A stretch of DNA of 64,000 nt from Paramacrobiotus metropolitanus (lineage: Eukaryota; Tardigrada; Eutardigrada; Parachela; Macrobiotidae), in contig NW_026570227.1 in assembly GCF_019649055.1 (NCBI RefSeq), positions 2,828,722 to 2,892,721 of the forward strand, written 5' to 3'. The notes beneath the pieces were generated by a model. It was not told where the DNA came from and did no database searches. It saw only the letters and a list, made by a program, of their open reading frames with translations. Shown here piece after piece: positions 1 to 64,000 of the stretch. A program made the position numbers and the translations under genes. Positions within the stretch are counted from its first letter, which is position 1, and each line of letters opens with the position of its first letter.

Positions 1-1202
1 ATTGATTACTGATACCGAAACTGCTCTATGGATTCCGCACAAGCAGATGTTATGAGCACGTGGCGTTGATTGCATCGCTGGATGACATCGTCCGTGCCGG
101 TTTGCAGTCCATTCTTAACGTCCGTCTGAACGACTCACAGTGGACCCAGATGTCGCTCCCTATCAGGGATGGGGGAATGGGGCTACGGAGTACGACATCG
201 CTAGTTTTCCCTGCCTTTCTGGCATCGGCGTATTCGGTTACTTCCCTAGTCTCGATGATCTACCGCCCTGCAACGGCGACACTTCTCGATCCAGTTGTGC
301 TGCGATGGTCCGAAGAAACTAACTGTGAACCCCCTGCTACCGATCAGAGAAAGTTCCAGTCTGCATGGGATCGACCGTTGATTGACCAAGCAGTGTTGTT
401 AATGAAGCAAACAACCACCGACGAAGCGAACAGAGCCGTACTTTTAGCTGCGCTACACCGTGATTCGGGCGCATGGCTAAATGCTTTGCCTGCACCTAAT
501 TTGCGCACGTTCTTGCGGGATGAAGAAGTGCGTATTGGCATCGCACTTAGGTTTGGACTTCCAGTTGTAGAAGAGCACGACTGTGTGAACTGCGGAAGCC
601 ATGTGGAAACAAATGGTCACCACGGCCTATCCTGTTCCAGCAGCCGAGGAAGATGGTCTAGACATGTCGAACTCAACGCCGTAACAAAGCGGGCTTTGGA
701 ACATGCTGGGTATCCATGACATGCTGGGTATCCATGTCAAAGCGAGCCACTGGGACTGTCCGGTATAAACAATACGCGCCCAGACGGCATGACTCTCGTC
801 CCTGTACGTGATGGCAAAGCGCTCGTTTGGGACGCTACATGTTGGGACACAGTAGCCTTATCGCACGTGCGGGCAAGCGCGAGTGCATCCGGAAGTGTTG
901 CGCTTTTGGCCGAAGACAGGAAACGTCGTAAGTACGCGTTTGTGGAAGAAATGGGATATCTTCTTTATCCTCTGGCGGTCGAGACCTTTGGAACCTTTGG
1001 TCCTGCATTTGCGGAGCTTATTCGTTTCGTTGGCAGAAAGATTCGCGACGCCACTGGGGAGCCCCGTTCTACCGCATTTTTAAAGCAGAGATTTAGCCTG
1101 GCTGTTGTAAAAGGAAATGCTGCTGCTGTTTTGGGCACTTTGAGTATGCGTTCTAAAATGACTGATAGCGCTAACGATTTTGGTTGTTTTTTTAATGTTT
1201 AA
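1..1202 (+). pseudogene. Retroelement C-terminal fragment (CCHC knuckle + PD-(D/E)XK-like endonuclease), copy 1
   Basis: This is the 3' part of a retroelement polyprotein whose reverse transcriptase would lie before the window. The frame runs from base 6 (PKLLYGFRTS) to the TAA at 1200-1202. It holds a C-x2-C...H-x4-C knuckle (CVNCG..., GHHGLSC) near 580-640. A PD-(D/E)XK-like block follows, RPDGMTLVP then LVWDAT, near 780-840. The ending DFGCFF is shared with the copy at 57188-58453. That order (RT, CCHC, restriction-like endonuclease) is typical of non-LTR elements with a restriction-like endonuclease. The frame has two stops: TGA at 3-5, where the relative has Cys, and TGA at 717-719. The second is made by an 18-bp tandem duplication (701-718 and 719-736) that keeps the frame but creates a stop at the junction. 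It is dead as a protein gene. Confidence 0.85.
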
Positions 1203-1265
1203 ATGTAAATCATTTTGCGTAGTATTCTGCGTATGCACTTTTTGTTGTATTGATGGCTTTTGCCC

Positions 1266-1271
1266 AATAAA
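1266..1271 (+). terminator. AATAAA polyadenylation signal of retroelement copy 1
   Basis: AATAAA lies 64 bases after the stop, inside the string GCCCAATAAA. The same string occurs at the same relative place behind the copy at 53400-54080, so it belongs to the element's 3' end. Confidence 0.6.
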
Positions 1272-1754
1272 GAATGTAAAATTCACGACCGTTCTTCTAT
1301 GCGGCATGTGTCCTCTAATTTGAACAGCTACAGACTACGGTGCACTTCACTTATAATACAGTCTGAATGGGTACCGACAATGTTTTGTATATTAACGAAC
1401 TATGCGTACATCTATCTCACAGCCATTCGCGCAAGTTCTTCAGTAACATAATTCAAATACGCCCATATCAGTACTTTAATATATCACTGAGTTAATGCTG
1501 ATGTTTCCTGAATTTACAAAAATTACAATTTTGCCCGGATATGCAGCAGAAAAAGATGTAAGGTATCCTTTAATGCAGCATTAACCATACTGCCATCAGT
1601 CGATAAATTGATCAACGAGCATAAATATCGGACAAGGTCAACAGAACTCCAAGACGATTAAAGCAAATGTAGGGGACGCCACCGTAGGAACCAGACAGTA
1701 CAGAAACAACCAAAGCAAATGGGCGGCTTAACCACTACCCTGAAAGTGAAGGGA
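1272..1754. other. Intergenic, no feature seen
   Basis: AT-rich unique sequence. Short open frames only, none with recognisable content or splice-site support. Confidence 0.5.
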
Positions 1755-1811
1755 CCACGGTTCGTCGCCCAGCACGTCCACGCTGTTCCAGTGGTTGCTT
1801 GTTACGGCCAT
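1755..1811 (-). pseudogene. Relic of the first codons of an F-box-like family gene
   Basis: On the minus strand an ATG at 1811 is followed by a reading frame containing WNSVDVLGDE. This is almost the opening WNSVDVLGDDG of the family members at 22977-25346 and 20419-20685. The similarity stops within about 20 codons and the frame then runs into unrelated sequence. No other exon of the family lies next to it. It is a short 5' remnant and cannot encode a family protein. Confidence 0.6.
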
Positions 1812-1879
1812 GGACGATAATCACTTACAAATATGAGAAGCCCTCCCCAGTCGCTTCTGTCCTGATACCAACAAAGAAC

Positions 1880-2580
1880 AAAATAATTCAGATTGCCTTA
1901 GAACTTTGCATGGGGATACCACAAGCAATATTAGCAACGATCTTACAGTCGGCTTTCTCTGAAGTTACAACCATAGTTAATGCCTGGCGGAATTAGCTAC
2001 AAACTAGAAATAAGGTTTCATAGCTGCTGGCTACAGTTGCTTTTTAACTGTCAAAGTGAAGACTGCAGAAGCTATTGTTTTAAGAACAACACTTACCTGC
2101 TTTTAGCGTGATAAAATGCACCAAGTCGGAAGATCAGGCCTCGCTATTTGACGATCTACAGAGTGGTATGCTAGCACTAGCAGTAACGTAAAATGTGCGG
2201 ATTTAGGTAAGATACGTTCCACTAAATTTAAACTCGTGCGTAAGAACAAAAAATTTAAATCATAAACGGTATGGTCAGCTTACAAAAACTCTTAGCGCGT
2301 ACTACGCTCATGGCGAGCTAGTCAGGACAAGCATTTACAGTACATTTTACAACGTGGCTTTACGTTAGCCAACATTACTCTCGCTTTCCTATCTTGACTT
2401 AACCATCGTATTCGTTTCTCTCGTTTTCTATTTCACTATGCAAAATAATTATTGAGCCAATATCATCAGTATGTCCCGAATCCGGCAACCTGCAGCCGTA
2501 CAACACGATGAAAGCTCTCAAAAGGTCAACTTTTATCTCCCTGTTATTATGATAAACATTAAAAAGCAGTCGACGTTCAT
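1880..2580. repeat. Duplicated intergenic block, copy 1 (partner 8380-9035)
   Basis: Ordered, diverged similarity to 8380-9035 in the same orientation. Shared strings include CTGCTGGCTACAGTTGC, AAGTGAAGACTGCAGAAG, GACAAGCATTTACA, CATCGTATTCGTTTC and ACATTAAAAAG, in the same order and at similar spacing. Both copies flank members of the F-box-like family, so this is probably segmental-duplication residue and not a mobile element. Confidence 0.7.
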
Positions 2581-3114
2581 TTCATCTGCCTAACGGGCAG
2601 AAGTTTACAGCGAAGCTCCTCAAATATCCGTATTAAAATAAAAAAAAGTTTTTCTCACGAAACAGTCAAACTAGCAATCGGAAAGAAGACCGAAACAACA
2701 ATATCTCTCTTTTTGCACCTGTAATTCATACGTTTCTTCCGCCACAAGCGAGGTTCACGACCTATGTCTCCACTTGTATCCCCTTGTACTCGTACTGGAT
2801 TTATTCGTTTTAATAGCTGACATTTGAAACGTAAAAGCTAACAGCTTCCGCCAACACTACAGAATAAAATGCAGCAGAAGATGATCAAGAGTACAGTAAC
2901 TGTTTGTAAGTCAATTAAAGAACATCAGTACTATATTAGCTTGGATTATAATTTGCCATGGCAGAATTTGTTTCAAGCTACGCAAGTAACCGACAAAAAC
3001 GTTCGGCAGGAGTCTGTTCGGTTATCTCCGTGGAACAATTCAGCATTACGCGCTGCTGTACAGATACGACTCTGCCTACGCCACACCAGGTACGACTATG
3101 TACTGCGGCAGGAA
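2581..3114. other. Intergenic, no feature seen
   Basis: The open frame on the plus strand at 2869-3261 overlaps the last exon of the minus-strand gene and has no independent support. Nothing else is recognisable. Confidence 0.5.
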
Positions 3115-4907
3115 CTAAATGAGCTGGACCAGGAAATACAGCGCCACACGCGACAGCTTTTCCAGCTGCAAACCCTGCAGACCATCCACGCACCAATTCT
3201 TTCCGCGGTAATGCAGCGAGGGGCGCGGATCCATCGTCTGCGTCGCGCACAAGGTCTGTAAAAGTACGATTAAAACAGCGAAGATCTCCCTTTTTTCCTT
3301 TTGCTGCAGTCTCACCTTGCAGACCAGGGTCTTGTAAGTTCTCTGTCGATCCGTTAAAACAGCTTGAGCCAGCAATGGTGTTAACCAATTGGAAAGGCGA
3401 AGTAATTCCGTCTCACTTGGTCCGGACAACCCCCCTTCCATGACACTCCACAGCGCACCACCCAAATCGCCAATCAAACGCGGTCGATCCACGTGAATAT
3501 CGGCTGACAGCTTCAAGCTGTCCCCTTGAACTTGCCGGGCTACTACGCATTCAAAACCGATAGTGCTTCTGACTAAATAAATACTATTACACGGAAGGTT
3601 TCGGCATGCAAGGACGGATTTCGTAATGGTGTTGCGGGCTATATCAAAAAGAGATCGATGCATGTGTCCGTATTCCTCTCGATCGTTATACCAGCTTCTC
3701 TGTAGATGAAGCTTCACCCCAAACAAAGAGATGGTTTTCAGTCGAATGCCCACAATGCGCTGTGCAATCAGGTTGAGAATGTTGAGTATTTCCAGACAGT
3801 CCATTTCGCTCATACAGCCTCCCCGATCCATCACAGCAACGTGTTGCGTGGATGGGGTGAGATACTTCCAGAGAGTACAGATGAGAAAATACATTCGTCC
3901 GAAATCTTTGCAGTTTTCCATCTGGTCGAATGCCGCGCTGTCGAGAACAACACTCGCCCGGACGGACACTGAATCCAGAATGAAGCTCTATGCTGGGCTC
4001 ACAGTGCGCAGCTTGGTCTGCGTCAAAGTGTCCATATACGAGAAGACTTCCGTCCACAATTCCGAGGGCAATACAGCAGGTTCACTCATTGCAGAAATCG
4101 GGACTAACGGTTCCGACATCTCGGAAACGAAGTCGATTAACGCGCGATGAAAACGGTGGAGAGCATTCTGCAATAGCAATACCGCTTAGTTACATGTCCA
4201 TCACCGCTAGACACTAGAAGTATCATGGCTTCTTACCACTTCCTTCTGCGTAGCAGTATCGTCGGGTTCTGATCCGACCGTGGATCGACGTTGAATATAC
4301 ACGACACAACCGTCCTCAATGTCCACGCCCACCGCTTGGGCAGAAAACCAGGAACGACTGTAGAATCCACATTTCTGCTGCTTCAGCGCTGCTGCCACCA
4401 GCTCCAAGGAACAACCTTGCGGCAGTTGTGCATTGCGCTTGACGAACGTCCATTTCTCCACGCACTTCGGCAAATCCACGATTTGCAAGCCATAACCCTT
4501 AATATGCCAGCGAATACGCGTAATGGGAACACCATCCACATAATCTGGGGGGCTCTCGAGGTGGACGACAGCCACGCTGTAGTCTGCATGCGCGATGTCA
4601 TCAGTCTGTAGAAGCAATTCCGCCGCGTACCACGTCCACGCACCCGAAGCACGGTCGCGCATCAGGACTTCTACGGGCTTATTATAATATGAATTGCTGT
4701 GACGGGCCAGATCGTCTCGATCCAGGTACCGTTCGCGATCGTTCAGGAAAACCCGGTCAAAGGGGGTGAATTCGTGTCGCCGTCCGGGGCAGAGGAAATC
4801 GATGAAAAGACCCTGGTCCGCCACATCTACCACGCGCCCATAAAACGAAAGAGGCCGTCGTCGCCACGCACGTCCACACTGTTCCACGGACGGGTCCATG
4901 GCGCCAT
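3115..4907 (-). pseudogene. F-box-like two-module family gene, disabled (locus A)
   Basis: The family has three exons, recovered here by splice phase: 4237-4899 (N-terminal module with GRVVDVAD, FIDFLCPGRRHEFTPFDRVF and RDRASGAWTWYAAELL), 3316-4167 (F-box-like LPSELWTEVFSYMDTLTQTKL, then a region with VVLDSAAF) and 3115-3255 (conserved LCATQ, RGKNWCVDGLQ). All introns join in phase 0. There are two lesions. Relatives have a codon for Trp just after the F-box, but here it is TAG (3988-3990). The normal start at 4907 (MAPW..., WNSVDV) is out of frame with the rest because about two extra T (minus strand) lie near 4842-4845. Function is unknown; F-box proteins normally recruit substrates to SCF ubiquitin ligases. 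Confidence 0.8.
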
Positions 4908-5224
4908 TGTCGGCAGTTAAATGTTCAAGATTTTGTCTCGCAATCGATCCTCATATCGCCAGATAAAGAAATACATCTCATTATCAACGTTTTTTGCAGT
5001 AAACAGCTAGGCTGAGCTAGTTACAGGTTGGTTTATGTCTACAGACTACAGATACATTATCATGCACCTTGTCGGAAGACATTACTTACCGTACAAATCA
5101 TCGAAAATGAAAAGATACTTCTAAAAACATGTTTTCGTAGAAACAGACGAGAAATACGAAGAAGAATTTATAAGTTAATGCTTAACATCATTCTGTTGAC
5201 ATCCTGAAATGCGAAAATCAAGCA
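4908..5224. other. Spacer between divergent loci A and B, left part
   Basis: AT-rich and without a coding frame. It would hold the promoter of locus A. Weak similarity to about 20990-21110 (GTCGGAAGACATT / GCCGGAAGACA) suggests old duplication. Confidence 0.35.
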
Positions 5225-5830
5225 GGTGCATTTTGATCTGGCGATCTAACGAGAGCAGTTTTTATGTGCAGCACATTGCCGATATTGTGAACAATTTAGA
5301 AACTGCAGATTTACGTAGCTATTAGATAGTACGAGTGGAAGACGTGTGACTTGATCTTTAAAATTTGTTATTTGAAATAAATTTCTACACATCAGCTTGA
5401 AAAATAGAGAATAATACATACTGCTAGGCAAAGCAATTGTTTTCTTGCTTTCATCTTAAGGTTTGGCAAAATGAGCATACGTGGTTAGCATAGCTGTCTA
5501 TGGGAAATCTTGAATAAGTCCTCCATAGACAGCTATGCTAACTGCATTGAGCCACATTGCGTAACCCTAAAAGAAAACAAAAAAAAATTTGTTCTGCCTA
5601 ATAGTATGTATTACTCTGTATTTTTCAAGCTTATGTATAGAAATTTATTACGAAAATTAACGAAGTTAAAAATTTTTAAAGATCTGGAAGTCAGCCGCGT
5701 GCGGCATGGGCCACCGTACTCGTACGTTGCTGCTAAAGTACTGCCGTAGCCAGGCTACGAATAGAATCTGCAGTTTCACAAATTTGATTGCGCAATGATG
5801 ATGTGCTGCACTCGTCTAACTCTAATGAGT
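5225..5830. mobile_element. Near-palindromic fold-back element 1
   Basis: The left and right halves are inverted copies about a centre near 5513. The core is a perfect 20-bp inverted repeat, 5484-5503 against 5523-5542, with a 19-base spacer. The similarity runs outward, with indels: both arms contain the complement of CTGCAGTTTC and GTGCTGCA, and both encode the same peptide (SMYYS.FFKLM.RNL) on opposite strands. Arms are about 290 bases. This looks like a non-autonomous fold-back or MITE-type insertion between two divergent genes. No target-site duplication was identified. Confidence 0.75.
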
Positions 5831-6152
5831 ATGCCGTACGGCGCACAGTGAGTGCTGAGGCTTGCTCACTCCTCAGCCATTATTGGCGAGGCGAAATGTG
5901 CTTTTTAGTCAGGCCAGGGGGCGTCTCAAGCGAGAAGGGTAAAACCAAGCACACAGTCATCATGCGGGATTCACAGAACCTTTAGCAAGCTCGATACCGC
6001 TCTGACTTCAAAGCACAGCTTGAAAAAGTACAGTACAACCCGTAGTACTGTATTACTGTTGTTTTGCTAAGAAAAACTGGATTGGACAGCTTTCATAACT
6101 TCCTTATTAGCATTTACAGGATCGAGGCTTCTTAGCCCTGCAACTGTCGACA
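5831..6152. promoter_or_regulatory. Upstream region of locus B
   Basis: Non-coding sequence before the start codon at 6153. No canonical TATA or known element can be named with confidence. Its place makes it the likely promoter. Confidence 0.3.
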
Positions 6153-7977
6153 ATGGTCCCATTGGTCCCAGGAAGCCGTCCTTGGGACAGTGTGCTTGTG
6201 TTGGGCGACGACGGGCTCTTTCGTTATGGGTGCGTGGTAGATGTGGCGGACCATGGTCTTTTCATCGACTTCCTCTGTCCCACTCGCCAACGAGAATTCA
6301 CGCCGTTTGACCGGGTCTTGCTCAGTGATAACCGATATCTCGACCGGCACGAATTGGTCCAGACAGGTATCCAGTTTGAAATGCCCACAGAAGTCCTAAT
6401 GCGCGACAGTGCGTCTGGCACACGTACCTGGTTCCCTGCGGAACTGCTCATTCGGAACCGCAACCTCAGGCACACCGACTACAACGTGGCTGTCGTCGAC
6501 TACGGATACCCAGAGGAATTGGCAGATGTTGTTTCCATGAGTCGTATCCGCTGGAAAGCACCGACTCATTGGCGAAGACCAGCTGTAAGAGATCAGAAGG
6601 TTTTCCCAGAAGGCCCAGAACAAATTGAGACATGGACCTTCTTTAAGCAGAGCAAAAAGTTACCGGATGGGTGTCCAGCTGAATTGGTAACAGCAGCGTT
6701 AAAACAATATGGAAGGGAACTGCTTTACCACTCCCGTTGGTACTCTGTCAAAATTGTCGACGTAGACAATGTGGACGGCTCCGTGATGTACATGCAGCGG
6801 CGGTCCAAGCCTAAAGAGGAATGCGATGATATTCTTATGGCAAAAGAACGGGTAAGGAAGACCAGGTAGAAACTAACAGTTTTGCTAACATGCGCTTTTG
6901 CAGGAAGCACTCGACGAATTCCACGCCAAGCTAATTAGCTTCGTTTCACGGGCAGCAGAACCGCTACTCAAGATTTCAGTACTGGAAGAATTCGATAGGT
7001 TGCCGGTGGAATTGTGGACGGAAGTTATCTCTTATCTGGACACTTTCACGCAGACCAAACTCCGTTCGGTGTGCGCCACATGGAACCTCATCCTGAATTC
7101 AGCTTCCTGCACAGCTGTTATTGTTCTCGACAGTGCAGCATTCGGCAAAGCCGAGCTGTGCGGTATATCGACTCCAACGTATTTTATGATCTCAACCCTC
7201 TTTAAGCATGTCTCCACATCTACGCAGTACACTGCCGTGATTATCAGTCAGGAGTGGCGGAGTGTGTTGGAAAATTGGGAAATGGATATCGTGGAAGTGT
7301 TCGACATGCTTAAATTCATTGCACAGCGGAAACCTGGCATTAAGCTGAAGGCCATCTATTTGTTCGGAATGCGGCTGTGTCTGGTAAGCGGCTCTTACGG
7401 CGACCATCAACCATCCGAATGCCAGCTGCATCAGTCGCTTTCGGCTTACACGAGCAACGCTCTCACAGACTCGATTGTAGCGTGCCGCAGTTTTCTTGAT
7501 GCCATCCATTTAATAAAATGCACTGTCGCAATACAGTGCATGTATGAGACGCAGTATTATCCAAGACTGTGGAAGCTGACTGCCCAGGTTTACATTAAGC
7601 GGCAGCGCTTTACCGGGGATATCGGCGGCGCCCTGTGGAGTGCCGTAGAAAATGGATTGTCCATTCCCAGTAGCACAGAACTGCGTCGCCTGTCCGAATT
7701 TATGGCATCATCTCAAGCATATGCCGATTTAACGAGTTATGGGAGAGTATTCGTGGCCATAGTGTCCAGGGTAAGATAAGACCGACCAGGGCAAAACGAA
7801 ACCTAATTCTCTTTGTTGCAGACGTTGTGTGCGACACAGACGGTGAATCCGCGTCCATCGCTGCATTACTGCGGCAAAAAGTGGTGTCTGGACGGCCTGC
7901 AGGGTTTGGAACTGGAGAAGCTGTCGCCGGTTACACTGTATTTTCTCGTCCAACTGATGGAGTCCCTGCCTCACTAA
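6153..7977 (+). CDS. F-box-like two-module family protein, intact (locus B)
   Basis: The best-preserved member: three exons, 6153-6851, 6904-7770 and 7822-7977, joined by introns of 52 and 51 bp. Both introns have GTAAG donors and TTTTGCAG / TTGTTGCAG acceptors, both are phase 0, and the product is 573 residues. Residues 10-140 form the N-terminal module (VLGDDGLFRYG, FIDFLCPTRQREFTPFDRVL, LMRDSASGTRTWFPAELL). Its alternating aromatic/hydrophobic strands could be a Tudor/Agenet-like barrel (inference). Residues about 255-310 are F-box-like (LPVELWTEVISYLDTFTQTKLRSVCATWN). The last exon carries the family motif LCATQT..PRPSLHY, then GKKWCLDGLQGLELEKLS. An SCF substrate-adaptor role is inferred from the F-box only. 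The start is supported by the paralogue at 25346, which begins at the equivalent place. Confidence 0.8.
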
Positions 7978-8379
7978 AACAGCTGTTACTGGTCTCACTC
8001 ATGCCATGCAGCATAGGAATTATAAAGAACTGCTTCAGTTCGTTTACATAATGGTCTAACTGATCCTTCTGTTCTTTGCCTCTTTCCGTTGGCGCTGTTA
8101 ACTTTCCGATTTGATTCATTGGCTTAGTTTACGGACATGGACAGCAACTGAATTGGCCATTTTTAGATTTAAATCTGTCGCTGACGGTCTAAATAATTTA
8201 CAGTTTACTGGCCTGCAGATCGTCATTGTTTCACGTTAATTTGGAAATTTGAAGGCAGACAATGACCTATGGGAAAACGATAGGGATTCCTTGACGGTAA
8301 TCGCAAGTCTAAGAAGCCCTTAGATATTGCTCATGCCACGGTACAAGCAACATAAAAAACGTTCAGATTGATTTACGTT
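7978..8379. other. Intergenic, no feature seen
   Basis: 3' flank of locus B. No clear polyadenylation signal stands out and no coding frame is supported. Confidence 0.4.
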
Positions 8380-9035
8380 AGACCTTGCAAGGGGAATATT
8401 AAAAGCAATTAGTAACCATAGTATAGTCGACTTTCTCTGCATGCACAACCGTAGGGTCAGGGTCTGGCCAGCGGAATCAAGTAGAAACTGGGAATAGGAT
8501 TTTATGGCTGCTGGCTACAGTTGCTGTTCAACCGTCCAAGTGAAGACTGCAGAAGTTGTTGTTGTTGAGAACAATATTTACCTGTGTGTAGGTGGCACAA
8601 GGTCGGGCATCGACGGGCGATCTGACTTTGCTATCTGGACAGTCTGCACAAAGTGGTAGGCTAGCAGTTCCATAAAATGTGCGGGTGAAACGATGGTTTG
8701 CACGAAATTTGAGTTTCAAGCGTGAGAACGAAAGGAAAAGAAATTGAGTATGATCAACGTCCGATAAATCTTCAGCCCGCGCTGCGCATGGCGAACTGGT
8801 CAGACAAGCATTTACAATGTGGTTTTACGCACATTAGGCAACCTTACTTCCGCTTCTCTAACTTGACCCACCATCGTATTCGTTTCTTCCGTTTGCTGTT
8901 TCACTGCGCTAAATAATTATGGAGCCACTCTGGTCAATGTCACGGATCTAGCACGCTGTAACCATACAATATGATGGAAGTTGTAACGAGGTCAAGCTTT
9001 TGTTTCTTGCTATCATTATGCACATTAAAAAGGCA
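8380..9035. repeat. Duplicated intergenic block, copy 2 (partner 1880-2580)
   Basis: Same-orientation, diverged copy of 1880-2580, sharing CTGCTGGCTACAGTTGC, GTGAAGACTGCAGAAG, GACAAGCATTTACA and ACATTAAAAAG in order. It lies between family loci B and C. Confidence 0.7.
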
Positions 9036-9650
9036 ACCATACTGATAGTTATTAAGAACTTTACAGAAATTTTAACAGTGAAACTCTTTGCATGAGTTTA
9101 GTCAAGTCGTCATTATCATCATAACTTTACCTGGGCCATCATCCGCCGTCCAGTGGCGCCGCCATCGGCTGTACTTTTTCTTTACAGAAAGAAGCTTTCC
9201 GCTCGTAGTGCTGCTTATCTTTAAGCCAGCCATTTTTTCAAACTTGCGCATACTGGTCTGGTCAAGCGCGCTGCATTAGTAGGAGTGGCAAAAGCTCGTT
9301 ATTGGATTTCTTTTGGGTTGCTGCCTTTTAACCAATATGAACCGTCAGCAATTGATAAACTCACAAGCAAGCCATTCCATTTCCAACTGTTTTACATGTT
9401 TTTAATACAATGCTAGAACGCACTGGTCGCGTATTTGAAGTGCTGCACTTGTCTTACTATAAACTGCACAGCCGCGGTCAAAACTGCACAGCTAGGTTGC
9501 TTACTCCATTTTTTTCAGGTACGGTTGTGGCTTTCAGTAAGTACAACTTGTTTAAAGCTCATTTTCAAATACGCTTTTTTCATTTCTTACAGTCGCAGCC
9601 GAGCAATTGCGATACTTCGCTAAACTGACTGGAAAAAGTTACCATTAACC
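9036..9650. other. Intergenic, upstream of locus C
   Basis: No coding frame with support. A short repeat AAACTGCACAGC occurs twice near 9462-9493. The 3' part would have held the promoter of locus C. Confidence 0.35.
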
Positions 9651-11916
9651 ATGCCGTGTGAATTCTGTCAATCCAACTGTGTGAGTGTGTTGGACGGTGA
9701 CGGCATTTCTCGTTTTGGACACGTGCTGGACGTGGACGAACACGGTCTTTGTGGATTTCCTCTGTCCGAACCGACGACGCGAGCTGATCCCGTTCGACCG
9801 CGTCTCGTTGCCGCAGTTATTCGAACCATGGATTTTAGGCGCGGCCCTGGCTCAGCCGCAGCCGTACCCAATCGAGGTGCTCATGCGCGAATCCCCATCC
9901 GGTCCGTGGACGTGGTTCCCGGCGCAGTTGGTCAACACGTCCCGTGGCATCCAGCACCATAACTACCATGTGGCTATTGTCGAGTGGCGCAGTACCATAC
10001 AAAAGCATCCGGAAATGTCTGCCATAGAGGAGATGGTTCCCGTTGAGCGGATCCGTTGGGCGGGCGGTCGAGAGACTCCACGGTGGTTCCTCCGGGTCGA
10101 CCCGGGAGGCTGCCATTCCCTCCTGCATCGCGACTTAACCCCAATGTCCGCGGGAGAAGCGAAAAACTGGATGCGGGCTCTGAACCGCTCTTATGATTGT
10201 ACTGAAGTCTACCACGGCCCGCCTGTTTCTTTTGTTAACCTCGTGGATGGGCAGTTGTCTTACATTTACCTGCAGGACATCGGCGACAAAAACGCTGCGC
10301 GCTTTCGGGTAAGAGTCAGTTGAACTGATTTGCGTACACCTCGTTTCATGCTCACCTGAAACAGTATTTTGCTTCCATCCTGTACCTATTACAAAGCAAT
10401 GAGAGAGAGAATCAGTGCGACCAATGTGTCGCATTAACCAGCTTTATTTTATTATTGAAAGCTGAGGATTGTGGAATAAGTCGCTATTATGCTGTGACTG
10501 ATAATGACGTACCATTTCGTCGACGAAAATTCGACGACAAACCAAGTAGAACACGCACGATGTCGACCCGGTACGATGTCAAGCTTAGCGTTACCTTTCT
10601 AGTTTTCGTAGATTTTCTTAGTTTTTTTAACCGTCACCCTTGTGACGGTCGGCGAAATGTCGGAGATCCGTGACCGGAGTGTGCGTCGGTTATGCAAAAG
10701 TTTTTTCAGCTAATCTGTTTGTGGAGCGGTTTCACGGAAACCGAATAATGAACTGAACTATACTGTGCGCTTTTGTAGGAGTGGATCGACACGCTAAACG
10801 GGAGGGTGATTAGATTTTTCATGAAGCACAGCCGCTCGTTTATCAAACCACCGGAGCCTTTGGTCGGGATTTCCGACACTCGTGTCTTGCCGGTAGAGTT
10901 GTGGCTGGTAAGTGTTTTCCTACTTGGATGCTTTGACGCAGACTGGTCTGCGTGGCGTTTGCGCAGCTTGGAATGGGATGCTGGTCTCGCCGGCGCTGCG
11001 TATTAGCCTTTTAATTGCATCTGATACAATTTCTACCAGGGCATGTAATCCCGCTTACTTCTTGGCTGCGCCAGTTTACTATTGCTGGGGCGCGCATGTT
11101 CAACATGTCGTCATATCCGACAAGCGACCTTCAGACGACATCTTGCAGGTGCTGGATGTGCTGCACTACACGATCCAGCGGAAACCTGGCATCCATCCGC
11201 CATCGATTCATCTAATTGGCCTGGATATGTCCTTGTACGTCAACCGTCTCACTCGGTATAGCATTTCTCGCGACTGATTGTATTGTGCATTCGCCGGGAC
11301 CATTTATAAACTACGCAAAGTTTGCACCTTGGGTCGAGCAAAACTTCCATCTTCAGGATTTCATTGCTTCCGTCAGCGGTCTTCCATGCGGCGTCGTCCA
11401 CATTAAAAATCTCTCTGTTCTCCTGTGTTATAATATTAAACCATGTCATGACTGCTTAAGCGGCACCCAGAACCCCATTCCCGTCCTTCGTTTGGAAAGA
11501 GGAGATAATTTCGGCTGTAAATTGTGGGATGCGCTAGATACGGCGCTATCGAAGCCGAACTCTAAACAGTTAGCGGGACTGTCTGGAAAGCTGGCCAGCG
11601 GTACCGTGGACATCAGCGCCATCGGCAAGGTATGATACTCTGATGCAGGCGCAGAATGTACGGTAAATGAATGTGGCCGGTGATGGCTTCGCTCTAAACC
11701 TTTTCCGATTTGGCAAATATAGGCCACACAGTGGGAAAATACCGGAATTTATCTGGCTTTTTTTTCCAGATGCTATGTGCGACACAGACCGCCTATCCGC
11801 GTTCCTCACCGCATTATCGCGGGAAGATGTGGTGTGTGGACGGTTGCAAAGAACTGCAGGTGCAGAAGCTATCTCGGATTTCCCTGCGCGTCCTTCTCCT
11901 TTTTTCGTTCGATTAA
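9651..11916 (+). pseudogene. F-box-like two-module family gene, multiply frameshifted (locus C)
   Basis: Exon 1 is 9651-10308 (VLDGDGISRFGHVLDV, then VDFLCPNRRRELIPFDRV, LMRESPSGPWTWFPAQLV), exon 2 is 10779-11629 and exon 3 is 11770-11916 (LCATQTAYPRSSPHYRGK, WCVDG). Splice sites fit the family pattern, but the introns are longer (470 and 140 bp). There are at least three frame breaks. Two T appear lost near 9752 before VDFLCP. One extra T near 10910 falls inside the F-box-like LPVELW...FSYLDALTQT and incidentally makes a perfect GTAAGT donor string. Another break lies near 11240-11270. It cannot encode a normal family protein unless the breaks are assembly errors. Confidence 0.8.
10309..10778 (+). 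other. Unusually long first intron of locus C
   Basis: 470 bp, against 52-68 bp at the same place in three paralogues. It contains the short palindrome ACCGTCAC-CCTT-GTGACGGT at 10630-10649. An inverted, diverged counterpart (CCGTCGCCTTTGTGACGA on the opposite strand) lies near 22690-22715. This points to an inserted repeat inside the intron. Confidence 0.45.
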
Positions 11917-12454
11917 TTTTCAGCTCACTGAAGTGGTACGCGGATTTATTGGTTTTCGCCATGCCGATTCGTGCGGCTGTAAGTATCGACCGTCTCTCTC
12001 ATTTACGCGAAGAAGTGTGATGCAATACGCCACAGTACTGCATATATTGTACTATCATCCATTGCACTTATTTACAGGTGCCATTTGCGCTTTCATACTT
12101 TTGTGTTGTTATACTTACCGCATTTTTTGTGGGTGTTTACTATTTTTAGTTTCTTTCTACTTAGAAATCGAGTTATTCGACAGCTGTACGATGAATATGC
12201 GATGATACAATAAACCAGGCGCCAATTATGCTAGCAGTTTGACTGCACGCTCCATCTGCGATCTGTTGGAGTAATCGTGCAAAAGCACCGCCATGAGCGC
12301 GAAGAGGTCGCACCAGTATCGCATTATTGTCTGACCTAACCAGAAAGAAACCTTAAGAAAATATGCAAAAATGCGGGAGCTGCGAACGGCTTGGTTAAAG
12401 TAGCTTGGATTCGGATGACGAATCCAGACGAATTTGACTTCTGGTGTGACTTCT
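11917..12454. other. Intergenic, no feature seen
   Basis: AT-rich sequence after locus C. AATAAA-like strings occur (AATAAA near 12209), but no gene is supported. Confidence 0.4.
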
Positions 12455-12804
12455 TCGTATTCTTATCATCACATTCTTGTTGGTGTTGATTGTCCTGCCA
12501 GCTGTAGGCTTGTATGCATGGTGTATTAAACCAAACTTAACTAATTTTAAATAATACTAGAGGAAGCCACCACGTTTCACCACCAAAGTCTCCCGAGTCG
12601 GGTGGTGTCCATAAACCACACAAATCCGGTGACACCATTACAGACAAACAACACACCAGTATCGTCTCTGACTCTCGGGACATCGCTATACAGATCGCTG
12701 TATGCCAATACTGTGAGTTGATTACGGGCGGGAAGAGCACAGCGATATTTTCTCGAGTCTTATACCCAATTTCGTCCTGAGCTTAGCTTTTCGTCGCACT
12801 TGTT

Positions 12805-12806
<2 letters not shown>
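12455..12806. repeat. Dispersed 350-bp repeat, copy 1 (partner 21645-22003)
   Basis: Direct-orientation copy of 21645-22003. Shared strings in order: ATTGGTGTT-like start, CCACGTTTCACCACCAAAGT, CGAGTCGGGTGGTGTCCATA, ACAAACAACACACCAGTA, GTCTCTGACTCTCGG, TCTCGAGTCTT and CCTGAGCTTAGCTTTTCG. It carries no coding frame. It is probably a short interspersed or MITE-like element. This copy ends directly against a TA microsatellite. Confidence 0.8.

Positions 12807-12807
<1 letters not shown>

Positions 12808-12870
<63 letters not shown>
12808..12870. repeat. (TA)n microsatellite, about 31 units
   Basis: Uninterrupted alternating TA directly after TTGTTGTG, the end of the preceding dispersed repeat. 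The partner copy at 22 kb has no TA tract there. Confidence 0.98.
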
Positions 12871-12871
<1 letters not shown>

Positions 12872-14984
12872 GTTAATACGCGTAACGAAGCGAGGACCGG
12901 ATTTTTTTCCGCAGCTTTTAAAACAGCCTTGCTATTTTGCTAAGCCAGTCTTTTGCTGTTTTGCCGCAGTATCGTCGCCAAGTTGCTCGTTGGAATTTAA
13001 TGCGCGTATTTGTCACAGATTGTGGGGTTTCATGAAGTTAACCGCACTATGGTAATTTCATCACACTATGGTGATTTGTAATAGCCAGGGCGACAGCTTT
13101 CTTTTTTTGTGTTAGGTTTATTAGTTTTCGATAGTTATGCATAGTTATGCATAGTTCTTAGTTTTCGATAGTTATGCGATAGTTTCGAATAGTTTCGATA
13201 GTTATGCGTAACTGGTTATGCAATCTCTACAATTTTGCTTAAAATTTCCACTCCGGTTTCGTTTTCTTTGTATTTTTGGCCGTTACGGGAGTAGATGCGT
13301 TCGGTAGTTCGTTATTTTGATAATTTGGTGCCACCATAGTACGGCTAGTTGGAGTCTGGACTAGTTGTTCAGCATGCCTGAATTCCACTTTGTTATTAAT
13401 TTTCGAAACCGGTGTACTTCAATATTTTTTATTTATTAATCTGTTCAAAATCATATTCAAAAATATTTATCAATTTACTAGTATTCTGTTTAATTTATTT
13501 ATTAATCTTCTCTTTAGATAGAGGGGCAGATGCCTCAAAACCATCCGATTTGCGCGAATATATTGTTTCCAACAACCTGTTTGATAGCATAAGTCAAGCG
13601 CTTGTAATTGTGCCCTTTTAGCTGCTTTTTAAGTTTTGTGCATTTTTGATTGTCTGTAGAACTTCGTAAGGCGCGATTCTTTCCTTGTATCTATAAGCAA
13701 TAAATCTACACCTAAAATTAGAGAAGTTAAGCAATAAATCTACACTTAAAAAAGACCGAATGTCGGGCGAGTGTAATAGACATCAGTTGTCGGCTTCCGC
13801 TGTTGCTTGCCACTTCCGCTGTTGTACCACTTTTTGGTAATCGGGAATCTTGATAAAAAATAGAATTCATTTTCATTCAAACTAAGTTAACTAACGTCAA
13901 AAGTGGCGTTACCCAACAATCGCAGAAAGAATAGACGTGTCTAGCACTGTTTGCTTGTTGTTACTGTTTTGCCCTAGTAGTTCAGTAACTTCAGTTAGGC
14001 TCGGTCGTTCGGCATTACGATCACTCAGCGATAAAAATGTTTGTTCTGGATAATTATCTGCATAGGGGAAACGAAGACAATTCTGCGACAGCATCTACAT
14101 AACAAGCATTTCAATGCTGCAGTGAGAACCGGCAAGCCCAAGGTGCATATGAACCGATCGCATGGAACATTGTTTTACATTCCTTTACTAGAATCATACA
14201 CATTGTGTTTGCAGTGTCTAATAACTGGATACAGGGTAGTAGGGTACTTATGCATGTTACTTGTTAGCCGAACTGGCGTTAATCATGTACATGTTTCCCT
14301 ATTCGTTCAGACTCTGTAGCTTTACTGCTGCACTGCATTCTGCAATGATTGCTCCATTTTGGCACAAGTAGCATTTAGTTGGCAAAACTTTTATGAAACA
14401 TCTAGATGAATAGCAATGATGAAATCCGTTGTCCGGTGCCACCCTGTGTTCCTTATGGTGTTCTTTGCCGTTGCGTTTGCTTTCTGCATTCTAAATTATC
14501 GAATCCTAGAACTTAACCCTTAAATCAGTTGTGTGTTGTCAGAACCGTGTATTATGAACTATGAAGCATGCTTTGATGAGTTTGATCGCATTGTATTAGC
14601 CGCTAGGCCCGCTTCCCAGTGTATGGAACTGGTGCCTTTGTCACTTTGTGAAGCAATTGAAGTAGGGAACATAATTATTAATTTATTACTATGATGGTAC
14701 AGTGTGCCAGTTCTGATAACCTTGAGCCATTGACTAGGAGGAGATACGGTACTTATTAAATTAGTTAGTAGATACCGTAGAAAGTAAGCGGTGGCTGCGG
14801 TGCTAATTGATTTCATTAATTTACGTCAATCAGAGCAAAATTCTAATTGTCACAGCAACACATTTTCCGTTTGCAGTTTCAGCGTTGCTATATTACGAAG
14901 TACCACGCGAGACAAAAAATTCGGCACGAATACGAAAATATTATCTTTTATTACGCTTAGCTACATTTTCGCTGTTAACTGTAA
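12871..14984. other. Gene-poor AT-rich stretch with short local repeats
   Basis: No supported gene. Near 13127-13215 the string CGATAGTTATGC recurs with variants (ATAGTTATGCATAGTT). At about 13697-13748 a 38-bp unit GCAATAAATCTACAC... is tandemly duplicated, each copy with AATAAA. Remaining open frames are short and low-complexity. Confidence 0.5.
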
Positions 14985-15690
14985 AATCCAGCTTAAGGGA
15001 AGTGGGCCGGTACATGGTGCCAAATTCGTATACATGCACGAAAACTTTCACTTTCGCGCACTCCCAAACACATTTTTGTTTCGGTTTATGACATTCTACA
15101 GCCAGAAGGTTTGTATACACTGGCGTGAAAACCGTTTGTGCGCGCAACATCCGGTTCGAGAGCTATGGCTGTTAGAAAATTCCAAAAAGTTTAAATGCAT
15201 TCAGATGTACCAAAAGTCTGATTATGGACCGATCTCCCTCAAATTTTGCATATAAATGCGCATATCTATGAAGATCGTTTTTACACCGATCCAGACTTCC
15301 ATGAGTTTTTTCAAATTTTAAAATGAATTTTAAAATTTTTGTAATTCATTTTTAAAATTTGAAAAACATGCTAGAACAGTGGATCGGTGTAAAAGCGATC
15401 TTCGCGGTTATGTGCATTTACGTGCAAAATTTTAGGGAGATCGGTCCATAATGAGACTTTTGGTACACCTGAACGCATTTAAACTTTTTGGAATTTTCTA
15501 ACAGCCATAACTCCCGAACCGGATGTTGCGCGCACAAACGGTTTTCACGCCAGTGTATACAAACCTTCTGGCTGTAGAATGTCATAAACCGAAACAAAAA
15601 TGTGTTTGGGAGTGCGCGAAAGTGAAAGTTTTCGTGCCTGTACACGAATTTGGTACTATGTACCGGCCCACTTCCCTTAACTTAAATTGT
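14985..15690. mobile_element. Near-palindromic fold-back element 2 (complete copy)
   Basis: Two arms of about 340 bases are inverted copies around an AT-rich centre near 15340 (AATTTTAAAA runs). The left arm begins near CTTAAGGGAAGTGGGCCGG and the right arm ends with CCGGCCCACTTCCCTTAA. Both arms contain GCGCGCAACATCCGGTTC or its complement. The opposite-strand peptide reading MLRAQTVFTPVYTNLL is therefore present twice. A related, half-deleted copy lies at 31440-31850, so this is a family and not a local palindrome. Confidence 0.85.
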
Positions 15691-16377
15691 AAACGTTTCG
15701 TATTATCCTAAATTTAAGGTTGTAATCATCAATTTAAGTACGAGCACGTCCTTACTAAAGCAAGAGACATTCCAGAAACGCTTCCTTATTTTGTTGGCCG
15801 GCCATGTGAAAAAAGCACACCAGTAACAACATTACATATTTGTTTGATCGGCCATCATTTAAACTATCTGGAGAAAACAGAATCAATGGTTTCGGTGAGA
15901 TATAGAATGAAGGAAAGTCAGAGAATGGCTTGTGCAACGTTTGTGGAACTTTTCTCTTGACCTTTCTGAGCGCTATTGCATCCGCTGTGATTTCAATACT
16001 AAGAAGTCTTTCACGGGCGTCAACCATCCTTTCTTCATATTCTCGGTTCTGTACGTTTTCGACCGATCCCTTCTTTTTACTTAAGGTTTTCTTTAATTAA
16101 ATGTCGTTTTTTAGCTACTTCCTCCCCGGCAGTCTTTTTACCGATGCTTTGAAAGTGGCAACTACAAATAGTGTTCAAGTATCAGCTAAACAGTTTCAAA
16201 TAATTATGTAAACCGCTAAATACGATGCAGTTTGAATACGTCAAAGTCGTCAGTATCCTGACAGCTTGTCTGCCGCACGCTGGCAGACATTATAGACAGA
16301 TTGACAGAACAAGAACGTCAGCGATTGGCTAATTTGAGTAATTGACAAGGTTTCGATAGGAGTATAAGCTGCAACGA
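15691..16377. other. Intergenic, no feature seen
   Basis: A 90-codon minus-strand frame (15755-16027) is open but has no recognisable domain or splice context. Nothing else was found. Confidence 0.4.
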
Positions 16378-17992
16378 TTAGTCCGACAGCGCGACCGGGA
16401 ACAAAGAGTTCGGCATAGGCGACAGTTTTTTCAGCTGCAAATCGTGCAGACCGTCCACACACCATCTCTTCCCGCGGTAATACAGCGATGGACGCGGATC
16501 CGTCGTCTGTGTCGCACACAAAGTCTGCCAACAAGAAAACCATGTTTTTTTCTGATGGCAGATCTCAAGGGTCGGTGTAGTCTTACCTTGCAGACCACAT
16601 TATGTTTTGCCCACCCTGTTGTCTCGGCGTCTGCTTGAATGGCTTTTAACCAAGTGGACAAGAGGTAAACCTCCGTTTCCCTTGGCGCTGGCAGTTGCGC
16701 CTCCATGGCATTCCATAACATCTCACCGAAATTGCCGATGAGGCGTTGATGACGTACTTCAGCAATCTCAGACAATTCCAATGAAAGCAAAATGTTTAAA
16801 GCGATCGTGCATTTTATCAAATGGATGTTATGACACAGAAGATCGGGACATGCTACCACGGAATGCGTAAATGTTTCCCGGGTGCTACCGACCATATTAC
16901 CAGAAAAAGGTGAACGAAGTGAGCATTCGAATTTGTAACTGCCATCGTACTTGAAGCTAAGGAGATAGCACTCCAGTCGGTATAAAAAAATACCTTTCGG
17001 TCTGATGTTGGCATTGCGCTGTAGGATGAAGTTAAGGATGTCGAGAATCTTCACAACGTCCATTCCATCCATCCTCTCGCCATAGTCGGCAATAGTAATG
17101 TATTGCGTGAATGGGGAGATTCGCTTGAAGAGAGCCGAGGTCATAAAATACAATGGTTTAAGCTCACTGCACTGATCTTCCTTGGTGAATGCCGCGCTGT
17201 CCAGAATGACTTTTGCTTTTAAGGACGCAGAGTCCCAAATGAGGTTCCATAGTGGGCACACGCGGCACTGTTTGACCTGCGTTATAACGTCCAAATGCGA
17301 GAAAACTTCCGTCCACAATTCTATCGATAACACAGCGACTTCCGCCGCTGGTAAAATCTCGGTCGCCGCTGGTAAAATCTCGGCTAACGGCTCTGACATC
17401 CGTAAAGCGGACTGAATTATGAACTGGTGAAGAGATTCCAGGCGTTCCTGCCAAACCGTCACGCTACAAGTCGGACATGTAGACGTCGACCAAAGTGTAA
17501 TAAAAAAAGGGATCCTTCTTACCGTTTCCCATGTCGTATACAGTACGTATCGTCGATATCTTTCGCGCTATTGGGTCGACACTGAAGGTACACCACACAT
17601 CCGTCCACGATATCCACCGCATGAGCATGATACCGGGCATAATCGTACGGCATTCCCTTTTTACCTTGTTTCAGACTTGCCGCAACCAATTTTGCCGGGC
17701 AACCTTCCGGCAAAGGTATAATACGCTTGACAAACGTCTGTACGAATTTTGGTACAGGTAAGTGCTTGGCGTGTATGTAATGTTTGTAATTATCCTGGAT
17801 CGGTGACCGCCAATTAGGATCCGTCTTTACGCGAATCCGCAACTTGGGAACCACTGTCGCATACTCCTGCAGTGTCCCGCCGTAAACGATCGCCACGCAG
17901 TAGTCAGCCCGAATCATGTCTTGGAATGTGCCAAGTATTTTCGCGGGAAACCACGTCCACGCACCCGATGCGTTGTCGCGCATCAGGATGTC
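16378..17992 (-). pseudogene. F-box-like two-module family gene, 5' truncated (locus D)
   Basis: Exons on the minus strand: 17523-17992 (partial N-terminal module from DILMRDNASGAWTWFPAKIL), 16587-17447 (F-box-like LSIELWTEVFSHLDVITQVKQ, then LKAKVILDSAAF) and 16378-16524 (LCATQTTDPRPSLYYRGK, WCVDGL). The part that normally precedes LMRD (GRVVDVAD...FDRVF) is absent; a TAA lies a few codons upstream near 18000. The exon-1 donor (GTAAG at 17522) leaves phase 2 while exon 2 opens in phase 0, so this join breaks the frame. A 21-bp tandem duplication near 17345-17390 repeats EILPAA in front of the F-box. Probably non-functional. The other junction (intron 16525-16586) is normal. Confidence 0.75.
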
Positions 17993-18294
17993 TGCGTCTG
18001 GTTAAGGTTTGCAATCCAGATCAACGGCGCGCGCCGGGGAAATTTATGGTAATGCTTGGTAAAGAGTGGCATTTCTACCAACATATCAACCGCTTCCGTA
18101 TTTTGACCTACCTTCTCAACCGCTTGCGTACTGGTAATGCAACGCTGCGGTAACGCTTCAAAGCAGAAGAGATGTTGACTTTGTAGAAAAATCAACAGCT
18201 GTTTGCGCAAATACCGCCTATATGCACACATTTGACTGAAAAGGTTGCCATCTTTTCTAAATTTTCTAATTACTACCGCTTCGTCAGTGACTTT

Positions 18295-18475
18295 TCGACC
18301 GGAGCGCAGCGAAGGTCCTCTAATTCAGACAAAATTAAAAAGGTGCTGTCTGTCTGTCCGTTACGGAAGTAAGAAATGACGTCATACAAGGAAGTAAATG
18401 TCGTCGTATAAGGAAGTTAAGAAAACTATGTCATATAAGGGAGCCGGAAATGACGTCATATAAAGAAGTAAAAAA
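18295..18475. repeat. CRE-like TGACGTCA short-repeat cluster (partner 35045-35365)
   Basis: Starts with CGACCGGAGCGCAGCGAAGG and TCCTCTAATTCAG. It continues with CTGTCTGTCTGTCC, then four or five imperfect repeats of a unit like TGACGTCATACAAGGAAGT. The locus at 35 kb has the same leader twice. The palindrome TGACGTCA is the CREB/ATF core, but regulatory use is not shown. Confidence 0.7.
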
Positions 18476-20418
18476 TGTTTTCAGAGAAAGGTCACCTCAA
18501 AGGCTCAATGGAGCACCAGCCGTTGTAAGGTCACCGTAAAATTTGAGATTTGCAAACGTTTCTTTATTAGCTCCGCTATCTGCCTTCTGAAAGGTTTGAC
18601 ACGGGTCTGGCACTGGAGTTGCCGAGAAATACTTAATTTAAGGCAAACACAGCTGGTGCTGTTTAACTTTACTTTGGTGGTATATGACGTTGGCGAAGCC
18701 CTTTGTTTGTGTTAAGGTTTATCTCAAAACCGTTTCAGTCAGTGAAACAGCAAGCAGATATATTTTTCTTTTGGAATTCAAAAATCAGTCTTTAGCTCTC
18801 GATAATAATAATAATACTTATTGCTACTCTGACAACAATTTCCCTTTTTATTTTTCAGTGCAACCCCTCTGTATAGCTTCTACATTTTATGATTAATGCC
18901 CCAAACTTCGATCCCCTCTCTGAGTAAATTTTGGAATACATAGTTTTGGCAGGATTACGCCATAGTGACGCTTGTGGCAGACAGATCACCGATTTCATAG
19001 GTTTTAAATTTAGGCTCAGTGGTAATAGTACATGGCAAAAGCGCCTGATGATTATTGTTGTTGGAGAGGAAAGTTTCTACTTTTCGTGCAAACATTTATC
19101 ACAAAAACTCTTTACAGTTCTTTTTGAAAATGTTTTTTTTGTAGTCTGATCAAAAGTTAAAATTTTCGGAAATACAGAGTAGTTCCGAGATGTTATTGAT
19201 TTTAGAAATTGTTTTCCAGAAATTGTTTTTAAAGGGGCAGAGAGCATTTTTTGTACTGCCCCACTGATTGTTTGTGCACACAATAGCAACAAAATGCGTT
19301 GTAGTATTGCGCTGTAATGTATTTGTATGTATAAAAATGCGTTGAAACTTACGATTTTGTTGCCAACTCTGTAATTTATTTCTTATCTTCCTCTTAACAG
19401 CTTTTTCCCGTACCCCGTACAAAGGAATAACGGAGCAGGTAAACCTGCATTTTACTGGGTCACTTTTAGCGAAAACCAGCTTTCATTGGTGCCGGTTTGT
19501 TGCGAAAATGTTCGTTTATAAATTGCTAAATATAAATGAAGGTAACTTCCGGTGTCGAAAAGTTGTTTTTTTCTAGGGATAGGGTAGGTTTTGTCAAAAA
19601 AAGTTCCACAAATTTTAACTATTTGAGCTAACCAAGCTTACAGCGTTGTGTTTGAATATAATTCTTCAAGAATCTGCTTCGGTTGTTGTTACTTCCGCAG
19701 AAGAACGACTTTCAACTATCAACCTTTACACTTTAAAATACCTTCATTGAGTTCAAACTTCAAAACTTGTAGTAAAAATATTATTGTGCAATCTCAATTG
19801 CGTAGTTATGATGAAACGCAAGCGCACGCATTGTGCCAGCGAAAATAGTCGAAAGTCGTCCAAATCGGTATAGTCTATTCTCAGGGAGTTTTGGAGAGCC
19901 CAAAAATTGAGCTTTAACAAAAAATGAGCTTTTCTTTTAATTTCCTCCAACGATGTCATCACTAGTAAAAAAGTTACTGTTTCATGGTGACAAAGGCGAC
20001 ATGCAAAAAATGTCAGGTCGGCAGCTGCTTTCTTTGTGAAGACTAAAGAAACATGCGCCATCGACACAGGCATGCGACCAGCATTATTGCTGGTCGCATG
20101 CCTATGTGACTATGTCGACGTGTGAGCAGAATTTGTACAAAATGAAAGGGTTTTATTTTGCTTGAGGACGCACCACTTAGAAATTCCTTTAAAAATCAAG
20201 TTTTGAGATTTGGGCATGAAGGATCACTAGGAAGCATTTCTGAAGTTATAGAGACATTACAAAAGTTCTGATTCACTATAAGAACAATTTCATCAAAATC
20301 GAATGTTTTCAAGAAAAATTGAAAAGGATAATAAAAGCAGGTGCAACACTTAATTAAACGACTAAGCTGCGCTCCGGTCTGCCAATGCACGCCAAAGTGC
20401 ATTTTCCTAGTATAGTTC
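18476..20418. other. Gene-poor stretch
   Basis: No supported gene in about 1.9 kb. Short frames on both strands are low-complexity. The only distinct structure is the hairpin at 20069-20102. Confidence 0.5.
20069..20102. other. Perfect 14-bp hairpin
   Basis: GGCATGCGACCAGC, a six-base ATTATT loop, and its exact complement. Pairing partly continues outward (CACA / TGTG). Confidence 0.9.
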
Positions 20419-20685
20419 TTAACCACGCTTTGCCACAGATTTCCCCGGCAAAGGCCTACTTTCGGATTCCCACGGGGACATGCTTGCGCTCCAACGGTCG
20501 TCATTAACATGGAAAATCTTGTGGAAAGGGGTGAATTCACGTCGGCGATTGAAGCAAAGGAAGTCGATGATGAGACCGTCCTCCGCCACATCCACTACGC
20601 GTCCATAACGCAATAGTCCATCGTCGCCCAGCACGTCCACGCTGTTCCACGTAAAATTTCCTGGGACCATCGTCGAATGGCACAA
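20419..20685 (-). pseudogene. F-box-like family fragment, N-terminal module only
   Basis: A minus-strand frame of 88 codons opens like the family: WNSVDVLGDDGLLRYGRVVDV, then IIDFLCFNRRREFTPFHKIF. Similarity ends near VNDDRWSAS and the frame runs into unrelated sequence. The WTWFPAELL part, the F-box exon and the final exon are missing nearby. It is a 5' fragment left by duplication or deletion. Confidence 0.75.
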
Positions 20686-21644
20686 ATCCGGAATGTTTCT
20701 AGGAAAAATTCGGTTAATTTGCTACAGCTAGGAACAAAATTGTTTGAATTCAGTTTTAAAGTGCAACAACGTCAAAATCCTACAATTTGTCAAAAACTCA
20801 AACTTTTCCCGGAAAATTAAACAAACACGATATTCAAGTGAACTTTCGGAACTTTCCGAACTTTCGGATTAATTGTTAGTTTGAAAAATCACGATAATGA
20901 ACACTGTAAAGCTATAGTACTGCTCGATTGGTAATAAAAAAAAGCGTTCACTGTTAGAGGCAGGCTTTATATCGGCAATCTAAACGCTAAAGCTGCTGTT
21001 CAGCCTGAAAAATACAGTATAAAGACTGCATGTGTACATGTAACACTTACACAACATGATCACATCATGTTTTGCACAAGACATTGCCGGAAGACAAATC
21101 GCAATGTACCGTAGTAAGCCTTAAAGTATAAACAGATTCGAGGTAAGTAGCATTTCTAACTACATGTTAGCAGATCTCGTTGCAATAACACCCAATGCTT
21201 CAACTGCAGCAGGGGGCTTTGGTGTTCACTTTGATGTTGTGCCTTTAGGCACAACTGTAGTCTACCACCACTACCAGAGTCTACATAATTCCAGTATATT
21301 GAGGCAAAGAGCCGAAACAGCTTTAATAACACATTGTGCGGGAAAATAGTCTACATATTTTTTGCCGATTGCACTGCGGCACAGCAGCCGCTTCCAGTAA
21401 TTTTAATTTTATTTGCAAACAGCTTTAGTTTACAACTGAATATCGAGATTTTTAGTGCGCTTATCCATCCGGGATACGGTGAATTTACCGCACCGTAGTT
21501 AAAAAGATACGCACGATCGAGCCGGTTCTTGAAACCCGTACTTGCTCGTATTTAGAGTAACGCAACACCCTTGTTAATTCAACGCTAAATCCATCGTAAT
21601 TCCGTTTCATTATAGAAGTGCAGAAGTAACAGAACGTTTTAGTA
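20686..21644. other. Intergenic, no gene seen
   Basis: AT-rich. The part near 20990-21110 weakly resembles 5000-5100 (both contain a CGGAAGACA-type string after similar text), consistent with an old duplication of family flanks. Confidence 0.35.
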
Positions 21645-22003
21645 CTCTTATTCACATTCATATTGGTGTTCATTGTCGAGTCAGTTGTATTACTTTTATG
21701 CATGCTGTATCAAACCAAACTTTACAAAATATTATTAGTGGACGGCTCCAGGACCACGTTTCACCACCAAAGTCTCCCGACACCACCCGAATCCCGAGTC
21801 GGGTGGTGTCCATAAATCACACGAATCTCGAGACACCACTACGGACAAACAACACACCAGTACTGTCTCTGACTCTCGGAACATCACTTTTTGCCAATAT
21901 TTTTAAGTTGATTACGCGCGGGAAGACAACAGCGATATCTTCTCGAGTCTTCTACCCGATTTCCGTAATCCTGAGCTTAGCTTTTCGACGCACTCGTTGT
22001 GCT
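21645..22003. repeat. Dispersed 350-bp repeat, copy 2 (partner 12455-12806)
   Basis: Same order of shared strings as at 12.5 kb, from ATATTGGTGTT to CCTGAGCTTAGCTTTTCG. It differs by a 17-base insertion that forms a perfect hairpin (21779-21810). A weaker third relative of its first 60 bases (ATGCTGTATCAAA..., CAAAATATCATTAG) lies near 28750. Confidence 0.8.
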
Positions 22004-22976
22004 GACCGGCCAGGCGATGACTGAACTTTCATCTGCACTTTGAAAGTTAGATTTAAAGGATGCTGTAACGTACGGCGTTTTTTCGAAAAACGAACTTCGC
22101 TGGGAATCGTTTCCCTTCAGTAACTCGTATCCAAACGCGTTAATGAGCTTTAACTCCGTTAACGAGGTCCAGCTCGTATTTTTGCAACTATCTGGTGGTG
22201 TCATGAGACTAACGGTGTTGTCTGTAAAATGGTCTCTCGAGAAGTTTCACGGCAACTCAGCAGCAGCGTATTACGACATTTACATTGGTCGAACAAAACA
22301 AGCGGGTGCGCGACCGCTCTGCTTTCGGCGTGAGAGTTTGCAAACCGTCTTTCGTTACGGTTGATTAGGCATCGCTCTTACGGCGTGGCCATGCTTGCCA
22401 GTGCAAAGCCGAAACCGACCGCGCCCTGTCAGTTTGAATAAGAGACTTTCTGCATTTCATTGACTTCGCGGCTATGCCTTGATTACATGGGCCGGGAGTC
22501 GGCAAATACCATTTCGTGATCTTTTGGCGCAATCTGCGTTGGACGATTTCATGACCTTGGCTTTCGCTTGCCATCCATGCACGCGTACGCGAAATGTACC
22601 ATACGTGCCATCCATGTACGCGCTAAGACTTTTGAATTCTTTCAGTTGAGCGTAAACTTTATTCAGCTCACTCTGCCTATACTTTACTTTATTTCGTCGA
22701 TCGTCACAAAGGCGACGGTTAAGAAAGCTTAAGAGACCTAAGATACAACAAATCTGAGAACCTAAGAAAACTAAGGCAGTTTAGCATAACGGTTGAACGA
22801 TTTCGCGATGGTTCGATTTGACGTCTGTTCGACGAGGTGTCAGTCGACGAAACGACGGGTCACCGCTTAATTTTATCATATGGCTGAATCCCGTATCCAC
22901 TTCAACAAACTTTGCCATCCATTATCCATTACGCGGCGCTCCAAGAGTCCCGGTGGGCAAGACCGCGAACAACTAG
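22004..22976. other. Intergenic, 3' of locus E
   Basis: No supported gene. An inverted, diverged match to the long intron of locus C lies at about 22690-22830. Confidence 0.4.
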
Positions 22977-25346
22977 TCAGACAACAACTTCATCAGTTGA
23001 ATAAGGAAGTGCAGCGCAACGCGCGACAGCTTCTAACTCCAGCCCTTGCAGAGCATCCACGCACCACCTCTTCCCGTGGTAATGCAACAAAGGACGTGGA
23101 TCCGCCACCTGCGCGCCGCACAACGCCTGTCAAGATAAAAATGCGATTGCAAGAAGTGTAGATTTTGGCGTCAGCAAAGACCCACCTTACAGACCATGGT
23201 TGCATCACGCCATTGCCGTTGGTCGTGCGATTGAAGTGCTGCTAACCACGTGGACAAATGTGCTAGTTCCACGTTGCTCGGCGCTAGGATTCCCGTTTCC
23301 AAGGCACCCCACAGGGCTCCTCTCGAATCCCCAGTAATACCGTGTCGATGCACGCAAATATCGGCACATAGCTTCAACTGGGTGCCTTGACTGAACTGGT
23401 CGTGAAGGCGAAGAATACACTCCACCGTGAAATTACATTTAATCAGCCGAATATTAGCGCATAAAAGGTAGCGGTACTTGAGGGTAGATTTCGTCAGTAT
23501 ATGGCTGGCGTTATCAGTACACAACCCATGCCGTGGGCATGGAGATGTATGATGATCGCAATACGAAACTTTTCCCAAAGAACACTCCAGACCGAACAAG
23601 TACACAGTTTGCAGTTTGATACTATTGCGCTGTGTAATGAAACTAGCCATATCGAGCAATTCCACAACGTCCGCTTCGCTCATACACTGCCCTCGATCAG
23701 CCACAGCAAGGTGCTGCGTGGATGTGGAAAGACGCTTCCAAAGAGCAGCGACCATAAAATACCGACGTCCAAATTCCCGGGAGTTATCGGTGTCGAGGGC
23801 CGCGCTGTCGAGAACCAGGTTCTCCGTGATAGAAACTGAATCCAGAAGTGCGTGCCATGTGGGGCAGACCGGGCGCAGTTTAGTCTGCGACACCGTGTCC
23901 AGATACAAGAAGACTTCCGTCCACAATTCGGGTGGCAATACAGCGGCTTCGTCCACTACGGGAATCTGGAGTATCGGTTTGGGAATCGGGCTGACGGAAT
24001 CCATCAACGCGTTGTGATAACGTTTGAGTGCTTCCTGCAACATTATTACCCGATATTCAGTTTCAAGCACATACCCGGATGCCTCTTTTTTGGCCAAGGC
24101 AGTTTTTTTGCTCCGAAAAATAAGCATGCCTAATGTGTGTTCCTTTGCTGCGTACTAAGCCACCCTTGCAGGTCGAGATTTCCCAAACGTAGTGAATAAT
24201 TTCATAGAAACGTAATTTTAAAGTTTAAAATTTTATTCCATCGGTTTCTACTACAGTCCAGAAATGCAGACGAAATTTGATCTAGGAAAACCTAAATTGC
24301 GCAGGTAATCAGGTTTGGACTTGAAACAAAAGACAATTCGACGATTTCGATAACGGCGTCTACGCAATCATAAGGCAAACTGTTCGCGTCGCTAATATTT
24401 TGTCCCTCCAAAAAATGTTTATCTGCAAAACTTTTATGCGCCATAATAAAACTTTTTTCTGCTTTTCATCTGTCGTAGTATAAAAAGACTGAATGAAACT
24501 GACGACTTCTGTGAAATAATGAAACGAAATACGGGTCACCCAACGCCTGGAATAAGCATTTGGCATGCTTGTTTTTCGTTAGAGCAACACTGCCCTGGCA
24601 CTTAAACATGTGGGTAATTAGGCTCGTCAGTCACTCCCTCTTACCAGTTCTCTTGCCGCGTGGACAACGTCGGCTTCCGTCCCAGTATGTGATGGACGCT
24701 GAATGTACACCACGCAGCCGTCCACAACATCCACACAGTCCGCTTTGGCAGCGTACCATGAACGACATTTCGTTCCCTTGTTCTGCTGCTTCAGCGCTGC
24801 TGTAGCCAGTTCCACGGGACAACCTTTCGGTAACGGCATTGTGCGCTTGACGAACGTCCGTTTCTTCACGCATTTTGCCAGTTCCGCAATTTCACAGTAG
24901 AACTGGCTGCCGACCGGCGGCTGCACGCCACGGTCGCCACCGTACGCCTTCCAGCGAATCCGCGCCTTGGGAACAACATCTGCGTACTCCTGTGGTTTCC
25001 CGCGATGAACAACAGCTACGATGTAATCTGCATGACCCATTTCGGCGGTCCAAATGAGCAGTTCCGCGGGGACCCATGTCCACGCACCCGATTCATGATC
25101 GCGCAGCAGGACTTCGGCGGGCAAATCAGCCCAGGTATGTAGACCACCCATGTCGCTTCCGTTCCGGTATCGTAGGTCATCATTCAGAAACACCCGATCA
25201 AAAGGAGTAAATTCACGTCGGCGACTGGGGCACAGAAAGTCGATGAAGAGACCATGGTCCGCCACATCCACCACGCGTCCGTACTGAAAGAGGCCGTCGT
25301 CGCCCAGCACGTCCACACTGTTCCACGGGCGACTCCATGGGGCCAT
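22977..25346 (-). CDS. F-box-like two-module family protein, near-intact (locus E)
   Basis: Minus-strand exons 24645-25346, 23186-24034 and 22977-23126 join in phase 0 to about 566 residues. The start is MAPWSRPWNSVDVLGDDG. The N-terminal module has GRVVDVADHGLFIDFLCP, EFTPFDRVFLND and LLRDHESGAWTWVPAELL. The F-box-like part is LPPELWTEVFLYLDTVSQTKL, followed by LVLDSAALD. The last exon has LCGAQVADPRPLLHY, then GKRWCVDALQGLELE. The first intron is 610 bp and the second 59 bp. A 2-bp loss after LELE shifts the last 15 or so codons relative to loci A, B and D and ends at TGA 22977-22979, so the LEKLS tail is replaced. Probably still expressible. Role as for locus B, inferred only. Confidence 0.75.
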
Positions 25347-26104
25347 TGTCGAATGCTACAAATCCTAAATCAAATAGACCACTTGTCACAATCGATCCTG
25401 CTAATAAGATGGACAGAATATCCCAGCGTTTCCGTCAGCTATTCTGTACATAGAGAGCATACAGTCGGTACGTACTTCCTGACACGTGTGCAGCAGGAGC
25501 AAAACACTTCAAAAAAGCTGGTTTCAACAGAAAGCAGGGACCACGTGCAAACAAATGCCTAACAACTGTAACCGTTTATACTAGAATTCTGGAAAATTAA
25601 GAACGTGCACTCTGGCTCTCCATACTTGAATGCAGCAGAGCAGACAAGCTGCCGTATTTTCAAGTTTACTATTACAATCAGGACAGACATCAGTGAAATG
25701 GACTTTCAGTGGAATGGCAACCGCCATAGTCGGTGCTTTGCCCTCTAACCAACATGCAGAAGTTTGGCACCACGCATACGCTACGTAGTACTTACGTAGC
25801 ACGTAATATGGGCGCACGCTAGGCGTCCGATACCATGACCAACGGCAGTGCTGGGCAATTTACAGACACATTACAATATTTTATCAGACATATGCCGCCT
25901 GTTTTGTAGGGCTTCGCTTTGTGTTAATTTTATGAGTCAATCGCTTAAAACAAATAGAACCTTTTGCGAACCGACGCTGTCTGGAAAGTATAAAAAGAAT
26001 CACGTGATGTTATGGTCTTACGACGACTTCCTCCGTTGTCGCTTTGTCACCTATGGCACGGTTAGTACACGGTAAATTTTTAAGGACACTTTCTAACGGA
26101 TGTA
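25347..26104. other. Intergenic, upstream of locus E and before the satellite
   Basis: No supported gene. The first few hundred bases would include the promoter of locus E. Confidence 0.4.
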
Positions 26105-28335
26105 TCCATAGTATCCCACAGTATGCCTACGTATGCTACCTGTATCCCGTAAGCGACCTTCTGTATCCCTTCCGTTCACTTTAGAGACCTTTACCCTGTG
26201 GTATGCGTACGTATGCCACCTGTACCCCGTAAGCGACTTTCCTGTATCCCACCGTTCACTTTATTGACCCCGCTGTGATGCTCCGTATCCCACAGTATGC
26301 ACGTATGCCACCTGTATCCCGTAAGCGACTTTTCTTGTATCCCGATCGTTCACTTTAGAGACCCGCTGTACCGCTCCGTATCCCACAGTATGCGTACGTA
26401 TGCCACCTGTATCCCGTAAGCGACTCCGTAAACTTGTATCCCCAGCGTATTGACCTTTATTGTACCCGATCGCAAGTGCTCCGTATCCCACAGTATGCGT
26501 ACGTATGCCACCTGTATCCCGTAAGCGACTTTCTTGTATCCTGATCGTTCACTTGGGGACGACCTGCTGCACCTGCCTGTATCCCCCCACAGTATGCGTA
26601 CGTATGCCACCTGTATCCCGTAAGCGACTTTCCTGTATCCCCACCGTTCACTTTATTGACCCCGCTGTACCCGCTCCGTATCCCACAGTATGCGTACGTA
26701 TGCCACCTGTATCCCGTAAGCGACTTTCTTGTATCCCGATCGTTCACTTTAGAAACCCACCTGTACCCGCTCCGTATCCCACAGTATGCGTACGTATGCC
26801 ACCTGTATCCCGTAAGCGACTTTTCTGTATCCCCATCGTTCACTTTATTGACCCCGCTGTACCCGCTCCGTATCCCACAGTATGCGTACGTATGCCACCT
26901 GTATCCCGTAAGCGACTTTCTTGTATCCCGATCGTTCACTTTAGAGACCCGCTGTACCCGCTCCGTATCCCACAGTATGCGTACGTATGCCACCTGTATC
27001 CCGTAAGCGACTTTCCTGTATCCCCACCGTTCACTTTATTGACCCCGCTGTACCCGCTCCGTATCCCACAGTATGCGTACGTATGCCACCTGTATCCCGT
27101 AAGCGACTTTCTTGTATCCCGATCGTTCACTTTAGAGACCCACCTGTACCCGCTCCGTATCCCACAGTATGCGTACGTATGCCACCTGTATCCCGTAAGC
27201 GACTTTCCTGTATCCCCACCGTTCACTTTATTGACCCCGCTGTGCCGCTCCGTATCCCACAGTATGCGTACGTATGCCACCTGTATCCCGTAAGCGACTT
27301 TCCTGTATCCCCACCGTTCACTGTTATTGCTATTGCCGCTGTATCCCACAGTATGCGTACGTATGCCACCCGTATCCCGTAAGCGACTTTCGTGTATCCC
27401 GATCGTTCACTTTAGAGACCCACCTGTACCCGCTCCGTATCCCACAGTATGCGTACGTATGCCACCTGTATCCCGTAAGCGACTTTCTTGTATCCCGATC
27501 GTTCACTTTAGAGACCCGCTGTACCCGCTCCGTATCCCACAGTATGCGTACGCATGCCACCTGTATCCCGTAAGCGACCTTCTGTATCCCTTCCGTTCAC
27601 TTTAGGTCCCAGCTGCACCCGCTCCGTACCCCACAGTATGCGTACGTATGCCACCTGTATCCCGTAAGCGACTTTCGTGTATCCCAATCGTTCACTTTAG
27701 AGACCCACCTGTACCCGCTCCGTATCCCACAGTATGCGTACGTATGCCACCTGTATCCCGTAAGCGACTTTCGTGTATCCCGATCGTTCACTTTAGAGAC
27801 CCACCTGTACCCGCTCCGTATCCCACAGTATGCGTACGTATGCCACCTGTATCCCGTAAGCGACTTTCCTGTATCCCCACCGTTCACTTTATTGACCCCG
27901 CTGTACCCGCTCCGTATCCCACAGTATGCGTACGTATGCCACCTGTATCCCGTAAGCGACTTTCCTGTATCCCCACCGTTCACTTTATTGACCCTTGCCG
28001 CTTCTGTATCCACAGTATGCGTACGTATGCCACCTGTATCCCGTAAGCGACTTTCCTGTATCCCCACCGTTCACTTTATTGACCCCTTGCCCGCTCCGTA
28101 TCCCACAGTATGCGTACGTATGCCACCTGTATCCCGTAAGCGACTTTCCTGTATCCCCAGTGATTCCCCACCGTTCACTTTATTGACCCCGCTGTACCCG
28201 CTCCGTATCCCACAGTATGCGTACGTATGCGACCTGTATCCCGTAAGCGACTTTCCTGTATCCCCACCGTTCACTTTAGAGACCGCCCTGTACCCGCTCC
28301 GTATCCCACAGTATGCATACGGATGCCAAATTCAT
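26105..28335. repeat. 96-bp satellite array, about 23 units
   Basis: Tandem units of 95-97 bp, each with CCGTATCCCACAGTATGCG, the palindrome TACGTA, and CTGTATCCCGTAAGCGAC. Two variants of the second half alternate: one with CCCCACCGTTCACTTTATTG, the other with CCCGATCGTTCACTTTAGAG. From about 26630 to 27250 they alternate regularly, giving a 192-bp dimer. Because 96 is a multiple of three, long frames stay open on both strands. I read these as by-products of the repeat, not as genes. Confidence 0.97.
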
Positions 28336-29406
28336 CTGCAAGAGTCCTTTGGTTATACCAAACGCAAATGCCTGTGCCGCTGTTTTTTCGACACTACTGT
28401 ATCTAGGGTATGTCCTAGTGAGTTAGCTGCATTTTTCAAGCATCATCATGCTGTTTTTTCCGCACGTCAGTGTTTTGATCGTTTACTTCAGGGAGTTGTT
28501 GCTCACAAATAATCCCAGCTGCCTCTCGTTTATGGAAGTGTTTAAAGTCAGGTTGAGCGAAGAAAAACAAAGAAGAAAAATCCCCAAAATAGCCAATAAT
28601 ATAGGGTTGAAATTCATGAGGTTCAAACCCCGTTTTGAAAGGAAATGAAATGAAACGTGAAATGAAAAGAAATGAAATGAAACGTGAAATAAAATTATTT
28701 AAAAAATTGATTATTTAAGTAATATTAATTGTCACACTTTAATAACTTTTTATGCTGTATCAAATACTTGTTTCCAAAATATCATTAGCAAATCAAGATA
28801 TGGTTATCGCCACTCCCAAAAAAACGGTCCGAGATTACAAAATGTCTATACTTTATGCTCAACCGCAAAACCGGTATAGTAAGAGTTTAAACCTGTCGAT
28901 TTTGGTTTTATCGTATCTCTAGAGATTCTGCACTGTTTGTGTTAAACATACCGCTCCAAAAAGATTTATTTTTGTATTTGCCATAAGTTCATAAAATTTG
29001 GGGTACCTGGTTGTTATAAGCAGGAAGCGAAGTCAGATTATTTCACTAAGTACTAGTGGCGTTTGCTACTTGCCATCTGCGGATGTCCAACGATCGCATT
29101 AGATTGATTAGAAACAGTTAAACTGTAAACATACTTGCTAATACCGGTGGATAAATCGCGTTTTCACGAAAAGCAGTCAAACCTGGGCCAGGTTTTTTAA
29201 CTTTTTACACACAATTTTATGAAACACGTTAATTTCATGCGGTATCATGGTATTTCAAGTGATTTCACAATTTCACGATTTCTTTCATTTCACGTTTCAT
29301 TTCATTTCCTTTTCACATTTCACGGGAGGGTCCGCATGATTATGACATGATTTGAAATGAAACATGAAATATGAAATGCATGAAATCATGATTTCAACCC
29401 CAGAAG
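28336..29406. repeat. Spacer with inverted GAAATGAAAC blocks
   Basis: Blocks of GAAATGAAATGAAACGTGAA lie at about 28635-28690, and their inverse (TTTCACGTTTCATTTCATTTCC) at about 29285-29315. A further GAAATGAAACATGAAATATG block lies near 29353-29380. The 600 bases between have no supported gene. This spacer lies directly outside the left end of the large element. Confidence 0.6.
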
Positions 29407-29428
29407 TGGCTCAATCTGTACCAAGTTC
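29407..29428 (+). repeat. Left terminal inverted repeat of the large element
   Basis: Begins TGGCTCAATC. Mismatches to the right end are at positions 11 and 19 of 22. Confidence 0.7.
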
Positions 29429-29469
29429 GGCTTTAACCGTCACTGTCTCGTTGCGGACCAGAATCCGCA

Positions 29470-30665
29470 AGACGGCTTATAAGCCGCGACACACCGCAAC
29501 GGGCCGCAACAGTGCTAGCGTGTGTGCTGGCACTGGGCTGCCGCGACGCCGCAACAGCCGCGACACCGCTTATCAGCCGCGACACGTCGCAACGGGCCGC
29601 AACAGTGCTAGCGTGTGTGCTGGCACTGGGCTGCCGCGACGCCGCAACAGCTGCGACACGGCTTATCAGCCGCGACACGTCGCAACGGGCCGCAACAGTG
29701 CTAGCGTGTGTGCTGGCACTGGGCTGCCGCGACGCCGCAACAGCTGCGACACGGCTTATCAGCCGCGACACGTCGCAACGGGCCGCAACAGTGCTAGCGT
29801 GTGTGCTGGCACTGGGCTGCCGCGACGCCGCAACAGCCGCGACACGGCTTATAAGCCGCGACACGCCGCAACGGGCCGCAACAGTGCTAGCGTGTGTGCT
29901 GGCACTGGGCTGCCGCGACGCCGCAACAGCCGCGACACGGCTTATCAGCCGCGACACGCCGCAACGGGCCGCAACAGTGCTAGCGTGTGTGCTGGCACTG
30001 GGCTGCCGCGACGCCGCAACAGCCGCGACACGGCTTATAAGCCGCGACACGCCGCAACGGGCCGCAACAGTGCTAGCGTGTGTGCTGGCACTGGGCTGCC
30101 GCGACGCCGCAACAGCCGCGACACGGCTTATCAGCCGCGACATGCCGCAACGGGCCGCAACCAGGGCTAGCGTGTGTGCTAGCATTGGGCTGCCGCGACG
30201 CCGCAACAGCCGCGACACGGCCTATAAGCCGCGACACGCCGCAACGGGCCGCAACCAGTGCTAGCGTGTGTGCTAGCATTGGGCTGCCGCGACTCCGCGA
30301 CGCCGCAACAGCCTCGACACGGCCTATAAGCCGCGACACGCCGCAACGGGCCGCAACCAGTGCTAGCGTGTGTGCTAGCATTGGGCTGCCGCGACGCCGC
30401 AACAGCCGCGACACGGCCTATAAGCCGCGACACGCCGCAACGGGCCGCAACCAGTGCTAGCGTGTGCTAGCATTGGGCTGCCGCGACGCCGCAACAGCCG
30501 CGACACGGCCTATAAGCCGCGACACGCCGCAACGGGCCGCAACCAGTGCTAGCGTGTGTGCTAGCATTGGGCTGCCGCGACGCCGCAACAGCCGCGACAC
30601 GGCCTATAAGCCGCGACACGCCGCAACGGGCCGCAACCAGTGCCAGCGTATGTGGCGGCACAGGC
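29470..30665 (+). repeat. 93-bp satellite array, left, about 13 units
   Basis: GC-rich units of about 93 bp (GCCGCGACACGCCGCAACGG, CTGCCGCGACGCCGCAACAG). Outer units, up to about 30150, are type A (ACAGTGCTAGCGTGTGTGCT followed by GGCACTGGG). Inner units are type B (ACCAGTGCTAGCGTGTGTGC followed by TAGCATTGGG). Type B carries a perfect 7-bp hairpin, TGCTAGC-GTGTGT-GCTAGCA; type A has one mismatch in it. Frames are open on both strands because 93 is a multiple of three. Confidence 0.97.
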
Positions 30666-31439
30666 TTACAGTGCTAGCGTTGTAGCCATGTTCAGCTACA
30701 ACGTCAGACTCAAGTCGGGTAACGGCAGCAGTCCGGGGAACGGTGGAAGATGTTTAGGCTTCGTCTCCTTACTGTAGCGTATCTCGCTACGATACAGCAC
30801 CGTAGCTAGTTTCGCTGCAATACAGAAATGGGACACACTTTGGTGAGTGCCATCAAGGTACAGTACCGGCTACGCATATCGAAACGGGGCTCGCTTTCGG
30901 TTTTCTGTATCGAATCTTTAGGTTTAAGCTTGTATCACTGTATTTGCGTCCCTTCGCTCCGATTCACAATTTCAAATTTTCGTTTGCCCAGTGTTTCTTA
31001 ATTCTCCTATTCAATATCTGATTTTCGTCTCCATTTCGCTTTTCTGTAGCTGATTCTGAATTTTGGTAATATTGACGGGCTATAACAAGTGGAATTTTTA
31101 CTCTTTTGAGCTGGTCACATTTCTTGTTTAAAATTTTGTGCATATAGGTTCTAAAACTAGAAAAGTGCACTCGCTTTAGGCGGGCACTGCATGACCGAAG
31201 CGTAGCAGGCAGATACAATATTTTTGGTACAATATTACCGGCTTATATTTTCTTCATCTATAATTTGTCAGTAATGTTCTTCGTGCGGGAAACACGCTTC
31301 TACATTTAGGCAGAGAGCTGCGTAGCGTCAGTTATGAATGATAATTTCCTTCCGTATGACTTCAAGAAATAGCACAATGAAAGTACAAACACAGTGCCAA
31401 AACGGAACCACGTTCATAACAGATACACATAGCACATAT
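30666..31439. other. Unique spacer inside the large element
   Basis: No supported gene. CACCGTAGCTAGTTTCGCTG near 30800 recurs as ACCGTAGCTAGCTTTGCTAC near 32262, so a short dispersed repeat flanks this part. Confidence 0.4.
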
Positions 31440-31850
31440 TTGGCCCGGTATATAGCACCAAATTTGTATACATCCACGGCAACTTTCGCTGTCGCGCACT
31501 CCCAAATACTTTTTTGCATTGATTTATGATATTTATAGTATAGCCAAAGGATTCGTATACATAGGCGAAAAAACCGTTTGTGCGCGCAACATCCGGTTCG
31601 GGAGTTATCAGCGAAATAAAACTCCAAAAGTTTAAACGCGCAGAGGTGTACCAAAAGTCTTATTATGCAACGATTCTTTTCTAATTATGCACGAAAACGC
31701 ACGTTACTATAAAGATCGTTTTGGTACCGAACCAGCTTTCTACCATTTTTTCAAATTTTAATTTAATTTCTAAAATTTTTGAAATTCATTTTAAAATTTG
31801 AAAAAAATGGTAGAGAGCTGGTTCGGTACCGAAACGATCTTCAAAGTAAT
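31440..31850. mobile_element. Fold-back element 2, partly deleted copy
   Basis: Homologous to the left arm of 14985-15690: shared ACCAAATT.GTATACAT, CGCGCACTCCCAAA, GTTTGTGCGCGCAACATCCG and GTGTACCAAAAGTCT. The centre is again a palindrome with AATTTTAAAATTTG-like runs flanked by GAACCAGCT / AGCTGGTTC. The right arm is only about 60 bases, so most of it is deleted or was never copied. Confidence 0.8.
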
Positions 31851-33255
31851 ATGTGTAATATATGAGCAAAAACAGCGTTCATTTTCATAAAACTCAAAAA
31901 ACTCACGAAAAGAAGTCGTCACGTTAAATGACAATATTAAAAAATGCTCACTCATCAACAGAAGGTTACCAGGGAAAGCCACCTCTGGAAGTGGCTTCGC
32001 GAACCGTATGGTTTTTCTTTGTATTTCGGGGTATGCGTAAAAAGCGCGCGTAAAATTTTCGGCTGATAAGAGACGCGGGGTTGTTACGGGTTCTGAGATA
32101 CGGTTCGCAGGATACCGTATCAGAGAGTTGTGAATACGAGACGCATTTGGATACGGGCCATACCCCCGTCTCGAATCTTCTCGCGGGTAACCGGGCACGC
32201 GAATCGAAAACTGCCATACCGTATCGCGTACCTGCTGTTCTGGGACGGTGGTGTACTGTACCGTAGCTAGCTTTGCTACAGATTGGGGACGAAGCCTTAG
32301 TTTTGGCCTTGTGTTATGCCATAATATTCCTAAACTAATATTATGGTTACTTTAGTAATATAGTGGATAGATTATATTGGTTATAATGGTTAGTTCAGTA
32401 ATATCCTGGCTAGTTTGTTATTATGTTATGGTTAGTTTAGTAATATTGTGGTCATGCATAAGCATTCCGCATGTTGTCCAGTCAGACACTACCAGCCGCA
32501 GACGTCGCTACAACATGGACTGGTTCGGATATATTAGAAACGGTGTTCAGTGTTCACATAAACGTCTACAATTCATTTGCTTATCATATGCTGAAAGTTA
32601 TTCACAAGAAAAGCGTTTGACTATGAAGCACGACCACCAAAACAGCCTATGCATTTTTTGCCCAGTGTACAGACTGTATGTTTAGTACGAAACCACTAAT
32701 CACGCCAGTAGAATACATAAACGAAAACTTTAAAACTGGTATGAGATATTCCCATAAATTTAGACCATATGTACTATGACAACGGACTGATACACCCTGC
32801 CCACTGCTCAGTGCTTAAGCTGCCGAACGCACAGAATCGCGCAAAGGGTCACGCCTTCGATTGACTAAACGTCTAAACCTATGCAAAACGGGAAAGCTGT
32901 GTGACCAACGATCATTCCTGTTGAGTGACCAGAAGTTACAGGATCTCGTACTGTTCGTAGGTTCTGCCAGAATCACTACACTTGCCTGTCACAATGCTAA
33001 AATACATATTCATTGAGTCATCATGTATTGTACCATCATGCATTACACCATCATGTATATCATGTATATTCGGCGAATGAAAATTTATACAGGTTCTGGT
33101 GATATTATTTACTTGAAAAGAAAACTAGGACTTAAAACTGCGAACAAAATTGGTAAACATAACATGCTCGGTGCACACTTTCATCTTAAAATCCGTTTCG
33201 AAGTAATTGCCGCTCTTCTTAAACAGCGGTTCAGTTCATACTTCCGTGCGGCGGG
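31851..33255. other. Intergenic, inside the large element
   Basis: No supported gene. At 32310-32450 AT-rich short repeats of the type ATGGTTAGTTTAGTAATAT occur several times, and near 33020-33065 the string CATCATGTAT recurs. Confidence 0.4.
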
Positions 33256-34725
33256 TTAATCTTCTGCACACGCGAGACACCTGAAAGCCTTTTCCTTAGC
33301 GCTGGTCAACCTTCCGGTAATGCCTCCGCATTTCTTGTGAAACACAAGACTGCAGGTTGTACACACAACTCCACGTTCCTTCTCACTTGTTGCCTTAGCA
33401 CACTTGGCACACTGCAAGATACAGTATTGTAAAATTTATACCCAGAAATACTGTTACGAAGGGTTTTGGTACTGACCTTCACTTCATCATCGAGCGAAAC
33501 AACTGCAACAAGTTTCGATTTTTGCGTTTGAGGCCCAGAACCTGAAAAAGAGATGTGGGGAAATCCAAACAGAGAGGTGCGGAAACTGCTAAACGTAGAT
33601 TGTGTTGCGCACAGTTTTCTTGATACGACTGAAAAGCATCGGTGCCCTTTAGCGTGCAAAAAACTTGGATCTATGTTGTTGTATTCACTGTGTTCTAATT
33701 CATAACAGGATAAAGGTTTCGCAAAAAGTCGCAGAAGATAAAATTATTCAGGAGCTAAAAAGTACCATATTTTTTTGCGACAGTTACTTAAATCAAAGAG
33801 AACATTACAAAAATCTCGTGTCCGGAAAACGAAGAAACATCGTAAAGGTATCTTACATATCATGTACTGAATCAGCGTTCGAATTGCAGGACGTGAGAAT
33901 TTACATTTAGATTTAATAAAGCTCAGTGCTGCTTGGTATATGGCCTTTTTCATACCTGTATCCACAAGCTTTCGCTTTTTTGCGGTGCCTTGCGATTTCG
34001 TGCTCTCTGAAACGACTTAAACTAGTCCTTATCACATTGCGTGAGGTATGGCAGTAAAGGAACATTTAGGCCAGTACCAATATTACAGAGGAACATTTAG
34101 AGCTATTTCATAAAAATTACCTGACAGCTGGTCGTCGACCGAACTGGGCTCCTCATGTACACCGCGAGCACCGCCATCTCTCTGACCTGTTGGCGATGGG
34201 ACACGTTCAGATGGGGAAACACGTCCGTGTTGGACAATGTGCTGCTCCGTTTCAGACACCTCGACGCATTTTGCAGTTGACGAGGAGCTCGCAATTGTAC
34301 TAGCAGCGTCTGTCTTTAATGCCGGCTCGCTCTGAATCGATAATGCGGGCTCTGCGGTCTTGTCCTGCAAATTATCCGCGGATGCCGGTGCAAGTTTCTC
34401 AGCAGATTGCGGAATTTGGTCCATCGAATCAGCGGTCAAGCCCGAGATTCCTAGAAAATTAGGACAATCAATGAGGCATAAATTTGTGTTTACGACAATC
34501 TTTAGTGTTATAACCAAAAGCCACGAAGGGTTTTCCAGTTAACAAGAAATGCTAAATTTGATATATTTGAAGCCTGAACAGTATCTGCTTTTCAAAATTC
34601 TACTGTACGAGTGGTTTTCAACAGAGCATGAAATTCTAAACGTTTCTAAAAACAAATTATCTAGAACCGATTCATTATTGATAAGAAAGGTATGCATAAA
34701 ATTGAAAAGTAGATAAATCATTACT
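33256..34725 (-). CDS. PHD-finger-like protein, C-terminal exons
   Basis: Three minus-strand exons join in consistent phase: 34121-34450 (Ser/Ala/Glu-rich linker, SAEKLAPASADNLQDKTAEP), 33477-33541 (SGPQTQKSKLVAVVSLDDE) and 33256-33411, ending at TAA 33256-33258. The final exon has CAKC, CTTC, HKKC and CLAC, a C-x2-C/C-x2-C/H-x2-C/C-x2-C series with PHD-like spacing (12, 4, about 15). A preceding exon ending at 34725 (RRSEILDVASHE, donor GTAATG) also fits by phase but is uncertain; the 5' end was not found. PHD fingers bind histone tails in the nucleus. It lies on the same strand as, and downstream of, the P-loop gene and could even be its 3' part. Confidence 0.55.
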
Positions 34726-35044
34726 TTCATGTGAAGCAACGTCCAGAATCTCGGATCTCCGGTGAACGAAATACGTGAATATAATGTGAAATTGTCCAAT
34801 TAACATAAAAAGCACTGTAGTTACTAGCAACGTTATAGTGCAAACCCGAGATTCTTGACGTCCACGCCACGCCACGCAAGCCATGGCACTACAACAAAAT
34901 AACTGCAGTACCGCCACACTTAAGCTGCTGCAGTATTTCTTTAACACGGCACAGCTGTATCACGTGTATTGCGGTGAATGCAGTTATTCTGATATACTGG
35001 ACATGTGCAACAGCTGCTAGTGATAAAGAAGTGCTGCAGCCGCA

Positions 35045-35365
35045 CAAGTGTGCCGGTGACTGCAATTATTTTGGTGCAAAGCGACTTTATTTTGGTCGTA
35101 TTTTAGGCAATTATTTTGGTCCTCTAATTCAGCAAAACCAAAAAATTTCTGTCTGTCACACTGCCTGTCTGTCCCGGAAATCGAAAATACTTCCTTATTA
35201 CGCAATCACTTCCTTAACCCGCAACTTTTTTTGTTACGTCATGCTCATCGACCGGATTAGGCAAGGTCCTCTAATTCAAAAGAAGCAGAAAGTTGTCTGT
35301 CTGTCCATCTGTATGTTTGTTAAATAGGTTGACGATAATTCCTTTATTACGTCATCACTTCCTTA
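35045..35365. repeat. CRE-like short-repeat locus (partner 18295-18475)
   Basis: The leader AGGTCCTCTAATTCA with CTGTCTGTC.. appears in two tandem versions (near 35119 and 35266). They are followed by ACTTCCTTATTACG.AATCAC and GTTACGTCAT, the complement of the unit at 18.3 kb. Confidence 0.7.
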
Positions 35366-36309
35366 TTGCTACAAAACTTGCTTGCTCTTTAGCTGCCTTT
35401 ATGTTAGGCAATCCCGTACACGGCTAAGAATCACAAATTCTACTGACAGATGCACGAAAATATAGAAAACTTCAACACGAGCGCGCTCGAAGAGCACAGT
35501 AATGAAACAGAGAGCCGAACCAAGAAAGGCCATGCAGGCAAGAAATTACAAAAGAAACTTGGAGAGGAATAGTGTCACGTAACCCGAAAGCTCGAAAGAC
35601 CAGGCTGCAGCGCGCTGTGTTTCGGACAGCAAAATTTCGTGTACTAATGAGCCCTCGCGGAAAATGCGCGGATCAAGCCAGCGATTAACGATTTAATTCA
35701 AAAATCCTATACTTCACTAGAAAAGCGAATCGTAAAAGATTGATGCAGTTGATTCAATAAATAGTCATGTTCGGACTGAAAGCGTATAGTTCTCACTAAC
35801 AGGCAGCATTAACAGGCAACAGCCTCGAAAACATTGAGACAATTGCGTTTGAACAAGGGAGAGTGCTGACCAAGATTAACAAACGGGTAAAGGTTATGAT
35901 AGCAGAAACCACATAGACGTTGAAAGTCGTTTTATGACACCAGGAGACCAGCGCAAGCTGGAAATGTAAAGGGACAGGCTACAGCGCGCAGCTGTCGGAA
36001 AGCAGCAGCCGAAAAATTTCCTACTTGTAGCTCCTGAGTCTTCGCGCAAAATGCACGGATCTGATCAAAAACAATAATCGATACAAAACGTAAAAACTTA
36101 CACTTACAAAAGCGAAGCGTAAAGATTGTTTCAACATAATTAAAAAAATCGTATAGATTTTATTAACAATTTTTGCAAAATTCACAGCTATCTTCCAGGG
36201 ATAATGGCTTCTTGGCACCAAGGTCGCCTGACATTTGTGCCAAAAAAAGCCCCACTCCATATTCCTCTCGAGGCGAGAATGGGCATGAGTGTTTCATGCG
36301 TACAGTTGC

Positions 36310-36480
36310 AATTTTGGCCCACGCTTAAACTCTGATTCGGACCACTCAAACTTTGACTGCTCAAAATCTGACTCTGACCACTTACAGTCAGACTGTGATT
36401 CTGACGGCCCAGACTTTGACTCTGACCGCTCAAAGTCTGAATCTGACCGCAATTTCTTTGACCACCAAAACACTGATTCA
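36310..36480. repeat. Imperfect TCTGAC/TTTGAC short tandem repeat
   Basis: Degenerate units such as GACTCTGACCGCTCAAAGTC repeat about seven times. Translated, the plus strand gives an SDSD-rich and the minus strand an SQS-rich peptide. No start, splice or domain context supports coding. Confidence 0.6.
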
Positions 36481-36869
36481 GCCATAAAACATAAGTTTTC
36501 TTAGGTTTCTTAGGTCATCGTTCTGTTTCTTGTGTTTTTTTAGTGTTAAAATGCTATTCTTAGGTTTTTTCGTTTTTTTATATTTCTGGTTTTTCGTAGG
36601 TTTCTCAGAATTTTTATGTTTCTTAATCTTTTTAAATATCTAAGGTTATTCTTAAGAAGTTCTTAGGTTGTGTTAGGTACCACTTATGCCTTATCCCATA
36701 CCACTTATGCCTTATGACAATCACCAGATACAACAGAATTAGCATAATGCAGCTTCCGCTTTTTCTACGGGCGGTTCTTTGTAACTGCTACTGTGCCGTG
36801 ACTTGCCCTCACCAAGCAAATCCGAATACTTTGAAAAGAATCAGCACAGCCTCAAACTAGATCACTTAC

Positions 36870-39800
36870 CACGCGAGTAAACCCATATATCAGAGCGATA
36901 TTAGATCCAATTCGTTGTGTGGATTGACCCATTGCGTACTTCGTCGGCGTTGCGATAACTTCATTGAAGATGGAATCATGATGGCGAGCAACAGCGGCAA
37001 TCTCAACGTCCCGGCAAACGAATAACTTCAGAGCGTGCTGACAAAGAAGCCCAAAGAAAGCCTTGTCGCGAATGCGCAAAATCGCGCTGCGCTCCGCAAT
37101 TTGCACGGAAAAAGGCACAAGAACCCCTCGAGAAATGGTGCGCATGCTGCAAATTACACATTTTAGGTTTTTTGTGGCTAAAAATATGAGAAACTTAATT
37201 ACGCACAGGCCGCTGTTACGAACGTCGGCCAAGGCGTCGGAATTCAGTGTGATGATTACTGACGTCTGAGGATATCGTCGTTCGTTATAATTCACCAAAG
37301 CCTTTTTTTGGTATGTGTCTTCTATTGCCACCTTCGTAATTTCTGGCCCAACAGGATCATGTATGACGACCGGGAGATTCTGTGTAGTGACCAGATCCCT
37401 GATTGCCGCTGGTGTGACTGTTTTCATGTCGGAAAGCTGAGAAGCACCATGAGCATACATTTCTAGCACCATGCTACCCGCGAATGATTTTCCACAATTA
37501 GTGTCTCCGTGCAGCAGTGGGGTAGGCATTCGAAGGAAGTTTTCAATGGTGACGTCGTAATGAACTCCTGCATAAGCTCCACCTAAAGTGATGAACGTTA
37601 ATAAGAACAGCATATTCATTTAAATTACTTTCGTGAGATAACCCTATTTTCTGGATCAGTTTTCCTAAAGGATGGTCGTAACATCGAAACATAAAGGCCT
37701 GCTGCTGCTGTACTGTGAATCCCAGAGTGCTGAAGATAATTTCGGCCGCACAGAATCACTGCGGCCAACGCTTAACTTGGCCGAGACTCGCTTCGGCCAG
37801 CAGTTAATTCGGCCGGCGCTCATTTCGGCAGCTGGACATTTCCTTTCTGCCCTCTTCATTTTTGAAGCTTTCCTAGATGTCTTGGTTAGTTTTCTTATGC
37901 TTCATAATTCTCCTTGATGTGGGAAGGCCAAAATGAGCGTCGACCGAAGTGAATCTGGACTTTTAGATTTCACCACGTTGGATACAGGTTACGTTCGTGT
38001 AATATGCGGGCCGTTGTACACAACGCACGGAAACCTCTTCTCAATATAAGCGCCACATTTCGAGTATCCAGTGACATCGGTTGTCTCACCCACTTATTAT
38101 CCGAAGGATAAAACTTCTGTTTACGGCTACGGCAAAAGACTTGCGGCTTCTGCCGAAAATAGGTCAGACGTGGTGTACCACGGGCAGCAAAATGCACACC
38201 TGTGTAACCTATGGGCTGGAAATTCTTTGTTGACGGCCGAAAAACTGTGGCGGAACTATATGTGGGCGTAACAAAAACGGCCGAAATGATCGGTAGCCAT
38301 CTTATATGAATCAAGTTCAACTTAAAATGCATTTTCACCAACACTGTCTGACAGAATAAGTTTAGTAACGAGCCTATCCAACATCCTCTCCTGAGATACT
38401 GACATTGAGTCGCAACTTGGCTAACTACCAGATTTTTAGCATAAATAGGTCATGTTTGTTACCTAGTGCAAGACTCAGTCCCAGCATCGTCTTCTCGGGC
38501 ACTAAAGATGACAGAAACTTCATAGCATCGAAATCCAGTGGAAATGTTCTCGGAACCGTCAGCTCAGGTAAGGCACCAGGGATCCAAATGTATTCAGAGG
38601 AGAGGAGATCAACTTCTTCAAAGGATCCCATTTCGGTTCGGCGGAAAGCTGTTTCTGAACCGAAAACTATTGTAGAACCATCTCCCTGTCTTCCGTGACG
38701 GAGAACTCTTTTTCGAACGATAGGTTGTCCGCTTTCTTTGGCTTTCCTGCTCGAAACGATGGGAATGATGCAATTACCTCAAAAAAGGCTGTTTTGCAGC
38801 AGCTTCATTGCCACCGAATGGGCTTAGCAGCAGTACTATTGTAAAAACGTCAAAGTTTACTAAATCGGAAAAATGTTCTGCTCTAGTGCACAATTATTTA
38901 TTTATATATTTGTTTTCGCCATCAGTTAGCACACACTACGGTAACGCAACGTCGCAAAATAAAATGAAACATTTTTGAAAATCCAGCTTACGCGACCGTT
39001 CAAGTGAATTGAATAGAAATTTTACAAACTTAATTTGCCATATGCGAATTGTTGCAACCTCACTGGAATGCCTACTATCATGTCCTCTCAATGCGGGTAA
39101 CACGAGAAACGTTCTAATATGAGTAATACGGGTAATACGAGAAACTGGTAATACGAGAAAAAACTAAATACTTGAACTTACAGAACAAAATTATTGGTCA
39201 AGAATTTTCCGTATTCTTGAAGGTCATTCTGGCTCATTTTGCAAAATACAGCCGGCAATCCTTTACAACCTTTTTTCAAGGCCGTTTTGAGGCATTCAGC
39301 GGAGTTCCAAGCAGTGTTGGAAAGAAAACCTTTGCTGAAACGTAATACTTTTATGAGTTGCTTGATATTTTAAGGCACGGTTTGTTATTCGTGCCGCAAG
39401 TTGCCGTGCAGTTTTGCAGTTACGAGTAATGTGTCTATACATCGAAATAGTAAGACTATAGATATAGACGCAATTATTCAAGTTTAAGAACTGCGGTATA
39501 GCTAATCGTTTTCGAGAGAAACAAATATCATGCGGCCTAAGTACATTGTCTTAATAACATTTAAGAAACTTCGGACCGAAAGCAGTGCCAGACAAAAAGT
39601 TGTAATTATGACATTTCTCTACATCTATTTTGAAGCGACTAAATGTAGTGCACTGCTTGCACTTTACAGTCATGATTCCAAAGTAATTCTGAATGTCACG
39701 ACTCATTACACTCACAATGTTCCGAAAACATCGCAGTCAACCTCCACCAAATATCCGCCATCCGTATCGTTGTCATCCCCGCAGACAATGGCGATGATTT

Positions 39801-40076
39801 CGATTGCGCAGCTTAACACTTCCCGTCGACCGTCATCTTCTTCTTTTAATGCCGCGATCTTAAACGTCTTCGCATTTTCCACGCCAAACGTGTAAGAGGT
39901 GGTGGCCTGATCAAGAACTTGTTGAGCAAAGCGTTACCTAAATATATTCGCACATTATCATTACCGATGAATCCATGCGTCCGGTCAAGGATTTTCTGAG
40001 GTGAAAGAGATGCCACGAAAAAGGTTTTTGGAGGATAAAATTTTGCTACATATCCGCAAAACAACACTGAGAACAT
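36870..40076 (-). CDS. P-loop NTPase, multi-exon, divergent from the transposase-like gene
   Basis: Exons on the minus strand: about 40076-39716 (VRIYLGNALLNK, then ATTSYTFGVENAKTFKIAAL, DDNDTDGGYLVEVDCDVFGT), 38746-38463 (TIVFGSETAFRR, LPELTVPRTFPLDFDAMKFL), 37582-37207 (YDVTIENFLRMPTPLLHGD, then TNCGKS) and 37146-36870. All four join in matching phase (2, 1, 2), and the last ends at a perfect GTAAGT donor, so more exons follow. The Walker A motif is GDTNCGKS. LPVVIHDP is a Walker-B-like strand and SVIITLN a sensor-1-like strand. From memory it resembles uncharacterised invertebrate P-loop proteins. One base seems missing near 39922 between NALLNKF and DQATTSY, a frameshift or an assembly error. 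The start codon is uncertain. Likely role: an ATPase partner of a mobile element (inference). Confidence 0.65.
37735..38290. repeat. Dispersed CGGCCGAA motif cluster in an intron of the P-loop gene
   Basis: Within intron 37583-38462 the string TTCGGCCG/CGGCCGAA and near variants recur about ten times (37740-37830, 37925-37960, 38235-38290). They are often followed by AATGA and spaced about 18-22 bases apart in the first block. The function is unknown; it could be a protein-binding site array or a decayed minisatellite. Confidence 0.6.
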
Positions 40077-40443
40077 AATGTCTGCCAGATGTACCAGTTC
40101 TATGCAATCGCGAAACGTTTTTCGCGCTGTAATTTTGTTCGTGCGTCAACTGCGCAAGCACGTGGACAAGGAAAACGTGACTGGCGCCAGACCCTGTGTG
40201 CTCTGTGTATATGAACTGAGCGGCACGCTACCGCTTGCGGGAAACGTAGCTGTGCGCGGCACATTAGAAGACCGGCGCCTTTGGTCTTAGGCAATTGTGC
40301 GGTCTGTTTTGTCGAACTTTAAATATTTATACGTTGCATGCGTGTAATCAGAATTAGGTCTTAACACAACCATACAGAGTCACTTAGAGATACGTAGTTT
40401 AACCCGTTTAGATCTGAATGAACTTGTCATTAATTTTAGCACA
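40077..40443. promoter_or_regulatory. Shared promoter region between the divergent genes
   Basis: 367 bases separate the first minus-strand exon of the P-loop gene from the first ATG of the KDZ-like gene. A head-to-head layout this tight implies a bidirectional promoter. No TATA box can be assigned with certainty. Small undetected 5' exons could lie here. Confidence 0.45.
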
Positions 40444-43400
40444 ATGGCGAAAAGAATCAAGCTGGAGGCGAATTCTCGTGAAGCGTCCTCTTTTATGGCT
40501 GAAAAATATGGATTTCAAAATCTGGAGCGCTTGAAGATTTGTTGCGCAGCTGTACCGAAAACGTTGCCGTTTCCTCGTCGACTGAAGGTAAGATATTCTC
40601 GCTTTAAACGGAGCTCTTTTGCTAAGCAAATTTAAGTGGCTAAGCTGTTAGAAGTTTTCCTAAAATTTATGGTGGCTGCGTGCAGTGCAGATAACTTGCC
40701 CCATTTTAATGATCAACTACCCAGGAAGCATTTATAGTGCTCAGATCCAAAACAGTGTCATCGTTGGCAGAAAAAAGATAAACCACCTTACTTACGCTAA
40801 TTGAGAAGAGTGATCGCGTAAACATGTTAACCATATGAATTTAGTATACGTAATATGCTTGTTACTGAGTGATTAGTTTTAACTACAGTGCATTGGAGGT
40901 TTCGCGCGCCACTTCCTCCGTAGGCCAACAGCAAATAAACCTGTAATTTTTCAAGTGATGACTAAACCGAAACCCCGGGTTCACTCTTGCCACTGTTGCC
41001 TAACCGTAAACTTTGCTTTGAGTTTTTTCGTGATAATGCGCAAATTTCTTCCTAAAATTGTGAATTATGGTTAAGCGGACATCAAGAATAATGTCGTGTT
41101 GGCGAAACGTTGCCTAGGTAGGTGTATGCTCCACAACGTTGCTCGCAAGATTGTGCAGTTCCTCATGCCGGTAAGCCGGTAACTACTGCGTTCAGCTATA
41201 TTTAATCTGGATGGGAGCTTGTTTGAAATATAATGCCCCTTCCAAAATATGATTCTTGAAAATAGCGCCACACCTTGAAAATTGCGCCTACACGCAGAAA
41301 TGAACCCAATTTGTCATAGTCTTACAAGCACGAGGACCCAGTTGTGGTTGGACTTCAGGTTCGAGCTTAGGCTCAAAATGAAGCTTAGAAAGTACTTTAT
41401 TTTTTACCATTTTTATCAATGCCACTGATATCATAGATAAGTTTAAAAAAGCGCTCAAAGTTAGTATTGAGTAGCGTTCCATGACGTCGGTATGCGCAGA
41501 TCAAAAGCACCACGCTACTCAATACGCACGCTAATCAATACTAACTTTGAGTGCTTTTTTAAACTTATCTATGATATCAGTGGCATTAATAAATCTGGTA
41601 AAAAATAAAGTACTTTCTAAGCTTCATTTTGAGCCTAAGCTCGAACCTGTAGTCCAACCACAACTGGGTCCTCGTGCTTGCTAGAGCTGTTCGCAACCGG
41701 GGTAAAAAATTTGATAAATACGGTTTACAATGAAGCAACTGCATTACCACTGATTGTGCAATAGGACCACTGATTGTCTCAATAACACTAGTACGTGCAG
41801 TTGCAGGCATTCCAGGTCCGGCCAGTGATCGACGACTGGAATGGGCCATGTCTAATAAAGTGCCCATAAACCTAAAAATAATATTGCAGCTCGCACAAAG
41901 CGCACACGGCAATATGTACATAATATGAATCACTGTAAATACTGATTTTGTTCACTCAAGAAGCGTGCTGTGAGAGGATGTTAAGATAAAGTAGTAAGAA
42001 CGTTAGCCGTGCATTTCTTGAGCGATTCGATTTATCTTGATTTCAGGTATTATCGGAAATGCTGGGGATGTCTAAGTTGTTAACAAACACCTTTTTGAAA
42101 GACTTTGAATCGTTTTCTCCCGCTTTTCTGGAGACCGGTCCTTTTGTTGCCCCATTCCAAGTACTGTATCCACCAGTTGTCCACTGCCTGAAGGGCTGCG
42201 TATGGAAAAAGGGAGCCAATAAAGGGATGCCCCGAGTCTTGCAATGGCACCGTGATCCAACCAATGTACGCCCGTAATCGTATTGTATTATTAAAAATTT
42301 TGACGCCTTAAGTGCTCTATTTTGATTTATTTTGACGATGTTTATATTTTTACACGTTTAGCTTAGATATTTGATAAAAGCGAATCGAATGTCCTAAGTA
42401 TACGATAAGGGGAGTAGGAGTTTGCTCGGTGACGCACCAAGTCGGAGTAGGCATAACCAATGTTACCACTAATAGTTCCTCAGCTCCTCGCTTACTGCTT
42501 AATTTGGATACGCGGTGGTCAGAAACCCGGCTTGGGTTGTAATTCCATGTGGCTGACACAATATCACATATTCCACTAAAATATTTCGGTTTAAACGAAA
42601 ACGTTTCATTTTCTAACGAAGCGGCAACTGTGTCCGCCGTTCCTAGAGATAATAGCCCACTTTTGCAGGCGTTCCAACTTCCCGCACGTAACGTTATGCC
42701 CCTAACTATTTGACACCACAATATGCATGAGTTTTGCTTTCTTTTCCAAATGTGTTGACGACACCCGATCACCTGGCACTCAGGCCAGCCCGTGCTTAAT
42801 ATCACTATAATTCTAAGAAATTAAATCTTTTTCAAAGAGTAAATCTTCATCAAAGGGAAAGTGGAAATTTGAGATTTTAGAGAAGCCAGCGCGGATACGA
42901 TGGCTGTCTTAGATCATAAAATCAACAGCCACAATACGGAGCTGCGCGCAGTAAATACTTTGCGTAGTCTCTTTGCAACCTTTCGAATCTGTATTGTGTT
43001 TTCTCGATAGCCGCCTCACCTTTTCTGCCTTGTCACACGCGTCAGTTCCCGATATTGCATGATTCTGATGCAGCCAGTCGATGCTAGTGCGCGCCATGGT
43101 GTAAAAGATGCGATAGCTATTGAAGCAACTTCGCTTTTAGTTCTTGATGAAAGCCGGCTACGTAAGCACGCATCTATATACTGGCGCCGTATGGAGTCCT
43201 GCTGCCAGGCTGCATAAGCGGTGTCTGCAGACGTTTTGATCGAAATCAGCCAACATATCCGCGCTGGCTTCCGTGAAAATACAAAACTGAACTTTTCTCC
43301 ACGGGAATGATTTGATTTTCAGAAAGCATTATAGGAATTTTGAGGATTTTAATAATACTAAGCACGAATTGATCCGGATGCCAGGTGGTCGAGTATGTCC

Positions 43401-46400
43401 TCGTTTGCTATTACGGTTTGCAAGATTACCTACAAATTATGGGGTTTATTTTGCCCACGATCAGTTGGCTTAGATTTTAAGATCTAGAATTACATATGAA
43501 CACGTAGTTTACGCATTGTTTTAGGTCACCATGTTTTGCGGCGCCGCAAAAATTATTCATGGGTTAGCAGTTAAACTAAGATGCCGAGGTTGCGGTTCCC
43601 GTTATTCACCCTGTACGTGGACGAATCGGGACACGTCCACATATTCTTTTTACGATTCGGAGCAGCCATTCCTTGATATTTCCCAGGAAGTATACGTCTG
43701 CCGAAAATTTGCACTGGAAATCGTAAATAACATGTATGCTGAGGCTATAGTGTTTGCAATATTGCCGTTAAATACTGTTAATTTATTTGTGCTTAAAGAT
43801 TCTTCAACCACGCAACTTACGACGGTATTGCGGAAACCATGAGACATACGTACGATTGGAAAAAATGTAAAGTCACATGGTTTTGATCAGAATTAGTAAA
43901 AACGCCAATAAATCAGCCCTTTCTAAATTTTGTAGTGTTCTCACGAAAAACTGTAGCCAGTATCTTCTTACGGCATGAGATCGAATGCGACATTAAAGAG
44001 CGAAAGGTCACATACCAGTTCGAGGAGAACAGAAGTGTGCTACAATACTTGGACACACGCATGGATGAAATTTTTGCCAGCACCTACAACCACCGGTGTT
44101 CTGAAGCCTGCCTAGCGAAGCAGTGCGGAAGAATCTTTATTATGGATGAAATCTGGAAAGTCGTTTTTCGACATTGTATAGCAGAAGTAGAAGTATGTAC
44201 CTGCCAAAGCGGCGTGCTAATTCAAAAAGTAAACAGTTTGTCTTTGTCTGGAAAATGACTTTTAACACCCGGGTGCTACCGTGTTACGGGATTTTTGTAC
44301 TGGCGTATTATGCTTTACGACCCACGGACCTAGGGCACTGTTCACCAGTTATGGGCTGCGACCATTAGTATAGCGCTTAAAAATGGAAAAACAAAAGCAG
44401 GAACCTTCAGAAATCTACATAATATTCCGCGTTACAGCCAGTCCAGTTGAGCGTATACAGGGCGCATACGCAGATACACTTGCACATCTCGGCTACATGT
44501 GCGTGTACATACATGTACGCCTCGTACATACCTCACCGTTTACACTTTAGCCCTCGTTTCCGGATGGGCTTATAATATATTACTGTATCGTGCACTGGCA
44601 AAATGCAGGCTTTTCTGTAATAGTGTCATTTTGAGTTTGCGGGCGCTGCACTAGATGGATACTCTCCGAGCATCGGCAGTGCTACCGCAGGCGCGTATTA
44701 GTCATATCGGTACAAGATAAAAGTACATTCAATGCTAGTGCAATACCGCAAAATTAAGTTTTAACTGAAAAAGTCTGAAGTAGTACTTCTCCATTGTACC
44801 ATTGCACCGAATACTCCTTATTACTTACGATAATGCTAAGGAGTCCTTAAAATATGTTTATCACTACTATAAACTTATTTTAATTTCGACCTTTGAAGAT
44901 AAAATTAAGAAAACCATAATTCCACTCTAGCTTTTACCAAAAAATACGAGTTTTATGAAATAATGCCCGGAAAAGGTGGTCCGGTCAGTTGAGCGCATTG
45001 GAATTATAATTGGGTATTTCCTGCACTTATTAGTGCTGTACCGGTATACTCTTGGAGTGCACATACGTTCCGTGTGTACACGATATCTCGAGATTCAGTG
45101 CCGTTTTCTTCCTAGCAGCGCTGTGAATTGCCTTTTTATGGTTGCTGCTATTTGTGATAAGTTGCAAGTTGCCGAGTTCTAGTAAAGATACGTCCTTCTA
45201 TCCTTCTACAGATGCATACAGTACCACCTTTACGTACATCAGTCCCCGCTTCCGACCCTTCTTTTGGACTGTCCATTATTTCTGCTGTTCAGTGGTGAGA
45301 CGGAAGATCCGTCATGCTGTAATACAGTTTGTCGCGTATTTTAGTATCCCCTTCCGTTCCTGGTCTTATTAGCGTTGCTTGTATTAACTATTACACCAAA
45401 TAGCAGTATTGGTGTAAGAATGTAGATCGCATAAATAATTCACAGTATAGCGGTAAATAATGAATTCGTGATTGCAGACCGACGTGATATTGTTTTCAGA
45501 ATTTTGTGAAAGGGATCCCACTCGTGAACTTTCCATGTGTACGCACGCACTCGCCATCCGGAAAATAACTGTACTGCAAGAAACACAGCCACCAGGGCCG
45601 CCATACCGAGAAGGAAACCGATATCATCACAATACACATGGCAGGTTGGTTTCAGTTAGCACATGTAATATTGAAAAGAAATGATCATTAAAGCATCCGG
45701 TGTCGTTTTCTTGTTATCTTGCAACTACGAGAACAACTGCTCCTACCTGTCTTGCTACACCAAAGGGTAGCCTGCCAAACATAAGCTTTATACGGGTACT
45801 TTCCCTGGCGCGGCTAATTTTGGCACACAGTTTTATTGCAAGTAAATGGTTTCGTGCGTAAGGAAACTGATTTAAATTGCATATAGTTTTGGTTAAAGTT
45901 GTAAGCCCGTTTGGTGAACTGGATATTACTGCTTGTATCAAAGTGCTGTGGCCTTCCAGGAGTGTCCAGAGCTTTACAGGCAAAAGCAACGAGTGACATC
46001 AACTCAATTCTGCGCGGTGAAGTGGATCCTGAGACACCGGACAGCGATTGTCGAAAGTTTGATCCGAAAGCCGGATGCACAAAAAACAAAGGAGAAAACC
46101 AGCGCGGGCACTTGTATAGCCGGGGATATCTTTTCCTTGTGGGTCCAACAGGCCACATTTTCAGCTTTGCCCCAATCTACAGGTAAACTTGACAGTGTGT
46201 TTACAGTCACGCCTTACTGCATTGTTGACCAAGCATTTGCAGTCGAATTCAAAGCGTGGCGTTGGAGTAACTTTAGTTTAGTACCGGCATTTATTAAGTA
46301 CTACATAGTACAAGTATCTGCGTATTCAGCACATTACGACTTTCCAGTTTCTGTGCTAATCTTTTAGGAAAAGTAGCTCGCGGCTTGGTCACCATAATGT

Positions 46401-47012
46401 TATGTGAGGCCCAGTAAATTACTTTGCAATGACAAATGACAATGTTCGGCGAATAAAAACTGTTCTGTGAATTTTGTCTGTATGCAACAGGATGCAAAAG
46501 ATCACGAACGGTTTTTTTTCAGGGCTGAAAGCCTTGGACAAGTTTACCTGTTCGTCGTCAGCGCGCTTTATGATTTGCTGCAAAACGTTGCGCCGGAAGA
46601 ATGGGACAAGATTTTTGTGTGCTACGACAACATCTGTCAGCTTAATAGACTTAAAGCCGCAAGTGAACCTCTTCCTTTTCCGGAACCCTTCGACCAAATC
46701 TGGAACCGTGTGTCGAAAATTGTTGACGGACTGCATATTCAAAACCACAAGGATCCCAGATGCAAAGAGAAGTACCATCCTGATAAGTACTTGAAGAGCT
46801 ATCCTACTGCCACTGAACGAAACACCATGGCAGCAGAACAGACCTTTTCCTGGATCGCCAAGTTTAAGAAGCAGTTAAATGCAATGAACAAGGCCAGACA
46901 GTTTTTCTTTATCCACCGAATGATAGTGCGAAGAAATGAGTACATGTCTCACTGTGTGGCGAAAAATAGCCGACCTGTAGGGGGTACGATGCGCACGTTC
47001 AAAGAAAAGTGA
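40444..47012 (+). CDS. KDZ-transposase-like protein with CxC5-like and CxC6-like clusters
   Basis: Seven exons fit: 40444-40587, 42047-42265, 43525-about 43715, about 43936-44192, 45478-45644, 45970-46182 and 46523-47012. Junctions 1, 2, 4, 5 and 6 match in phase; the third is unresolved. Domains in order: a CxC5-like cysteine cluster split over exons 2-3 (VVHCLKGC, MPRVLQWHRDP, LRCRGCGSRY); a CxC6-like cluster in exons 4-5 (NHRCSEACLAKQCGRIFIMD, FCERDPTRELSMCTHA); and an RNase-H-like core in exons 6-7 (KIFVCYDNICQLNRL, VSKIVDGLHIQNHKDPRC, NTMAAEQTFSWIAKFKK). YDNICQ and AEQTF-W match the KDZ YDxxCQ and E-containing motifs. Families CxC1-CxC6/KDZ are known DNA-transposase modules. No internal stop was found. 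It could be an active or a domesticated transposase. Confidence 0.7.
41325..41680. mobile_element. Fold-back element 3, in intron 1 of the KDZ-like gene
   Basis: CAAGCACGAGGACCCAGTTG at the left end faces its complement CAACTGGGTCCTCGTGCTTG at the right. Arms of about 150 bases are inverted copies, through GATATCATAGATAAGTTTAA and CTCAAAGTTAGTATTGA, around a spacer of about 35 bases near 41480-41515. The right arm has about 16 extra bases near its inner end. Confidence 0.9.
42350..42805 (-). other. Antisense open frame inside intron 2 of the KDZ-like gene
   Basis: A minus-strand frame of 151 codons, preceded by a good acceptor (TTTCTTAG, 42814-42807). Upstream on the same strand a possible exon starts at 43097 (MARTSIDWLHQNHAISGTDA) with a GTGAGG donor. 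The two do not join in phase and no domain is recognised. It may be a nested gene remnant or chance. Confidence 0.2.
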
Positions 47013-49290
47013 GCGGTAATATGGGTGCGCAAGGCTGTTTAGGATTACAGTTATGATTTATTAGACCAGAATAATAGTGTTCTTGCTTTTTTTAATTTTC
47101 GACCTTAGTGCGATTTCTTTCACGAGATAAACCGCCTAAGTTGTTGTTCAGATGCAGGTATTGTGCTGGCATGTTTGTTCTGTAACCTTGGTCAAAGTCT
47201 GGTTATTTCTGAACTAAAATGTTTGGTTATCTCGGAGTGCAAGAAAAACGAAGTTTACCTCCTGTTGTTAAGAATGCTAATCGGCCATTTTACTGCATTC
47301 TGTGTTAAGCGCGATCGGTGAAAGGCATTACACAGATAAAACACCTCAGAAACGTCACATATCATATCACACAAACAGACTTTTTAAACGGCATGCTTTA
47401 ATTGGAGAGATCTACGTCTTTCTATCTGGGCTTCTTCGACTTTAGCCAGCGATGTGTTAGCAAAAATGTGCAATTTGCCTGCTACGTTGTCAAGCGCCAA
47501 TGTACTCTGCCCAGTCCTGTCGCGGAAGTTCAAGCATTTGCGTAAATCAAGTCAAAAATGTTTTTGTACTTTGTTTAGTAAGATTTGTCCCAGGTTTCCA
47601 ATATAACCTTTCATTACTTCTCGAAACGCGCTTTAAATGCGTTCTGTACGATACAGTGCCTAAAGTTCTGTAAAAGTGAATTTGCCAATGGTGCACCGCT
47701 GAATCTTACAGAGCGCTACAGAACAGCGAGACCACTAACTCAAAATTTTGTGCCTTTACAGTTAGTTTGAATTAATTTTATTTATTTTTCACCACGTGTC
47801 GGTGGTTTCAGATAGTCCTGCTTTGTTTTGGTTTTTGACACGTCAACACTTACTGTATCTGTTTCCCATTTGCAAGATTTCTACAGAAAGTGTACCATTA
47901 TGAGTTCTCGTAAAAAAAACCCTGTGCAACTTGCAAACCCTTTGTGAGCTTAAGATAGTTGGAAAAGAGTTCGATGAGTCTTCCAGCATAGTGATCTTTA
48001 TTTTTCTCCTTTTCTGATGGAACTGTTTTTGTGTGGATTTAGCATTGTACTGAACACCGCATGTTAGCAACGAACTTCCTGTAATACGAGTAGTTATAAT
48101 GCGAACACCATTCCAGAAAAATGCCTGCTTAATTAAACAAATTTTGCCCAGAAAAATCCCACCATGAGACACAAAACGCTCTGTTGTTGCTAATCTAGCT
48201 GGCAGCCGTTATTGATTTTGCTCTGATGACTGGTAACTCGTTCATCTTCACACTAATTTCTTAGTTTATCTCAAAAAGTACCAATTCAAACTCCAAGTAT
48301 AATTTTTAGCCGTACGATTGGCACATCAAAAAGTCACAACGAATTATTTTGAAACATCATTTTCATTACAAATCATTTCACTTGTGGTATAAAAATGCTA
48401 GTTATGTATCGTAACGGAGCCAGGAGAGTTCCTTTTAGATACAGAACACTTTAACTCGGGCGTCCAATCAGCGGTAAGGGGGTGTGATCCAAACGTTACA
48501 GAACTTCCGGCTCTGTATCGTACAGAAAGCATTTAAAGTGCTTTCGAGTACAGCTATTGCGGATCCGAATAGGCTAAAATTAAATCTAAATCCGAATAAT
48601 TGCGGATCCGAATAGGCTATGTGGCAGTAATCGGCCAGCCAGCTGAAGCTGGGATCGGGTTCTAGTAACCTTTAGAGGGCTTATAGCTGTCCTTCCAGAC
48701 TGTGGCCTTCCAGCGATAAATTCCATAGAAATTTTTATAAACTGTTCACTTTTGCGTGGTTGGTGGTTGTTGTGAAGATCCCAAATGAACGTGCACTTAT
48801 ATAAATTTTTGCGAATGTTAAAATGGCTTCAGGATGATTGCGGTTAGTTAGCCAGCAAAGATAGCTAACTTGGAGATGATGTTACTGTTTTCCAAGGATG
48901 AGACTTGCGTTAAAGTACAGGAGTTTTGTGTTGTGCCTGATATCTAAAAAGCAAGCGGAAAGATTGCACTAGTGGAAAAATCGAAGAAAAATCCGACAAA
49001 GCAGTGCCTTGATAAATCTGTCGTTTGCGCTAAAATGTGTTTAATCGGACCTTGTGGGATTAAGTGTGCTTAAAAACAGAACTAAAGTCGTTGCCAGTGA
49101 TTTACGAACGAGATTGTATTATAAAAGGCACATGGGACCACCAGAGGTTCCTTTACGAAATCACAAAAGGAAACGTCATCCACTTTACCAGTGCCACCTG
49201 TTTTACTGCAAAGGTCACATAGCCTTCACTGAAATACAGAAGAGAACTGTATCAAGCGAATTTGATAAGAGCTTCGTCAGCCATGTTCGC
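47013..49290. other. 3' flank of the KDZ-like gene, no gene seen
   Basis: AT-rich. At 48556-48576 and 48599-48619 a 21-bp string (ATTGCGGATCCGAATAGGCT...) is directly repeated. Nothing else is supported. Confidence 0.45.
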
Positions 49291-51060
49291 ACTGTTGCGG
49301 CTTATATGCCGTGTCGCGCTTGTTGCGGCGTCGCGGCAGCCCAATGCTAGCACACACGCTAGCACTGGTTGCGGCCCGTTGCGGCGTGTCGCGGCTTATA
49401 GACCGTGTCGCGGCTGTTGCGGCAGCCCAATGCTAGCACACACGCTAGCACTGGTTGCGGCCCGTTGCGGCGTGTCGCGGCTTATAGGCCGTGTCGCGGC
49501 TGTTGCGGCGTCGCTGCAGCCCAATGCTAGCACACACGCTAGCACTGGTTGCGGCCCGTTGCGGCGTGTCGCGGCTTATAGGCCGTGTCGCGGCTGTTGC
49601 GGCGTCGCGGCAGCCCAATGCTAGCACACGCTAGCACTGGTTGCGGCCCGTTGCGGCGTGTCGCGGCTTATAGGCCGTGTCGCGGCTGTTGCGGCGTCGC
49701 GGCAGCCCAATGCTAGCACATACGCTAGCACTGGTTGCGGCCCGTTGCGGCGTGTCGCGGCTTATAGGCCGTGTCGCGGCTGTTGCGGCGTCGCGGCAGC
49801 CCAATGCTAGCACACGCTAGCACTGGTTGCGGCCCGTTGCGGCGTGTCGCAGCTTATAGGCCGTGTCGCGGCTGTTGCGGCGTCGCTGCAGCCCAATGCT
49901 AGCACACGCTAGCACTGGTTGCGGCCCGTTGCGGCGTGTCGCGGCTTATAGGCCGTGTCGCGGCTGTTGCGGCGTCGCTGCAGCCCAATGCTAGCACACG
50001 CTAGCACTGGTTGCGGCCCGTTGCGGCGTGTCGCGGCTGTTGCGGCGTCGCGGCAGCCCAATGCTAGCACACACGCTAGCACTGGTTGCGGCCCGTTGCG
50101 GCGTGTCGCGGCTTATAGGCCAAGTCGCGGCTGTTGCGGCGTCGTTGCAGCCCAATGCTAGCACACGCTAGCACTGGTTGCGGCCCGTTGCGGCGTGTCG
50201 CGGCTTATAGGTCAGTCGCGGCTGTTGCGGCGTCGTTGCAGCCCAATGCTAGCACACACGCTAGCACTGGTTGCGGCCCGTTGCGGCGTGTCGCAGCTTA
50301 TAGGCCGTGTCGCGGCTGTTGCGGCGTCGCTGCAGCCCAATGCTAGCACACACGCTAGCACTGGTTGCGGCCCGTTGCGGCGTGTCGCGGCTTATAGGCC
50401 GTGTCGCGGCTGTTGCGGCGTCGCTGCAGCCCAATGCTAGCACACACGCTAGCACTGGTTGCGGCCCGTTGCGGCGTGTCGCGGCTTATAGGCCGTGTCG
50501 CGGCTGTTGCGGCGTCGCGGCAGCCCAATGCTAGCACACGCTGGTTTGCGGCCCGTTGCGGCGTGTCGCGGCTTATAGGCCGTGTCGCGGCTGTTGCGGC
50601 GTCGCTGCAGCCCAATCGCTAGCACACGCTAGCACTGGTTGCGGCCCGTTGCGGCGTGTCGCTGCTTATAGGCCGTGTCGCGGCAGCCCAATGCTAGCAC
50701 ACACGCTAGCACTGGTTGCGGCCTGTTGCGTCGTGTCGCGGCTTATAGGCCGTGTCGCGGCTGTTGCGGCGTCGCGGCAGCCCAATGCTAGCACACACGC
50801 TAGCACTGGTTGCGGCCCGTTGCGGCGTGTCGCGGCTTATAGGCCGTGTCGCGGTTGTTGCGGCGTCGCGGCAGCCCAATGCTAGCACACACGCTAGTAC
50901 TGGTTGCGGCCCGTTGCGGCGTGTCGCGGCTTATAGGCCGTGTCGCGGCTGTTGCGGCGTCGCGGCAGCCCAATGCTAGCACACACGCTAGCACTGGTTG
51001 CGGCCCGTTGCGGCGTGTCGCGGCTTATAAGCCGTGTCGCGGCTGTTGCGGCGTCGCGGC
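49291..51060 (-). repeat. 93-bp satellite array, right, about 20 units, inverted
   Basis: The same repeat as 29470-30665 on the opposite strand, almost all type B (TGCTAGCACACACGCTAGCA). Some units are 2 bases shorter (CACACGCTAGC). The outermost unit near 51020 has the type-A string CTTATAAGCC in place of CTTATAGGCC. Type-A features therefore lie at the outer edge of both arrays. Confidence 0.97.
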
Positions 51061-51173
51061 AAGGCACCCTGACAGCCTCAGAAGCACTGCCGCGCGTTGT
51101 CACGCTTTATGTACTGTGTCGCGCCCCGTAGCGGTTTTCATTTCGTTACGACGGCGCTACTGTCGCGCAACAC

Positions 51174-51195
51174 GATCTTGGTACGGATTGAGCCA
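51174..51195 (-). repeat. Right terminal inverted repeat of the large element
   Basis: Complement of the left end: CTTGGTAC then GATTGAGCCA. It lies about 115 bases outside the array, while the left copy lies about 40 bases outside its array. Confidence 0.7.
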
Positions 51196-53019
51196 GTCCT
51201 ATTCAACCCTACAATAATATACAAAAAGTATGTTGAACTTTATGTTAAAAATTAAGCGACAACTGACCTGGCGGTTCGCGTTTGGGCAAAAATCATGAAG
51301 GAAAGTTATTTTGCAGAACAGGCAGTCCTGTATGCAGTTAATTGAACAGCTAAAACGATTGAAAGCGTGAAAATCTGAAAAATTTGCGGTTTGCTGTTTG
51401 GAACGTTGCAGATGTCTTCGAGTTCTTTTCTTTGTGTGTTTAACCAGTGAAAGCATTACGCAAATCAATAATACAGTAACACCAGTAGTATTTTACAGTA
51501 AATGATATGGCAGTACCAAGGAATATAAGAGATAAGTATCTCTGGTACTGAATGATGTTAAAATCTGCTGGATGAAAATTCAGCAATTGTAATTAAGACG
51601 TGAAACGTGTGGCACGACCTACAGCCTCAACCGCTTGGAAGGTCACGTCTGAAAGAAATTAAAAAATTTTTGTCCGAGCAATCTGTGAAACTTTGATTTG
51701 GTTTAATTTATTTAAGTAATTGTGACAGGCAGACGCCGACGACTCACAGTGAGCTTTATTGACAAATAAAGGGAGCAAATACCGCGTGATTGCGGGAAGA
51801 AAGAACCATGCAGCCAATGTCTGGCATGAGAAAATCAGCACGTGTAGTGACTGACAGCCAGTTCTAGAGCGTACCAAAAGTGAGAGAGAAGTGAGAAATT
51901 GCTGGCGGCAACGTCGTGCTGTCCGGACATGTGGAATTTGATGCGCAGACTGGGCTCGTATCCAACGCGAGCGTATATGCGCTGAGTCATACTGCGAGTG
52001 AGAGGAACGAGAGAGCAAGTATGCTCAGTGAGTGCACCCACGGTAGATCCGCTAGGCGGAGAGTGCAGTGCAGCCACTCACGTACGTACAAGAGAGGGCG
52101 AATCAGCATGTGTGCGTTGGTACGCATACGCAAAGTGGCGTATCTACCACGCAGACTGTCGTGCCTCTAACATAATGTTTTGCCTTACCGTTAATTCGTT
52201 AATTTGGAATCTTTAATTTGGAACTGGAATTTTGGCACTCTAAAATCTTAAATACCTACGATTTCCTTGGCTGTGTGCCAATACCTCTATATTTCGCTAC
52301 GACGTTTAAAAGAAATTTTTTGACAAAAAAATTAAAGGAATTCTTCGCCGAACAAAGTTCTTTGATGAACAAATCAAAGGTCACGCTATGTGAAATCTCC
52401 GGAATTCTGCCAGAAAACTAATGTCAAAAATGATTCGGTATACTTTAACATAACTGTATACGCAAGTCTAAAAAACTTACAACGTTTTTATTACTATTAA
52501 TATCAAAAGAGGCTAGTTCTGCGCAGCGGGATCGCTAGTGTTACCTGTATATTTTTGTAAATTTGTACAAGTTCAAAACAGTTTTAAATATTTAAAAATA
52601 TTTTTAAAGGTGGGCTCGCCAAAAATTTTATGGAGTTAGAAAAATAAGTGGAAGAGCGCAAGGTTCCGGAAAAGATGTGAACGGTATTTCGCAATTAACT
52701 TTAAGTTCTTGCAGCTTTGGAATTTTTTATTTAGAATGGCGGTATAAAAATTTCACAATTTTTCTAAGAAATTAAAATTTTCGCTGAATACACAGCCTCA
52801 GCCGACAGCAAAAATAGGCGGCCTAGTTATGGAGAAAGTTCATGTAATTAGTCGATGCTGGTGCTGCTCCCCATACAGAGGCACATGTCTCAAGACAGAG
52901 ACAGAAACTGTTAAAACGCACATTTCCTGACCATTTTAAGAGACATAAATTTCTAAAAGCCATAAATTTCTGAAGACAAAACTGTTCAAAACGTTTTCAA
53001 CACCTCCATTACCTCATAC
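51196..53019. other. Intergenic, no gene seen
   Basis: AT-rich. Open frames at 51659-52216 on both strands are short and unrecognised. Confidence 0.45.
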
Positions 53020-53345
53020 ACAACTGGTCACGCGCTTACGCGACCGCTACCTTGTATTCATACAATCTTACCGACCAAAACGTTTTTATGCGCCGTTTTT
53101 ATAGACTCGTCAAGGCGTGGTCAGTGTTAGTCCAGCTTGGTCTTAAAAAATTCCAAATTTTCCATAGGTTTGCCAATATATTTTTTTTTATTGACCAGTG
53201 GTCAGAAGATGGTTTCACCATGTCTGAAGTATAGGAAACGTAAAGAGCACTCAAAAAAGTGTTCAGTGCACAGCAATAAAAAGTACTTAACATAATCATT
53301 GTAACCACGGCGACTATAGCGGATGCATAAATACTCGTACTTGCT
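53020..53345 (+). repeat. Dispersed repeat, copy 1 (partners 58650-58980 and 59640-59890)
   Basis: Shares TTGTATTCATACAATCTTAC, AGCTTGGTCTTAAAAA, CAGAAGA.G.TTCACCA-like text and AACCACGG in order with 58650-58980, in the same orientation. A more diverged copy lies near 59640-59890 (AAGCTTGGTCTCAAAAAATG). No coding content is seen. Confidence 0.75.
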
Positions 53346-53365
53346 TTTTAGTGGAGATAATAATT

Positions 53366-53379
53366 ATTATTGTGTCAAT
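53366..53379 (+). repeat. Candidate target-site duplication, left
   Basis: ATTATTGTGTCAAT, identical to 54242-54255. It lies about 20 bases before retroelement similarity starts; the gap is AT-rich filler. Confidence 0.55.
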
Positions 53380-53399
53380 TGTTATTGTGATAATTATTA

Positions 53400-54241
53400 T
53401 TGTATTGTGTGGCTGCATTTAGCAGAGATTCCGGGGCCTGGCTGAATGCATTACCTGCGCCTTGTCTTGGAACGTTTTTACGAGATGAAGAAGTCAGAGT
53501 AGGAGTGGCATTACGTTTTGGATTGCCCGTAGTGACAGCTCATAACTGCGTGGCATGCGGCAAATTAGTGGAAACAAATGGCCATCACGGGCTTTCCTGC
53601 AATAAATCAACGAAAGGGCGATGGGCCAGACATAGAGAAATGAACAGTATTGCCAAAAACTGTTGCGAGAGTGCAGGATTCCCATGTCAACTGGAACCGA
53701 CAGGCCTATCACCAAGTGCGGCGATTCGACCTGACGGCATGACGCTTATTCCAGTCCGTCAAGGAAAGTCTGTTGTATGGGATGTCACAAGTTGGTGTAC
53801 AGTAGCCGATTCCCATGTCCACGGAAGTTCGAAGAAGGCAGGAAGTGTGGCTCACCTGGCAGAACATGAGAAGCGACGGAAGTACTCCCCACTGGAAAGT
53901 AGACACCTTTTCTATCCCTTAGTTGTTGAAACGTTCGGTGTCTTCGGCCTAGCTTTAAGTGAATTTGTACATTTTATGGGCCGTAAAACTCGGGAATTAA
54001 CTGGAGAAGCGCGTTCTACTGCTTTTATGAAGCAACGTTTTAGTCTGGCTGTCATTAAGGGAAATGCTACTGCGTGCTAATGCTAATGCTAATGCTACTG
54101 CGTAAGTACGTTGCCTTTTAACCCGCGGGCGGATAGAGATTTTGGTTGTTTTTTTTAACGTTTAAATTTTAACTGTAAAGTAGTGTGCCCGCGCTTGCAT
54201 TTGTGTTGTTATGGCGGCTATTGCCCAATAAATTTGAAACC
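53400..54241 (+). pseudogene. 5'-truncated retroelement, copy 2
   Basis: Begins abruptly inside the polyprotein at SRDSGAWLNALPAP, with no reverse transcriptase. It keeps the CCHC knuckle (CVACGK, GHHGLSC) and the PD-(D/E)XK-like block (RPDGMTLIPVRQGK, VVWDVT). The frame stops at 54080, where GCTACTGCGT is duplicated around a GCTAAT triplet expansion (about 28 bases inserted near 54073-54100). The rest of the C-terminus (GCFF) is still readable beyond in another frame. The tail GCCCAATAAA matches copy 1. 5' truncation plus flanking repeats is the classic outcome of target-primed reverse transcription. Its coding is closer to copy 1 than to copy 3. Confidence 0.85.
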
Positions 54242-54255
54242 ATTATTGTGTCAAT
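54242..54255 (+). repeat. Candidate target-site duplication, right
   Basis: ATTATTGTGTCAAT directly after the retroelement tail, identical to 53366-53379. Confidence 0.55.
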
Positions 54256-54339
54256 AATGGTAAATGACCCAATTTCGTAAACGTCCATAAAAGGTAAAGT
54301 ACAGCGCACCTTATGTCCAATATGCAGTATCTGCATAGG

Positions 54340-54665
54340 TCAAAACGTACAAATATCAGAAGATCAGAACGTCAGAAAATAGAATGTCAGGTAATCAAAA
54401 TGTAAACAATTAAGAACGTCAGAATATCAAAAAATTAAGAACGTTAGAACGTCAGAACATCAGAACGTTAAAACGTGAATAATTTAAGACGTTAGAATGT
54501 CAAAAATTCAGAAAGTCAGAATATGAGAATGTCAGAATATCGGAACGTCAGAACGTAAAAAATTGAGAACGTTGGAAAGACAGAACATCAGAACATTAAA
54601 ACTTGATAAATTAAAATCGTTAGAATGTCAAAACTTTAGAACGTTAGAACGTCAATACTTCTTAT
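54340..54665. repeat. Degenerate 9-10-bp repeat array (AGAACGTCA)
   Basis: About 30 imperfect units such as CAGAACGTCAGAA, AGAATGTCA and AGAACGTTA in a head-to-tail row, 85 bases after the retroelement copy ends. No coding frame. Confidence 0.85.
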
Positions 54666-55983
54666 AAAATACGACTACGAAAGCCTATATACGATTACAA
54701 TCATAGTCTTAAAATACTTTTTTTTCCATAATTCTGGCTTTTTTATTTTTTTAATAACCTTTCCAAAATAAAGCTCATACTATCCATTACGTAAGTGCCG
54801 AGCGCGGATGCGCGAGGCAACCTTGTTTATGTCTATACACTATACCTGTGCGTTTCAAAAAGTGCTAGTGCGTAGTGACCGCTTATATCTGAATCTACGC
54901 CTATCACCACTGCAGCTGCACCATCCCTAACGCTTTTTGATACTGCCCCTTGCGGCTAAACCCAGGAAAAGTGCAACCGCGGACGACGCAGCATCATAAA
55001 ATGGTCGAAGTGCAGCAAGCGCAATGACAAACTTCATAGGGAGTGCTTTATGCAGTACCATAATATGCAGTTGTAATAAACGTTATGGCAAAGAAATATC
55101 ATCAGCGTAATTTGTTATGTATTTTATTGGGTAGTAGTGGTCAAAACACATCGAAACGGGTTTTGGCAACTTTTAATTTTTTTGTTGACCAGTGGTCAAC
55201 GTGTTGACCACTTCTATAGTGCTGTTTTAAAGCACTTTTCTTTAACAATTTAATAAAGCTATTGCTTTTACGTAATAACTGTTTGCCTAATTATTGCAGA
55301 ATTAAACGTTTTTATGCTGTAGACCGTCCATGGGCATTGGCGTTCTGCAGGCGACATAGTAACCACCGCTGACCTATGGTCAACAGAGGCTCACAAAAAA
55401 TTCCCTTTCTTAATTGAATTTTTTTCATGGGGAAATGCGGATTTTCATAAGGAAACTCGCACTCCTTCGGGTACCGCCCGCTGGAGGGTTAATCTTAAAA
55501 TTTTCATTTTTCTCTTCATCTTTTAAAATAAGAAAGTTTCGGAAAAGAGTGCAAAAGCAAAGGGTGTTTAAATTTTGGTGCTGGGTAGTTTGTGCCGCCT
55601 TCGCTGGGTGGCTAGCCGTGTTGCACAGTCACGTGCCCAGTGTGCACATACACGGGCATGGTGATCGTTCATGGTCGCGCTTATGCCTTTGATCGGGCCA
55701 AGGTAACTCCTCCTCGTACTGGACTTCATTAACCGCGAAGGAATCGCACCCATATGATTTTAGGATCTTCAAATATTTCTAAACATTTCGGAATATTATA
55801 TTTGCAAAGCGCTGTTTGAAAATATTTATTAAAATACCTCAAAAATTTGGAATCTTATATTTAAAAATTTCTGAAAATCTTTAATTGTTTCCAAAGCTGG
55901 CTCCGCGCAGCGGGGCCAATACCCCGATATTTCAGTATTTCTGCGTGTAAAAAAAAATTTCAAATAAAAATTGATAAAGAACT
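54666..55983. other. Intergenic, with a short dispersed repeat
   Basis: At about 54750-54830, ACTATCCATTAC and the 20-mer GCCGAGCGCGGATGCGCGAG are shared with 63010-63100. No gene supported. Confidence 0.5.
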
Positions 55984-58453
55984 TTGATTACAATAATTAC
56001 CCAAAAAGCGCCTCAAAGAAAGCGGGGGAAAGGAATGAACGACGCAGAGCTTCTTCGAAAACGAGTGGCTCAGATGTTTCAAAATGGACGCACAAAAGAC
56101 ATTGTGAAATTCCTTTCTTCGGAAGAAACCATAGCGGAAATGAATGATGAAACCATAGCTGCGCTTAAAGATAAGCATCCCCAGCGGCCGATCAATGAAA
56201 TTTTTCCTCCTCTCGCTGCAGTCCCACCAACAATACCGCGCGTCTCTCCGGCGGAATTACTGGATGCCGTTTTCAGTATGCCTGCTGGTTCCGCTGGAGG
56301 ATTTACGGGAATGAAGCCCCAACACTTGAAAGACATGTTAAACCGTCGGGATGATTTTGAAAGCGAGTTGTGTCTGGCAATGACGGGCCTGATGGATATT
56401 GTTTTGAACGGTAAAGTGCCAGCTGAAGTCCGACCCTTTCTGTTTGGGGCTAATTTGATCCCTCTAAAGAAGCCCACGGGAGGGATTCGGCCTATCGCTG
56501 TAGGGGAAGTGCTGAGCAGAATTGCTTCGAAGATTGTCAGCGCAAGGTGCCAGGAACAACTGGGTGCTCTATTCCGCCCCATTCAGCTGGGATACGGAAC
56601 AAAGGGGGGTGCGGAGGCTGTCATACATACAGCGCGAAGCTATCTGGAAGGCGAACATGGAGGGACACGGGTGATGGTTAAATTAGACTTCAAAAATGCC
56701 TTTAACATGATCAGTAGAAGTGCAGTTTTGGAAGCAGTGCAGTCTGTTATCCCAGTATACCATCCCTATTTCGATCAGTCGTATGCAACCGTATCCCACT
56801 TGGCCTGCCAAGATACCGTTATAGCATCGGAAAGTGGTGTACAGCAAGGCGATCCCGGAGGACCGTTAACGTACTGCCTGGGAACATTCCCGTTGTTGCG
56901 CAAGCTTCGGAGCCAGTTTAAGGCCGGTTTCTTGGATGATGTCACTCTGGCGGGATTGATTGAAGAAGTAGTGGCAGATATTCGTACAATAGAAGAAGAA
57001 GGGAAAAAAATTGGCCTCGCACTGAATTACGGTAAATGTGAAGCCTTTTTCTTCGGGGGAACGGATGAAGAGCGGGCGGCTGCCAAGCACCGGTTGGTAT
57101 GGGAATGGCCAGAATTTGAGATTTTAGAGAAGGATAACCTTACGCTACTGGGAGCACTCGTTAGCGTAGTCGCAGTGCCATCTTTTTTTGCGGGGAAAAA
57201 TTCAACAGATTGAGATACTGGTGGAAAGGCTGAAACTGCTGCCATCCCAGCAAGCGCTGTACCTCCTCCGAAACTGCCTCAGCGTGCCGAAATTAATGCA
57301 TACTTTACGCAGCAGCCAGTGCTATGAACATCCCGAGATCCTGTGTGAATTTGACGACTTAATGCGGGAGACGGTCACCTCAATTGTTAATGCGAAGATT
57401 GATGACAAGAAATGGCTACAGATGACTCTCCCGGTTGGTCGGGGCGGTCTGGGTGTGAGGCGAGCAGGGGAGCTAGCTTTGTCGGCGTTTATCGCTTCGG
57501 CATCCTCGGTTTTGCCTGTGTGCCTGGAAATGCTTCCAATCGACCGGTTATCGGGTCTGGAACAAGCTGTGGATAAATGGGTGCAAATGTATCAGTGTGA
57601 AATGCCGCCCGACGATGTTAGGAAATATCAGAAAAGTTGGGATTGGCCGGTAGTGGAACGTGTATACTCACAATTGCGTCTTCAAGCGATGGCCAGTGGA
57701 AAACCGGAAGAAATGGCAGCACTGCTAGCGGCGTCCGAGAAAGAGTCCGCGGCGTGGTTGCACGCGTTACCGGCAGCAAGTTTGGGAACGGTGGTAAATG
57801 ACGAACAAGTTAGAGTCGCTGTAGGATTACGATTTGGCCTGCCAGTAGTGGCCCCGCATCAATGTGCAGGATGTGGCTTTCAAGTAACTCCTGATGGCCA
57901 CCATGGACTGTCCTGCCTGTACAGCAAAGGCAGATGGAGCCAACATCTGGAGTTGAACAGCATACTGGAGCGGGGGTGCGTAGCAGCGGGTATTCCGTGT
58001 GAGTTGGAACCGAACGGTATATTCAGAGACAACGGAAAGCGCCCGGACGGATTGACTTTGGTGCCAGTGCGAGAAGGAAAGCAGCTTGTATGGGACGCCA
58101 CCTTTGCGGACACGTTAGCACAGTCTTACGTTAAACGGTCAGCAAAGGCAGCGGGAGCAGCGGCACACCAAGCAGAAAACCGGAAACGATACAATTACAG
58201 GCTTCTGGGCGACCAGTATTGGTTCTATCCTTTTGCCGTGGAAACCCTCGGAGTGCTCGGCGAAGGAGCCAAAGAGATGGTCAGCTTTTTCGGGCGTAAA
58301 ATTAAGAAAAGATCCGGCGAAGCTAGGTCCACCGCTTTTTTAAAACAGCGTATAAGCCTTGCAATTATTAAAGGCAATGCGGCTGTCGTTTTGGGAACTT
58401 TACCGGGCAAGAATAAATTTATTGATAATAGTGATTTTGGTTGTTTTTTTTAA
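55984..58453 (+). pseudogene. Retroelement with reverse transcriptase and endonuclease, copy 3, one frameshift
   Basis: Two overlapping frames make one polyprotein. The first (to 57213) is a reverse transcriptase: LDFKNAFNMISR near residue 230 (motif A), SGVQQGDPGGPL near 285 (motif B) and GFLDDVTLAG near 315 (the catalytic DD). The second (from about 57188) holds PKLMHTLRSSQCYEH, the knuckle CAGCGF...GHHGLSC (near 57860), RPDGLTLVPVREGKQ and LVWDAT (near 58041-58100), and the end NSDFGCFF. The frame changes near the seven-T run at 57182-57188, which fits a one-base slip. The start at 55984 is not a true ATG and the usual longer N-terminus is missing, so it is probably 5' truncated. It is the most complete copy here, and one base from an open frame over this span. 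Confidence 0.85.
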
Positions 58454-58519
58454 TTCTTGGTTGTGCAGTGTAAGCCGTTGTGATACGAGTCATGACTGTA
58501 ATGTCGCGATGTAAACATG

Positions 58520-58525
58520 AATAAA
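58520..58525 (+). terminator. AATAAA polyadenylation signal of retroelement copy 3
   Basis: AATAAA about 70 bases after the stop codon. The 3' tail differs from copies 1 and 2, so copy 3 belongs to a different subfamily. Confidence 0.5.
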
Positions 58526-59880
58526 GATCGGTTAGCGTGAAAAATAATTACAAAAGTCAAATAGTATTATACGAAATAATTCAGCAAAATAAGCAACATA
58601 TTTCCACATTCCAAATTTTTAAATCACAATTCCATACCTAAAACTCAACTGGGAGCGCGCTAGCGCGACCAACACTTGTATTCATACAATCTTACCGACC
58701 AGAACGTATTTATACGCAATTTCTATGGACCCGTTATCACTTGGTCAGTTTTATTCAAGCTTGGTCTTAAAAATTCCATATTTCCCCAGATTTGCAACTT
58801 GATTTCTATTTGTTTTTAATAAAGCAGTTGGCAGAAGACAGTATCACCAGGCCTTGAAATCGTAGAGAGAACTAGAAAAAATGCTTACTGCCCAGTACTG
58901 TATACAGCGTGATTAATATAATGAATACAACCACGGAGAATATTGGGGATACATAGATACCGGCTTTCAAGTTAAGTACAATATTACCGTCCATCATACG
59001 AAATCCCTGTAATAAGTACGAGGTCTATAGTGACGACTATATTCTACGCGCGGCGCCGCATAGTTTTGAGATCTCATTAACCAAATCATTTTTTAAGACT
59101 GACACTACCAATAGATCGGTCTCGATCCATAACTGGCTCACATGGTCTTCGTTTTTGAATTCGTTTGGCCAGAACCGTGCCGGCGCGACGCCATCCACCA
59201 GAATCGTGCCCGGCCGCAAACGATCCAACCCACTTTGAACCTGACGTTAAAACTTTTGCATGGATGGCGCACTTAACAAATGATTTGCACAAACAGTAAG
59301 CAAAATTAAATTTTAGTTAAGTGTACTTACGTATTTTCGTGCCACACCAAGCACAAACTCATCCCAAGGTTCAGACCACACCGTACGGTAGAATTTGCAG
59401 TACTTGAAGATTATCGTACCGTGTAATTTTGCTAGGACCGCTCCGCAAACAATTACTCGAGCCGCTTTTAGAAATATATGGCTTTCCAACGCCTCCTCAC
59501 AATTTTTAAACTTTGTTACTGTTCAACAAAGAAATGTTTTTTTTGTAAATGTTCTCAGTATATCGTATATCCTCGTATATCATTGAACGTTCGAAGTGTT
59601 TTGAACTTAGTGAGTAACCGAGTTACCACGACTTCCCAGTGAACAAAATCGCTAGAATAATCTTACCGAACATAAATCTTACCAATTTTCATACATTATT
59701 ATCGGAAAACGCGAATGTGTGCGCCGTGTTAATGGATTCGTCGTCCGTTTTAGTAAAGCTTGGTCTCAAAAAATGTCATGTTTGTCACAGGCTTGCCGCT
59801 TGATTTTAAATTTTTTTAGTGAGCTAAAGTAGATAATTTCATGAGGTCGATGAAGTACAGGAATGTAGATCGCCTGATTA
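58526..59880. repeat. Dispersed repeat copies 2 and 3 with AT-rich spacer
   Basis: 58650-58980 is a direct copy of 53020-53345, and 59640-59880 is a diverged one. No gene is supported. A 63-codon minus-strand frame at 59037-59228 is open but unrecognised. Confidence 0.6.
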
Positions 59881-60888
59881 CAGCTCACCAGGGATGCGTC
59901 AGCGGCTCCCCTCTCAGAAAAATTTCATATTTTGTATGATGACAGAGTAACAGTAGGGTATTACTAAAAAAATAGTTTCATCTGCTATAATCAACAGGGA
60001 GGGGTCAAACAAAAGTAAAAAGTTAAAGATACGCTATGTTATAGCGAATGCATTGCTTTGTACGCTAATTTAAGTAGGTACTTAAACTTTGTAATACGAC
60101 CCAGAATTATGGCAATGAGCCACTTCGTACGCTTTTGTATGAGGCTTATGTTGGCTTAAAATTGTTTGTTTTATTACCCATTTCTAGTAAATGGCAATTT
60201 TTTAAGTAAATGGCAATTTCTAGTAAATTCAGTGGCAGTGGCAATTTCTAGTAAATGGCAATTTTTTATTTTTATAGAGACAGATCGGTCTTACTTCCGT
60301 TTCCCTGCTAGCAGTACTTGTAATTCGTGCTAAAAACTGATAGCTCCAACCGAAACTGAAATATGAGCACTTGCAGATACGTTCTTAAAAACTAAGTCAA
60401 CTTATATCACCTACAAAGTACAAACCAGCTTCAGAAACAACAGCCGGTTAACAAAGAATATGGAACACACAGTCACGCCGGTATGCCTTGTACAGCTTAG
60501 GACAAAATGGTCGCATACCCCACATCTGCACATTCAGTACGAATGCAGCGCAGTGCACTGTACGACTGAGTTCGAAATATCCGTTTCGTACAAGTGCACT
60601 GCACCGCTTGCGTACAGAATGCTGGGTATGGGGCTATGCGGCTATTTAGTCCTACATTGTACGATATACAAGCGAGTGCCGCATATTACCGTATATCGCA
60701 TAATCGTACGCAGCAATGAATTGGCTATAACATAGCGTATCTTAAACTTTATAATTTTGTATGGCCCCTCCCTGTTGATCATAGCAGCTGAAACTATTTT
60801 TTTAGGACTACCCTGTTGTTACTCTGTCATCCTACAAGATATGAAATTTTTCTGAGAGGGGAGCCGGTGACGCGTCCCTGGTCAGTAG
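59881..60888. mobile_element. Fold-back element 4, about 1 kb
   Basis: The left arm (ACCAGGGATGCGTCAGCGGC, TCTCAGAAAAATTTCATAT, TGATGACAGAGTAACA) is mirrored at the right (TGTTACTCTGTCATC, ATATGAAATTTTTCTGAGAG, GACGCGTCCCTGGT). Farther in, ACGCTATGTTATAGCGAATG faces its complement near 60720-60742. Arms are about 230 bases. The middle has short repeats of TTTCTAGTAAATGGCAA (60170-60260). No transposase frame is present. Confidence 0.85.
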
Positions 60889-61682
60889 TAGTCAATATTA
60901 ATTGCTACTTCCGAGAAAGCGGTACTTGATAAAAATAAGTAATCTACAATAACCCTGCACTCAAAAGACATTTCTACAGTATGAGTGGTACATCATTGTG
61001 TGCCGTACAGTTAAGTTCAAGCTAGGTCAAACAAATTCCTCATGTTGCATAAGTAAGCCTGCTGAAATTAAATTTGTTTAAGCGAGCGACGTCAGCAGCA
61101 AGCGTTTCGGGTGTTTTGACGTTTAGAAAATGTATGGAAAACGATAAAATTTAATGATTAAGTGTGGGGTCATCCAGAAATTTTTTATGGGTCACCCCAA
61201 ATAGCAAAAGGGTTGAAAAGTGAAATCACCTTTTGACTTTAACAGTATTAACCCGTCTCGCCGCGAACCGCGATCACAAAGTTACAAAAAGCGGCACTGT
61301 ATTATGTATTGAAATGCCAATTTCAGGAATACATAGCCTTATAACAAGGCCTTTTTGATACGAACGTGCCGAGCGTGATTGCGAAGGTTTCGGATGTGAG
61401 TTTCAAGTTTGTCAACTGATTTTAGGTTTTTTAAGTAGTTTCTGGTCGGAAAAGAAATTTTGCATGTCGTAAGTACAGTAAAACTCTCTATAAAATACAG
61501 GCACGGTTCCATCAGTTTCGTTTGTTATACCGGGGTGTATTTTATAAAGGGAAACTGCCCCCCGGGGGTGTTGCTATAATTTGGGGTGGAGACGTCGCAG
61601 TACATGTCTCTTATAAATGCAACACTAAGGCACTAGCAAGAATGTGTAGCATATTACATGTTTGTAGTACATACGGCTTACG
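60889..61682. other. Intergenic, no gene seen
   Basis: AT-rich, with no supported coding frame or RNA gene. Confidence 0.45.
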
Positions 61683-62342
61683 AGTACTTCGCTTTTACTC
61701 GCGTTCCGACCGCTTACAGAATACACCTTCACGTTCCGTCCACCTGTCTGCATTAGTAAACCCCCCTGCGCGCGATTACATTTTTCTACGTAGCTTAGCC
61801 TTCGCTTACTGTTAAATCCGCATCATTCGCTCACTTCAAACGCTCATCCCCCATGCATTGCGGAATAATATCACTCAACCAATGGGCTAAAAGATGGAGA
61901 AAAAATTTACAATATTTTGGATTCCAAATAAGTGGAAATTTATGGCGATAAAGAAAAGTTATAGTCATTTTCCTTTCTCGTAGACAGACCATAGGATCTC
62001 TGCGTAGCTCTTCGCCGTTGATTGTATGCTTAAGCGCACGAAAGATCGCCGATGTCTATAACTTCTTTTGATTTCTATGAATTGTCACTAACTTAAGCTT
62101 GAAAAATTTATAATTTTTTTCCACGTTTCTTAAATTATTGTTTTAGCGTATTTGCTTCGTAGATTACGAGGGATGAGCAATAAAAGTGAGCCATACGATA
62201 TGGATTCCAGTATTTTCAATTTTTCATATTGGCTACCTTTCAAATGTAACCGCGCGCTGGGGGGGTTTACTAATGCAGACCGGTGGTCGAAACGTTAAAG
62301 TGTAATCTGTAAGCGGTCGGAACGCGAGTAAAAGCGAAGTAC
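61683..62342. mobile_element. Fold-back element 5, about 660 bp
   Basis: AGTACTTCGCTTTTACTCGC at the left faces GCGAGTAAAAGCGAAGTACA at the right. CTGCATTAGTAAACCCCCC faces GGGGGGTTTACTAATGCAG. The inner sequence (CACTT..., GCTCATC) is mirrored more loosely. No coding frame. Confidence 0.85.
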
Positions 62343-63699
62343 ATTTAAAATTGTGAACTTCATTCCGAGGTCATCATAAACTATGATTAGTACTTGAAGA
62401 CTGGTAAAATAAGTATACCTGTTCTGTTGAGATATACTGCTGCATATAGTAATTACCATTTACACAAAAAACGTGAATGTTGATCCATATTATTCCACGA
62501 TGTTAAGATAACATCAGTTTACATCCGGCTACTTGTATGCAAATGTGTTTAACCAGAGCTGAATGTTGTTCAGAGGTTCTCTACACTACTTAAACTACAT
62601 TCGGTTCCGCGGACGGTGTATGTAAGGCTTATAAAGAGTTGAATGTTATAAAGAGAATCCCCCCTACGTTATAACATGCGAGCCAATTCGGTTCCTTGCA
62701 GGTTGTATGTTATAGAGAAGTGTATTTAATAAAGAAGTGTATGCAACGAGAGGTTTCACTGTATAGGAAACGAAGAACACGGAATCAAAGCCTTGACTTA
62801 CAATGACTGTAACAACTGAGAAAGCGGTATTTAGTGTAATACTATAATCGTAACAAATAACAATACTTTAATAAAAGTTACCTACAGAAAAGTGTAAATC
62901 TTTGAAATCAAACTGCAGAATCAACGTACATTTCCATTAAACAAAAAAAAACAATTACCTACCTGTTCTCTATAAATACATGTCCTGAACACGTCGAAGG
63001 GTCTCCTAAATCCTTTATACAATTTCAATGACCTTTCGAACATAAAACCAGTACTATCCATTACTAAAGCGCCGAGCGCGGATGCGCGAGGATACCTTGT
63101 ATCCAATACTATCCATGGAAGCTTACCTAGCGCGTGGTCAGGTAAAATCAAGCTTTGTCTTGAAAAATTCAGCAAAGCAAACAGATGTTTCCCCGAAACT
63201 ATTTACGCCCTTCTCACTATAAGCGAAGTTCACTTTAATACTCGCTATGCTGTGAAAGTTATTACCTTTCCTGGCTGTAAAATTAAGTTCTTCATTAACT
63301 AGATTGTAAGCTGATGCGTGCCATTACCTTGTATGAAGGGTTTCATATCTTGAGGGAAAAACGTAAAATGTGCAAATAGGGTTTCGATTAAATTAATTTT
63401 TTAATATTTAGAGCCCCATACGATGTATATCAACACAAGGCTTACAAGTGAAACAATCTCCTGGGACGGTTATAGTTTTGCAATCGAAAGTGGAGTATCT
63501 GCGTATGACAAAGAGAAATTGGTTAGGTACTATTGGCCAAGCCCAATAAAAAAAAAGCTGTGTACAAAATGCCTGCGTAGAACATGGTATACAAAGCGGA
63601 AAATGGCACAAATTGGATAACAAGGAAAAATAATAATTTCTGAAGAATAAAATGGTGACGATGACCAATGCTAGAAGGTGCACTGCCTCCACACTATCA
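62343..63699. other. Intergenic with short dispersed repeat
   Basis: 63010-63100 repeats the GCCGAGCGCGGATGCGCGAG unit of 54.8 kb. No supported gene. A 125-codon minus-strand frame at 63408-63785 overlaps the zinc-finger exon and is unrecognised. Confidence 0.45.
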
Positions 63700-63888
63700 T
63701 TATTTAATATCCGGTTTCGTTTCGGTAGCTTCGCATTTCGATTCGTGGGCTTGCAAGAAATCGTGGCGCAGATACCCTCTCCCACAACGCCTGTGGCGCT
63801 TCAGTTTTTCTTTGACTGGATGAGCTAACGACTTATGAATCCTTAATGTTGAAGATGTAGGGAATCTCATTCCGCACACGTCATATAA
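63700..63888 (-). pseudogene. Degenerate C2H2 zinc-finger exon
   Basis: A minus-strand exon from an acceptor (TTACCAG, 63895-63889) to the TAA at 63700-63702. Two finger-like units are visible: YDVCGMRFPTSSTLRIHKSL then AH, and HRRCGRGYLRHDFLQAHE then SKC. Each keeps the second Cys, the hydrophobic core and the His pair (or His-Cys), but the first Cys of the C-x2-C pair is Tyr in one and His in the other. Zinc binding would be lost or altered. It may be the 3' end of a gene that starts beyond the window, or a relic. Confidence 0.45.
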
Positions 63889-64000
63889 CTGGTAATTAGG
63901 ATGCAGAAAGAATACTAGGAAACACCTGAAACCCGTATGCATACTGTCTGACAATGAGTGGGTACAGCGGACCTCTCAAACAAACGGCTGTGAACAGAAA

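Follow-up and report, generated by a model that had tools for sequence, protein, structure and literature searches.

A giant KDZ-like DNA transposon with inverted satellite arrays and an ATPase-PHD gene in the tardigrade Paramacrobiotus metropolitanus

Introduction

In the genome of Paramacrobiotus metropolitanus, two satellite arrays in opposite orientation enclose a group of multi-exon genes, and the question raised by this locus is whether arrays, genes and the short inverted repeat outside them form one mobile element and, if so, what each part does. The window analysed here is the whole 64,000-nucleotide stretch of contig NW_026570227.1 in which the locus lies. An initial annotation, made from the sequence alone, had proposed a single 21.8-kb transposon. 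On sequence grounds, the element demonstrably combines two divergent multi-exon genes, a 25-bp inverted repeat, an 8-bp duplication, inverted arrays and relatives that are built alike (Table 1). We hold with good confidence that it is a giant KDZ DNA transposon of autonomous type, in which a CxC5-KDZ transposase would act with an ATPase-PHD partner on arrays that may serve both binding and recombination.

Table 1. Coordinates of the element and its parts within the window
Feature	Position	Strand	Remarks
Whole transposon	29401..51201	.	21,801 bp; terminal repeats and exact 8-bp target-site duplication; build recurs at other loci
Left target-site duplication	29393..29400	+	TTCAACCC
L-type terminal inverted repeat	29401..29425	+	25 bp; CAGAAGTGGCTCAATCTGTACCAAG
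Left satellite array	29465..30661	+	93-bp unit, 12.7 copies; 70 inward CCGCRAY, 0 reversed
PHD finger exon	33256..33411	-	stop codon; Pfam PHD 25.9 bits, cut-off 24
ATPase-PHD small exon	33477..33541	-	
ATPase-PHD small exon	33956..34006	-	KKRK (possible nuclear signal)
ATPase-PHD linker exon	34121..34450	-	low complexity; putative join to exon at 36870
ATPase exon	36870..37146	-	conserved SR arginine
ATPase P-loop exon	37207..37582	-	Walker A GDTNCGKS, Walker-B-like VVIHD, sensor-like TLN
ATPase-PHD exon	38463..38746	-	
ATPase-PHD exon	39182..39334	-	
ATPase-PHD first coding exon found	39716..39909	-	5' border provisional
Transposase exon 1	40444..40587	+	hand model, start codon inferred
Transposase exon 2	42047..42265	+	part of CxC5 cysteine cluster; AG and GT flanks
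Transposase exon 3	43525..43733	+	part of CxC5 cysteine cluster; AG and GT flanks
Transposase small exon	43799..43866	+	in frame with neighbours; AG and GT flanks
Transposase exon	43936..44192	+	first catalytic D in FIMDEIWK
Transposase exon	45656..45765	+	borders uncertain: no GT at 3' border, stops near 5' border as drawn
Transposase exon	45960..46182	+	in frame with next
Transposase last exon	46523..47012	+	catalytic D in CYDNICQL and E in AAEQTFSW; contains stop codon; homology to segments passing Pfam KDZ
Right satellite array	49293..51061	-	~94-bp unit, ~18 copies; 100 inward CCGCRAY, 0 reversed
R-type terminal inverted repeat	51177..51201	-	25 bp; TAGGACTGGCTCAATCCGTACCAAG
Right target-site duplication	51202..51209	+	TTCAACCC

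Ends and target-site duplications

The 22-bp inverted repeat of the initial annotation was recovered at 29407-29428 and 51174-51195 (20/22 matches), and the true ends were found to lie slightly outside it, at a 25-bp terminal repeat that is directly flanked by an exact 8-bp target-site duplication. The end core GGCTCAATCNGTACCAAG occurs in 28 exact copies in the genome and, with up to two mismatches, gives 91 matches compared with 12 for the reversed control pattern; because other copies of this core exist, a chance origin of the ends is excluded. The same ends were found paired at other loci, and a perfect 8-bp duplication is present at one fixed offset in 13 of the 27 end pairs inspected and at a nearby offset in two more, with no perfect duplication in the remaining 12. 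Among mispaired controls, 1/702 reaches at least 7/8 at the fixed offset, and in the looser control for the nearby offset 8/8 is likewise seen in 1/702. The search for a target-site duplication that had been suggested therefore succeeded both at the window copy and in other end pairs. A coincidental arrangement, in which host genes happen to lie between satellite blocks that have nothing to do with each other, found no evidence in its favour. It is refuted by the target duplications, the paired ends and the recurrence of the same genes at other loci, and we consider it virtually impossible; paired ends, duplications and relatives of the same build all bear out the proposal of one 21.8-kb element.

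Empty sites in other strains had been put forward as a further check; within this genome, paralogous empty sites are present for two relatives of the window element. For the window copy itself, the joined flanks gave no full empty site: the left flank is repetitive, and most copies of that repeat stop close to the duplication. The 18.8-kb copy C1 has an exact target duplication, yet is without alignable P-loop exons, and in the copy C38 the exons are in the same order as in the window element, with a stop within the P-loop exon. A scan of the window against Rfam gave no matches.

The transposase gene

The hand-spliced transposase matches CxC5 (PF18718), one of the cysteine clusters that accompany KDZ transposases, with 42.3 bits, the cut-off being 26.9. 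PF18758 (KDZ) gives no match in the window protein, the catalytic exon of which lies below the Pfam cut-off; this exon shares 41% and 40% identity with the genomic segments C129 and C515, both of which are above the KDZ cut-off. The label ‘KDZ-like’ is upheld by the CxC5 match together with this homology. The aspartates of FIMDEIWK and CYDNICQL and the glutamate of AAEQTFSW, which we take to be the DDE catalytic residues, stand at matching places in distant copies too. The small exon corresponds to MKHTYGWNK in the public model P0001, and the protein searches were made with a transposase without it. In both genes, the exons are in frame with AG/GT borders except for one link in each, which in the ATPase-PHD model is the link from 36870 to 34450, where its two halves would meet. 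When ten open reading frames were scanned singly with Pfam, neither the transposase nor the ATPase gave a usable match, and third-codon-position periodicity in comparison with the C1 copy was too weak for defining exons.

The ATPase-PHD gene

Three genes had been proposed, two of them divergent. The divergent multi-exon pair stands, and the third gene, which encodes the PHD finger on the minus strand, most probably forms the 3' portion of the ATPase gene, because the C38 copy has the same exon order and because a public P. metropolitanus gene model joins a homologous ATPase (24% identity) to a C-terminal PHD-like finger in a single 754-aa protein. The PHD match of that model is 17.4 bits, below the cut-off of 24, and a PDB sequence search with P0003 gave weak PHD matches only.

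The Walker-B-like motif of the ATPase reads HD and lacks the second acidic residue that is usual there, and the compact layout of Walker A, HD, TxN and SR presumably resembles that of superfamily 3. This layout, taken with matches to phage families that bear the name DNA primase or helicase but are weak and not significant (E 0.006 at best), would fit a superfamily-3-like helicase in an element that uses a replicative step and not simple cut and paste. We judge such a role quite improbable: the primase or helicase matches all fall short of significance, Pfam recognised no polymerase or nuclease in the ten open frames and the spliced proteins, and in two distant copies the glycine before the P-loop lysine is replaced by tryptophan, which may weaken ATP binding. 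Two of eight members matched TniB, with E values no better than 0.035 and 0.048, neither of them significant. Searched by sequence, the PDB yielded nothing meaningful for the ATPase; the best match, an ABC transporter (E 0.005 and 0.003), was attributed to chance because most of the alignment falls on a helical stretch away from the P-loop. Homology searches of 5.8 billion proteins, which needed shared 5-residue words, found no homologue outside P. metropolitanus among the candidates scored (3353 in one search and 8000 in each of two), a result compatible with a wider host range.

Pairing of ATPase and transposase

A divergent KDZ exon lies 0.8-5.7 kb from the ATPase at 21 of 27 ATPase loci, so that the ATPase gene is conserved with a transposase gene in the manner of Tn7 and Mu. 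The chance of such pairing was roughly estimated at 0.4% per locus, and the pairing persists down to 23% identity, the lowest among paired loci. The P-loop exon is, judged by a dN/dS of 0.05-0.11 in the five pairs with estimable dS (15 pairs listed), under strong purifying selection. Conserved divergent pairing and purifying selection lend strong indirect support to the earlier suggestion that the ATPase may be a partner of the transposase, and by analogy it is plausible that it acts like the helper ATPases of Tn7 and Mu.

At 20 of 41 KDZ loci, no ATPase was detected within 30 kb, which, like the C1 and C38 copies described above, weighs against the interpretation favoured here; the ATPase may have decayed at these loci, may have escaped detection for want of sensitivity, or may not be needed by the element. 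Such loci would suit a reading in which ATPase-PHD works outside transposition, as a retained accessory that shields the element from chromatin silencing. PHD fingers usually read histone tails, which would agree with such a function. A precedent lies in fungal KDZ elements, which bear TET/JBP genes thought to help them evade silencing (PMC12730594). The persistence of the pairing to such low identity and the strong selection on the P-loop exon both speak against an accessory role, which we regard as possible but somewhat unlikely.

Satellite arrays and orientation of the gene block

Inverted 93-bp repeat arrays inside the ends had been reported, and both were found, the right inverted relative to the left, with blocks of up to 360 nt that are 99% complementary between them; the element thus has the long inverted ends made of tandem repeats that characterise a foldback-type structure. 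In relatives that share the build, the units measure 81-94 bp. The unit sequence varies from subfamily to subfamily. Among the matches listed, the 93-bp repeat is never more than about 5 kb away from such an end, except for one array that extends to the end of contig C219; wide occurrence of the repeat without the genes, which would have spoken against a single element, was therefore not seen among these matches.

In 17 of 18 arrays, inward-pointing CCGCRAY motifs reach a density of 26.7-62.5 per kb; the other array has a single copy, and none of the 18 has a reversed one. The inward motifs are candidate transposase-binding sites, their density being partly a by-product of tandem copying. The arrays could also be ordinary products of satellite slippage without a role in transposition, as might be argued from the 6 of 28 checked ends that have no 81-94-bp array despite an exact end core, from the differences in unit among subfamilies and from the one array that all but lacks the motif. 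We think this unlikely: an array stands close inside the end in the other 22, a single motif points in one direction at both ends, and the Tetris paper (PMC4079207) states that the repeats inside Galileo contain additional sites for transposase binding.

Among 11 paired elements, the gene block points toward R in four and toward L in seven. That it can face either end suggests recombination between the arrays, which would account for the flipping. Homogenisation of the arrays within an element was considered and dropped: the two arrays of one element are more alike than they are to those of other elements in three of five (C1, C171 and C58), and it is not claimed because the test fails in the window element (90.4 vs 90.5) and in C60 (91.1 vs 93.5).

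Comparison with known elements

KDZ denotes Kyakuja-Dileera-Zisupton, and PMC12730594 gives an 8-bp target-site duplication for Zisupton and Dileera, the length found here. The Kyakuja traits (a 7-bp duplication, no terminal inverted repeats) differ from the 8 bp and 25-bp terminal repeat of the window element. Cryptococcus KDZ1-3 and animal Zisupton likewise have terminal inverted repeats, an 8-bp duplication and a KDZ transposase that carries a cysteine cluster, and animal Zisupton also has a multi-exon gene (PMC12730594, PMC12810828, PMC9297572); KDZ1-3 measure 9-11 kb, compared with ~22 kb here. The window family further differs from known KDZ transposons in its satellite arrays inside the ends, its second conserved gene (ATPase-PHD), its CxC5 in place of CxC1 and the flipping of its gene block between copies.

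The foldback-type elements Galileo and Tetris likewise have long inverted ends able to contain tandem repeats (repeats of ~140 bp in one copy of Galileo from D. willistoni and of 220 bp in Tetris) and target duplications of 7-10 bp (PMC4168063, PMC4079207); unlike the window ends, which belong to a gene-bearing KDZ element, those of Galileo go with a P-type transposase and Tetris has no gene. Maverick/Polinton and Teratorn are similar in size range and in having more than one gene (PMC6431247). They differ from the window element in transposase type, and no polymerase, protease or capsid gene was recognised here by Pfam in the ten open frames and the spliced proteins.

Bacterial transposons of the Tn7, Mu, IS21 and Tn5053 types have the helper ATPases TnsC, MuB, IstB and TniB. 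In them, as in the window element, a DDE transposase gene lies beside the gene for a P-loop ATPase of its own, a likeness of gene arrangement; significant sequence similarity is absent (best for TniB, as given above) and the PHD finger and eukaryotic multi-exon genes are peculiar to the element.

Proposed mechanism and significance

For the giant KDZ transposon that we favour, the transposase would bind the many inward CCGCRAY motifs of the arrays and cut at the terminal repeat. The ATPase-PHD protein would be a conserved partner for efficient or well-placed transposition, with a role in assembly or target choice and a PHD finger that perhaps reads chromatin. Recombination between the inverted arrays would flip the gene block and alter array size. 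A full eukaryotic counterpart of Tn7 and Mu, in which the KDZ transposase depends on the ATPase, the PHD finger reads histone marks to find targets and the arrays are both binding platforms and flip sites, is a more tentative proposal.

Helper ATPases are known for bacterial DDE transposons; to our knowledge, and in our literature searches, none has been described for a eukaryotic cut-and-paste DDE transposon. A family that keeps ATPase-PHD beside KDZ down to 23% identity would make it testable whether a transposon's own ATPase reads chromatin marks for target choice, and KDZ ends made up of satellite arrays could give rise to satellite DNA and to inversions.

Ends and target-site duplications

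The genome searched comprises 169.8 Mb in 533 contigs (designated by C-numbers), and the window is the final 64 kb of a 2.89-Mb contig. The initial annotation had proposed that a single 21.8-kb element lies here between inverted repeats, and this is borne out: the two ends match at 20 of 22 positions, they are paired, they are flanked by the target duplication TTCAACCC, and related elements are found elsewhere in the genome. Comparison of 30 loci carrying the end core, the conserved terminal-repeat sequence used as search pattern, defined two end types with small variants, L (CAGAAGT-GGCTCAATCTGTACCAA) and R (TAGGACT-GGCTCAATCCGTACCAA). With up to two mismatches allowed, the core has 91 genome matches (28 exact), against 12 for the reversed control pattern. 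From neighbouring plus and minus matches 27 end pairs were built, and the pairing sought at other loci was recovered: identical 8-mers lie exactly 7 nt outside the core in 13 of the 27 pairs, and at a neighbouring offset in two more (C60 and C9:1847k). Among mispaired ends, at least seven of eight positions agreed in 1/702 combinations at the fixed offset; allowing 36 offsets gave 12/702, with 8/8 in 1/702. A perfect duplication at the fixed or neighbouring offset is absent in 12 of the 27 pairs, some of which are false or shared (the right end of the C171:12784 pair is common to the C171:6072 pair).

Outer flanks differ between end-core loci, with one exception. Two loci, L037 (C9:859706, large) and L057 (C247:47173, 1.6 kb), share their left flank, which consists of a 124-bp satellite interrupted at the identical nucleotide in both; they may be alleles or belong to a duplicated locus, or the site may be a hot target. 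The search for empty sites had a divided outcome, with paralogous sites found for two other copies and none complete for the window copy in a genome search with its joined flanks. The joined flanks of the C98 copy (single target copy) match C283 at 84% over all 98 bp, and further uninterrupted paralogous sites match at 79–82% across the junction. The C247 copy is inserted in a 124-bp satellite, many monomers of which are uninterrupted, at up to 94% identity.

Paired cores are closest together in C134 (298 bp, without a clear duplication) and furthest apart in C7:2282k (29.8 kb); the shortest paired element with a perfect duplication is C247 (~1.6 kb). The C134 locus (L051, C134:113464–113761) lacks an array as well as a clear target duplication, and resembles a miniature non-autonomous element.

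Features of the window (identity and scores as found)
Feature	Position	Strand	Remarks
F-box open frame	6889-7776	+	over Pfam cut-off
F-box open frame	16434-17567	-	over Pfam cut-off
F-box open frame	23174-24154	-	over Pfam cut-off; the three frames are possibly a local gene family
Tandem array, 96-bp units	26201-28328		22 copies, also 287-bp period; outside left end of element
Element	29401-51201		bounds
PHD-side exons	34450 to 33256	-	join in frame, end in PHD finger
ATPase exons	39909 down to 36870	-	join in frame
Transposase gene	between 40444 and 47012	+	eight exons, exon model
Transposase exon	45656-45765	+	borders uncertain
Hairpin	41320-41477 / 41528-41685		158-nt arms, 95%; within first transposase intron
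Reverse transcriptase open frame	55978-57210		RVT_1, 67 bits; right of element

Satellite arrays

Arrays of 81–94-bp units lie just inside 22 of the 28 ends checked and are absent at six; the distance from array to core is mostly 40–175 bp (264 bp in C142). The 93-bp repeat was used in two genome queries, which yielded 457 and 363 matches; among the matches listed, it stays within ~5 kb of an end-core match rather than being widespread away from the ends, the exception being the right-hand array of C219, which extends to the contig end. The motif CCGCRAY was counted in 18 arrays (the window's two and 16 of the 22 array-bearing ends). On the inward strand it reaches 26.7–62.5 per kb in 17 of the 18, numbers inflated by tandem copying, with one copy in the exceptional C1:2239k array; on the opposite strand there is none in any of the 18, and mononucleotide shuffles never exceeded 6 copies per array. 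Each unit holds several copies, and therefore duplication of a single site is not the whole explanation. These motifs are candidate transposase-binding sites, by analogy with the Galileo precedent that the Tetris paper (PMC4079207) recounts.

The transposase gene

The first five exons join in frame as 299 stop-free codons, and the last two are likewise in frame with each other up to the stop codon; the securely modelled exons of the element are all stop-free. The search protein was made without the small exon 43799–43866 and with an approximate joint at the exon of uncertain borders. The proposed KDZ-like identity holds: CxC5, the ‘cysteine cluster associated with KDZ transposases’, scores 42.3 bits (cut-off 26.9), and the last exon, itself below the cut-off of the Pfam KDZ model in the Pfam scan, is homologous to segments in C129 (41% identity) and C515 (40%) that pass it. 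These are among 87 genome matches of the protein; a third segment passing Pfam KDZ, in C65, is absent among the matches listed. The D, D and E motifs are retained in distant copies, and dN/dS of the transposase exons is 0.04–0.15. Protein-database matches found for the window's genes are all from P. metropolitanus. The intron hairpin is probably a small nested element; the region containing it (~41027–41955) has no alignment to the related C1 copy.

The ATPase-PHD gene

Three genes had been claimed initially; the divergent transposase and ATPase stand, and the PHD gene is most likely the 3' part of the ATPase gene. The ATPase and PHD blocks are read as one gene because the C38 copy has the same exon order and because P0003, a public 754-aa gene model, holds a homologous ATPase (24% identity) together with a C-terminal cysteine-histidine finger. 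The window's PHD finger scores 25.9 bits (Pfam cut-off 24), that of P0003 17.4 bits, under the cut-off. Exons may be missing between the two blocks. In the C38 copy the P-loop and PHD exons are each interrupted by one stop. In two distant ATPases (L120, L123) tryptophan replaces the glycine before the P-loop lysine (TWKT, TWKS), and the P-loop exon is open.

The ATPase query gave 39 genome matches, merged into 27 loci, 21 of which have a divergent KDZ match 803 to 5676 bp away; chance pairing would be roughly 0.4% per locus, estimated with the 41 KDZ loci that remained after merging the matches of a search in which only the best candidates were scored. Ten of the 21 (C53, C420, C103, C58, C138, C130, C50, C4, C137 and C74) are only 23–34% identical in the ATPase. 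Five of the six unpaired ATPase loci lie inside paired ends (C56:367947, C92:18396, C98, C63 and C7:2307676), and C126 lies outside by end-core coordinates. No ATPase was detected within 30 kb of 20 of the 41 KDZ loci. Short ATPase fragments at C56:367947, C92:18396 and C98:507817 lie near one end, in elements with an AAA-type core, the C98 fragment being inside a 3.1-kb derivative with an exact target duplication. For the P-loop exon, dN/dS is 0.05 (window versus C171; C9 versus C63), 0.08 (C121 and C7:2291k, each versus C92) and 0.11 (window versus C335, at a near-saturated dS of 2.8), and 10 of the 15 pairs listed are saturated. The adjoining exon gives 0.08–0.26 (0.52 in the most distant pair); in the PHD exon, which offers only 33 synonymous sites, the value is 0.41. 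The strongest argument that the ATPase serves the element is that selection keeps it across copies, and from these sequence comparisons we infer a role for the ATPase-PHD protein in the element.

Orientation of the gene block

Since the L and R ends differ, gene direction can be compared between copies. Of 11 paired elements, four have the transposase directed toward R (window, C60, C44, C56) and seven toward L (C1:2754k, C171, C38, C92, C7:2282k, C1:375k and C63, where the ATPase served to assign direction); C9:859706, for which a single end was found, was excluded. The P-loop exons of the window and C171 are 97% identical, yet their gene blocks are oppositely oriented. The simplest cause would be recombination between the inverted arrays, flipping the gene block; exchange of ends may also account for it.

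Relation to described KDZ elements

Target duplications are reported as 8 bp in Zisupton and Dileera and 7 bp in Kyakuja (PMC12730594). The Cryptococcus elements KDZ1-3 are 9–11 kb long, with 139–241-bp inverted repeats, CxC1, and duplications of 8 bp (KDZ1) or 4–8 bp (KDZ2, KDZ3) (PMC12810828). Zisupton genes of nematodes are multi-exonic (PMC9297572), and Zisupton is present in tardigrade repeat libraries (PMC11071193) and mentioned in an Ectocarpus paper (PMC12477816). Neither ‘KDZ’ nor ‘Zisupton’ occurs in the main text of a review of giant transposons (PMC6431247), and among the listed titles and abstract openings of open-licence papers none describes satellite ends or an accompanying ATPase for a KDZ element. 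The structure of the window element, a genuine giant KDZ transposon that carries two genes between foldback-type ends and is one of a family, is well supported.
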